A stretch of 64,000 nt of DNA from Paramecium tetraurelia. Lineage: Eukaryota; Ciliophora; Oligohymenophorea; Peniculida; Parameciidae. This document shows, piece by piece, positions 1 to 64,000 of the stretch. The number at the start of each line of letters is the position of its first letter. The first letter of the stretch is position 1. The DNA lies in contig NW_001799144.1 of the NCBI RefSeq assembly GCF_000165425.1, forward strand, positions 376,386-440,385, written 5' to 3'. The translations under genes and the position numbers were made by a program. The notes beneath the pieces are model-generated. The model saw nothing but the letters and a program-made list of their open reading frames with translations, did not search any database and was not told the origin of the DNA.

Positions 1-957
1 AGAGGAGGAACTCTAAAGTGTTTAATCTTCATCAGATTCAGATAATTCATTAGATTTAGATTAAAATGAATCAGATCTAGATGACTTCATTGCAGATCAA
101 ATCATTGAGTGGGCTAGTAAAAATGAATTAGAGGAATAGACTTTTGAAGTCTTAAAGGATTATGTGCTATCTAATCTCAAAGCTCAGTACACTTAGGAAA
201 CAGTGTAAATTGATAGGAATGAAACAAAGAAAATAATGAATTGGATAGAGGATGAAGATTTTGATTATTTCTGTATTAGCTCATAAAAGACTGAAAATTT
301 CAAGAAAGGAGCTCAAGTATACTTTAATTATGGAAGACTTTCAAATAGAGAATTACTATTAAGATATGGAATTGCCATAGAAAGAAACAAATATGATCAT
401 GTCTATTTAAGAATTAACACAGAAGAGTTATTAAAAAGGAGAGGGATGAGAGTATTTTAAAAATAGTATTTATCGATTAAATTAAAATATACTGAGTTTC
501 CTTTTGCTTTGCTTAAGTTTTCCAAGGCTATTACAGAGTAATATTTATTATAAGTTTTAGAAGCGAGAACCAAGATTACTATGATCTTTAGAATGTGTTG
601 AAAACAATAGATATTTAGACAGAATTGAGAGGTTAAGAATTTCTCATATCTTTAGGATTGAAGAAATCTATTGAGTTGTTGAAGTAATTTAAGGGCGAGT
701 TCAAAGAAGATCTTACTAAAAGTGATCTCTTATTAAAGGATAAACAGTTGGATTATGATGAGTATTTCTCTTTGGTTTACAGATTGGAAAAGCAGAGAAT
801 TCTCCAACAAAATATTATATTATTATAATTGGCCAGAGAAATTCTATTAGATCCAGAGAGATTGGATTACGTTTGTAGTTCTTATGAGTCATCCTAATAT
901 GAGTATACTTATAGGATAATACTGAAAAAATACTTAGAATAGATACTAATATAATGA
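1..957 (+). CDS. SET-domain protein lysine methyltransferase, C-terminal part (5' truncated by window)
   Basis: The gene enters from the left edge, so its start is not visible. Codons begin at position 2 with TAA/TAG read as Gln. At about 323-376 the frame reads FNYGRLSNRELLLRYGIA, the conserved NYG...SN.ELL..YGF block that closes SET domains of the SETD3/SETD6/Rubisco-LSMT type. A helical C-terminal region follows, fitting the LSMT substrate-binding domain. A 23-nt intron (538-560, GTAAT...TTTAG) is needed to keep frame; without it TGA appears at once. The stop TGA is at 955-957. An acidic Ser/Asp-rich stretch precedes the SET block and is probably an insertion in the domain. Family members transfer methyl groups from S-adenosylmethionine to protein lysines (histidine for SETD3). 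The substrate cannot be told from this part. Confidence 0.75.
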
Positions 958-1211
958 ATGCATAACTTCATATATATATATAATAATAATAATATTTTAA
1001 TTATTTATGACAATATAATAATTGGATAAATATTATCGATAGTTATAATTAAAGTCGATTTAGAGTACCTGCAAACTTTACATGCTAACTTATTGCACAT
1101 GAAAGGTTTTGGATGCTCATACAAATTTAAGTAATGAGTTTATAATAAATTAATTGTAATATATTTCTAAAATTTTATGGGATTTTATTAATTAATTAAC
1201 TAATTAATTTG

Positions 1212-2739
1212 ATGAATTTAAAACCTAGAATATAGATTGAAGGAAGCCAATTTCATTTGATATACGAACAAACAAATGATGATTTGTTGGATTTGATGGA
1301 GAGGGGAATACCTGAGAATAGACTTGCATTTCGGAAGAACAGCTATTGTGTTACAGACAAAAAAACTAAAATGAAATACATAGTGAATTACTCAAGGAAA
1401 CACTTAAAGTTAAGGTATATTGTATAACAATAAGCTCAGTTTCCAAAAGTCAGACTTGTAAGAATAGGATCTGGAAGTTTTGATTGACAGCTTGACCTTG
1501 AAGATTCTTCAATAGTAGAGCTTAATGAAGATAATGTTTTCTAAATTAGTCTAATTCAATGAAAGTTGTATTCGTGAAATAGAATATGCTCCAACTGACA
1601 TTGTAATTGAAATAGTTTTTGGGAGGATGATGATAGCAAAGTTTTACATATCCTACATAATCGGAAACTCATTGATGTCTGTGGAAGAGCGTTATGCTAG
1701 GTTTATGCTTATAAATTTGGAACTTCTAGAAGGCAATCAAATGAGTTTGGAAATCTTTAAGCAACCTCCAATAAATTTGCATTTTCTCACTTAATTTGTA
1801 GCTATAGATAAATTCACTGATTTGGTCTAAAGAACTTTTATTCCGATTTAGCTTTTGAACTACAAAATATTTGATAGCAACGTGTTGTATCAGCTCTACC
1901 AATTTTATTTTATGATCTATCCGAATCAGCAATTCGCTACTTTTGTTTTCGGAATAAGGAGTGATAAGTTTTTAAGTACTCTGGGTATCATACCTTTATT
2001 GATCTAAATGAAAACCTACTTTTTAAATGATAAACTTGTAATTGAAATAGAATAAGCTGATGCTTTTGCCATATTGAATGGGTATCATTAATTGGCTGAT
2101 TTTGCAGTTTTCAAACGAGAAATTCATGATGTCATTTAAAAATGGTCATTTTCAACCTGCTAAGAAATCGATGAATTCTTTTTTAAATTTCTAATCATAG
2201 GCATTAGTTATATTTTATTGTATCCCAAAAAGGATATACTATTCTAATTGATGAAAAAAACAAATTGGGATTACTTTCAGAAACACATCCTTACTTCACT
2301 AATAAATAAAATTGCTTACATACATTATCATTTAAGCTAAAAACAAAGAGGGGATTCCTCAAACTTTGATTATAGGAAATTTTTGAATTTACACATAGAT
2401 AGGTATTTTCACCTTTATGAGTATAATTGGATTAAAGAACCCAGGGATGAAAGAGAAAATCCTATCAAATATATTCTCAAATTCTATTTGGACAGAATCG
2501 ATAAGAACTTTTAGAACATTGTTAAAAATAATTTCAAAGAGAATGAGGTCAATTCTCATCTCTAGAAACTCAGTATGGTGGTATTTCAAGTGGAGAAAAT
2601 ATCATTCATCTTTCAAATCGTCGAATATACTTCTTAAAATGGACAAATCGTAAAAATTGAACAAGGACATGAGACAAATAGATGGAGATTAAGTGACTTT
2701 CCTAAATATGAATTAGAGTTTATTATAAGTTAATTTTGA
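1212..2739 (+). CDS. Hypothetical protein, 500 aa
   Basis: The frame opens at ATG 1212 and closes with TGA at 2737-2739. One intron at 1415-1439 (25 nt, GTATA...CTCAG) is required to join the two frames; it gives HLKL/SFQKSD across the junction. I do not recognise the family. The protein is rich in Leu, Ile, Phe and Tyr, with no clear signal peptide, long membrane segment or Cys/His cluster, so a soluble helical protein is most likely. The coding call rests on one long frame of about 430 codons after the intron that avoids TGA. Neighbours on both sides run in the same direction but show no link in function. Confidence 0.7.
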
Positions 2740-2852
2740 TCTTATAAGTTATATGTAAAGTATTGTATTATAATCTGGTTCTTAATTTTGAATTGAGATT
2801 TAATTTCGATTGAATAATTAACATTTATTTAATTAGTATTTACGTGTATTGG

Positions 2853-3821
2853 ATGGAATAACAAATACTTCTATAAGCCAAGATAGCCTTCTTTTTAGGG
2901 AATTTCAATAAAGTGTTAGAAATATGGTAACAAAATGACTATGATGATGACTACTATTACTTTTTAGTTTCAAGAGCATTAATAGCAGCTAGAGAATTGA
3001 AACCAAAAACTATACGATTAACAAAGAAACCATCCTCCAAACTATTGGAGATCACCGATATAGTCAGCAGATTCATGGGTCCATTGATTGAGCAATAGAA
3101 ATCAGAAACAACCATAGATGAGGATAGAAAACAAATAGAAGATGTATTGAAAAAACTTAAGGACATCATTCCCCAATAAAACTAGAAGATCATTTAAATC
3201 ATATGTGCATACATGTCTGTGAACTCCTGTGAAGCACAATATGCACTTCAATTAGAAATGCCAAAAGATGCATTTTAATAGGAATTGCTCTATCTCTAAT
3301 TCATGATATATCTAAGAGGAAGAAGATTTGATCTGGCAGAGTCCACTCTACTCGACCTGAGAAGATTTGATGATGAAGACATCCTGACATATCTTGCTTA
3401 AATATATCTAAATGTATGCAGTTTTGTATATCTCTATAGTTGTATAATGGACAACCAGAATAAGCATATAAATCAATATAAGAAACCAAAGATAGATTTG
3501 GAGATTCCTCTAAATTGATGAATTTGATGATTACTTGTCTCATCCAGTATGTTATTCTCAAATTAGCATTTTAGTCAAAATAAATTTGAAGAGGCTTTCG
3601 AATTAGGATAAAAGGTGAAAACTCTCATAATTGACAATGAACAATTTTCAGATCGCCAGGAAATTGAAATTTGTCTATCGAATCTAATAGTTTTAAGTGA
3701 ATTGCTCAATAAATAACAATAAAAAGAGGAATACATTTAAGTTTTGGAATAAATAAATAAATCGTGTCATTTCTTAAAGAGATATTAAGAGAAGGTTAAG
3801 AAAATTGAATAATTATCATGA
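2853..3821 (+). CDS. Coatomer epsilon subunit-like protein (epsilon-COP)
   Basis: The product is 304 aa after removal of two introns, 3414-3439 (26 nt) and 3547-3574 (28 nt), both GTATG...TAG; only this splicing keeps frame. The length matches epsilon-COP, about 300 aa. It begins with a helical segment on the pattern ..AKIAFFLGNFNKVLEIW, like the epsilon-COP N-terminus. TPR-like repeats follow, and the diagnostic C-terminal flow is present: RRFDLAESTLLDL, then a YNGQPEQAY helix pair, then CLSNLIVLSELL just before the end. In other eukaryotes this subunit caps alpha-COP in the COPI coat, which buds retrograde vesicles at the Golgi. Its 3' end lies 53 bp from the convergent PHD-finger gene. The assignment rests on pattern reading, not a search. 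Confidence 0.7.
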
Positions 3822-3874
3822 TATTTTATAATCTATATGTTTAAATAAACAATACAATGAATTTAGGTATGCTG

Positions 3875-5212
3875 TCAATATTCTCCAACTAAATCTCTGT
3901 AATTCATCCTCTAATTTATTCTTCTTCTCAAACTTCTGCTACTCAACTATTATTATTCCTAAGTCTTTTCATTAGAATTGAATACTTACTTCTTATTGCT
4001 GTTACAATTACTAACTTTATTATTAAGACGACATTACATGTTATTGTAATACATGAGGTGGAGATGCCAATTGCACTTTTTTAGTTCTTTTAATCGAATT
4101 TCGAAGGAGATCCAAATCCAGTTTGATTTCATCATCAAACAAGTTCAATCGATACGCTAAGACTTAATGGACATAGTTTACTGTATTGTATTTTATTGTC
4201 CTTAGTAGCAACAAAGGTAATGTTTTTCTCTTTATTTTTACAATCCTCTTGTTCAGGAATGGGTACCTATTTGGGAGGTGGAAATTCATCTGATTTTTTC
4301 AATGGTTTAGTTTTCTTAATGTTTTTGGAACAACTTAAACAGTGATATGGAGTAGTTTCTGGTTCATTTTCAATATTTTAATTTCTATATTTTTATTCGC
4401 AAGCAATGTGATTCTATGATTGTTGATATTACATACCCATTTTTGACATTGATCACATTAAACCCAACCAGCTTCGTCATCGTAAGAGCCGTAAACCTTT
4501 AATAAATGAAATGAGGATATTGATACTTATTCGCAAAAATCACAATATTTTCCTTTATTAAATAATTTAGAACATTTGTCACAAAAGAATAATATATCAT
4601 GTCTCTTGGATTTAATTTTCTTGTCTCCAACATTCATACACTAAACGTTGTAACATTTCTTAGTAGTCTATTGTGGTTCATCATCCTCCACTGTTATTGT
4701 TATAGGATTGGCTGCATTATTTTTAATCTTCCGACCTGAATTCTCCTCCTGTCGATTGCTCGACAAATTCAGCTAGGGTTATGATTACCCAGGATTTGGT
4801 AGATATGATAACATTTCGATTCCATTCATTAAAGCAGAAATATCTAAGAAATTAGTCAAACAAACATATATATATCGGGTATATTGTGAGTATGACAAGC
4901 ATAATTATCCTTACTTAGTATATTGGGGGCTTGATAGCAATCCTTTAATTATTAGTTTTAATTCATGCATTGAAATAGGCTTGGATTTAGTAGCTATCTC
5001 AATAGGTATTGTTGCATTTCAGGTCCAAACATCCGCATCAAATTTTGATTGCTAATATAATTATAGGTATATCATATATATATATGGATATCAGTAAATA
5101 GAATGGAATGTTTAGATGTAATGTCATACCTTTAAAAGAGAAATTATTGATCAAATTCAGATGCATTGTTCCCAAAAGTGAATGGTTGATTGTTATTCTT
5201 CCCTTGGCTCAT
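3875..5212 (-). CDS. PHD-finger protein
   Basis: The start is ATG at 5212-5210 and the stop TGA at 3877-3875. The core is a Cys/His zinc module: paired Cys motifs (KCYNVQCMN, FFCDKCSKLF, YCDFCEQ), then GWVQCDQCQKWNHIACEQ and YHCLSC, as in PHD fingers that read histone tails. Up to seven gaps interrupt the coding frame. Two near the 5' end are unusually long for Paramecium (5052-5129, 78 nt; 4844-4914, 71 nt). The others are about 23-31 nt, including the one inside the PHD finger that restores QKW-NHIAC. A possible 30-nt intron just before the finger would end in AAG. The tail is Gln-rich and ends RRRINQRMNYRDLVGEY. A nuclear, chromatin-related role is inferred. The gene converges on the epsilon-COP gene. 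Confidence 0.75.
4844..4914 (-). other. Unusually long intron (71 nt) in PHD-finger gene
   Basis: This AT-rich segment starts GTAAGG and ends TTCTTAG on the minus strand and contains an in-frame TGA. Removing it exactly joins PNIL to NISALMNG in frame. It is more than twice the length of nearly all other introns in this window. Confidence 0.55.
5052..5129 (-). other. Unusually long intron (78 nt) in PHD-finger gene
   Basis: This AT-rich segment starts GTATGAC and ends ATATTAG on the minus strand and includes TGA in the upstream reading frame. Removing it joins QQFLFQ to SNQNLMRMFG in frame. Its length stands out against the 20-31-nt introns elsewhere. Confidence 0.55.
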
Positions 5213-5667
5213 TTTTATATTTTTTAATTTAAACAGAACCGAAATTTTAATAATACAACCTTGTAATAAAAATATGTGTAAAACTCATTCAATGATTTTA
5301 ATCAAATATTGAAATATTGAAATACTAAATCTATATATATATATTTTTATAACGAACTTATAAGTTAATAGGTTCATTAGTTCATCAATCTGAATTTGGG
5401 TTTTGTTATTTAATTAAATTAGAGATGCAATTGAAAATAATAGTCTAAAATCCATTTTATAATTAATCGGATGATACTGATTATTAATTTAACCGCATTC
5501 ACAAAATAAAATATAAATATTTAATGATACAATTTCAATCCTGTCCTATGATTCTCATTAGTTATTATTAAAATTTAACTACTATAAGATATGTAAATAA
5601 TATATATTTTTCACACATAAGAGGAATTGTATGATTTGAGCGAATTTTAAAAATTAATTCATTTATT

Positions 5668-8604
5668 ATGTAGCAAGGATCAAGACTGAAAGAGGCTACC
5701 GAAGGAACAATCTCACAGTTCACCAGCAAGATAGGAGGACCTTTCAAGATAGCCAAACCTGTATTCTAAGAGAAAAGATTAAAACTATTTTCTGAGATTT
5801 ATCAGCGTCAACAGGCTGAATTGAAGTAGATGCAATAGACTCCAATTAAAATCACACTCAAGGATGGCAAACAGATCGAAGGTTTCAAGTATGATTCTAT
5901 TTTAGGTAAGAAATGGGTAACAACTCCACTGTCCATTGCCTTGGGGATAAGCAAGAAAATGGCTGAAAACATGGTTGCTGCAAAGGTAGTCTATGAAACT
6001 ATATTTGAAAAAAGTATTGATTATAAAATAGAATAGGTTTCGTTGACGTTGACCATGAAGAGACATCTAGTCAAGCATCCTCAACAATACATTAGAAACC
6101 TGATTACTTGATATGGGACTTGACTAGACCTTTGGAAGGAGATTGTAGTTTAGAATTGTTATCATTTGATGATAAAAATGGCCAAGAAGTTTTTTGGCAT
6201 TCCTCTGCTCATATTCTAGGAGCTGCTTTGGAAGAAATCTATGGATGTCATCTCTGTATTGGTCCAGCAATAGAAGGAGGATTCTTTTATGATTGTTATA
6301 TAGGTGATATTAAGGTTACATAGAATGATTACGTGAAAATTGAAAAGGCTGCATAGGATCTCGTTGCTGCAAAACAGGAGTTCTAGAGGGCCATTTTGAC
6401 TAAGGAAGAATGGTATTGTCCAATAATTATACAATAGTCTTGAGATATTTGGAAGTAATCCTTTTAAACGATAATTGATAACAAACAAAATACCTGATGG
6501 ATCTTTGACTACTGCCTATAGATGTGGTAATTTGATAGATTTGTGTACTGGTCCCCATTTACCTAATACAAGTTATGTGAAGGCATTTTAAATAACAAAA
6601 AATTCAGCCGCATATTGGTTGGGTAAAAATACTAATGACGATTTGCAAAGAGTTTATGGGATTACATTTCCGAACAAGAAATTATTGGATGAATATGTCA
6701 AAATTTAAAAGGAACTCGCTCAAAGGGATCACAGGAATGTTGGAAAGAAACAAAACTTGTATTTATTCCATCAATTATCTCCTGGTTCAGCCTTTTTCTA
6801 CCCCAGTGGTGCTCACATCTATAACACATTGATGAATTTTCTGAGAAGATAATATTACATTAGAGGATATTAGGAAGTCATATCTCCTAATATATTTAAT
6901 GCTTAATTATGGAAGATAAGTGGACATTACGATAAGTATAAGGAGAATCTCTTCTTTATCAATATGGGAGAAGAAGGAGAGTATGGGTTAAAGCCTATGA
7001 ATTGTCCTGGACATTGTTTAATGTTTGATATGGTCTAGCATAGCTATAGAGATTTGCCAATTAGATTTGCAGATTTTGGAGTTCTACATAGAAATGAGGT
7101 GCATGGTGCATTGACTGGTTTAACTAGAGTGCGTAGATTCTAATAGGATGATGCTCACATCTTTTGTAGAATGGATCAAATTTAGGATGAAATTAAGAAT
7201 TGTCTAGACTTTTTGAGTTACATATACTCGCTGTTTGGATTTGAATTCAAATTGTATTTAAGTACACGTCCTGAGAAGTTTTTGGGTACCAAAGATGTGT
7301 GGGACAATGCTGAATATTAATTAGAGTAGGGATTGAAGAAGTTTGGAAAGCATTTTGAAATAAATCCAGGAGATGGTGCATTTTATGGACCAAAAATAGA
7401 TGTCAAATTATACGATGCCTATAAAAGAGAACATTAATGTGGAACAATTTAACTAGATTTCAATTTGCCTGAAAGATTCAACTTACAATTTAGAGCAAGT
7501 GAGGATGTTCATGAAGTGTAATAGGACAAGGAAACAGTGCACAATGAATAAATATAGGTGGCCTAAGAAATAATTGATATTCATCGTAAGGAATCTCATT
7601 AATCAGATCAAGCAGAGGGTGATGTACTAAGTACTCCTCCTCGCCATCTTCAAGAATAGAGTGAATAGCCAGGAGAATTGAAGGTTTAATCTACTCATTC
7701 ATTATAATCAGATAAGGTATTAGAGTAATAGTAATAACAATATTAATAATTGTAACTGTAATAACACTCGCATTCAGCCTCTAGTTTATTGCATAAGAAG
7801 TAAAAGTTGCCTGAAGAACTTTTGGAGTCTGGATCTAGTTAAGCATTGTCAAATCACGAATTACACAAAGTGTTACATGGTAATTATTAATTAAATTATT
7901 TAATAGAGAAGAAATATGAATTGGGTTACCATCATTTAAAACCAGGTTTTGCGAGACCTGTCATTATTCATAGAGCCATTTTAGGTTCATTGGAAAGGAT
8001 GATAGCAGTCTTAACAGAATAATGTGGTGGTAAATGGCCATTTTGGTTGTCTCCAAAACAATTGATTCTATGTCCAGTGTCTGCCTATTATAGGGATGTT
8101 GCAGAAAAGATCTCAGCTAGATTGAGATTGGAAGGTTATACTGTGAATACTGATGAATCAGATCAAACTTTGGCTAAGAAAGTGAGAAATGCTTAAGTCC
8201 AATATTATAATTTTGTTGGAGTTATTGGAGAGGAGGAAGTGCGTACTGGAGTCATTGATATTAGAGATTGCGAAAAAAATACTAGAATTGTACATCATTA
8301 ATTTTATGCTTAGGGTAAATTAACAATTCCATAATTGTGTAAATTTTTTGAATCTTTAAAACCTCCTAAGTCCAAAGTTGAAATGGAAATCCATGAACAT
8401 GATGATACTCATCTTAAATTGAACGACGAATTATAAGATAAGGTATTTCTTGATGGAGATGGTTTCGTTGTTGGGCCCAGGGATTATGAATAGTTCCCAA
8501 AAGTCAAAGAGATAGACCCAGCCTTATAAAATTTAATTAGATGGCAGAAACATATGACCTTTCTAATTAAATAGGATTAACAAAAATTATAATAATAAGA
8601 ATGA
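5668..8604 (+). CDS. Threonyl-tRNA synthetase
   Basis: The product is about 962 aa after two introns (6014-6036, 23 nt; 6413-6437, 25 nt). It charges tRNA-Thr with threonine. In order it shows: a TGS-like region ending [17 protein letters not shown]; an editing domain with [13 protein letters not shown] (the HxxxH motif), GGFFYDCY and [14 protein letters not shown]; and a class II catalytic core with [12 protein letters not shown] (zinc-binding Cys), motif 2 [19 protein letters not shown] and motif 3 [16 protein letters not shown]. The anticodon-binding domain follows. Cytosolic enzymes are usually about 720 aa. Much of the excess is a roughly 130-residue low-complexity Gln/Ser/His-rich insertion (about 7500-7935), placed between PERFNLQF and ARPVIIHRA. 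There is also a C-terminal extension. No frame problem was seen. The ATG at 5668 is the first in frame. Confidence 0.95.
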
Positions 8605-8646
8605 TATATTTCCATATATCAATATATTAAAAATAATGCATAATAT

Positions 8647-10119
8647 TCAATGTGGGAATAATTCAAGTATTTTTTTCGATATATTTTATATCTCCTTGCT
8701 GTTTGCATTGTGAGTTTCCAAATAATTGAGTGCATATTCTCTTGAATCGACATCTGCTTCAATCAACTTCAATAGAGAGTCTGTCACATCTCTCACCAAG
8801 TCAGTATAATAGAAGAACTCCATCAGAATTTCTACTATTTTAACAGTTTCCTATTTAAAACTCTTATTAACTCATACTTCCAAGGCTATATAGATGGCTT
8901 CGTTGTAGTCCCTCAAGAATTTGCAAAGAGTCCTTCCATATTGCTTATAATCATCATAATTTTCTAAACCCCTTGGGATTAGTTTAGCCAATGCAATCAC
9001 AACCCTAGGTCCAAGTAAATCATCCAAAGTCTCATAGCTGTTGGATAACAATTTTGTTATGATAATAAATCCATCAGGATAATCTGCAATATTCATCAAT
9101 GCTTGCTTAACATCCTTACTAAAATCTTTATTTAAAAGAGAGATCAATTTCTAATTTGAATTTAAATTAAAATACTTAAATAATTTCGTCATTCTCTACA
9201 TGCACACACTACTTCTTGCCTTCAAGGTTTATGGTGCAATTCATAATCAAAATAGTGGCAAAATAAGCTTCCTCTTGAAGTGGACTATCCAAATATCTAT
9301 TCGCAACGTTAATTGCATTTTCTCTAATTGCTTCCTCTTTGCCTTCATGATTAGCACATATTTTAGATAAAACCTCCAAAGACAAATACGTTATTCTTTA
9401 AGTATAACTTTAATCGTAGTAATTCTCTTGGGATAGAATTTCAATGAATCTCTAAATGGTTCCACAATTTAAAAAGAAGAAAATGCCATTATCAAATTCA
9501 ACTATTTTTGCAAATGCCTCCAATAAATAGACAGTAAATTTCGGATATTCTTTAGATTACATAAAGGATTAGATCATCTTTTTAGTGAGATTAGATTTGC
9601 ACAAAATATCCACTCCATCTCTACCAGTAATTATCCTACATAATGCCCACCCACATTGTTCTCTAGCATCATCAAATAATAATTTCGACAACCCATCGAA
9701 ACTCAAATCACCTAATTATTCTCTTCCTCTCATTATACTCACTAAACATCCCAATAAAATGACTGCTTGTTTTCTAATCTAAATGTCTTTATGATGCAGA
9801 TAAGCACTAGCAATTCCCACCAGACCTAATTCTAAAGAGTAAGATTACCTTGCGATATCATTTGATCCTTCATCTCTTAATGATCTACCATTTCATTCAA
9901 AGTAATCAGGGCATCTCTGTATTTAAAGGCTTCAATGTTTTCCATGAGCAATATTTCAATCAATTTAGGAATGGAACGGTCAAACACGGCATGATAAACC
10001 TATTCTTTAGTATGAGTATTACTTCAGAAGGATCATATCTATCTTTGAAATCAGGTTCAACATAGGGATGTCTATCCTTCAGAATTTTCAGAAACAACGT
10101 GAAGTTTATAGCTTTACAT
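8647..10119 (-). CDS. Armadillo-repeat protein resembling radial spoke head 14 (RSPH14/RTDR1)
   Basis: Successive armadillo-type helical repeats run through the whole protein. The order matches the RSPH14 pattern: EVYHAVFDRSIPKLIEILL, then KYRDALITLNEMV, then EQCGWALCRI, then INLEGKKQ followed by NDEIIQKLISLL and KQALMNIADYPDG. RSPH14 is an axonemal protein of motile cilia, which suits a ciliate. Introns are 10000-10022 (23), 9826-9848 (23), 9151-9175 (25) and 8851-8877 (27 nt); the last hides an in-frame TGA. The stop is at 8649-8647, 42 bp from the convergent ThrRS gene. The 5' end is unsure. The nearest ATG (10119) reaches the main frame only through a 22-nt GTT...AAG intron or a frameshift. 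Another armadillo protein is possible. Confidence 0.65.
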
Positions 10120-10149
10120 TTTATATAAAATATATAATTTATTCAAGCA

Positions 10150-10912
10150 ATTTTTTCTTATTGAAGTAATTAAGCTTCATGAATGATAGATTTGCTCTTT
10201 ACAATGGGGCACCATTCTAACTAAAAATCAGGCGGCTTTGAAATCCCTCTATAATGGATTATTAGTATTTTATAGCATTTAAATTCATATAGTGAAGTCA
10301 AAATTCCTTAAGCAGCCAATCTGAAACCGTTGACATCTCATAAACTATACTTCAACCAAGATTGTGGTTCAACACCTATATAGGCTAACCATTCTTTCCA
10401 TATCTGATCACTTTGATTTCACCTTCAGGTCAAATACAGGCAGTGTCCAAAATATCCAATTTCATCCCAACTGTGAATTGACTGACTTTTCCTTACACCT
10501 TCCACAATAGAACCTATTTCAATTAAGTGAATAATTTTATATTATTCGTTTGAATAATCCCAACCTAATCATTATACTTGAAATTTAAGCAAATATTCAA
10601 GCAAGCATTTTTAACAGAAGCCGTATTCACAAATTATTGTTACATAATCCACATAAATAGGTTGGCATAATCTTCAAATCTACTCTATATTGGTTTAAGA
10701 AACATATATTTATTGTCCTTTTTATTATCATCCAATACTTTTCTTTCTAATTTCGTATTCATTTAATTTGTTTAAGCCCTTGATTTCTTTAATTCTTAAT
10801 CTTAGAATTCTTTTTGGAACCTAACTTTTCTTAGTTCATCAAGAGCATTTATTTTATCATGTTAATTATTTGTTCATTTATAAATATGAATAAATCTCTT
10901 CAAAATAAACAT
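10150..10912 (-). pseudogene. Decayed gene of unknown family, likely relic
   Basis: One reading frame on the minus strand reads as coherent protein for about 240 codons but is interrupted by TGA several times. At least three of these fall where tryptophan is expected (DTACI-TGA-PEGEIKVIRYG, NHNLG-TGA-SIVYEM and KEF-TGA-LHY). The motif VGMKLDILDTACI resembles small beta-barrel domains that begin VGDKLDVLD.... No set of short introns removes the stops while keeping the rest. The relic ends just before the RSPH14-like gene and might once have been a separate upstream gene. TGA is clearly a stop in the surrounding genes, so decay is the simplest reading. Confidence 0.5.
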
Positions 10913-11219
10913 CAGATTATTAATTTAAGATAACAATGCAAATTTCATGAAAAGTACATTTGGTTAATCAAAATACTTAACAAAATTGAGTAGTTCTATT
11001 TTGTGAATTGAAATCTCATACGATGCATGAATAATAATAAGAATTGAATAGGAAGTGGGATATAAAAATAAGATTATGGTTTATTGAATATTCATCATAT
11101 AATAATAATAATGAGATGTCATTGGTAGGTTTAATTAACAATTATTTATGCGCAAATAATATAAATACTTGTTTTAATTATGGGAAATTTTAAATCTTTT
11201 TTTTAAAAGTTAATAACAC
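10913..11219. other. AT-rich intergenic stretch upstream of EF-2
   Basis: There is no coherent reading frame on either strand. It probably holds the EF-2 promoter and 5' UTR, but no specific element can be named. Confidence 0.5.
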
Positions 11220-13785
11220 ATGGTAAATTTTTCAGTTGATCAAATCAGAGAGATCATGGACAAATAAGACAACATCAGAAACATGTCAGTCATTGCTCAC
11301 GTCGATCATGGTAAATCCACACTTACAGACTCATTGTTATGCAAAGCTGGTATCATTGCTTCCAAAGTTGCTGGTGATGCAAGAGCCACAGATACCAGAG
11401 AAGATGAAAAGGAAAGAGGTATTACAATCAAGTCCACTGGTGTTTCTCTTTATTATGAATATGACATTTATGACAATAAGACCTTAGAAAAGTTTTTGAT
11501 CAACTTGATCGATTCCCCAGGACATGTTGATTTCAGTTCTGAAGTCACAGCTGCCTTAAGAGTTACAGACGGTGCTTTAGTCGTCGTTGATTGTGTTGAA
11601 GGAGTTTGTGTCTAAACCGAAACAGTGTTGAGACAAGCTATGTAAGAGAAAATCAAGCCAGTTGTCATGGTTAACAAAATCGATAGAGCTATCTTGGAAT
11701 TGAAACATGATGGTGAAACAATGTATTAAAACTTCGTCAGAGTCGTTGATATGGTCAATGTCATCATCAACACCTATTAATAAGAAGACATGGGTGATCT
11801 CCTTGTTCATCCAGAACTCGGATCAGTCTCATTTGGTTCAGGAAAGGAATGCTGAGTGCCTTCTCAATGCACCAGATTTGCCAGAATCTATGCCAACAAA
11901 TTCAAGGTTGAACCACTCAAATTATAAGAAAGATTGTGGGGAGACAATTACTTTGATGCTGAAGGAAAATGCTGGAGAAAAGACAACATCAGTGGATCAG
12001 GAAAAGCTATGAAGAGAGCCTTCGTCGCTTTCATCATGGACCCAATCTGCAAATTGGCTAATGCTGTTATGGAAGGAAATATGGATGTAGCTAATAAAAT
12101 GTTTGAAACTTTGGGATTGAAACTCACATAAGAAGAAGCTAAATTAGAAGGAAAGCATTTACTCAAGGCTGTTATGTCCAAATGGATCAATGCTGCTGAT
12201 ACATTACTTGAAATGATTGTGTGCCATTTACCATCACCAAGAAAGGCTTAAAAATACAGAACTTCATATTTATATGAAGGACCATAAGATGATGCTATTG
12301 CTTAATCAATGAGAGAATGCAACCCAAAGGGGTCCATTAATTATGTACGTCTCCAAGATGGTTCCAACAACTGATAGAGGAAGATTCTTTGCTTTCGGTA
12401 GAGTTTTCTCTGGTACCATTGCTACTGGATAAAAGGTCAGAATTATGGGAGCCAACTACAAAGTAGGAAAGAAGGAAGACTTATTTGAAAAAGCTATCTA
12501 AAGAACAGTTCTCATGATGGCCAGCAGAGTAGAATACATTCCAGATGTTCCATGTGGTAACACAGTCGGATTGGTCGGTGTTGATCAATATTTAATGAAG
12601 ACTGGTACCATCTCAGACCACCCAGATTGCCATTTGATCAGATCAATGAAATATTCAGTATCTCCAGTCGTCAGAGTTGCTGTCCAACCAAAGAATCCAG
12701 GAGATTTACCAAAATTGGTCGATGGATTAAAGAAATTGTCAAAATCAGATCCATTAGTGTTATGCACAACTGAAGAATCAGGATAAAACGTTGTTGCCGG
12801 ATGTGGTGAATTACACGTTGAAATCTGTTTGAATGATTTAGAAAAAGACTTTGCAGGTATTGAACTCATCAAATCTGACCCAATCGTCTCATACAAGGAA
12901 ACCGTATCTGCTACATCAAACATTGTTTGCATGTCTAAATCACCAAATAAGCACAACAGAATTTATGCTTAAGCCACACCATTACATGAAAATTTACCAG
13001 ATGCTATTGAAAAAGGATAAGTTACACCAAAAGATGAACCAAAACTCAGAGCCAAAGCACTTAATGAAGAATATGATTGGGATAAGGATGATGCACTCAG
13101 AATTTGGACCTTTGGACCAGATAACTCAGGTGCCAACATCTTGATGGATAAGACATCAGGTGTTTAATACATGAATGAATTGAGAGAATCAATGGAATCC
13201 GCTTGGTAATGGTCAACCAAGGAAGGACCACTTTGCGAAGAAAATCAAAGAGGTATCAGAGTCAACATTTTGGATTGTGTCTTACATGCTGATGCCATCC
13301 ACAGAGGAGGTGGTTAAATCATCCCAACTGCCAGAAGATTGTATTATGCATGCGAATTGACAGCTCAACCAAGATTATAAGAACCAGTCTTCTTGGCTGA
13401 AATTACTGCACCAAACGACGCTACTGGTGGTGTATATAACTGTCTCAACACCAGAAGAGGAACAGTCATTGAGGAAGAATAAGTTGCAGGAACCCCACTC
13501 TCAGTGGTATCATTATTATTCTATTTTCATAGGTTAGAGCTCATTTACCAGTCGCTGAATCTTTCGGTTTCACTGCCCATTTAAGAGGTATGACTCAAGG
13601 ACAAGCCTTCCCTCAATGCGTTTTTGATCACTGGGCCATTGTCAATGGTAACCCACTTGAAGTTGGAAGCAAAGTATTATTTTACATTAATCATTTAGGT
13701 TAATGAGTTAGTCTTATCCATCAGAAAGAGAAAGGGTATCAAAGTCTAATTGCCAGACCTTAATGAATATTTGGACAAACTCTGA
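11220..13785 (+). CDS. Translation elongation factor 2 (frame disturbed in the sequence as given)
   Basis: EF-2 is the GTPase that moves the ribosome along mRNA. The start is [17 protein letters not shown] motifs are in order: [30 protein letters not shown]. The C-terminal part has [12 protein letters not shown] around the diphthamide His and ends [11 protein letters not shown]. Two introns, 13507-13532 (26 nt) and 13674-13698 (25 nt), splice cleanly. The frame has two faults. Near 11850-11880 the expected WAFSMHQFARIY is split: TGA follows KEC, AFSMHQ lies in a shifted frame, and FARIYANKF returns to the original frame (net +3 nt). Near 12327 a run of four G gives +1 relative to [14 protein letters not shown]. 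Everything else is preserved. This is either sequence error or a very young pseudogene of a multi-copy gene. Confidence 0.9.
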
Positions 13786-14009
13786 TCTAAATATTGTATG
13801 TTAAATAAACACAAATATTCAATTTTAAATTATTATTTTATTCTTTAATAAGTCTTTAAAGATTTATCATTCACATTTGAATTTTATTTCTTTTATTATA
13901 TTTAATTCTGATTCCACTATAATAAGCAATTTAACTTAAACATCTCCAATCTAGCCATCATAAATTTGTATGAATCACAATTGTTATTATTAATATAAAT
14001 TATTAAAGT

Positions 14010-14856
14010 ATGAATTCAAGGCTTCTTAAGATATTCGAAACTGGATTCCTCGGACTCATTGGATTCACTCTGATTGCCTAACAATAGAAACGATTTTAAT
14101 GTGCTGCACCCTATTTCTCTTTTATTTCACACTCAGAATTATAATAATTTCATCTTAGATTTCCTAGTCTCTATGTGTTGGATAAATTCTAAGTTGAACA
14201 CTTATTGAGTGTGATTCGTAATCAAACTACTCATACCAAAGTAAATATGAACTCAAACCTAATTAGGACTTCAGATTGTATTCTGACAGATTGATCAGAT
14301 TGCTTATGGAAAAAGCAATATCTGAACACAGTAAGAAACTGTCCCCTCAAGAAGGATCGCAAGCATAAACTCCAGCCCAAGAGATTTAATTTGAAAACAA
14401 ATAATTTTGTGTTGTTGTGATGGTAAGATCAGGAAACGCCTTCTTAGGTGAGGCTCTCAAGGTGCTTCCAGGAGCTTCAGTTGGATTTATTTTAGTTTAA
14501 GAGCATCCATAAACTAAAGATCCTTAGTTAATTTATTGTAAATTTCCTGAAGATATAGATCAAAAATAAGTATTAATATTCTAAATTAGGTAATCCTCAC
14601 AGATGCTATGATTACTACTGGCGGAAGAATCAGTACAGCAATAAAAGCACTTCAGTCTAATGGAGTCAATCAAGAAAACATCGCTGCTGTGAACATAGTT
14701 TCATGCGAAAAAGGACTCTCAAAAGTCTTGCATTAATTCCCTAAAGTCAAAGTAATTACAGCTGGAGTTGATTACGCACTTAATACTATTCAAGATCATC
14801 GTTTCCCAGGAGTTGGAGACTTTGGAGATAGATATTTTGGAACTGTTGATCAATGA
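14010..14856 (+). CDS. Uracil phosphoribosyltransferase
   Basis: The product is 266 aa after introns 14241-14266 (26 nt) and 14570-14589 (20 nt). The enzyme makes UMP from uracil and PRPP in pyrimidine salvage. Family signatures are RLYSDRLIRLLMEKA near the start of the domain, VVVMVRSGNAFLGEALKVLPG, the PRPP loop ILTDAMITTGGR (usually LLDPMLATGG), and the C-terminal uracil-binding block GVGDFGDRYFGT. The first 30 residues include a hydrophobic stretch (FLGLIGFTLIA), which could be a membrane anchor or a targeting signal. This is unusual for a cytosolic UPRT. No uridine kinase domain is fused. The ATG at 14010 is the only one that opens the frame. Confidence 0.88.
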
Positions 14857-16350
14857 CAAATTATATGATATATAATACATTATTAGTTAATAACCCAATT
14901 ATGTTTCAATATTTATTTATAATCATGAAGATATACGCTTTAGAGCCTGATGGAATTCTTAAGTTAATCCTTTGCAGCTTTATCAAACTGAAGTATTCTT
15001 TAAAAATTTGCTTATATCTCCTTATATTTGTTATTATTCAGAGAATAGTGAAATGAAATACAATCGTCAACTTAAGTATAATTCTTGTAATTCAACTCTA
15101 TATAAATAGGTTATTCACAAACAAATTTTCTTCACATTCCAATTATTTATTTTAAGTATTATTCTGTTTTTGTATGTTAAATTATTTTTATAAGGATTGA
15201 ATTTATTAAATAATTACCCTTTCTTATAATTCCAATTTAATATTTCACTCTTAGTAAATTGTACTAAAAATTCCTATTACATCTTTAAGTAATGTAAGCT
15301 GATAAATTATTGCCAAATTTCTAAATGAAATTCGTATCATTTCTCACAATTCCTTACAGCATCATCAATGATTTTTTTTATTCTCTTTATTATATTTTAA
15401 TACCTCCACATGTCTCCAATCATTGAAAACCTATATCTATTATAATATGAATATATATTCAATATCTTATCTTTATTCTTATTAACTCTATTTCCACAAT
15501 AACAATTTCGAATAGAACAAGAAAAAAACAATAATTTTGCCTCATTTTTTTTCTTCAAAAAATTAAAATAATTACACCACATAAGTATTTAATTCTCCAA
15601 CACCATTACAGTCTACTATACACTTTCAATATCCTTTTTAATTTCTTTCTTTAAATAAATATGGTTTAAATCTTTAATATTAGTTTTATTAGTTTCATAA
15701 ATCTGTTCATTTCATATACATGTTATATTTCTAATCCTCAATTTACTACTTCCTAATTGCGATTTTTAATAATCTATGCATACAGTTAAGTATATTAGAT
15801 TTAGAAATACACATTTCCTTCTAATAAAAAATTCGTTTATTACGGTTTAAAGTCTATTTTTTAAATTATAAAATAATATGAAAGCTATTTTATATTTAAC
15901 AAATTTTTATGATTTTATTATATTAAGAATATCTGATGCTAACCTTAATAAATTTTATCAAATTCAATTGTTGAATATATATTAGATTCTTCATTAATAT
16001 TTATTTAAATCTTTTTCTCAATCCTTACCTAAATACCAAATTTAATCAGAATTTTCAAATTTTTTTTACATAAGACTTATTTAATATTAATTTGTGAAAA
16101 CTTGGCTAATATTTTCGAATCCTTCATTCAGCCTTTCTTAGAAATTCAATGTAAAATTGAAAAGTCTTTGGTAACTAGTTAATATTTATATGAAGTTTTT
16201 ATCAAATGGAATATTAAAATGGTCATTAATTGTTACAAATAAAAATAATGAAATATGTAATGAATAAATCTAAAATAATATGTATTAATAAGGCATAGTT
16301 ATAAATGCTTAACGATTGCATTTGAAAAATTAATATTAATATTCAAAAAT
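14857..16350. other. Long AT-rich stretch without a recognisable gene
   Basis: Nearly 1.5 kb lies between two plus-strand genes. Open frames here are no longer than expected by chance when only TGA is a stop, and none has a gene-like start, intron pattern or motif. It is unusually long for this gene-dense genome. It may hold the alveolin promoter, an unrecognised non-coding RNA or a gene decayed beyond recognition. Confidence 0.5.
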
Positions 16351-17228
16351 ATGAGCAATCACCCTGCCTCTTAAAGACCTCCTCAACCAGTTTAAAATGC
16401 CCCTCATTAGCCAGTTGCATATTCACCACCAAGAACATATGCTCCACCAGTGCAATTTGCTAGTCCATCATACTACCCTGTTTAATAATCAGTCGTTGCT
16501 CCTGTCTAATACGTTCCTTAACCAGTAGCAGTCCAACCCCTTGTATAACCAGTGGCAGTGCAACCAGTTGCTGTCCAACCAGCTTAATAAGTGATAAAGG
16601 GTGAAAGCAGAATTGAGTAAGAATCAAAATTCAAATATTTATAGATATATCCCATATGAGAAATCTGTTATTGAATATGAAGAGGTGAGACAAAGAATCT
16701 AAGTGCCAAGAGAGAAATACGTCACTGAATATTAAGCTGTGGAATATTAGACAGAATATATCCCCTAAGTATTTTATGATAAGGTTACCGGTATAAATAT
16801 GAAATAACAACAATAGAATATGTTCCTGTGGACAGATTTCAAGATAGAGTAGAATACTATCCAGTTGAGAGATAGGTGGTTCACTAATAATAAGTTGTTG
16901 CTCAACCCGTCGTTTAACCAGTTGTTTAATCTGTTGTGCAATAAGTTCCTTAATACGTTGCACCTGTTCCATAATATGTTGCTCCAGTCGCATAACCATA
17001 TGTTGCCTAATCATATGTTTAACCAAGCTATGTTCAACCAAGCTATGTTCCATCAAGAGTCGCCCCAGTTTACAATCATGCTCCATATTAAGGCAGACCT
17101 GTCAGTCAACCAAGAAGATTTGTACTTACATATTATTTATGTCTTAGTCTCCACCATCTAAGCCAGTATAAATTTAGAAATAACCATAAGAGAAAAAGAA
17201 GACATTTTTAGAAAATATCTTTAGTTGA
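16351..17228 (+). CDS. Alveolin-like cortical (epiplasm) protein
   Basis: The product is about 265 aa after three introns (16617-16644, 16791-16816, 17122-17147; 28, 26 and 26 nt), each needed for frame. The centre is a run of short charged repeats of the alveolin type: YVPYEKSVIEYEEV, REKYVTEYQAVEYQTEY, YVPVDRFQDRVEYYPVE. It is flanked by Pro/Val/Gln repeats (QPVAVQP on the N side; QYVAPV and SYVQPS on the C side). Alveolins form the filamentous sheet under the alveolar sacs of ciliates, apicomplexans and dinoflagellates. The flanking repeats probably assist assembly. The stop is 57 bp from the convergent WD40 gene. Confidence 0.85.
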
Positions 17229-17284
17229 TAAGTTACATATATATATATTTAAATATAAAATATATTATTTTTATTTTAATATAT

Positions 17285-19260
17285 TCAAATTAATCTCCAA
17301 ACTTTTATAGATTTATCATCACTAGTACTAACTAAAAATCCAACTTCTTCTATAAGTTCAATAGATCTAACAATATCTTAATGTCCTTCTAAACTGGCAA
17401 CCAATTGTCCACTCTACCATTCCCAAATCTTAATTGTTTTATCAAATGAAGCAGAAGCAATCAAATCTTTATCTATCATCTACAATTATACAATTAAATA
17501 CTTTAATTCTCCATACAAAACTCTTATGTGAACCCATTCTTCTCACTATCTTCTACTCGGTCACATTTATGATCAAGATTTCTCCTTTAAAATTACCAAC
17601 AGCTATTTCATTTTAAGATACTCTAGCTATTCCATTTACAAAGCAGGAATCAAACAATTACATTTTCATCTCTCCAGTCTAAATATTCAATAATCTTATA
17701 GCTTTGTCATCAGAACAACATATAACTTCTTCTTGATTCCAAGATAACAAATCATTAAAAGATGTCTTGAATTCCTTGAACACCTTTATGCATTATCCAT
17801 TCTACAAATTCCAAACTCTCACAGTTTCATCATATGAACATGACACTAACGTCCCTGGAACAGGTTGAGTTAATGAAAATATGTAATTTATATGCCCTTT
17901 CAATTCCTTAATCAATTGTGATCTCTCTAAATCCCAAATCTTAATAGTCCATTCATCTTTTTGATTTTAACCCAGCAGAAATAAGAGTTGTTGTATCTGA
18001 TAATAATAAAGAATAAACATTTCTTTCCATGATTCAAAGATTACATGAATTAATACTATCCTTCCATGGTCAATCCAATTATCTTAATATTACCTTACCA
18101 ATCTCCTGTTGCAATCACTTAAGGACTAATCTTACAAACAGCCCAAACTTAACTTTAATGCAAGTCTCTAGCATCAATAAATAATTTGGCATTTAATTAT
18201 GATGCTAAACCAGAAGCAAACCTATTTTGAAAATGAGTGGTTGTAGGTGGTACACTAGTTTTAGGTAATTGACTTGTTGTTCCAATAAAATTGGTTTGTG
18301 GGATTTAATTAAATCCACCACCAAATCCAAAACCTCCGCCACCTTAAATATTTCCTTAAGTGCCTGGAATCCTTAATCTTGGTATTTCAACACCTTCCTA
18401 ATATATTTATTCATAATAATTTTTACTTTCACATTCTTAAAATCAAAAGGAGTCTGTTTAAATGTTATTAAGCTTTGTTCTAATTGATGTAAAGTTGAGC
18501 GAATAACTTCTTCGCATTCAACAAGAGTAGTTTACAATTGTTATGGTAACAATTTAATTTCTTATGGATCTGCATTTATCAACTCCACACATGTTTGAAT
18601 GGTTTCGTCTTCAGCTTCCATTGCTAATTTATTTACTTAAGGTTATACCTCTCCCCTTCAATACTAAATCCATAATTTGTTCAATCACATTATCATCCAA
18701 TAAGAAATCAGCCAAAAATCCCTTCTTGATTACATCACCCATTCCATGCTTTGTCCAATACATAAACTAGGAATATAAATCATTTAGATGATTATCAAAA
18801 TCCATTTTTATTTTCAAGAACATTTCATCTATTTCGTTTTATAAATGATCCTTCTTAACAACCTTCAATACTTTATCAAAAAAGTCGTATTCAGCAATTG
18901 CTAATTTATCTGTCAATAGTTTAACAAACTCAGGCACTTATACCTTATGAACACATGTGTGTGCCCACAAACATCTAACATATATAATTTTATCAAATAC
19001 CCAACACATAACTTTCTTCTTTAATGAACACATTGCTATTCGATACAAAATCCTTTTAATTGTTTCATGTGTATGCCACAATCAATTCCTGTGACTTATC
19101 CCACCTATGGATGATTAATTGCTGATTTTGAAATCCCAGAAACTGCTTTAACATCACTAAAATCCACAGGGGCTTGTGAATTACCAAGAGAAAAATGAAC
19201 TGACTTAGAAAGAGCCTAAGATGATGTCGAAAGCTTATTTGCATTTGTTGGATTTAACAT
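17285..19260 (-). CDS. WD40-repeat protein with B-box-like zinc module (two apparent +1 shifts)
   Basis: The N-terminal third carries Cys/His pairs (FCIEQQCVHQRRKLCVGCLWAHTCVHK spread over an intron) like a B-box, followed by helical coiled-coil sequence. A short Gly/Phe-rich linker (GGGGFGFGGGFN) leads into seven or so WD40 repeats, for example DEWTIKIWDLER, SYDETVRVWNLQ, FDKTIKIWEW and the final DDKSIKVWRLI before TGA. Such proteins serve as binding scaffolds; the partner is unknown. Introns are 18975-19000, 18624-18648, 18398-18426 and 17480-17501. Between about 17970 and 18030 the first WD blade is in three frames. One extra A and one extra G account for it, and the total coding length agrees with +2. 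This may be sequence error. Confidence 0.8.
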
Positions 19261-20283
19261 TTAATTATTTTTATTTATGTATAACTTATAAAATATCATA
19301 TAAAATGGTATTCTAAGAGTTATTTTGCATGAGTAGAGAAAATCAAATATTTAATCACAATGTTATGCTAGCTCTTTTGTTATTTATTTTAAAATACTAT
19401 GCAATAATTATAAATTAGTAAGTTAATAATAATTATTATAATAAGAATTACTTAAGAATTTCTTATTGTAAATATTTTTTTCAGCAATACAATCTGTTAG
19501 CGACGGAGCATTAGTAATCTGGATGAAGAGACTTATAAATTCAAATCCCCCTTGAGAAACACCTACAAATGAGGATGCAAAATGTTAATTTGTAGTGGCG
19601 ATGACGTTAACAAATTTAAAAATTCTGAATTCTTTTTCCTTATGAAAAAATTCTCGACTATAGCTTAATAGGACCTCTATAGTTGAATTTATGTTTTTGT
19701 AATTAGCCATATTTTGGATATTACTTTTATATTAATTCAAGAATAATACTAAGCCTTTTTTTATCAAATATTTAAAAGACAATATTTTGGGTTATTCAGT
19801 TAAAGCAATGAATCGAAGAGATTGCATTTCCGTTGAGATGTGTGAATTTTCTATTTATGTTTGATTGTTTAAAGAAGTCGTAGATGAATGCTGTTAGGAA
19901 TTACTCAATTTAATTGATGCTCAGCAATATTGTTTTGTACTGGAAATCATAAAATGGAGGGAATAGGGACATTGACCCATTATTTAAGAAGTATATAATT
20001 AGAATTTATATGGTCTTTCTTGTTTTTTTTCTTTTAATTCATGATTATTTCCAGAAAAACAATCAGCTACTGATCATAAACTATAGAGAAGATAGATATT
20101 CCAAAAAAGATCGGGTTTGGGTCTCTTTTCAAATTAATTTGAATAGCTTTGTTTAATTATAAATCTAATTTAATTTGAATAAGATTTATTTTCCTATATT
20201 TTTATTAAACTTATATTTATAACCATATAAAATGCCATTGTAAAATGATTCAATTAAATAAGATAATTTTAGCCAATACTACA
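19261..20283. other. Mostly non-coding stretch with gene-like fragment and a hairpin
   Basis: No intact gene was found. At about 19807-20040 a plus-strand frame reads like protein (for example EVVDECCQELLNLIDAQQYCF) but is cut twice by TGA, so it may be a relic. At 19494-19615 a less AT-rich island contains an inverted repeat (see the separate entry). Confidence 0.4.
19563..19595 (+). other. Inverted repeat, possible structured RNA element
   Basis: CTACAAAT at 19563-19570 is perfectly complementary to ATTTGTAG at 19588-19595, with a 17-nt loop. It sits in an island less AT-rich than its surroundings, between two genes. No tRNA or snoRNA box set could be fitted with confidence. Confidence 0.3.
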
Positions 20284-20622
20284 ATGGGACTCATCCTTTG
20301 TCATAATATACATTCTAAAAATAAGAAACTGTCATTTGTACAGGATCACGCAGAATAATTAAATAGATAAAATTAAAGAGAACAATTAGACCTACCATAT
20401 AGACACTATATAAACAAGAGTAACTACATTGCGAGTGCTCTACCTCATGCACCATACAAATTAAATTTAAAGAGAGGTGTAATGCTAATGCAAGGAATAG
20501 GTAATCATACAAATAATACATTAGGTCACAGCTCTATAATGTAAAGAAGATTCTTAGAAAAATTAAATTTGAACAACTCTTACTTTCACTCTCAAGCATT
20601 CATAATAGTAAATCCATAATGA
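20284..20622 (+). CDS. Small hypothetical basic protein, 112 aa (uncertain)
   Basis: The frame runs ATG 20284 to TGA 20620-20622 without an intron. The C-terminal half looks like real protein: NYIASALPHAPYKLNLKRG, then GIGNHTNNTLGHSS. It is basic, with no membrane segment or known motif. A second, longer frame in another phase starts at about 20233 and is also free of TGA. I prefer the 20284 frame on composition, but the coding status of this locus is weak. Confidence 0.4.
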
Positions 20623-20703
20623 CTCCTCTATTAAATATTTATATATAGTTAGATTATTAATTAGAGACTTCATTCTGTGTTATATATATATTCTTCTTCT
20701 TGA

Positions 20704-20904
20704 CTCTTTTTAAAACTAAAAAATATTTTGTATTAACTTTTCGATCATCTAAAAATTGAGTATCATGACAATAATGAAGATTATAAATGGTCCCGAGTTC
20801 AATTTGAATTGTCAGCATTTCCAAAGGATGACGATAAGAACAAATACAGATTAAATATAGAAATACGATAATTAATTAAGTACAATGACGTATTTAACAA
20901 TTGA
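20704..20904 (+). pseudogene. Gene fragment, unknown
   Basis: An open plus-strand stretch contains a coherent acidic/aromatic block, YKWSRVQFELSAFPKDDDK followed by NKYRLNIEIRQL, ending in TGA. It has no plausible start of its own and no flanking exon was found. It resembles the last part of a larger domain. The remaining sequence up to 21247 is AT-rich and featureless. Confidence 0.35.
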
Positions 20905-21247
20905 AATAGTAGAACTAGAGTGACGATTGAAAATCAATTGAATTACAACCCAAATTAATAATGAGTTCTGGATTAATAATTATAATTGAAATATCTAAGC
21001 ATTAGGTAAATAATTAATTCCTTGAAATACAATTTTTATTTTTTGAAATTAATTGTTATATTTTATAGACATCATATTAGAAATATTAAACACCATCCCT
21101 TATGAACTAATAAAAGCAGTAAATATTATTAAAAATAATATAATTAAAGCCATATATTAAAAATCATTAACAATAAATATTATCACAAATTAAAAGTAAT
21201 TATAATATTAATATTAAATCAAAGAATATTTTTGTAAGCCTTGTTAT

Positions 21248-22249
21248 TCACTTTTACAATTTCTTTGATTCCTTTTCCTTTCTCTTTGCTATTCTTAAAT
21301 CAGTTTGGAAAACAAACGATTCATTTTTTTTTGGCGAAGCTTCAGTTTTATTGGCAGTTGACAAAAAGAATGATAAATTAATTGATTTCGAATGCTTCCT
21401 CTAAACACTTGACTATTTCACAGGCCATGGACTTATCATCGGCCTATAAGAGTACTTGGGTGTATCATTCTCCTTCTTCAGTTATTATTCATAGATCCAT
21501 TTATCCCTTTATTGATTCCACTTCAACTAATTATTGACAAATTCATCAGTATATTATGGAGTAAATTTAATATTCTATGATTTTGTGCTTAAAGGTTGAA
21601 ATGGCAGACTTGAATAATATTCTTCTACTTCTTATTATTACTACTGTTTCTACTCTTGAATTTTGTCATTTTTTGTTTATACAATAAATTTGACTCTTTC
21701 ATGAATCGGAATGTAGGAATTAGATTTCCTTGTAACACTTTACTCATTATACATTTTAGTGCTTTCTAATGTCTATGTAGCTATCCTTGCTGGATCGTTG
21801 TTTTCGTAATTACTGCTATTATCTTGTCCCATTATTGAAGTTGATTCCTTTTACATAGATTTTTCTTTATTTAGTAATAAATCACCAAATTTGCTATTTT
21901 TGGATGCTTCCATATAATTATTGATCATTTCCTAGATTTGTTGAGTCTTGTTTATTTTTGGCTTTCCTTTACTTTGTATCTATTCATTCTTCAATTGTTC
22001 CTCCTTCATTTACAAAATCTTTTTTTGTTTCTCTAGTTCATAAGATTTCTACCTGATCTGAAAATCAGAATCCATCTCTACAACTTTAGATTTTACTTAT
22101 TAAATCTCATTAAATATTTTAACAGTTGAAGTATTTAACTTTTCTAATATAGAGTCCTATTCTGATTGTAATGTAAATGATCTGAAATGAGATTTTTATT
22201 TTAAATGATCATGGTAACTCCTTTTTGCCTAAATTTTAAGTTGTTTCAT
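21248..22249 (-). CDS. Hypothetical Lys/Gln-rich protein, 333 aa
   Basis: This is a single exon with ATG at 22249-22247 and TGA at 21250-21248. The frame is free of TGA over 334 codons. The protein is hydrophilic and rich in Lys, Gln, Ser and Asn. A predicted coiled-coil segment lies at about residues 30-110 (EKLNTSTVKIFNEIQQVKSK; KQKKILQMKEEQLKNEQ), then a Gln run, then a Trp/Tyr/Pro-containing patch (YSYRPMISPWPVKQSS) and a basic tail ending RKEKESKKLQK. There is no signal peptide or membrane segment. No family was recognised; a cytoskeletal or ciliary role would fit but is not shown. Confidence 0.7.
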
Positions 22250-22758
22250 TGACAAATAACAATAAATTTTAATTATAAGACTATATTTTATATAAAATCA
22301 ATTAATAATATGTTTATTTTTATAGATATCAAATCAGAGCCAAATAATATTTTCCATTTAATTAAATAGGATATATTGATAGTAAAATAATTGATTAATA
22401 GTAATGGAGAATGTTAGCATGTCATCATAATTAATTTTTATTTTTATGACAATCTACTTATTATCAAAATATTGTCTCTAATTTATTTTGATATTAGTCA
22501 GTAATAAATGTTCTATTAGAAGAATCAGTGCAGTTTGAAATATTTCTAGTCAAATATTTCAGTATTTAAACAGTTACAATTTGATTAATCAAAAGAAAAT
22601 TAACAATAAAATATCTAAATAATGGAGGTTTAGAAGATTTAATGTTAATAATATAATAAGAATTTGACAATTCATGAAATGCTGAGAAATAATGAATTGT
22701 AAGAAACACAATTATTATTATTGGTGACTATATATCAACATTAATTTAAAACTGATAA
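22250..22758. other. Intergenic, nothing recognised
   Basis: About 500 bp of AT-rich sequence between the 5' end of one minus-strand gene and the 3' end of the next. There is no coherent frame. It presumably contains the promoter of the 333-aa protein. Confidence 0.5.
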
Positions 22759-24455
22759 TCAATCCCATAATTTAAGTACTCCATCCCATCCACAAGTAAC
22801 AACCTTGCTTGGTTCAATAGGATGCCATTCAACACCGATGCATACATTATCATGAGCCTAATTATTATAAATGAAATAGTTACTTAGATAGTTCTATAGC
22901 TTTTAGCTGTTTTCCAATCCCAAAAAAAGACTCTACCTTCTGAGTCACCAGAGGCTAAGAATTGCCCGTCTGCTGAAAATGTAACACCACATGCATATCC
23001 TGCAGAAACATGTCCTTTAAAGTTCTTCTTTCTATTCATTCTGAAATTTCCAGCTTTGGTGTCATAAACAATGATCTTAATTATAATGATAAATAGATAC
23101 CAAATTATTACTTTACTATCCAACCCAATTAAGTCCAGATGGATTAACAGCAGTAGCAGTTACTGCATGCATTTCAGGATCACTGATATGTTTTATAACA
23201 ACAGGGATGCCAAATTCCCAGATGAATAGTTTTTTGTCATCTGAACTGGAAACAAATTTTCTATTTTAATTAAAATATGTGATTGTGTTAATGGCTTGTA
23301 AATGTTCATCATATACTAATGTTTATTGTCCACTTCTGATATCAAACTATTTTATTCTTTTATCTGATGATCCTAACAAAAATGAATGTTGTTTAGCTGG
23401 ATCTGGATTTAGTCTTACACAATAAGGGAAATGTTATAGATTAATTGTTTGAGTGACTTTGCCATATTCTGTATCCCAAACTAGAATCTTCTTATCATAG
23501 GCAGCTGACAAAAATGTCCTACCATCATTGGAGAAGTTGAGATCTCTTAGTGCTCCTTAATGACCATAATATGTTCTAACACATTATTTGTTACCAATAA
23601 TATCCCACATCTTAATTTTATTGTCTAAACTACCACTCAACATGAGATGACCAAATTTGGGAAAGAATTTAATTACTTATACACCCTTAGTGTGACCATG
23701 AAATGTTTAGATGCATCTTTTTGGGATATAACATGTGTGATCAACATATTTTAATTCAGGTGGAGGTGCAATGAATTATCTTCCTCCAAATTACTCTGTT
23801 TAACTTACATGTTATTCCATATAAGGCACAAAGTTTTCTTCTTATTTTTTTGATTCATCTATTTTTTATTTTCTCTATTCTTCCAATTGATCTAACAATT
23901 ATTATTATTCTTCATTCATTTATATGTTTTCAAATTATTCATCCTATTGTCCTGCCCAAGGTCCCATAAACTCTCCTTTGGATGGATCATTAGCCTTCAC
24001 TCTATTACATTTTAATTCTTATTATTTCAATTTGTCTTCTTTGTGCATACCTGCAAGTACATTTTTACTAAAAAGTGGATCTGCTGCATCTACATCATAA
24101 CCTTCTTTCATTAAACTAGATAATTGCTCTTATTTTTAATTACATGCTATCACTCTTCTATTCCTTTCTAATTTAAATTCATCATTATACCATTGGGATC
24201 AACTGCAAAACCATACACATTGAATTTATGAAATTACTCTTCAAACACTGCATCATTGTAATATATTGATTCTACATTTCCTGTTAAATGATTCTTTTTC
24301 TATCCAAGGAAATTATATGTTTTTGATAATTCAAGTGCTTTCTCCTCCTCCTTCTTCTTTACCAGATGTGAACAATCAACCTCAGGATTCACCAATATAG
24401 ACTTTGGCTTGTTGTCCATGATCTATTGCTCATCATCACTATAATCCACTAACAT
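22759..24455 (-). CDS. Pre-mRNA splicing factor PRP17/CDC40
   Basis: The product is 540 aa after introns 24168-24190 (23), 23076-23100 (25, acceptor AAG) and 22858-22883 (26 nt). The N-terminal part has the PRP17 blocks: [31 protein letters not shown] and [17 protein letters not shown]. Seven WD40 repeats follow, including [52 protein letters not shown] and the closing [11 protein letters not shown] directly before TGA. PRP17 is a spliceosome component acting at the second catalytic step. That role is fitting in a genome full of very short introns. The start ATG at 24455-24453 follows an A/T-rich leader. Confidence 0.93.
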
Positions 24456-24552
24456 TATTAATTAATTATTTAATTAATTATCTTCTATCTTTATGATAAA
24501 TTAATAAGTTAACTCTACAAAAACAGAACCAGTATAAAATAATTATGATTAA

Positions 24553-27500
24553 ATGAGAGGTAGTGTGTATGTCATAATTAGGCCCATTTTAATATACGCC
24601 ATTTACGATAAACCATCCAGGACAACCAGATGATGATTACTCGGTTAAAGACCCAACTGTAAAGACATTAGATCGATCTAAATAGTGTTTATCCCCCTAT
24701 AATGTCAATCATGAGGTTTCCTTCTTATTTACATTTCTCAGATCTCCAATGAAAGGATTTCCTTTATCTAAGATTCCAATAGCATTCAATTATTGCCATT
24801 CAACCTAAAAACTCTAGAGACCGCTAAAGCATTTTAAAACAATAGGAAACTCAAAACAAAATATGCAGAACTTTTCCAAAGCAATTTTAAATTGAGCGAA
24901 AAAGCAAAGAAATTTTCGTATATTTTTGACTTGGCTGAATCAGACAATACTCTATAAAGTATAAAATGTCGAAAGTTTTAGTTGTATTGAAGCCGACCTC
25001 AAAATTACTCAAATATTGGAGTCTCTTATATCTATTGATAATGATCATTCAGATTATCATCATCCCTCTTTAAATCGAACCCTTCTTTGTGTTATTTCTT
25101 ATACTCAAAGTCATAGATGCCCTCTTGAACTCGATCTCAACATTTGCAATCAACGGAGAGATCGAAACTCAACTAACAGCCATCATAAATCATTATTGCA
25201 AATCATAATTGGTTTTTGACCTAGTAAAACAAATATATATTCAAAATATAGATTTTTCTTGGTTCCTTGCTATTTTAACAGAACTACTGGAGTATAATTA
25301 TCAATCTGCTGAGTAACATCCCGAGACTGATATAAATCTAAAAGCAAGTCTAATTGTAAATATCGATATTAAATAGTAATAGTGAATATAATATTTTTAA
25401 TTCTTTCTCGCTTTTAAGTATTTTGATAACAAAAGCGATTTTACTGACCCACGTTCTAACATGTTTTTGGCTATTTAACCTGCTAATTGGAAATGAGGAC
25501 TCCTTCTTAGAATAGTATTTGCATTCCTTATATTATGTACTCAGCATCATGACTTTCAATTCAGTCGTAATTGATACGAGTGATCAACAAAACATCATTG
25601 TATATAGTGTCATCTCATTGTTCTCTCTCATTTGCTTCTCCTACTTCTTAGCCAAAATGCTAACAATTTTTAGGGATGATGAATTAGATTAGTAATTGAG
25701 TGAATTCATGACTCAAAACAACCTAGACTCAACTCTCAAACAAAAAATAATTAGTCATCTACTTTATTAACCAAAATACCTTCATGATAGATTTATTTCA
25801 CAATTGTCTAGTAATTTAATTTAGGAATACAAAATCAGTCAAAGATCCAAATTAATAAACTAGTATTTTAAATACTTTAATTAAAATACGATTTAATCAA
25901 TTATTGATAATAGCTATGAAATTGTATGTTAGCCTAATTAAACTATAATTTAAGAGGGTACCTTGGATGATTGCTCATTGTATTTCATCCTAGAAGGCTC
26001 AGTGTGTTTGAAATCGAGGACTAATATAAAGTTACAGATTTTGAAATAAAACAATTCATTTGGAGAAATAGGATTTTATACTCAAAAACCACGCAATTTC
26101 ACTATTCAAAGTGATGGAGTAACTAGACTTTTGAAAATAGAACGAACAACATTCTTATCCTGTTTAAGCTTCAATGACAAAGTACAATTAAACTGATAAT
26201 ATTGTTTAGTAATTGTTTTATCAATAGAGAGATAAAATATTATTCAATCAAGGTTTACCAATTAAATGTGCATGTTGTTAAAAGGATGATCACATCATCA
26301 CAAGATGTCCATTGTTGACTTATAAACCAAATTAAAGTTTAATTTTATAAAAGTTTATTTTTCCACACAAATAAAGCAGAAAATAATGTAATTATTCCAT
26401 CTCTAATTAAATAGATAAGCGAAGTTACTTTAAAGATATGAGAGCATTAAATTTTTATTAATGTGCATCTCAATACGAGGTGGCATTTTTAAAATTATTC
26501 TCAGATCAATTACAATAATCATAACTTAGCCAATCTCAATTGCCTTATGATGATTTTGCTGTTCGTGATTCTAATGTAAGTGCTCGGAGTTTAACGAAAT
26601 TCAGCAGAGACAGATCTGTTGTCAAATCCACTTCTTTCATGAAGTAACAATCTGGCTATGAATAACAATCCATGCCCAACAACACCGATAATTTATTGTA
26701 ATCATAAACATCATTTCAAGCCCTAATTTTGATTAAGATAACGAATTTCAAATCATAAACAACAACCAAGATAAAAAGTATGACGAATTCGAATCCTTAA
26801 TAAGAACTGATCAACAAAAAAGAACCTTTGCCACTGCTGGATTTGGATCTCAAAGCTTGGCTGCTTCCAATAAAGATTTAACTTAAAAATCTTTAAACAT
26901 CATTTTGGAAAATGAAGACTCTGACAGTATCTCAGAACCCAAATCTAAATCAGTAGAGGAAGAGAACGTTGTTGATTCACCTCAAGATAAATTTGAGAGG
27001 AAGAATATTGATCCAAAATTAACATTCAATTACAATTTTGAAACTCAAATGAATGAACTTCAAAAGTAAAATTAAAGTCATCCACGTTTATCTCGTCTAG
27101 GATCTGGTTCTATTCGATAATAAAGCTCAAGAAATAGTACATATAAATATCCAGATGTAATAAGTTAACGTTAAAATTCTTCCAGATCATTAACTTACAG
27201 TCCAATCCCATCTAATAGTTAAATAAAGTCAGGAATGCCATCCTCTAAATAGCATAGAAAGTCTACATTCTCTTTCCCCCAAAAATTAGTCTAATAAACT
27301 CGTTAAGTTGATACTACTAATCTTGATGATAGTAGAAGTTAATAGCAAAGACATTCAATTAGAAAAATATCAACTAAAACTGGAACAAAGGTTTCTATTA
27401 TCCCCTCCTGTTTCTAGCCTTTCAGCAACGTGGATGTATTCATTACTAATTATTTAAGTTACCTCTCTACGCTAATAATTCTTTTGGATTAAATAATTTT

Positions 27501-27728
27501 GATGCTATGTATTCATTTGACTACTACCTGCCTCACAATAATTATGAAATTACAATATACAAGTATTTATTAGGTAATATCTTAAGGGCTAATAAATTTA
27601 GATATATCAGAGAAATATATCTTTCAAAGTATTTAAATGACTATCATCTATCAAACATGATTTAACTATTAAAATAAAAAAGATTGAAAACAATGAAAAC
27701 TTATACAAGTTAAAAAAAGTTAGGGTGA
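24553..27728 (+). CDS. Cyclic-nucleotide-binding K+ channel-like protein (EAG/CNG/HCN class), atypical pore
   Basis: The product is about 1000 aa after seven introns (24560-24581, 24716-24741, 24959-24981, 25224-25251, 26182-26209, 26698-26720, 27436-27458). Two of these end in AAG; together they restore one continuous frame. Order: a cytoplasmic N-terminus; S1 onward (YWSLLYLLIMIIQIIIIPL); a weakly basic S4-like segment (NIPRLIQIQKQVQL); S5 (ILLTHVLTCFWLF); and a pore region LHSLYYVLSIMTFNSVVID that lacks the usual GYG/GFG filter. S6 comes next, then a C-linker and a cyclic-nucleotide-binding domain (NNSFGEIGFYTQKPRNFTI). A Cys/His motif, KCACCQKDDHIITRCP, follows, then a long Ser/Gln-rich tail. 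Paramecium has many such channels governing ciliary beating. Ion selectivity of this one is uncertain. Confidence 0.85.
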
Positions 27729-27953
27729 TGAGAATCAAATACTTAAATTAATTATTAAATTTATATATTTTCATTTATTGCTACATAACTTAAATTATAA
27801 AACTGTAAGTTTTGAAAAATCCTTTAAAATGTTTTAAATTTTATTAAGAGCTGTTTGCGTTTTGTGTTTACTCTAATGTATTTTTTAATTTGAGATAATA
27901 AATATGAATTATTTAAGTATCAAACATTTTATTAGTTAACTTTAAATCCAAAA

Positions 27954-28274
27954 ATGGGGTGTAACGTTTAGAAAATGAAGATTTAACCAAACAAACATAT
28001 TCAAACTTCCTAAAAATTATATGAAAGTGCTTTTATTGTTTATGAAAATCAAGGCTCAATTAATAAGAAAAAATGTGATATTAAAGAAACAGATGATTTG
28101 ATGGCCCAAGAAACACAAATCAGCAGAAGACTTCAAGGGATGGTCAATGATGATGAACTCCAAAATTTCATCAATAGAAAATATAACATCCCATCGAGCC
28201 CTTTTAGATATATCAAAAAGTTCACTATATAAAGAAAAACCTAGTCTTTGATGAACAGCCCAAGAAAATTATGA
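27954..28274 (+). CDS. Small protein with N-myristoylation-type start (MGC), 106 aa
   Basis: A single exon from ATG 27954 to TGA 28272-28274. The protein begins MGCNVQKMK: Gly2 suits N-myristoylation and Cys3 palmitoylation, so attachment to a membrane is predicted. The rest is hydrophilic, with a short motif DDLMAQETQISRRLQG and a basic Ser/Pro tail (SSPFRYIKKF; SLMNSPRKL). No family was recognised. It is the first of three MGC-starting small genes in a row on the same strand, just downstream of the channel gene. Confidence 0.6.
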
Positions 28275-28834
28275 ATTTAATTACATCTATCTTCTTTTTA
28301 TTACTAATACATATTCGATATCATTGAAATATATAAAGATAAGACACTAAATATTCTCACTCGACAAAAATTAATATTCGAATTTCGTATCAAGGAGTTG
28401 TTTACCAATTCTGTCATAGGAATATTAATAGAGAGAATATCAATTCAGGTTTTGAATGAATTCTCAAATCTTCTCATCATAAAATAGTGTTAGAATTTAA
28501 GTTTTATGGGGTATTCTTCAAAGAAACAACACCAGTTTTAATTTTGCATTGCTGATTGAGAAGATTTAACAAATTTCTTGCAATTTTGTATATTATTTTT
28601 TGTTTCTCTTTTGTTTTCTCATTATAAGTAGGTTATCTTGCAATGATTTTGATGAATTACAACCTATTAATAAATCAATATTAAATTAAATAATAAAATA
28701 TAAAAAAATTCATTTAAAGACTCATCAATAATTATTAATTGAAATCTTAAAATTAGCATAGTTTATAAAGCTTTGATTATATGTACTAAGTATTTGAAAT
28801 ATATTTATATTAATTTAAAAAGATTTTACTTCTA

Positions 28835-29029
28835 ATGGGTTGTTGTGCTAATAAATAATAATCAAAGAATGTTTTAGAGACAAATGAGAATCAATTTAAG
28901 TCAAAAACTGAAGATTCAAAGGCTGAACTTAAATAATTTAGAATCAATAAAAATCCTATACTTTAAAGAAGAGCCAGTTAGAAAAGCCCTCTAACTAATC
29001 ATGAGTCCTTTCTGACTAGAAATGCTTGA
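28835..29029 (+). CDS. Small protein with N-myristoylation-type start (MGCC), 64 aa
   Basis: A single exon with TGA at 29027-29029. It starts MGCCANKQQ, a dual-acylation pattern (Gly2 plus Cys3/Cys4). The body is polar (Lys, Asn, Gln, Ser) and ends RRASQKSPLTNHESFLTRNA. It is short, so the coding call depends on the shared start pattern with its two neighbours and on the absence of TGA. Confidence 0.5.
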
Positions 29030-29540
29030 ATGCTTTACTTTTGTGTTGATTTATGTTCGTATAAATAATGATAATCCTTAAATTTGATTCATTTAAAACT
29101 AAATATATAATCAATTATGGTGAGCTAACTCCTACAGAACCTTGGGCGTCAAATAAAGAAGAAGCAGTAATATACTTAGATATCTCATAAGAATTATGAA
29201 TTGAGTATAATATAATTTATAAAATTATTGATCCAAATTTCGAAAGAAGTTAGAAAGTATTAAAAGTAAAATTGTAGATCATAATGTCAAGGAAAATGAA
29301 ACGGTATATTTTGTCTTGAGAATAAAAATAAACTGCAAGCATTAGCGAAATTTTGAATAAAGTTCTGAATTCTAATAATAATATAACTAATTTTATTTTA
29401 ATCATTAATATATATTTATATATAAGTATGTTTCTCAGTATAATTAAGATAATCCTAAATTGATGAATAATTAGTTATATATAAATCTAATTCGGTTCAT
29501 TTATTCATATATAAATAAATAAAAATCATTTTTATTACTT

Positions 29541-29843
29541 ATGGGATGTGTTAGTTAAAAATAAAGTCAGGCGTAACAGCAAAATAAATGTAGATTCCAA
29601 AGCTCCTCTTTTTCCAACGTTCATCAGAATAAAAAATTAAATATCGAATCCCCTTATATACCAGACAATAATACACCTATATTATAGTGTCGGTCCATTG
29701 ATATAACCAAAGATGAAGAATTTATTTTAAAAAGAGACAAGAAATTTATTGTTTCGAATCAGGAATCGCCTACTACAACCCCAAAATTTAATTAATAGAA
29801 TTTAGTGAACATTGGACAAAGAAAAAATTTCAGAGTGATGTGA
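29541..29843 (+). CDS. Small protein with N-myristoylation-type start (MGC), 100 aa
   Basis: A single exon with TGA at 29841-29843. It starts MGCVSQKQSQ, again Gly2-Cys3. The middle has short Pro/Asp segments (SPYIPDNNTPIL) and a charged block, DITKDEEFILKRDKKFIV. The tail is basic. No known domain is present. Similar length, start and direction link it to the two genes before it, although beyond the start the sequences have little visible similarity. Confidence 0.55.
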
Positions 29844-30690
29844 AGCCATTTTACTAAAATATGAAGAATTCATAATTTTTGTTGAAAATATAAATATTGT
29901 TAACTAAACTTAGATTTCCAGTCTTTTAAGTTGTCTATTCTTTAGAAATATCACTCATCTACTTGTTACAGGAATTGATATAGATATTATGATAATAGCT
30001 CTCTCATTTGTTCCTATATAAAAAACATTTGATATTTTTTAATAAAAAAATCTTCATAATACAAATCATTATATAATAATAATTAAGTTAATTAACAATT
30101 ATCTTACTTAAAGAATATTCATGATTGTGCGTATTTCAGACTCAAATTCATTATCAATACAGATATTGGTAAAGTTATGATATTTATATTGAAACTAAAA
30201 TTATAGTTAAGAAGAAAAAAGTTGTTAATTCTTGAATTCGATTTAATAAGCAACTTGAAAAAGAACTATTGACTTAATATTTTTCTTTAATTTCTGAGAA
30301 ATAATAAAGGGACATCATTTATATATTAAAATAATTGTAAAACTTTTAATGTAACTAAGGATATTAAATGTTCCATTTCGTAAAGGAATATAGTCAAGTA
30401 AGTTTATAACCTTATTCAACTATTTCGAATCTTTGGAGGAAAAACAATAGAGGAAAATACTAAATACTTGGATATCAATAATAAAATCAACTATAAATAT
30501 TGGGTCTATATATCTGATTCACAAAAAAAACTAAAACAGGATTAATCATTTTAAATTTTGGATCATATTTAGCTGTTAAAATACTAAAAAGTAATAAAGG
30601 TTGAGAAGAGGATAAATTCTTTAAATGATATTAATTTTGATCGTATTATGAGTAAAAGATTTGTAGGGAAAATTAAACATTCACTTCTTT
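29844..30690. other. AT-rich stretch, no gene recognised
   Basis: Open stretches occur by chance because only TGA stops. A few short peptide-like runs near 30420-30520 have no start or partner exon. It contains the 3' flank of the minus-strand protease gene. Confidence 0.45.
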
Positions 30691-32503
30691 TCATAGTTAT
30701 TCATAAAAAATTATATAAGCACCCTTGTCTGAGAGATGTTGATTATTTTTATCTTTAGTTACAATTTTATCATCGAAATGATACCAAGAGTATTATCTTT
30801 AAGCATATGCTACGTAATGGCCTCCATTTAATTATCCCATATGTGAGATCACACCCTTCAAAGTATATTTTGTCTACTCAACATTTTCTGCACAAAACCT
30901 AAAGATTAAATAAAATAATACTCTTTGATATCGAGAATTTCTGGATAAGTTACTTCATCAGTAATCTTTTAGCTCTTAGGGAATTAAGTAAAGCGTTTAA
31001 GATGCAAAATAAGATATTTTGGAGTCTAAGTGATTTGAATCTTCCTTAGAACAGATTTATTGACAAATTGGCATTTATCACATTTCCAAGCATCATTGAT
31101 CTACTCTTCCTTAAAATAAGTCTAGAGACAATCTTATAATTTGAATTCTCTTGGAATGTAATACTTTGATAAAGGAAGATTCAAATCTAAAATAGGATCA
31201 AAGCCTTCGCTAATCTCTTTACATTTTAAACAATGTGATTTACTGGCTATCTAACCAGCAAACAAACTGGTTATTATATCAGGATTTCTAGTTTTGTAAA
31301 CATCCCAAGCTTCTTATGCATTTTGAAACTCTTCCTTTTAATATTTATTCTTTCCAACTAGTTCTTGTTAAATTTCAGACAAGAGATACAACAAGAATTC
31401 GTGAGCATCTTGCTACTATGAATATTTAAATTTATTTAAGCACATCGTTTAAAGCTTCTCCACAGAGATAGCTGATCCAGGGATAGAATTCTGTACAATC
31501 CTTAACAAATCTTGATAAGCCATTGTAAATTTCTTATTTTATTACTTTGACTATTTTAATAATGAATCATTTAATTCTCTAATGCTTAAAAGAAATTGTA
31601 GAGCTGAGTTCATGTAACAGTAATATTTTGGATTTTGGAGACCTACACAAGGAAGTTCGTAGAGTTTGGGTTGTATTTTTATTGAATTAGTTTTCTAAGG
31701 ATTTGATCTTCTAGTGGTGTTTGTATTTGGAGATTTTTCTGAATCCTCCATGTTATTGTATTCTAACTTTGCGATGTCGATTAGAGGTTCAATTGAAATT
31801 TTGGTAGTATTAGCTGTATGGGAAGTAACGTTAGTTTGACCATCATTGATAATATCGGGAGACATCACAGGTTTTTCCATTTCGATCATTATCTTTGGTC
31901 CTCCACCATATAAGAGATGTATAAATGTCCATGATCTCTCATTTAAAAGCACGTAATGTCTATCTGGTTATACACCAGGAAGAAGTTGAGAATCCTTTTC
32001 AGATTTAATTATGATTAGTTCCTTTTGAGCATTCTCTTAAGTCAACAATTTGGAGTTATTAATTTTTTTTGGCACTTCCTAAATCCTTCTTTCCAAGAAT
32101 GTTGTATAATTCACAGCCCACCTGAACTCTGCAAAATAAATGGTTGGTAAATCCTCTTCAATCAAAGAGGTTACGAATGATTTTTCTATATCAATGCTAA
32201 GTAACTTAAATATAATATATACCTCAAGTTAAGTTTGCCTTCCTCTCGGTATGCCTTAATTCTGTTAACTATGTTTTCAATCTCTTGAAGCTTTTTATTT
32301 TTTTAACTCGAATCCATAATTAGTGATTTATTTGTGGTCTCTTAGACTGGTTCCTTCTGCATTTGTTCTTCACACTTGCTCTGCTTAATTGATTCAACAT
32401 CCGAATTTGCTGTAGTCGACGTGTTTTTTTGAGATCTAATAAGATTATTTAGACACATTGCTTACTTCTCTTATTTAGGCTTGGTATTGCAGCAAATAAA
32501 CAT
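30691..32503 (-). CDS. Ubiquitin-specific protease (USP family) with DUSP-like domain
   Basis: The product is about 587 aa after introns 32197-32222 (26 nt) and 30899-30921 (23 nt). The enzyme removes ubiquitin from proteins. A DUSP-like domain contains YVLLNERSWTFIHLLYGGGP. The catalytic domain then starts GLQNPKYYCYMNSALQF, where Cys is the nucleophile. It has QQDAHEFLLYLL, zinc-binding CxxC pairs (HCLKCKEI; WKCDKCQF) and HLKRF. The His/Asp end is NGGHYVAYA then WYHFDD, finishing AYIIFYEQL. The Cys box is unusual: family members usually read GLxNLGNTCYMN, here the LGNT part is PKYY. The Asn at the fourth position, which helps form the oxyanion hole, is kept. The start MFICCNTKPK is the first ATG in frame. 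Confidence 0.88.
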
Positions 32504-32776
32504 AAATTTTTTATTTAATATCTATCTATAATTTTGAAATCAATTAAAAATTCTGTTGTTAATCTGCAATGGATTAACAATTAGTTCAAAGTGTACTTAA
32601 TAATTTAATGAATAATGTTGTTTTAATTAGACTGGTAAAATATAAATTTTTAAATAATCTCATCCTCAAAATTAATATTAATTCAGAATTTCCTATAATT
32701 CTTACCTAAACATTAAGAGTAATAATTACTTAATGAGAACTCAAAATAATTATAATTAATTTATAAATATATATTA

Positions 32777-33631
32777 ATGCTCCCAGACACAAACGAATAG
32801 CCTTAATCAATCGAGGAGTATGGAGGATTTCCAGGATCCAAATCATTTTCGATCTTAGGACTTTTGACTTTAGCTCTGGTTTATGCAAAGATGACAGTCC
32901 ACTTTTATGTCAAGTGGACACTCATCTTGAGTCCTATGATTTTCTTTTTTGCCTATAAATTTCTGAAGAGCATATACAACATTAGCTAGTAATCCCGTAA
33001 GGATAAGAATTTAAGTCTCAAGCAAAGGAAAATTATTATGTTATGGAATTTATGTTAATTGTTAATCACAGCACCTTTGGCAGTGTCCACATTTTATTTG
33101 GGAGATCTAATCGAAAAGGCTATTCAATAATAAGATATAGCTGAACCTCTAATGCACTTATTTGCATGCTTTGCATTCACTTTATTAGTATATTTGCTAT
33201 ATTCATTAAGTTCATAAAAAGAAACATCTTAAAATCAATCAAGCAATAAAAGCATTTTATTAAACTTTGTATTATCAATGTTTGGTAATTCAGTCAGCTT
33301 TTGTGCTGGAGGAGTTTGTAATTCATTTTACATCTCAACACTCTCTGCATTTTTTTCAGCCTTCGGAATTCCAATCACTCAATACCTACATTATTTAAAC
33401 TATCTATGTATTATCCTACTAGCCTTTTCTCTATTGTCATTATATTCAGTTAAAGAATCAATACTTTATGCTCCCTTTTTGATGACCCTAATTGGTTCAA
33501 GTTTAATTGTAAATGATATGTTTTTTTATAAATTGCCATATGCACTTTGGATTGGAAATGGGATGATTATTGGATCAGCATTTTGGAATTCGAAATTGAA
33601 TTAATTCAGCTTCTTTAAGAGGAAGAAATGA
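32777..33631 (+). CDS. Multi-pass membrane protein, 284 aa, unknown function
   Basis: A single exon with TGA at 33629-33631. Roughly seven hydrophobic segments are seen, for example SILGLLTLALVYA, LILSPMIFFFAY, LLITAPLAVSTFYL, LFACFAFTLLVYLLYSL, YLCIILLAFSLLSLY and FLMTLIGSSLIV. The N-terminus is short and acidic; the C-terminus is short and basic (SFFKRKK), resembling a dilysine ER-retrieval signal (KxKxx or KKxx), though not an exact match. A Cys/Gly patch (SFCAGGVCNSF) lies between segments. The family was not recognised; a small transporter or ER membrane protein is possible. Confidence 0.7.
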
Positions 33632-33699
33632 CATTGTTTGTTTATGATTTCTATATTTGTTTTATATAGTAATAATTAGAATCTCATAAAATTATATTA

Positions 33700-34063
33700 A
33701 TGGCAAGAAAAAATAATAAACAAAAAAAGAAGGCCCAACATGCATTTATATTATAAAAGGAATAGGAAGAATAAAAGAAAAGAGAATTGAAATAATAGAA
33801 AAAATAAGAGAAAGAAGAGAATAAATGGATTGATGATTTGGATGATCTGGAAATTGATTCTGAAGAACATGTTTTTGGATTGAAAAAGAAAATTAAAAAA
33901 GACAAAAAGAACAAGAAAACAAAGAAAGAAGTATTCAATCCTTTAAATTTAGAAAAAAGTAATTAAAAAACCAGAAAGTAGAGTTGATGCTGCTCGAAGA
34001 AAAAAGAGAGAAAGAAAAGCAAGGAAACACCCTACTAGTTATTCTAAAGATATTGAAATGTGA
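33700..34063 (+). CDS. Small Lys-rich protein, 113 aa
   Basis: One intron, 33931-33952 (22 nt, GTATT...TTTAG), is needed to avoid TGA and gives the C-terminus RVDAARRKKRERKARKHP. The protein is extremely rich in Lys, Gln and Glu, with a conserved-looking centre, KWIDDLDDLEIDSEEHVFGL, and a basic tail ending SYSKDIEM. The two basic blocks look like nuclear or nucleolar localisation signals. The function is unknown; a role in ribosome biogenesis is a guess from composition only. Confidence 0.65.
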
Positions 34064-34101
34064 CAATCATTCTAATCATAACATAATAAATTAATTATCA
34101 T

Positions 34102-34504
34102 TCACTTTTTCACAGCTTCTAACCTCCATAACAAGTGATCACTTATCGATATTCTTGTGTTATTCTCTACTAACATATCCCAATCTGATTTCTTCTCATT
34201 GATATATGGTACCCAAATCCTTCCCTTCAAAGGTTCATTCGGGTTATCAATTTCTATTCCTAGTACTTTTAGAATTCGAAGCAGTACCATCTAATTTTTA
34301 AATGTAATAGTGAAACCGATCATCAGCAGTATCATAAACTGAGATAAAATTACCATCACATTTGTCAGAGACTTTCTCACTAAAACATATTCCATTCATA
34401 ACATTCATTATAAGATCACTCTTCTATTTCTCATCAAAGTATTTAAATTGCTTTTCAGTCCTATTATCAGGATGCTGAATTCGGATAACAAAACCTTGTT
34501 TCAT
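34102..34504 (-). CDS. Small hypothetical protein, 124 aa
   Basis: The frame starts at ATG 34504-34502 and ends at TGA 34104-34102. An intron at 34260-34287 (28 nt) joins HYYIQKLDG to IEIDNPNEPLKG. The protein has a compact mixed alpha/beta look (GFVIRIQHPDN; FISVYDTADDRFHYYIQKL; RIWVPYINEKKSDWDML), with no signal peptide or metal motif. No family was recognised. It converges on the Lys-rich gene, 38 bp away. Confidence 0.65.
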
Positions 34505-34582
34505 GTCTTCTAACTTTTTTAATAGAAATCAAACTCATTACTTTTTTATTTCCATTTGATTTTACGCATCCCATTTATTTTA

Positions 34583-37500
34583 ATGTTATAAATCGAAGTT
34601 ATTTGTTTTGGATTAGCCATTGAAGTTGAGAGACTTTAAGCACTTACACAATAACTCTAATAGGACATTGCTCAAGCTAATCAACTCAATAAAGTTCATC
34701 TGAACACAATTGATTAAAATAGTATTCATATCCAACATCTAACCAGAAAACTAGATGAACTCAAAAGAAACAAAAATCAATTAGATTCAGATTATAATCA
34801 ATTGAAATCACAACATGATTACGTTATTGATATTATTTCGCAAATTACAGGTGATGAGTTGACCTTAGAAGAATTGACTGAATTAATTGAAGAGCTTAAA
34901 AGAAGATCCCTCAAATATGATGAAATCCAAGAACTCCTCAATGGACAAGATATAAATGAGATTATTTCTAACTCAGAATAGTTAATAATCTAGCATAATA
35001 TTAACCAAGAATTGAAAGATTAATTAGAGCAATATCCCTAAATTGTTATAAGTCTAAATCAAGATATTTAAAAACAAAAACTAGAAATCTAAAATCAAAA
35101 ATTATAAATAAATCAATTAACACAATAAAATTCGTAACTTGAAGTCCAAATTGCTTCATCATAATCAACATTGGATTAACGCCAAAATTCTAATTAGCTT
35201 TTTCATTCCACTCAGTTAAATTAATAAGAATAAAATGAAAAATAGTTAATTGAATTAAAGAATAAAGTAATCTCTTTAGAACAATAAAATAAATGGTTGA
35301 ATGAAGAAATGTAATCTATTTCCAATCTTAAAATCCAAATTGAAGGCAAACTTAGAAATTCTCTCCTAGATTAAAATAAACTGTTATCTGAAAAAGAAAA
35401 ACTCGCCAAAGAAGCCTTCTATTTAGTTAGCATATCTAATAACTTCAAAACACAATTACAAAATAAATAAGCTACCATTGAAGAACTTACAAATGAAATA
35501 TCATCACTGTAGAATTAAATCAAAAACAAAGATGATCCTAATGAAGCATTATTAAAATAAAATAAGGACTTAGAAAGTTTTAAATAATAAGAGATTAACA
35601 ATTTGAATTAGGAATTATCATATAAAACTCAAGAAATCTAAGAAATAAGTCTTTAAAATTTAAGGTTGAATGACGAAATAGAAAAACTTAATGAATAACT
35701 TAAAAATTCTTTAAAAGTATCTCAACATTCTAAAGAATTCTCTCAATAAATATAAATAATACAAGATAAATTAATTTAGAATAAAAATATTATGTAAATG
35801 CAAGATAACCATTTATAACTTTTACAATAATAGTCAATGAATGATAAAAAAGAATTATAATAACATTACGTAGGAATTATTGATAAATTAAATGGAGATA
35901 ATTTCAAACTCAAATCATAATTAGATGAATCATAAAATAAAATTAACAAATTGGAAGATCAATTAGTAGAAGTCTAAAGTGAATTTTAAGAAATTAAAGA
36001 TCTCTTAGATTCCAAATAAGTTGAAATACTTAAATTAAGTATTATTAATAAGAAGATCTAAGAATCTAATGAAAAATATCTTCAGCAAAATTAAGAGTTA
36101 GAAGAATAAAATAGACAATTATAGTTTAAATACAGCTCTTCTTAAAAAAGTAATCAAGAAAGCTCTAGATCATCATCAGATTATGTGAAATCATAAATTT
36201 TGGATAAATTAAAATCAGAAAACTAATATTATTTATAAGATAAATATAAATTAGAGTTATAAAATTAAGAATTGCTCGACCAAATAGCTTCAATGAAATC
36301 TGAGATAAATAAATATTAGATATAAATAACTAATTTAACTGTGTAAGTTGAAAATGCGTAATTTCAATATGCAAATGAATAGAGTAAAGAAATTAGCTCA
36401 TATAAATAATAACTTTAATAAACAACTAAATAAATAAATTAATTATAACAGAGGACAGAACAACAAACTCTAACTATCTAATAATAAAATACAAAAATTC
36501 AACAGTTTGAAAATGATTATTTCTGCTGTGAAGAAAAATTTAAGCTTTAAATTCTATAAATTTAGGAAAAAGAGTTTTTTATAAGAGAGTTATAATAAGA
36601 ATTACACCTATATAGCAATTAAATTAAAAAAATGGAAAAAGAATTAAATATATTATAAATTGATAATGAAAATAAAATCTAAGAAAATAATGATCTCACA
36701 AAATATATTGATAACTTAAGAACGGAATCAAAATTCAAAAATGAATAGATTAATACTCAATAATTACATGAAGTTAATATTTATAATAGTGAATTGCAGA
36801 TGCAAATTTAGTAGTTAAATGAATAAATTTCTTAAAAATGTTAGCTATTAGAATAAAAATGCCAGTTGATTGACAAATTTAATTTGAAAATTATGAATCA
36901 GAATGTAGAAATATGTTAACTGAAATAACAATTAACAATTCAATAAAAACAAATTAGATAATTTGAAAACAACCTTTAAACTTCTGAATAAATAGTTGAA
37001 ATAGAATAAATAGATAATAAGAAGATGAACGAGATCACTTAATTAAATATTAAATTGAGTAAAGTTATTGATGAAAAAGAACAAAAAATACTTTAATTCT
37101 AATAATAATTATAAGTAAAACAAGATAAACTTTAGGAAATGGAATAAATTCATTCAAAAACTATAACTTAGTAAACTGAATAAAAATCATTGTTTTAATC
37201 TCGATCAAATTAATTTTTAAAGTCTAAAATATCTTCTGAAACTCTCTTCTCATAGAATATTGAAGATGATCCTTATCAAAAACTCTTAATATTATAAAAA
37301 AAGTATAATGATATTCTTAAGGAAAATTCAAACTTAATAATTAATTCCCATTTAATTGAAGATTATAAAAACAAAATTGCTCTCTTGTCTTTGGAAGTTT
37401 CTAGATATCATAATTCCTAGAGAGGATTGTTAAATTCAAGAGAAAACCAAAAATAGGAAGATAATACTACAAACAAAACAAAAAGTTTGAGTTAAGATAA

Positions 37501-37684
37501 AGGAAATAATATGAAAACACAACAGTATATTGAAAAGAGCAATAAAGAATGTGATTTATATTGCTTGATAGTGTTATTGTTTGCAGAAATTGAATCTCTA
37601 AGAGCATAAGATGATCAACAAAAAATGATAGATAAATCAAAAGTGTAAAGAATTATAGATTATTATCGTTAGAAGCCTTAATGA
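34583..37684 (+). CDS. Large Gln-rich coiled-coil protein, about 1033 aa
   Basis: This is a single uninterrupted frame; start and stop (TGA 37682-37684) are in phase, and the TGA triplets checked near the 5' end all avoid it. Nearly the whole protein is predicted coiled coil, with heptads rich in Leu, Ile, Lys, Glu and very many Gln. The exceptions are a short loop near the start (DIISQITGDELTLEELTELI) and a less regular C-terminus (CDLYCLIVLLFAEIESLRAQ, then YYRQKPQ). Long coiled-coil proteins of this type are common in ciliates at basal bodies, the cortex and Golgi tethers; none can be chosen here. The in-frame ATG at 34583 precedes a slightly hydrophobic stretch, so a later start is possible. 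Its 3' part was copied twice downstream (see the relics). Confidence 0.75.
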
Positions 37685-37806
37685 TAATTATATATATTTA
37701 TTAATAATACTTTATTATTTGTAATTAATTTCATTAAATAATTATATTATATATATTAAATATTCTTATAATGTCCAAATATTTATTATGATTGTATATC
37801 ATTAAT

Positions 37807-40800
37807 TCATGAAAATAATTTGCTGTTTGCAACTTTGGGTTATTTTTTGTAAGAGACTAATTTCAAAACCCATTTGATTTTAAGAAACAGTTGTTTTGCA
37901 AAAATAATTCCGAGACACAAAATCAAAAAGGCCATCTAAATAAAACCTAAAGTAACTTTGCTTTCATAAGAAATAGAAAATTGATTAAAAATGCTGAAGT
38001 ATGGGAGTAAGCTTAAGCTAAATACTGCTAAAACACCTTCAACTATTAAGAATATAATTCTATCAAATTAAGAACATAATTTATATTTATAGATTATACA
38101 ACATTAAGTTATACTGCTAAAAGATATTAGTAAGCATTGCAAAATTTATTATTCTTAGAATAGTATTAATACTATATGGAAAAAGATGGTTCTGGAAATA
38201 TCTAAGGCAATAAATTTTAACTCTAACTTGGTGATATGACTTTTTTTTTGATTGCTGCATAAACTAAAAGATTTTAATAATAAGTTAATGAAGGTGATAA
38301 ATATTAAAGTTGCAAAAATGTTAGTTAAAATGCTTCTAAGATTATCTATTTGACTATAATGCAGTTACAAAATCACTTTAAATATTAAATCCCATGAGTT
38401 AACGTAAATAAGTTGTAGAATTTTATCATAATTCTAAAGATATCTTAGCTTCATTAATAATTTTAAGAAACTTTTACAAATTAGTATTACATTAATGATG
38501 ACAATAAAAATCTTTTATATAAAGATTTTTTGATCTAAAAGAATTCCAAAATATTTTCTTAATCTATATAATATATTGAACAGATTTTTGGCAAAAAAAA
38601 GGATTGTTACCAATACTAAACTTTAAATTAATTGAGGTAAAATATTAGTAAAAATATCAGCATCTACATTATATTATTAAAATTTCTCACTTAAATCAAC
38701 TTATTTTTCTTTTCTTGTTATTTTATTAACAAAATCATCAATTTAAAAAAAATGTAAATATGATGATATAGATAGCAATTCTTATGCTTAAAAATATATG
38801 TAGAGGTTTTCAGGGTAGTCAACGTTAATAAATCTTAAGAAAGATTAATATTACAATAAATTCAAGGTTTCAACCACAAGAGAGCTCTCACCAGAAACTA
38901 AAGAAATTACACATATTGATATGGCTCCAATCATAAATGCTTTATTAGATTTTTAAACCTAAATCGATACTTACCTTAATTTTTCAGACATTAATTTTGG
39001 TGTTTATAAATTAATTGACTAATTAGGATTAAAAAGAGTTTAATTATTTGAGTTAACAATTTCTTGATTCAACTAAACTAAAAGAACTGGTTTTGTTTAA
39101 AGTTGTACAAATAATTCAATTTAAACCTAATACTAAGCATGTTAAAGATCAAATGAGATATCTTAAATCGAATTGATCTTGAGTACCTTATAATACTTGG
39201 AATCTAAGTCGTTAATGCTTATGTCAAATAAATTTTTGTCTTTTTAAACCTAATCACTAAATTTGACTTCTTAATCAAATGTAATCTCTACATACTATAG
39301 AGCATAGAATTACATTTTATAAGTAAGTTTCATACTAGGTTTTTTAGAGTATGCACAATAATATTCACAGCATATCTTATGTTCTTTTAATGACAACCAT
39401 TCTGGATTTTAATCCAAATTAAATGTATTGTTATTGCTTGTATGATTGTTTTAAGTTTCTTCAATATTGCTAGAGTTAAGGTCATCATTTTCTATATTTA
39501 ACAAGCATTAGCTGTTTTATAAGGTATAGTCATTATCGCATAAAAAACATTCCCCTTGGTTGCATAATTGACAATATTTAGTACATTAAAATTTGCATTT
39601 ATAACATCCATCATAAGGAACATCATTCTCGTCATCACAATTTTCATTGCCTGCAACAATACCATCTCCACATTAAGTAAAACAATCATTACTATAATTA
39701 TCATAATACAATCCTATTAAACCTTCACATAATGTTAGTTATTCACAAATACTTTTTGATTGTACAAGTACTAAAGGTGCTTAACATAGTTTACACTTTC
39801 CAAATTAGCAATCTAAACATTCCATTTGACATTAATATTTACACTAGTAACAACCATCATATTTCAAATCATTGCCATCATCACAAACTTCATCGCTTGC
39901 TAGTATCTTATCACCACAAACAGAATTGCATGAATTACTTACAATATCCAAATAGAACCCTGAAAAGCAATTAGTACAAACTCCATAAGCACAGGACTTA
40001 CAATATTGAGGACACTAGAATTTACAATTTAAACAAGTGTCTAATTAGTATTCACTTCCATCGTCACATTCCTCCTCTTAAACTATAATACCATCTCCAC
40101 ATTTAGGCATACAATTATTACCATAATATCCAAATTCACATTTTAAACATTTGTAAAGCACACATTTTTTACAATTTTTAGGGCATTTATTCATATTATA
40201 ATCAATTATACATGTGTTGGTAAATGAATCAAGATATCCATGTTAACAAAATATGCATTTGTTATTATTTAATATTTTACAATTAGGCTATTCATTAATT
40301 GTAAGCAAGGGTTGAATTGGTTTACAAGAATTACTTAATTAATCCAATTGGTAATTAAGTTAACAAGATTGACATATTCCATTCAAGCAATTTTCACAAT
40401 GCTGAGAACACTAGTATTTACATTAGAAACACCCATCAAAATTAGTTTAATTTCCGTCATCGCATTCTTCATTTCCCACAACAATTGAATCTCCGCAAAT
40501 TGGATCACAAAGGAATAAGCCCAATTTCCACCCTTCTTTACATTCAAAACAAACACCATCAATACAACGTGTACAATTAACATCGCAAGTTTATTCACAA
40601 TTATTGTTACAACCATCATCATTAAATAGATTCTAATCATCACACTATTCCATATCTTCTAATATTCCATTTCCACATTGTGAAGGAAAATTGAAATCCT
40701 ATTCACTATCCATTTTTATGCAAATGAAAAATTCATTCAAGAAATAACCGCTGCTGCATAACTTACATACACCTGAAACACAATTAAGGCATGTGTCTTC

Positions 40801-43800
40801 ACATTTTGATAAGCATTTATTCTCAACCAAATTAAATTCTTAAAGACATTGTAAACATTCTCTATATATACATTAGATACAATTAACATCACATTCATGT
40901 CTACATTAATAGCAACCATCAAATTTTTCATTGTTTTAATCATCGCATTCTTCCCATCCAGTTACATATCCATCACCACATGAAGTTTAGCAAATCTATA
41001 ACTCTTAACTCAAATGCAAACTCATTTAACATTGCTATATTAAGGAGCATTTATCCTTATAAAGTTCATAATTTTAGGCACATTAAAAGCATTAACCATT
41101 ATAACAATGCACACAACTTTCTTAACATCTAGGAATACAATCTCCATACTCATTTAATTAAGAGTCTTCCTCACAAATTAAACATTCTCCATTTAAGTTA
41201 AATTAACATTCTGGAAATACATCAATTTCGTTTTGTTTTCCATAACAAAATCCATCTCTAAGTAAATGATTTAAATCACATTATTAACATAATCCTTTGA
41301 TACAATTTATACAGTGTTAACTACAAGAATATTTACAATAATAACAACCATCAAATTCGATATAATTATCATCTTCACAGTCTTCATCATAAACTATTAT
41401 TCCATCTCCACACTAAGATTCACAAGCATTATTATAATAATTAAAATAATATCCGTGTTCACATTCAGAACATTGATCTTCAAAATATAATTTACAGAAT
41501 TTTGGAGCATCAAACATGCAACTTAGGCAATTTTGATCATAAATTTCACATTGTTCATCATGTGTTAATATGCCATCTCCACAAAGTGAAATACAATAAT
41601 AATTATCATTTAAATAATAACCATTTTGACAATCGATACAATTATTTTCATTACAAGATGTACAATAATCAAAACAATAACTACAATATAAATCTGGAGA
41701 TAATTTAAGTTAGTATTGACAAAAACTCAATGGTGCTACTATTAAATTACACTTCTAGTCAGCATTTTCAAAATAGGCATAATCTTCACATTAAATACAA
41801 ATATTCCCAATTTATATAAGACAGTTTTCTATTATCATTAAATTATATTATAGAGAGTTAACACAATATTATTTGTTTGAGGATAAATCATATCCGTCAT
41901 TACATTGGTAACATATACCAAATTAACACAATTAGCAATTCAAATCACAAATAAAATTTACAGGATTAACAATTTTGATAAATCTGTATTGAAGAGTTAA
42001 TATCACATTATTCATTATTTTTCTATAGACCATCTCCACAGATAGAGTAACATTTAGATTATATTAATTAATAACCTTCTTAACAATTATAACAGATTCC
42101 TTAAAGACAATAAAGACAAGAGTCCTAACAACTAAATTGACAAAGATGGCATCCGTCTCCAATAATAAAATTACCATCATCACATTATTCATCTTAAGTT
42201 ATTATTTTATCACCACAAATTGAATAACATAAATTATCAATTCTATTGTAACCACTTTTACATTATAGACAACCAAGTCCAGTTGTACTACAAGTGAGAC
42301 AAGAAGATTAACATCTTGCTTAACAATTATTACAACCTTTATATGGTAGTATAAATGAGTTCTCGCATTCTTCACCAACCACAATCATAGAATCTTCACA
42401 AATTGGCTTACATATTTTTTGATCAGAAAGATAATATCCAGTAGCGCATTCTTCACATCTATCGTTTATACAACTTGTGCAAATAGTTGTTGGCTAACAC
42501 TAAAATTAACAAGAGCTACTACAACCATCGTAACTAAATGTATTGCCATCATCACATTGCTCATAGAAGAATCCATAAGGATCTACTACAACTAAGCCAT
42601 CTCCACATACATTTTCACAATAGTAAGATTTAGGATCAAAACCCAGGGAGTGCACAACTTAAGCATGTGTTGGTTGTATAATCACAAGATGAACAACCAA
42701 TTCTGCAGAAGTACTTACAATCTTTGCACCCATCCGTATCAGAAGTGTTTCCATCTTCACATTGTTCACTTCCAATTATTAGCCCATCTCCACATTTTTC
42801 TTTACATTACCAAGGAGTAATTAAAGGATCAATATACCAACCTCCAGTTGCACACTCAAAACATAGTCCTCTTATACACTTTGAACATGCAGGTTAGCAT
42901 TAATTTCCTACAACTTGAAAACATCCATCATATTAAATGGTATTGCCATCTTCACATTCTTCTATTCCTGTAATGATTCCATCTCCACAAACATCAGGAC
43001 AAGGTAAAGTAGTTAATAAATCACAAGTTACACAATAAGCTGGACATTGAAATTAACAATTATAGCATAAGTCATTAAGGATTGTATTATTATCTTCACA
43101 TTATTCATATCCTTTGATTTATAAATCTCCACAAATAGGTTGACATTCTCCAGATACTAATTGAAATCCAGTATCACAAGAACTACAAGTTATTGTATGC
43201 CATATCAATTAATTATTATTACACAATTTATGACATTCACTAAGAGATGGATCTTCTGTAATTGGACAATCTATAATATGATTATGAAATATACTTGTAC
43301 AAACATTACTTAATTCATAATAACCAGGTGCACAAACACATTTTAACCCTTTTAATAATCTATTTAAAGTAGAATTACATGTTAAACAGCCGTCAATTGT
43401 GGTTCTAAAGCATGTTAAGCATGATGAATGACAAGATGAACAAGTTTATGTTGCAAATTAATAAGACATCCCTGTTGGACATCTACACGTTGATCCTACT
43501 TTTTCAATATTAGGAATAGCATTGCATGTTAAACAGTCATCAGATGTTGGTCCAGTGCAAGTTTTACAAAATTAATGACATAGCTAACATTTAGGATCTG
43601 AAACAACTGGATAATATCCATCAATACAATTACATTACCCATTTGACAATTGTCTATTATTAATAGTCAAGCATTCTATACAATTAGTAGAACTTAAACA
43701 TTAATTACATTCAATAGGACAATTAAGACATTAATTTGAATCTTCATATTAATTCACTTTGCAGAAACATCCTAATTTAGATTAGGTATAAGTTGGTTAA

Positions 43801-45954
43801 CATGTTTAACAATCTAATTTAGATGTACAAGTTAAACAAGATGATGGACAAGTTAAACATCTAACAGATTCTTTATCATAATATTGATTACTCTAGCATT
43901 CTACTTAAGAAAATTTAACTATATTAGAATCATAAGTGCTGTTCCATTAAGTACATGTAGATTAATCTGAACATTATAAACAATAAGGTTAGCAATTATG
44001 AACAGCAATATAATAATTATAGTATGCACAATATGCCTTGATTGGTTCATTATTTGGACCAAAGCATTCCCAAGTTATTGTTAATGTATTTGCATTATGG
44101 TTGATTCTTTCATAAACAATTTAATATTTTGAACCATCAAAATTAGAGTAATGTTAATTTGCAGTTGATTTAGTGACTGGTGTATTACTCTCAATTGTAT
44201 ATATAAACTTCCCATCTGAAGGGAATGAAGGTCCATATAAAATATAAAATGCAATAGTAACACTGTGATGTGGATTGATTATATTATGAACCCTTTAGAA
44301 TTTAGCTTATGCCCATACAAAAGGTCCTCCAAAGACTCTAAATCTATACCAATATGAATAATAGATATCTGATCCACTTAAAAGGTTTGATCCACTTTGA
44401 GAGATTAAAGTATATTTTCCATAGTATTCTGGATCACCTTCTAAATCTAGATATTCTTAAACTAAATATTAAGAATCTATATATAATATAATATGATACA
44501 AGGTGTTTCATCATCATAATCATAGCAATATGAACCACTCAATCTCTAATATGGATATGAGCAACTGCTTACGCAACTACCATCTCGATAAAAATAGTAA
44601 CCTATTTCGCAAGTCTTACATTTAAATGATACTTCACACAATTCACAATATTAAGAGCAATATCCTGAAGTAATATCGACGTGAGACATTCCCCATCCTG
44701 ATGTACCATCACTAAACTACAAAATGATATTTACGTATAATTTCCTATTGCTGAAAATAGAAACGCATATTTCGGAATGTCAATAAATGAAATTAATTCA
44801 TATCTTACAGTCAAATACGAATATGTTGAAGCTGTTCCAAAGATATAAATAGAGGAGATTTTTGAATTATGGGTTTGAATTCCAGAAGCATTTCTATAAA
44901 TAGATCCGTAATAAGTATTGTTAATCTTAAACTATATTCCACAATTAATTGGAATTTCATTATAAAGCATAATTGTTATTTTCAATCCTATCAAAAAAGT
45001 GGAAGAAGAATAAGTAGACAATGAGTCGAAATATCTATAAACTCCAGAATTATACTTTAATACTCCTAATGCAAATAAATAAATATTAATAGCAGTTGGA
45101 GTTGTATCAACATGTTATGGATCATATATTAACGACCATTTGAAAATTTCATTACTATAGATTGAATCAAAAATATAACTACTTATTATACGGACAACTA
45201 ATATTAGTTAAAGATACATACTTGGATAAAATTAACAAAATCCATTATAATATAATGGAGACGTGATATCACAAATGTCTCTGCATCCTTCCTCCTTCCA
45301 ATAGTATTAAATTGATGGACAAGGTGGACATTAATTATTTGTTTGGATCCCATAATAGCAGCTTGTACATTAATTGTATTTTGGACCTGTGCATGAATTA
45401 CATGATGGATAGCATTTTAATCTTGAGACAAAGATATTTCTAATCGAAACTAAACCTGCATCTGTATTAGAGGATGTAAATTTCATTCTAGCATAAGTAC
45501 TACCTTCTGCTATTTGTAGTGTAAAATTTAAAGTTTTAACTTCAAAAGGAGTAGCATCACAAAATCCAGTTGTCAATAGATAAGTGGTAGGGGAATTATA
45601 AATATATGAATAAGAAAATGATCCTAAGGTAAATTAAACATTTTGAGAAGACCATGTACTCTGAAAATATAAATCCATAGATATCCAATCCTAATCATAG
45701 AATTATGGATTTATATAATTTAGGGCAGATGGAAAGGAATTACTTAAAGTAATATAGCTTGTGGGAGGAGTTGCACAAGTGATAAAATTTGCAGATGCTT
45801 AGCTTGAAGGCAATATAAAATATCCTGAACTTGAGCTTGGTTCAGCGCTCGTGGTAAATATCCAATCATTATCTAAGTACTTTTCCTTTATTTTCCATTA
45901 GCAATTTGAAGTATCAAGCAAGGTGAATAGGATGTAAATGATAATAATAGGCAT
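37807..45954 (-). CDS. Giant Cys-rich multi-pass membrane protein, copy 1 (DUF4215-like repeats)
   Basis: The start is ATG at 45954-45952 with a signal peptide (MPIIIIYILFTLLDTSNC); the stop is TGA 37809-37807. Introns are 44712-44734 and 44477-44499 (23 nt each). In order: a beta-rich N-terminal region; Cys modules of furin/TNFR style (CYPSCNSCTGPKYNQCTSC; CPSSCLTCTSKLDC); then roughly residues 970-2140 built of repeats on the pattern CGDGI...EECDDGN...DGCYxCKFxC, the DUF4215/Myxococcus Cys-rich type. An Asn/Gln-rich linker and about seven to nine hydrophobic segments at the C-terminus follow. A surface receptor or adhesion role is inferred. The frame has one extra base near 42637 (TGA after ALPGF) and another near 41953. 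Total length agrees with +2; the remainder is intact. Confidence 0.8.
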
Positions 45955-46173
45955 AAATAAATAATAGAGTTATTTATAAGAATTTAAAATATTAGAATAA
46001 TTACGATCCTAAAAACAAAGTCAAATGAAGTTGACTATAATTTACCTATTAGAATGAATTTACCTAGTAAATAATACATTTGGAAAATTATAGTAATATA
46101 AATAAGGATTCGATAATTATTATAATTATATTGATTTAACTTTTATATATATATAAATATATTATTTATAGTA

Positions 46174-46620
46174 TTAATTTTGCAATAAGATATATGAAAC
46201 ACAAAATGAGAGATTCAATCTCTTAGATAAGATTTTCAAGATAACAATATCTTTTAACAATTTATAGTAAAAATAATGTACAATTAGAGAGTATATCTCT
46301 TTTTTGCTCTGTAATATCGTGTTGTTAATTGGAACTGCATATTTTTCAAAGAGTATAAAGATTAACATATTAATAATCATTAAAATGAACATTGCAATCA
46401 ACCAATTTTAGGGCATTTAACAATCTTGAAAATTGAAAATCAACTAAAATATATTTGTGTATAATACCTTAAAAATATCTTCAGCTAAAAATTCAGGATG
46501 TTATGAAAAGAAAAATACATAAAAATTAATTATAAAAGAATGATTAAAACATAAGTAAATCGAAAGTTTAAATAAAATTCTCTTCTAAATGGTTTTCCAA
46601 TTGATATTAAGGAATATTTC
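46174..46620 (-). pseudogene. 3' relic of a P-type ATPase-like gene
   Basis: The minus-strand frame reads IGKPFRREFYLNF, then hydrophobic segments (YVLIILLQLIFMYF), a candidate intron, then MFILMIINMLIFILFEKYAV, ending NLSFCVSYILLQN. This order (SxGKPFR..., membrane pairs, a Glu before the end) resembles the last two transmembrane pairs of P5-type ATPases. Nothing upstream continues it, so only the 3' end came along with the duplication. The ATPase assignment is tentative. Confidence 0.4.
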
Positions 46621-47103
46621 TAGTTTTCCTGTTGCTATTATAAATTATATATAGACTCTTCATGATATTTGTCTTATTCCTTATATCATTAAAAAGAGGA
46701 ATTACAAATTAAATAGTAAATAAAGTGGATTGGAAGCTGCTTATTTATTACTTTTGAGTTATTTCTAATAAATTTTATATTTTGTTTTTAAGTAAAAGCT
46801 GGAATAATAAATAAATATTTGAGTTAGTATGAGGGATAGCTGCGGTTTTCACTTTCCATTATGAGTTTTAGAAATAACAAAATAGTTTTAATTTTGTTGG
46901 ATTTATTTTAAATATTGAATAATTTTACCATTATTCATTATCCAAATTTCTAAATATTCATAATTCTGAAGATAAGAAATTCTTTCAAAAATAAATTATT
47001 TAGCTTTTAGTTTAGGAAACTTCCCAATCTAGACTTATTTACTTTTAAGTTGATTTTAATGAAGTTAAAGGGATAATGTAGTGCTTGTTATAGTTATAAG
47101 TAT
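46621..47103. other. AT-rich spacer between duplicated units
   Basis: There is no gene. Part of it (about 46840-47060) aligns loosely with 54360-54540, so it is duplicated non-coding or decayed sequence. Confidence 0.5.
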
Positions 47104-47585
47104 CATAAATAAACTTGAGGAAATGGAATAAATCCATTGAAAAAATATTGATCGAGATTAAATGAATAAAATCATTTTAATATCGATCAATTAAATTTCA
47201 AAATCTGAAGTATATTCTGAAACTCTCTTCACATTGAGCATTGAAGTTGATCTTTCTTAAAAATTCTAAGCATTATAAAAGTATTATGATATTCTTAAGG
47301 AAAATTCCAACTGAATAGTTCATTCCCATTAAATGTAAAAGTATAAAAATAAAGTTACGCTCTTGAATTTGGAAGTTTCTAGATATCATAAATTTTAAAA
47401 AGGATTCTTAAATTCCAAAAGAATTATAGATAGGATAATAAAACTATAAAATAAACAAAAAGTTTGAACTAAGATATAAGAAATAATACGAAAACACAAT
47501 AGTATATTGATAAGAGCAATAAGGAAAGTGATTTATATTGCTTGATAGTGCTATTGTTTGCAGAAATTGAATCTCTATTATAATA
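47104..47585 (+). pseudogene. Relic of the 3' part of the coiled-coil gene (first)
   Basis: The sequence aligns with about 37118-37600 of the intact coiled-coil gene, for example the shared GGAAATGGAATAAAT, GAAACTCTCTTC and TTGCAGAAATTGAATCTCT segments. Many substitutions and indels break the frame, and the last codons and stop are missing. It has no start. It lies at the 3' side of Cys-rich copy 2, in the same relation as the intact gene to copy 1. Confidence 0.8.
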
Positions 47586-47633
47586 TTAAAATTTAATAAA
47601 AGTTTAAACATTTATTATGATTAAATATTTAAC

Positions 47634-50600
47634 TCAAGAAAATAATTAACTACTTGCAACCTATACTTTCTTTTATTCACAAACTAACTTCCTAATTTTT
47701 TATATTTTTGGAAATAATTGTTTTATAAAGACTATTCCTAGGCTCATAATTAAAAAACCCATCTGAATAAATCCTAAAGCAATTTTGTTGTCATAAGACA
47801 AATAAACCTCTCCAATATCAAAATATAAAAATAAACTTAAACTAAATACCGTTAAAACACCTTCAATTATTAAGTATATAATTCTATCAATATGAGAGCA
47901 TAATTTATATTTGTAGATTATGCAACATTAAGCTATACTACTGATAGATATTAGTAAACATTGCAAAATTTATTATTCTTAGAATAGTATTACTATGATA
48001 TGGAATAGCGTAGCTCTGGAAATATCTAATGCAATAAATTTTATTTCAAGAGTTGCTAAAACATTTTTTTCCTTAGGATTGCTACATAAACTAAATGATT
48101 TTAATAACAAACTTATGCATGTGAAAAATATTAAACTAGCTAAAACAGTAGTTATGATACTTCTCAAATTGTCGATTTTACAATAATGAAGTTACAAAAT
48201 CACTTTAAATATCAAATCCCATGAGTTAACATAAATAAGTTGTATTATTTAATCATAATTTTATAAATATTTAGTTTTCATCAAAGATTTGAAGCATTTT
48301 TAAAAATTAATAGTAAATTAATCATTTGCAATAAAATCTTTGATAATAGTGTTTTTTGATGTTTAAGATGTCTCAAGTATTTAATTAATCTAAAAAGTAT
48401 ATTATATAGATTTTCTGCAAAATAAAGTAGTGTTACCAATACTAAAAATTAAATTAATTGGGGTAAAATATTGGTAAAAAGATCAGCTTCTACATTATAT
48501 TATTAAAATTTTCCATTAAGATCAATTTATTTTTCTTTTCTTGTTATTAAATTTAAATAATCATCAATTTAAAAAAGTTATAAATAAGATGATATAGATA
48601 GCAATTCTTATGCCTAAAAATATATGTAGAGGTTTTCAGGATACTCAACATTAATAAATCTTAAAAAAGATTGATATTACAATAAATTCAAGGTTTCAAC
48701 AACAAAAGAACTTTCACCAGAAACTAAAGATATTATACAAATTAATATTGCTCCGATCATGAATGCTTTATTCGATTATTAGGCATAATTAGATACTTAT
48801 TTGAGTTATTCAGACATTATTTTTGGTGTTTATAGAGTAATTGATTAATTACTATTAAAAAGAGTTTAATTATTTCCATTAATAATTTCTTGATTCAACT
48901 AAACTAAAAGAACTGGTTTTGTTTAAAGCTGTAAAAATAATTCAACTTAAACCTAATACTAAGCATGTTAAAGATCAAATGAGATATCTTAAATTGAATT
49001 GATTTTGATATTATAATACTGAGAATCTAAGTCCTTAATGCTTATGTTAAATAGATTTTTGTCTTTTTAAACCTCATCAATAAATTTGACTTCTTGATCA
49101 AAAGTAATTTCAACATACTATAGAGCAAAGGATTACGTTTTATAAGTAAGTTTCATACGAGGTTTTTTAGAATATACACATTCATATCCTCTGCATATCA
49201 TATCATCATTTAATGACAACCATTCAGGATTTTAACCATAACTTGTATTGTTATTAAAAGAATTAAGATCGTCTTATTCTGTATTTAACAAACATTTGTT
49301 ATTTGATAGGGCATAATCATTATTGCATTTAAGACATTCCCCTTTGTTGCATATTTGACAATGTAATGTACATTAAAATTTGCATTCATAACACCCATCA
49401 AATGGTAATTCATTTGAATCATCACATTCTTCATATTCATTAATTACAATTCCATCTCCGCAAATAGAAATACAAAAGTTATCTAAAGGCAAAAGTCCTA
49501 TTTAGCATTAAATACAATATTGTAAATCACATTTACTACAATAAGGTTTACACTTAAATTGACAATTAATACACCCCTCATTATCATCATCACATTATTC
49601 ATTTGAAAATGGAACCACTATGCCATCTCCACATTCTGGGTCACATAAAATATTAGTATTTACTAAAAAACCAAGAAAACATCCCTTGCAGTTTCCAAAT
49701 TAACCAATCCACGCAATTGATATCACATTAACATTCACAATTATAACATCCATCAAATGGATTAAGATTATTATCTTCACATTCTTCATTATCCATAATT
49801 TTAGAATCCCCACATACATTTAAATCATCATTACCAACAAATATAACTGTTATATGATTTGAATTGCATTAATTTTTGAATAAATAATTTCCTTATGAAC
49901 ATAAACCACATATCCCTTCTAAACAACTTATGCAATTAACATCACAATTTTAATTCAATTTTATACTATCTTGAATTTTTATCTATTAATCACATTATTC
50001 ATTATTTTTCTAAAGACCATCTCCACAGATAGAGTAACATTTAGATTATATTAATTAATAACCTTCTTAACAATTATAACAGATTCCTTAAAGACAATAA
50101 AGACAAGAGTCCTAACAACTAAATTGACAAAGATGGCATCCGTCTCCAATAATAAAATTACCATCATCACATTATTCATCTTAAGTTATTGTTTTATCAC
50201 CACAAATTGAATAACATAAATTATCAATTCTATTGTAACCACTTTTACATTTATAGACAGCCAAGTCCAGTTGTACTACAAGTGAGACAAGAAGGTTAAC
50301 ATCTTGCTTAACAATTATTACAACCTTTATATGGTAATATAGAAGAATTCTCACATTATTCACCAACCACAATCAAAGCATCTCCACAAATTGGTATACA
50401 TATTTTTTTATCAGAAAGATAATATCCAGTAGCGCATTCTTCACATCTATTATTTACGCAATTTATGCAAATAGTTATTGACTAACACTAAAATTAACAA
50501 GAGCTACTGCAACCATCATAACTTAATTTATTGCCATCATCACATTGCTCTGAATTGACTCCTGAAGGATCAACTACGGCTAAGCCGTCTCCACATACAT

Positions 50601-53600
50601 TTTAACAATAGTAAGATTTAGGAACAAACCCAGGGAGTGCACAACTTAAGCATGTGTTGGTTGTATAATCACAAGATGAACAGCCAATTCTGCAGAAGTA
50701 CTTACAATCTTTGCACCCATCAGTATCAGAAGTGTTTCCATCTTCACATTATTCACTGCCAATTATTAGCCCATCTCCACATTTTTCTTTACATTACCAA
50801 GGAGTAATTAAAGGATCAATATACCAACCTCCAGTTGCACACTCAAAACACTGTCCTTTTATACACATAGTACATGCAGGTTAACATTAATATTTACAAT
50901 TAAAACATCCATCATATTCAATGGTATTGCCATCTTCACATTCTTCTATTCCTGTAATGATTCCATCTCCACAAACATCAGGACAAGGTAAAGTAGTTGA
51001 TGAATCACAAGTTACACAATAAGCTGGACATTGAAATTAACAATTATAGCATAAGTCATTTAGGATTGTATTATTATCTTCACATTATTCATATCCTTTG
51101 ATTTATAAATCTCCACAAATAGGTTGACATTCTCCAGATACTAATTGAAATCCAGTATCACAAGAACTACAAGTTATTGTATGCCATATCAACTAATTAT
51201 TATTACACAATTTATAACATTCACTAAGAGATGGATCTTCTGTAGTTGGACAATCTATAATATGATTATTAAGTATACTTGTACAAACATTACTTAATTC
51301 ATAATAACCAGGTGCACAAACACATTTTAACCCTTTTAATAATCTATTTAAAGTAGAATTACATGTTAAACAGCCATCAATTGTGGTTCTAAAGCAAGTT
51401 AAGCATGATGAATGACAAGATGAACAAGTTTATGTTGCAAATTAATAAGACATCCCTGTTGGACATCTACACGTTGATCCTACTTTTTCAATATTAGGAA
51501 TATCATTGCATGTTAAACAGTCATCAGATGTTGGTCCAGTACAAGTTTTACAAAATTAATGACATAGCTAACATTTAGGATCAGAAATAATTGGATAATA
51601 TCCATCAATACAATTACATTACGCATTTGACAATTTTCTATTATTAGTAGTCAAGCATTCTATACAATAAGTAGAACTTAAACATTAATTACATTCAATA
51701 GGACAATTATAACATTAATTTGAATCTTCATATTAGTTCACTTTGCAGAAACATCCTAATTTAGATTAGGTATAAGTTGGTTAACATGTTTAACAATCTA
51801 ATTAAGATGTACAAGTTAAACAAGATGATGGACAAGTTAAACATCTTATAGATTCTTTATCATAATATTGATCACTCTAGCATTCTGCTTAAGAAAATTA
51901 AACTATATTAGAATCATAAGTGCTGTTCCATTAAGTACATGTAGATTAATCTGAACATTATAAACAATAAGGTTAGCAATTATGAACAGCAATATAATAA
52001 TTATAGTATGCACAATATGCCTTGATTGGTTCATTATTTGGACCAAAGCATTCCCAAGTTATTGTTAATGTATTTGCATTATGTTTGACTCTTTCATATA
52101 CTTTATCCTATTTTGTACCATCATAATCAGATAAATAATATTCTGCAGTTGATTTAGTGACTGGTGTATCACTCTCAATTGTATATATAAACTTCCCATC
52201 TGAAGGGAATGAAGGTCCATATAAAATATAAAATGCAATAGTAACACTGTGATGTGGATTGATTATATTATGAACCCTTTAGAATTTAGCTTATGCCCAT
52301 ACAAAAGGTCCTCCAAAGACTCTAAATCCTTACCAATATGAATAATAGATATCTGAACCTCTTAAAAAGTTCAATCCATTTTGAGAGATTAATGTATATT
52401 TTGCATATTATTCTGGATCACCTGCTAAATCTAGATATTCTTAAACCAAATATTAAGAGTCTATATATAATATTATATAATACAAGGTGTTTCATCAGCA
52501 TAATCATAGCAATAATAACCACTCAATCTCTAATAAGGAGATATGCAATCCTCTATGCATCTACCATCTCGATAAAAATAGTAACCACTTTTACAAGTCT
52601 TACATTTAAATGATACTTCACAAAATACGCAATCTTCATGGCAAAATCCTGAAGTAATTTCGATTTTCTAGATTGCCCATCCAGCTGTATTATCGCTAAT
52701 CTTAATATTGATATTTACGTATAATTTCCTGTTGCTGAAAATAAAAATGGATATTTTGGAATGTTAAAATATGTAATTAAGACATAAGTTTTGCTTGATG
52801 AATAGGTTAAATACGAACTAGATAATTAAGTTTAATAGATTTTGAATTTATGCGTTTGAATTCCGGATACATTTTTATAAATAGACCCTTAATAAGTATT
52901 ATTAATCATAAACTTAATTCCACAATTAATTGGAATGTCATTAAATGCAACAATTATAATTTTAAATCCAAAATGAGTGATATCCAGTAGAGTAAAGGAT
53001 ATTACGGAAAAAATCTATAGAAGCCTGAGTTAAATTTAAATATACCAAATAAGTATTTAATAAGTATTAATTTTGGGGAGGTGTCAATATTTTATGGATC
53101 ATATAATTCAAACCATTATAAATCTGAATACCTATTACCAATTTGAGCACTTTCTATTATTCTATCTATGATATTTTTATTAAAAATTTTACTTGTAAAT
53201 CTATTACAAAATCCATTTGAATAAAATGATTAATCTATATCACAAATATCTTTGCACCCTGAGTATTTTTCATAATATTAATTAGATGGACAAGAAGGAC
53301 AAATGTTATTTATAAGTGTACCTTCATAGCAACTAGTGCATTGGTTAAATTAAGGACCTGTGCAATCACTACATGATGGATAGCATATAAAAAATATAGA
53401 AGAGGTAACAAAATTTCTTATTGAAACTTAACCTGAATTAGTATTTAGGGATTTAAATTAGGGATAACCTGATTATAAACTTGGTATTGCAAATTTCCAA
53501 GTTTTGACTTCAAAAGGAATGGTATTGCAAAAACCAGTTGTCATTGGATAATTTGCAGGTGAAGTGTAGGTATATGTTTTTGAAAATGTTCCTATAGTAA

Positions 53601-53931
53601 ATTAAACATTTTAAGATAACCATGTACCATGAAAAAATAAATCTATAGACACATAATCTCCAACATCGTAAGTGCAACTTTCGTTATATTTAGCAGTTGC
53701 TTATGCATTATTTAAAGTGATGTAGCTTGTGGTAGGAGTTGTGCAATCGATAAAATTTGCAGGTGTTGAGCCTGACGACAATGTAAAATGCCAATATTAC
53801 CAAAATTCATTATATCTATCAGGAGTTGAGGTAAATATCTTATCATAGTATAGGAGTTGAGTCTTTGAATGCCATTATGATTTTGAAATAACAAGCAAGG
53901 CGAAAAGGATTTAAATGATAGAAATAGTCAT
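47634..53931 (-). CDS. Giant Cys-rich multi-pass membrane protein, copy 2
   Basis: The start is ATG 53931-53929 with a signal peptide (MTISIIQILFALLVIS); the stop is TGA 47636-47634, giving the same ending (SSQLFS) as the other copies. Introns are 52696-52718 and 52461-52483 (23 nt each). The domain plan matches copy 1 but the protein is shorter (about 2080 codons), with fewer DUF4215-like repeats. Its N-terminal 300 residues are the most divergent of the three copies. Apparent +1 shifts lie near 50250 (CTATAAATG versus CTATAATG in copy 1) and near 49705 (TGGTTAATTTGG). Whether it is expressed cannot be told. Confidence 0.7.
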
Positions 53932-54988
53932 AAATAATAATAATAGAACTAATTTACATAAAATTCGAAATAATAGAAATGAAAATTTTCCATATAACGC
54001 TGAAAAATATGATTATAGATTATCTTTGTGAAACGATTTACATTACTAAAAATAATTTTAAACATTAAATTAAATAACAAAGGATTAGAGAATTAGTAAA
54101 AATATTTATTAATTCATGATGAATAATCAATAAAGAGTTTGAGATCATCTAATAGAATATTTATTTAAGAAATAAATTCGAAAGTATAAAAGAAGATTGA
54201 TATTAATGAGGTGTACGCTATTGATATTGTTTTAGGATTAGATTTTATATTTTTAATTAATAACTGTTTAAAGAAAATAAAATATGAGTTAATAGTGGGA
54301 TTACCAAAGCCATAGTCTTAATTTCAATTACAATCTTTCAATAAACATATATATTAATAAAGTTAAATGGGTTTTAGATTATATTTTGGAATGACATTAC
54401 CATTATTTTCTCCAAATTCCTAAAAATTTAAATTTCTGAAAATAAGAAACTCTTGAAAAATAAATACATCATTTTTTGGCTTAAGTTAAGAAAAATTCCA
54501 AATATAGATATTTATTTATTTTTAAGTAGATTTAAAAGAATTAGCAGGCTGATTTAGTGATGTAATAATGAAGACTTTTTAGAAATTTCAAATATTTTTT
54601 AGCATCTAATATCCAACATAGATTACTCAAAATGACTGTGTTAAAGAGTATTTAAAATTCGAAAATATCAATTTATCCTTTAATTATGTTATTAGGATTA
54701 ATAATGTTGAGCAATATGAGATATTAATTTATAGATAATAAGTACAAAAACAGAATTGAAATTTATACAAATGACTTAATGTTTTTATATTATTAAATTG
54801 ATCCTATGTATAATTAATCTTGCTCTTTAATATAATTAATTGGTTTCAATAGTGGAATTGGACCCTAAATTATGAATAAAAAGACTGGAATTATTTGTTT
54901 ATTTGATTGATTCAATCCTGGATATTAATTTTGTAATTATCTTATCTTTCATATTTCATTTATACTTTTCATATAGTTCGAAAACAAA
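53932..54988. other. AT-rich spacer between duplicated units
   Basis: No intact gene. About 54360-54540 is homologous to the spacer at 46840-47060. Unlike units 1 and 3, no ATPase relic was seen upstream of copy 2. Confidence 0.45.
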
Positions 54989-55718
54989 TCAGTATTATTA
55001 TTTGTCATGATTTTGTTTAAGGTTACATTAGCTTTTATGGTTATCAAGAATTTATTCATCTTTATTTCTAAAAGTCTTATCATCAATATCATCATTAAAA
55101 CGTAATTTAGGTGATACTATTTAAACCACAAATAAGTCTGAATGAGCAATTTTCTTCAGAAACTGATCAAAATAATAATGTTCTATACCTTAACTATAAA
55201 TTACTAATGCATTCCAATTATTAGTCAGCCATAATTTTTCTGATCTTTTCTTATCAAATATGTATTAGTATTACTAACATTTAGTTTACTTTTTTTCCTT
55301 AATTATACGCTGCTTTAACAATTTTGTGTTTCTTGAAAGATATTCTTTTTCAATGGAGAAATTGTCCATATTGAAGATTTTGAAGTTTGTATTCATATTT
55401 TTTTTAAATAAACAATTTTGAGATTTTCCATTCATTTATTATTGAGTTACAGTTTTTAGCCGAATTTTGTTTAACTTACTGTTCTTCTACATTGTTTACA
55501 CATTAATTTCTGCTACCTTCACTTTTACTTTCTTCGTCTAATAAATATGCTTGAGATATGTTCCTATATTGAATAAAGTCGTTTATCTATACTCTTATTG
55601 TTATCTGCTGCGGTTATTCTAGATAAGTAATCTTATTTTGCATAATTACATTGAGTGTCAAGAATACTTCATCTACTTTGCTATTCAATTATAATGTAAG
55701 GTTTCGTTTAGGTTGCAT
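54989..55718 (-). pseudogene. Degenerate gene of unknown family
   Basis: A minus-strand frame starts with ATG at 55718-55716 and runs to a TGA near 55353. It is continued in another phase (NMDNFSIEKEYLSRNTK onward) to TGA at 54991-54989. The peptide is polar and protein-like, with FDKKRSEKLWLTNNWNALVI and HYYFDQFLKKIAHSDLFVV. No standard 20-31-nt intron joins the two phases, so it is probably a broken gene unique to this spacer. No homology was recognised. Confidence 0.4.
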
Positions 55719-55744
55719 TTTTGTACAAATGTCAATAGATTGAC

Positions 55745-56500
55745 AATGTAATTTGAGAATTATGAATCAGAATGTAGAAATATGTTAACTGAAATAAAAA
55801 TTAGCAATTCTAGAAAGAAAATTCGAACATTTAAAAACAATTCTTAAACTTTTGAATAAAGAGTTTAAATAGAATAAATAGATAACCAGTAAATAACGAA
55901 AGAACTTAATTAAATATCAGGTAAATTAGCAAAGATATTGATGAAAAAAAACAAAAGTTCTTATTATAATAACTTAATTAATCTGTATCATAAATAATTT
56001 GAGGAAATGGAATAAAACCAATAAAAAATTATACCTTAGTAAATGAATAAAATCATAATTTTAAAATTGATCAAGTTAATATTTAAAATCTGAAATATCT
56101 TCTGAAACTCTCATACCATAAAAGTTTGAAAATGCTTATCATAAACTCTAAGAATTATAAAGCAATTATGATGATATTCTAACTTATAATTAATTACTGT
56201 TAAATATAAGATAATAGCAATAAATTTACTGTGTTGTCTTTTGAAGTTTGTTGATATCGTAATTCTTAATAATGATTGTTAAGTTCAAAGAATTATAGAA
56301 ATGAAGATAATACTTTAAAAAATACGAAATGTTTGAGCTAAGATAAAAAAAAATAATACGAAAACATTATAGTATATTGTTAAGAGCAAAAAAGAATACG
56401 ATTTGGATCTCTTAGAAAAATAAATGATCAAAATATAATAGATAAATCGAAGCGAAAAGAATTATTGATAATTATTGTTTGAAACCTTAATGATAATTAT
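55745..56500 (+). pseudogene. Relic of the 3' part of the coiled-coil gene (second, longer)
   Basis: It aligns with about 36880-37710 of the intact coiled-coil gene, including TATGAATCAGAATGTAGAA and, at the end, the original stop region CCTTAATGATAATTATATA plus 3' flank. It starts further upstream than the first relic and keeps the 3' end. The frame is broken many times. It sits beside the 3' end of Cys-rich copy 3. Confidence 0.8.
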
Positions 56501-56612
56501 ATATATTTACTTATAATACTTTATTCTTACTTCATAAATTGATTAAATAAATATATCATAATATTAAAATATAATTTTAGTTTAAACATTTATTATGATT
56601 AAATACTTTGTC

Positions 56613-59600
56613 TCAAGAAAATAATTAACTACTTGCAACCTTTACTTTCTTTCCTTTAAAAACTAATTTCCAAATATTTTTGACAAATGGAAATAATTGT
56701 TTTACACAAACTATTCCGAGACTCATAATTAAAAAGCCCATATGAATAAATCCTAAGGTAATTTTGCTTTTATAAGAAATATAAAGCTGACCAATATCAA
56801 AATATAAAAATTAACTTAAACTAAATACTGTTAAAACACCTTCAGTTGTCAAGAATATAATCCTATTCATATAAGAGCATTATTTATATTGGTAGATTAT
56901 ATAACATTAAGCTATATTACTCAAGGATATTAGTAAGAATTGCAAAATTTATTATTCTTAGAATAGTATTAAGACGACATGGAAAAAGAGAGTTCTGGAA
57001 ATATCTAAAGTTATAAATTTTATGTCTAGCTATTCTATAAAATATTTTTCCTGTGGATCACTACATAAACTAAAAGATTTTAATAGTATGCTTATGCAAG
57101 CAAAAATTATTAGACTAGCAGAGAAAGTGCTTAAAAAGCTTCTCAAATTGTCTATTTGAATATAATGAAGTTATAAAATCACTTTAAATATCAAATCCCA
57201 TGAGTTAACGTATATGAGTTATATTATTTAATCATAATTCTATAAATATCTAGTTTTCATCAAAGATTTGAAACAATTTTTGCAAACCAGTATTAAATTA
57301 ATCATCACAAATAAAATTTTAGATTGTGATGTTTTTTCATTTTTAAGATGTCTCAAGTATTTAATTAATCTAAAAAGTATATTATATAGATTTTCTGCAA
57401 AATAAAGTAGTGTTACCAATACTAAAAATTAAATTAATTGGGGTAAAATATTGGTAAAAAGATCAGCTTCTACATTATATTATTAAAATTTTCCATTAAG
57501 ATCAATTTATTTTTCTTTTCTTGTTATTAAATTTAAATAATCATCAAATTAAAAAAGTTATAAATAAGATGATATAGATAGCAATTCTTATGCTTAAAAA
57601 TATATGTAGAGGTTTTCAGGATACTCAACATTAATAAATCTTAAAAAAGATTGATATTACAATAAATTCAAGGTTTCAACAACAAAAGAACTTTCACCAG
57701 AAACTAAAGATATTACACATATTGATATTGCTCCGATCATGAATGCTTTATTCGATTATTAGGCATAATTAGATACTTATTTGAGTTATTCAGACATTAT
57801 TTTTGGTGTTTATAGAGTAATTGATTAATTACTATTAAAGAGTGATTAATTATTTCCATTAATAATTTCTTGATTCAACTAAACTAAAAGAACTGGTTTT
57901 GTTTAAAGCTCTAAAAATAATTCAATTTAAACCTAATACTAAGCATGTTAAAGATCAAATGAGATATCTTAAATTGAATTGATTTTAATATTATAATACT
58001 GAGAATCTAAGTCGTTAATGCTTATGTTAAATAGATTTTTGTCTTTTTAAACCTCATCACTAAATTTGACTTCTTAATCAAAAGTAATATCAACATACTA
58101 TAGAGCAAATGATTAAGTTTTATAAGTAAGTTTCATACTAGGTTTTTTAGAGTATACACATTCATATCCTCTGCATAACATATTTTCATTTAATGACAAC
58201 CATTCAGGATTTTAACCATAACTTGTATTGTTATTATTACTTGCATTATTATTTTAAGTTTCTTCAGTATTGCTAAGATTAAGATCATCATTTTCTTTAT
58301 TGAACGAACATTAGTTATTTTATAAGGTATAGTCATTTTGGCATTAAAAACATTCCCCTTAGTTGCATATTTGACAATATAATGTACATTAAAATTTGCA
58401 TTCATAACATCCATCATAAGGAACATCATTCTTATCATCGCAATATTCATTGCCTGCAACAATACCATCTCCACATTAAGTAAAACAATCATTACTCTAA
58501 TTATCATAATACAATCCTTTTAAATCTTCACATGATGCTAGTTATTCACAAATACTTTTTGATTGTATAAGTATTAAAGGGGATTCACATAATGTACACT
58601 ATCCAAATTAGCAATCTAAACATTCCGTTTGACATTAATATTTACACTAGTAACAACCATCATATTTCAAATCATTGCCATCATCACAAGCTTCATCGCT
58701 TGCTAGTATCTTATCACCACAAACAGAGTTGCATGAATTACTTACAATATCCAAATAGAACCCTGAAATGCAATTAGTACAAATTCCATAAGCACAGAAC
58801 TCACAATATTGAGGACAATAGAATTTACAATTTAAACAAGTATCTAATTCATATTCTCTTCTGTCATCACATTCCTCTTCCTAAACAATAATACCATCTC
58901 CACATTTAGGCATACACTAGTTTCCATAATATCCAAATTCACATTCTAAACATTTGTAATGCACACATTTTTTACAAGTTTTAGGGCATTTATTCATGTT
59001 ATAATCAATTATACATGTGTTGGTAAATGAATCAAGATATGGTGATAATTTCAGTTATTATTGACAAAGACTTTATGGTGCTACTATTAAATTACACATA
59101 TACTCAAAATTTTCAAAGTATACATAATCTTCACATTAAATGCAACTGTTTCCAATTTAAATATGACAGTATTCTATTATCATAAAACTATACTCTAGAG
59201 ACTTAATGCAATATTTTTTGTTTGAGGATAATTCATATCCGTCCTTACATTGGTAACATATACCAAGTTAACACAATAAGCAATTTAAATTGCAAGTAAG
59301 TTGACAAGATTAACAATTTTGATAAATCTGTAATGAAGAGTTAATATCACATTATTCATTATTTTTCTAAAGACCATCTCCACATATAGAGTAACATTTA
59401 GATTATATTAATTAATAACCTTCTTAACAATCATAACAGATTCCTTAAAGACAATAAAGACAAGAGTCCTAACAATTAAATTGACAAAGATGGCATCCGT
59501 CTCCAATAATAAAATTACCATCATCACATTATTCATCTTAAGTTATTATTTTATCACCACAAATTGAATAACATAAATTATCAATTCTATTGTAACCACT

Positions 59601-62600
59601 TTTACATTAGAGACAACCAAGTCCACTAGTACTACAATTGAGACAAGAAGATTAACATATTGCTTAACAATTATTACAACCTTTATATGGTAATATAGAA
59701 GAAATCTCACATTATTCACCAACCCACAACCAAAGCATCCCCACAAATTGGTATACATATTTTTTTATCAGAAAGATAATATCCAGTAGCGCATATTTTC
59801 ACATCTATTATTTACACAACTTGTGCAAATAGTTGTTGGCTAACACTAAAATTAACAAGAGCTACTGCAACCATCATTATTAATTGTATTGCCATCATCA
59901 CATTGCTCTGAATTGACTTCCCTGAAGGATCAACTACGGCTAAGCCATCTCCACATACATTTTCACAATAGTAAGATTTAAGAACAAACCCAGGGAGTGC
60001 ACAACTTAAGCATTTTTTGGTTGTATAATCACAAGATGAACAACCAATTCTGCAGAAGTACTTACAATCTTTGCACCCATCCGTATCAGAAGTGTTTCCA
60101 TCTTCACATTATTCACTGCCAATTATTAGCCCATCTCCACATTTTTCTTTACATTACCAAGGAGTAATTAAAGGATCAATATACCAACCTCCAGTTGCAC
60201 ACTCAAAACATAGTCCTTTTATACACTTTGTACATTAGGGTTAACATTGATATTTACAATTAAAACATCCATCATATTAAATAGTATTCCCATCTTCACA
60301 TTCTTCTACTCCTGTAATAATTCCATCTCCACAAACATCAGGACAAGGTAAAGTAGTTAATAAATCGCAAGTTAAACAATGAGCTGGACATTAAAATTAA
60401 CAATTATAGCATAAGTCATTAAGGATTGTATTATTATCTTCACATTATTCATATCCTTTGATTTATAAATCTCCACAAATAGGTTGACATTCTCCAAATA
60501 CTAATTGAAATCCAGTATCACAAGAACTACAAGTTATTGTATGCCATATCAACTAATTATTATTACACAATTTATAACATTCGCTAAGAGATGGATCTTC
60601 TGTAATTGGACAATCTATAATATGATTATTAAATATACTTGTACAAACATTACTTAATTCATAATAACCAGGTGCACAAACACATTTTAACCCTTTTAAT
60701 AATCTATTTAAAGTAGAATTACATGTTAAACAGCCATCAATTGTGATTCTAAAGCATGTTAAGCATGATGAATGACAAGATGAACAAGTTTATATTGTAA
60801 ATTAATAAGACATCCCTGTTGGACATCTACACGTTGATCCTACTTTTTCAATATTAGGAATATCATTGCAAGTTAAACATTCATCAGATGTTGGTCCAGT
60901 GCAAGTTTTACAAAATTAATGACATAGCTAACATTTAGGATCAGAAATAATTGGATAATATCCATCAATACAATTACATTACCCATTTGACAATTGTCTA
61001 TTATTAATAGTCAAGCATTCTATACAATTAGTAGAACTTAAACATTAATTACATTCAATAGGACAATTAAGACATTAATTTGAATCTTCATATTAATGTA
61101 TTGTGCAAGTACATCCTAATTTAGATTAGGTATAAGTTGATTAACATGTTTACACAATCTAATTTAAGATGTACAAGTTAAACAAGATGATGGACAAGTT
61201 ATACATCTAACAGATTCTTTATCATAATATTGATTACTCTAGCATTCTGCTTGAGAAAATTTAACTATATTAGAATCATAAGTGCTGTTCCATTAAGTAC
61301 ATGTAGATTAATCTGAACATTATAAACAATAAGGTTAACAATTATGAACAGCAATATAATAATTATAGTATGCACAATATGCCTTGATTGGTTCATTATT
61401 TGGACCAAAGCATTCCCAAGTTATTGTTAATGTATTTGCATTATGGTTGATTCTTTCATAAACAATTTAATATTTTGAACCATCAAATTTAGAGTAATGT
61501 TAATTTGCAGTTGATTTAGTGACTGGTGTATTACTTTCAATTTTATATATAAACTTCCCATCTGAAGGGAATGAAGGTCCATATAAAATATAAAAATGCA
61601 ATAGTAACACTGTGATGTGGATTGATTATATTATGAACCCTTTAGAATTTAGCTTATGCCCATACAAAAGGTCCTCCAAAGACTCTATATCCTTACCAAT
61701 AAGAATAATAGATATCTGATCCTCTTAAAAGGTTTGATCCACTTTGAGAGAATTAAAGTATATTTTCCATAGTATTCTGGATCACCTGTCTAAATCTAGA
61801 TATTCTTAAACCAAATTATTAAGAATCTATATATAAATATAATATGATACAAGGTGTTTCATCATCATAATCATAGCAATATGAACCACTCAATCTCTAA
61901 TATGGAGATGAGCAACTCCATATGCAACTACCATCTCGATAAAAATAGTAACCACTTTTACAAGTCTTACATTTAAATGATACTTCACACAATTCACAAT
62001 CTTTATGGCAAAATCCTGAAGTAATATAAACTAGTCTTAATCCCCATCCTGCTGTGCCATCTCTAAGCTACAAAATGATATTTACGTATAATTTCCTATC
62101 GCTTAAAATAAAAATGCTTATTTTGGAATATCAATATATGAAATTAGGTCATATTGTTTAGTCAAATACGTAACTGTTGAAGAAATTCCATAATTATATT
62201 GATAGGAGATTTTTGAATTATGGGTTTGAATTCCAGAAGCATTTCTATAAATAGATCCGTAATAAGTATTGTTAATCTTAAACTATATTCCACAATTAAT
62301 TGGAATTTCATTATAAAGCATAATTGTTATTTTCAATCCAATCAAAAAAGTGGAAGAAGAATAAGTAGACAATGAGTCGAAATATCTATAAACTCCAGAA
62401 TTATACTTTAATACTCCTAATGCAAATAAATAAATATTAATAGCAGTTGGAGTTGTATCAACATGTTATGGATCATATATTAACGACCATTTGAAAACTT
62501 CATTACTATAGATTGAATCATAAATATAACTAGTTATTATACGGCCAACTAATATTAGTTAAAGATACATACTTGGATAAAATTAACAAAATCCATTATA

Positions 62601-63299
62601 ATATAATGGAGACATGATATCACAAATGTCTCTGCATCCTTCCTCCTTCCAATAGTATTAATTTGAAGGACAAGGTGGACATTAATTATTTGTTTGGATC
62701 CCATAATAGCAGCTTGTACATTAATTGTATTTTGGACCTGTGCATGAATTACATGATGGATAGCATTTTAATCTTGAGACAAAGATATTTCTAATCGAAA
62801 CTAAACCTGCATCTGTATTAGAGGATGTAAATTTCATTCTAGCATAAGTACTACCTTCTGCTATTTGTAGTGTAAAATTTAAAGTTTTAACTTCAAAAGG
62901 AGTAGCATCACAAAATCCAGTTGTCAATAGATAAGTGGTAGGGGAATTATAAATATATGAATAAGAAAATGATCCTAAGGTAAATTAAACATTTTGAGAA
63001 GACCATGTACTCTGAAAATATAAATCCATAGATATCCAATCCTAATCATAGAATAAGTATTAATTAGAAGTTATTGCAGATGGATATACATTAGTTAAAG
63101 TAATGTAACTTGTAGGAGGAGTTGTACAAGTGATAAAATTTGCAGATGTTTAGCTTGAAGGCAATGTAAAATTTCCTGAGCTTGATCCTCCGCTTGTTGT
63201 AAATATCATATCAGTATCTAAAAAATTTTTATGTATTTCCCATTAACAATTTGAATTGTCAAGCAAGGTGAATAGGTAATAAATGATCGAAATAGTCAT
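56613..63299 (-). CDS. Giant Cys-rich multi-pass membrane protein, copy 3 (frame broken many times as given)
   Basis: The start is ATG 63299-63297 (MTISIIYYLFTLLDNSNC); the stop is TGA 56615-56613. Introns correspond to those in copies 1 and 2 (62063-62085, 23 nt; 61827-61850, 24 nt, one base longer). The N-terminal third is almost identical to copy 1 and the C-terminal third to copy 2. Compared with copies 1 and 2 it carries about ten small extra-base differences between 59715 and 61840, for example TTTACACAATC for TTTAACAATC and AAAAATGC for AAAATGC. All are insertions. It lacks the DUF4215-like repeats that occupy 40245-41690 in copy 1. It may be a pseudogene or poorly sequenced. Confidence 0.65.
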
Positions 63300-63539
63300 A
63301 AATAAATAAATAAATAATTAATAGAGTTAGAAATTTAAAATAGTAGAAATGCAAATAGCTTATAATTAGAATTTACCTATTAGAAATGATTTAACCTATT
63401 AAATAATACATTGTAAATAAGGATTCGATAATTATTATAATTATATTGATTTAACTTTTATAATGAATAAGTAATATCTATATATATATATTATATATTA
63501 TTTATAAATTAATTTTGCAATAAATAAAATATTTAAAAT

Positions 63540-63930
63540 ATGAAACACAAAATGAGAGATTCAATCTCTTAGATAAGGATTTTCAGGAAAACGATATCTT
63601 TTAACTATTTATCTCTTTTTTGCTCTGTAATATCGTGTTGTTATTGGAACTGCATATTTTTCAAAGAGTATAGTGATTATCATATTAATAATCATTAAAA
63701 TGAACATTGCAATCAACCATTTTTAGGGCATTTAGCTATCTTGAAAATTGAAAATCAACTAAAATATATTTGTGTTTAATACCTTAAAAATATCTTCAGC
63801 TAAAAATTCAGGATGTTATGAAAAGAAAAACACATAAAAATTAATTATAAACAGAATGATTAAAACACAAGTAAATCCAAAATTTGTATAAAATTCTCTT
63901 CTAAATGGTTTTCCAATTGAAAATGCTATG
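63540..63930 (-). pseudogene. 3' relic of a P-type ATPase-like gene, second copy
   Basis: Nearly identical to 46174-46620 over most of its length but with internal gaps (for example a missing segment near 63610), so the frame is more damaged. It lies beyond the 5' end of Cys-rich copy 3, mirroring the arrangement at copy 1. Confidence 0.4.
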
Positions 63931-64000
63931 CATTAAAATATGTATTGGAAACTTGAATATAAGAATAAACTCTAAATTAAATAATTAAATAAATTACAGT

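Follow-up and report, generated by a model that had tools for sequence, protein, structure and literature searches.

Three tandem genes in Paramecium tetraurelia encode giant Cys-rich multipass proteins of a genome-wide family that may include surface sensors

Background

Among the closest described counterparts of the proteins considered here are, by architecture, the CRMPs (cysteine repeat modular proteins), represented by Tetrahymena CRMP1/2, Toxoplasma CRMPa/b and Plasmodium CRMP1-4. As described, these proteins carry a signal peptide, Cys-rich EGFR/furin-like modules and a C-terminal multipass core with five predicted transmembrane (TM) segments in Tetrahymena and nine in apicomplexans. 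Their adhesion domains lie outside and their C-terminus inside, and a GAIN domain has been recognized by HHpred in the Tetrahymena members. CRMPs are required for exocytosis in Tetrahymena and Toxoplasma (PMC9670195, PMC9815656); in early 2023, they were reported to have no homologue with an experimental structure (PMC9815656).

A second group is formed by Tetrahymena MTA, MTB and MRC1, giant proteins that combine a GFR/furin-like domain with five TM helices at the C-terminus. This group has few genes; MTA and MTB are mating-type specific, and the MTA/MTB complex acts in mating (PMC3608545, PMC10901506).

The third is the surface antigen system of Paramecium. Classical antigens (51A, 51B, 156G and others) have approximately 2200 residues, are Cys-rich and belong to multigene families with tandem or intrachromosomal duplicates. 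The same source reports expressed antigens at chromosome ends and describes a 'group 7' of transmembrane surface antigens, several per genome, each predicted to have two or more TM segments and, in that account, lacking molecular data. It calls the role of variable surface antigens in a free-living ciliate an unsolved question (PMC9788069). Here, the PF01508 domain (Paramecium_SA in Pfam) is taken as defining surface antigens. Our literature search found no paper that treats DUF4215 together with Paramecium or with ciliates, and PMC10974281 describes a kinase-like protein that is unrelated.

In this study, we analyzed a window of 64,000 nucleotides from the P. tetraurelia genome, for which tandem copies of a possible new surface-receptor family had been predicted. 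We consider it somewhat less than an even chance (roughly 45%) that the three genes belong to a large Paramecium family whose products sense contact or ligands at the cell surface.

Results

Three tandem genes on the minus strand

Frame-versus-frame comparison of the window, restricted to matches exceeding 38% identity and 60 bits, revealed three collinear minus-strand copies at 63.5-56.2, 54.1-47.3 and 46.6-37.3 kb. These long matches bear out the predicted three tandem copies of a giant Cys-rich membrane protein. Gene C (56613..63299, stop codon TGA at 56613-56615) encodes approximately 2180 residues, gene B (47634..53931), with a shorter DUF4215 array, approximately 2070, and gene A (37807..45954), whose array is the longest (nine matches in its long ORF), approximately 2680. 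Position 37104, originally given as the gene limit, is wrong, as the genes end at 37807. The protein models were built with translation table 6 and short introns, reading through so that a few stretches are misread; they comprise ~2179 residues and 183 Cys in C, ~2066 residues and 176 Cys in B, and ~2676 residues and 266 Cys in A (8-10% Cys), in agreement with the anticipated 2100-2700 residues and hundreds of Cys. The predicted signal peptide is also retained as putative: judged by hydrophobicity, the N-termini are signal-like when C starts near 63299, B near 53931 and A near 45954.

A 23-nt GTA..TAG intron of C (62063..62085, minus strand) is conserved in position and length in B (52718-52696) and A (44734-44712). 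A second intron, of 23 nt in A (44477..44499, minus strand), is present at the corresponding position in B (52483-52461) and in C (~61850-61827), where it is longer by one base. Raw counts of GTA..TAG spacing had no peak near 25 nt, which taken alone would speak against a Paramecium genome; the shared 23-nt introns, the presence of PF01508 genes and the CCCAAA/CCCCAA repeats at some contig ends settle the assignment as Paramecium-like. The three genes are mosaics, in which some blocks are 91-98% identical and others 56-71%, and the N-terminal part of B has diverged to 66-71% DNA identity with C.

Upstream of C lies the 3' end of a gene (63567..63998, minus strand) similar to the P5B ATPase ATP13A2 (E 4e-4 across 49 residues against ATP13A2 chains in the PDB; Pfam gave nothing at E<=0.01). 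A duplicated 3' fragment of this gene precedes copy A (46300..46589, minus strand); the stretches 63851-63615 and 46536-46300 are 85% identical at the protein level.

DUF4215 arrays and the N-terminal ectodomain

DUF4215-type repeats were confirmed in all three genes by PF13948 matches over the cut-off (pieces of C, 4.1e-48 and 6.9e-27; A, 6e-73 and 2.5e-23; B, 8.7e-42 and 6e-17). The array of C spans 58380..60490 (minus strand; approximate limits, set by eye), and those of B and A ~51130-49400 and 43146-39577. The furin/TNFR-like modules of the original prediction are backed weakly, by Furin-like (E 0.37-1) and GF_recep_IV (E 0.0025) matches in window pieces, all under the Pfam cut-off. No PF01508 was found in five pieces of the window genes at E<=1 or in six pieces at E<=10, and Pfam scans of window pieces gave no Kringle match. 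The N-terminal ectodomain of C, which follows the signal-like segment (62088..63275, minus strand), had no Pfam match over the cut-off; it has 45 matches in the genome, including the window copies and genes split in two pieces.

A constrained C-terminal multipass module

Each gene ends in a common module. In C, it comprises 528 aa (56616..58199, minus strand), with a juxtamembrane stretch containing two nearly invariant Cys, hydrophobic segments and a basic tail. The module of A (37810..39396, minus strand) has an intact frame and 74% identity with that of C, and the module of B (47637..49219, minus strand) is split in two by a frame break. The hydropathy average of 45 members shows seven clear peaks and one weak peak. 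Single members have 4-9 peaks, with 6-9 in 42 of 45, 5-9 in 44 and four in the remaining one, counts that depend on the threshold. The average and these counts make the predicted 'seven to nine' hydrophobic segments a fair description as hydropathy. The outer part and the first loop, a long one between clear segments 1 and 2, are acidic; the second loop and the tail are basic, so the tail is probably cytosolic.

Mean column identity in the 45-member alignment is 35%, with two invariant and 18 nearly invariant columns, and dN/dS is 0.18-0.37 in nine chosen pairs. The module evolves under purifying selection. In the same nine pairs, dN/dS of the adjoining ectodomain was higher than that of the module in five, equal in two and lower in two. 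The 45 members had no significant Pfam match, and GAIN was absent among the 14 Pfam families that they matched at E<=1.

One module beneath different ectodomains

In the genome, 95 distinct places carry the module, some of them as fragments, and approximately 13 more carry a distant kind. This recurrence, together with the constraint on the protein, places the observation beyond chance. The genes are therefore part of a genome-wide family rather than the isolated new family that had been proposed. Paramecium transmembrane Cys-repeat proteins have, moreover, already been published as group 7 (PMC9788069). Among the DUF4215 matches listed, 121 of 150 have a module on the same strand no more than 9 kb downstream, compared with 0 of 150 when strands were flipped. 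As to non-ciliate relatives, none was found in viral or genome contig collections; one short peptide pattern gave 66 and 72 matches, of which tblastn at 1e-3 confirmed 0.

In five of the ten relatives with long flanks (L040, L042, L043, L045 and L049), PF01508 surface-antigen domains precede the same module, with 5-19 PF01508 stretches per frame. As no PF01508 was detected in the window genes, Cys-rich ectodomains of different kinds are joined to the same module. This pattern suggests a common part for anchoring or signalling that is combined with various outer domains.

The occurrence of the same module beneath PF01508 ectodomains is also what would be seen if these proteins were membrane-anchored variant surface antigens or adhesins, in which the module replaces GPI as a mere anchor and the Cys-rich part serves as coat or glue without signalling. 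The mosaic tandem copies fit this alternative, as does the location of 19 of 55 members within 10 kb of a contig end, given the reported position of expressed antigens at chromosome ends (PMC9788069). Contig ends, however, need not be chromosome ends. Among the contigs listed with an end-near member, a telomere pattern was present in two of 15 (C100, at the member's end, and C127, at the opposite end of a 10.8-kb contig). Of four contig ends in the examined member loci, two had telomere repeats. CCCAAA/CCCCAA repeats were seen at some contig ends, and contigs may also end where the assembly broke at a repeat. An enrichment of members at chromosome ends was dropped as a candidate observation and reduced to contig ends, few of which have telomere repeats. 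The window copies are 110-130 kb away from the contig end, outside the subtelomeric position characteristic of expressed surface antigens, and their pieces lack PF01508 matches. Moreover, a constrained multipass domain with nearly invariant residues would be superfluous for anchoring. We regard the anchor explanation as rather unlikely, though the strongest of the alternatives to a sensor family.

Frame breaks in the tandem copies

Small frame-breaking indels are present in each of A, B and C: between 61817 and 59725 in C, where the insertions are small and private; near 50252 and within the C-terminal module in B, with more private indels in its diverged stretches; and near 42641 in A. These breaks, the mosaic identity pattern and a dN/dS of 0.52 between C and the second part of B (where B is partly read out of frame) could indicate a decaying tandem, i.e., pseudogenes or a silent sequence store for copy-to-copy exchange. 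Against decay, the modules of A and C have a dN/dS of 0.33, and family members elsewhere have uninterrupted frames of 2305-2536 codons. In a 2249-column block with 88-98.5% local identity to the sister copies, C has 10 private insertions, 0 private deletions and 51 private substitutions. Private insertions without deletions at this identity resemble an unpolished long-read consensus, and for C and A, errors in the consensus are a likelier source of the breaks than decay; those of B may stem from either. A decaying tandem is improbable in our estimate.

Fold of the module

The only structural model, obtained with AlphaFold2 from four window sequences, had a pLDDT of 34 and gave no fold evidence for a channel or GPCR. 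A TRP-like or polycystin-like cation channel, in which contact or flow on the giant ectodomain would open a pore in the module, could be seen in the long acidic first loop, in a motif of the first-loop region that presumably resembles fungal Flc/TRP proteins and in weak PF06011 matches of two of 45 members (best E 0.021), but this is the least probable alternative. None of the seven weak PF06011 matches in the organism's own genome exceeded the cut-off and all seven were at other places, three distant members had no TRP match in a scan in which HMMER filters drop most weak matches, and the 45-member profile had no PDB match at E<=10. The channel-like character once suggested is thus unsupported by profile.

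Discussion

There is good support for the architecture, a giant Cys-rich ectodomain on a multipass protein, and the products of A, B and C are probably located at the cell surface. The best reading is a receptor-like role, in which they would work like CRMPs and MTA/MTB/MRC1. Of the original surface-receptor prediction, the architecture stands, the receptor function is retained by analogy with these proteins, and the isolated new family is not. A plain anchor would give identical architecture.

Likened by architecture, the window proteins share with the described CRMPs a signal-like N-terminus, a large Cys-rich ectodomain and a multipass core (5-9 peaks by hydropathy); they differ in their DUF4215 arrays, in the lack of a Kringle match and in the family's approximately one hundred module places in the genome. 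Again by architecture, the family resembles MTA/MTB/MRC1, as described, in consisting of giant ciliate membrane proteins with a multipass C-terminus, although most members have more hydrophobic peaks. The window genes are similar to classical surface antigens in size, Cys content, multigene nature and tandem arrangement, whereas those antigens are described as GPI-anchored with PF01508 repeats and the window proteins are multipass by hydropathy. Compared with the published description of group 7 (PMC9788069), the family likewise comprises large Paramecium Cys-repeat transmembrane proteins, to which the five PF01508 relatives add their antigen domains before the module; the window genes differ in having DUF4215 and no detected PF01508.

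If the family has a sensor function, the ectodomain would protrude from the surface of the cell or cilium and bind partners, prey, bacteria or soluble ligands. The event would then be relayed inwards by the multipass module, whose basic tail is probably cytosolic, possibly via Ca2+ or control of exocytosis, as proposed for CRMPs and the MTA/MTB complex. Ectodomains would diversify as repeats are gained or lost, tandem copies exchange sequence and domains are swapped, whereas the module would be retained.

A more speculative extension, which we hold to be doubtful at present, is that Paramecium uses one conserved multipass transducer chassis on which antigen-type (PF01508) and receptor-type (DUF4215/GFR-like) ectodomains are swapped, such that part of the 'antigen' system would be an extensive set of receptors of the CRMP or mating-receptor kind. 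The module family provides a ciliate look-alike for CRMPs and mating-recognition proteins, and since antigen-type and DUF4215-type ectodomains share one constrained multipass module, the idea of antigens as receptors becomes testable.

Gene models of the tandem copies

The minus strand at 37.8-63.3 kb, read with the ciliate code (table 6), carries three tandem genes, A (45954-37807), B (53931-47634) and C (63299-56613), whose frames, compared with one another, gave long collinear matches. TAA and TAG are read as Gln in host genes, and under table 11 the whole window contains a single ORF of at least 150 aa starting at ATG, GTG or TTG. Spliced, read-through models predict approximately 2179 residues with 183 Cys for C, 2066 with 176 for B, and 2676 with 266 for A. 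Each predicted protein opens with a short hydrophobic stretch, and the genes share the position of a 23-nt GTA..TAG intron (minus strand; C 62085, B 52718, A 44734), as well as a second GTA..TAG intron. The host genome searched, G000 (69.07 Mb, 231 contigs; window at C149:376386-440385), contains CCCAAA/CCCCAA repeats. Telomeres of this type and 23-nt introns are typical of Paramecium; taken with the TAA/TAG Gln codons and the many PF01508 matches described below, they indicate a Paramecium host.

Frame breaks were analyzed as events private to one copy. Between 61860 and 59600, C has 10 private insertions of 1-2 nt (one intronic), zero private deletions, and 51 private substitutions in 2249 columns; outside this block it has one private 1-nt deletion (59299). 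The insertions mostly adjoin short base runs, and local identity to sister copies is 88-98.5% at these ten sites and 92-94% at the three private insertions of A. For C and A, we tentatively favor consensus error in near-identical copies over decay, since related genes at other loci have long uninterrupted frames. B has eleven private events: one at 50252 (95-97% identity), one at 48296 (76-87%) and the other nine where identity does not exceed 73% and the alignment is unreliable; B may contain extra introns or true frame breaks.

Neighboring genes

An ATP13A2-like P5B ATPase gene has its 3' end (63567-63998) inside the duplicated unit, and the piece at 46300-46589 ahead of A seems to be a truncated fragment, so a duplication breakpoint may fall within this gene. 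The Tetrahymena mating-type complex also contains P-type ATPases (MRC4/5), a resemblance that is probably coincidental. Directly downstream of A, a plus-strand open frame of 1113 codons with 122 TAA/TAG (Gln) codons (34343-37684) matched none of the Pfam families at E up to 0.01. Elsewhere, Pfam identified ordinary genes at 6403-32276: a Thr-type class II tRNA synthetase (6403-8601), an EF-G-like GTPase (12316-13590), a WD40 protein (22467-24198), a cNMP-binding protein (25132-26193) and a ubiquitin hydrolase with a DUSP domain (30861-32276).

A large family of multipass modules

Each protein ends in a multipass module of approximately 530 residues that belongs to a large family. The C module had 58 matches in the host genome, and three more distant members used as queries gave 77, 79 and 68 matches. 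Merged by hand, these make 95 distinct places, including fragments and stop-containing frames. Three further members, L065, L066 and L067, matched a purpose-built module profile (E values 5e-26, 8e-29 and 3e-40; composition bias was strong). A search with L066 yielded 13 similar loci, one of them already counted, and adding these and L067 brings the total to about 108 places.

Forty-five modules, those in one open frame spanning at least 360 of 434 profile positions, align with a mean column identity of 35%, invariant Phe338 and Gln420, and the consensus LQYQSYLKYINVxxPxNLxIYF. The hydropathy average rises to clear peaks at residues 158, 267, 364, 404, 427, 456 and 489, with a weak peak at 333; individual members have 4-9 peaks (6-9 in 42 of 45). 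A stricter threshold left 3-7 C-terminal peaks in four relatives, L045 being incomplete there. The tail and the loop following the second peak are basic; the first loop and the outer part are acidic. Against Pfam, the 45 members drew matches to 14 families at E up to 1, none of them significant (best 0.012), and sequence and profile searches found no PDB relatives at E up to 10.

Of 55 places found with the C module, 19 are no more than 10 kb from a contig end, against an expected share of at most 0.067 (binomial P = 1.3e-9), and equal weighting of 38 contigs of at least 60 kb gave 34% versus 6.6% expected. A chromosome-end effect is not thereby established, because contigs may simply break at a repeated family. 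Of four contig ends examined, two lacked telomere repeats, and among the matches listed, two of 15 contigs with a near-end member (C100 and C127) had a telomere pattern. A, B and C themselves sit 110-130 kb inside their contig.

Diverse ectodomains on a common module

In scanned pieces of A, B and C, DUF4215 (PF13948) was the sole Pfam family above cut-off; Furin-like and growth-factor-receptor matches fell below it, and PF01508 (Paramecium_SA surface-antigen repeats), abundant in the host genome (150 of 1370 candidates scored), was not found. Among the 150 DUF4215 matches listed (150 of 812 candidates were scored), 121 have a module on the same strand no more than 9 kb downstream, versus none of 150 with strands flipped; by hand count, 20 of the remaining 29 precede modules resembling those of L065, L066 and L067. 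At least 53 of the 95 module places have an upstream DUF4215.

The ectodomains are diverse. Eleven loci with long flanks (L039-L049) were sampled, L044 being left out for want of a usable module frame. Stop-to-stop single frames of 2305-2536 codons in L040, L042, L043 and L045 (the last incomplete at the stretch end) contain PF01508 (18-19 stretches, E 6e-86 to 2.5e-100) in frame with the module, together with three DUF4215 stretches in all except L043, which has none. L049 has two frames with PF01508 (5 and 11 stretches), plus DUF4215. L039, L041, L046, L047 and L048 have DUF4215, and PF01508 was not found in the six frames and nine further Cys-containing frames scanned there. In a 50-module tree, PF01508-bearing modules are intermixed with DUF4215-only ones in one clade (support 0.96; L047+L049 0.996; L043+L039+four others 0.916; one inner node 0.34), which suggests that ectodomains were exchanged, gained or lost on a common module.

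L065 (G000:C149:471500-474300) is an inverted relative approximately 30 kb past the window, with a similar N-terminal ectodomain (64% identity) but a distant C-terminal module (LDILTWINNFYFLNVDYPLNV), a further hint that ectodomains and modules are exchanged. In another relative (G000:C180:451450-455827), whose N-terminal ectodomain is also similar (33% identity), some 400 bases separate a DUF4215 match from the end of the contig; the membrane module is thus missing or beyond the contig. The DUF4215/Cys-rich stretch of L066 hit pappalysin-1 in PDB non-significantly (E 4.7 and weaker).

Constraint and mosaic copies

The module is under constraint. Its dN/dS was 0.33 for C versus A and 0.22-0.37 over pairs with whole or first-part modules; the value of 0.52 for C versus the second part of B comes from a stretch partly out of frame because of the B frame break. 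Ectodomain blocks of C versus A gave 0.47 and 0.71. Ten pairs were chosen for comparing the module with the preceding 410 residues; one was saturated, and the other nine gave 0.18-0.37 for the module versus 0.25-0.76 for the preceding residues, which were higher in five pairs, equal in two and lower in two.

DNA identity among the copies is 91-98% across C 61.7-59.3 kb, B and C are 66-71% identical in the N-terminal part and below 60% within part of the repeat array, and the array of A is longer by about 1.5-1.7 kb. This mosaic pattern and the extra repeats are consistent with exchange of sequence among the copies and growth of the repeat arrays.

Relation to known surface proteins

The family resembles three groups in architecture, as judged from published descriptions. 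The 'group 7' Paramecium surface antigens include transmembrane Cys-repeat proteins described as uncharacterized in expression, localization and function (PMC9788069). CRMPs combine Cys-rich modules with five to nine C-terminal TM segments, published counts here also disagreeing (five versus nine), and both Tetrahymena and Toxoplasma need them for exocytosis (PMC9670195, PMC9815656). GFR domains together with five TM segments are described for MTA, MTB and MRC1 (PMC3608545, PMC10901506).

That the proteins are plain anchored antigens is a rather unlikely reading, which we rank second. We tentatively prefer, with a probability of roughly 0.45, that the A/B/C family comprises surface sensors, in which variable Cys-rich ectodomains would be exposed at the surface and meet ligand, and the constrained multipass module would act as the transducer that signals.
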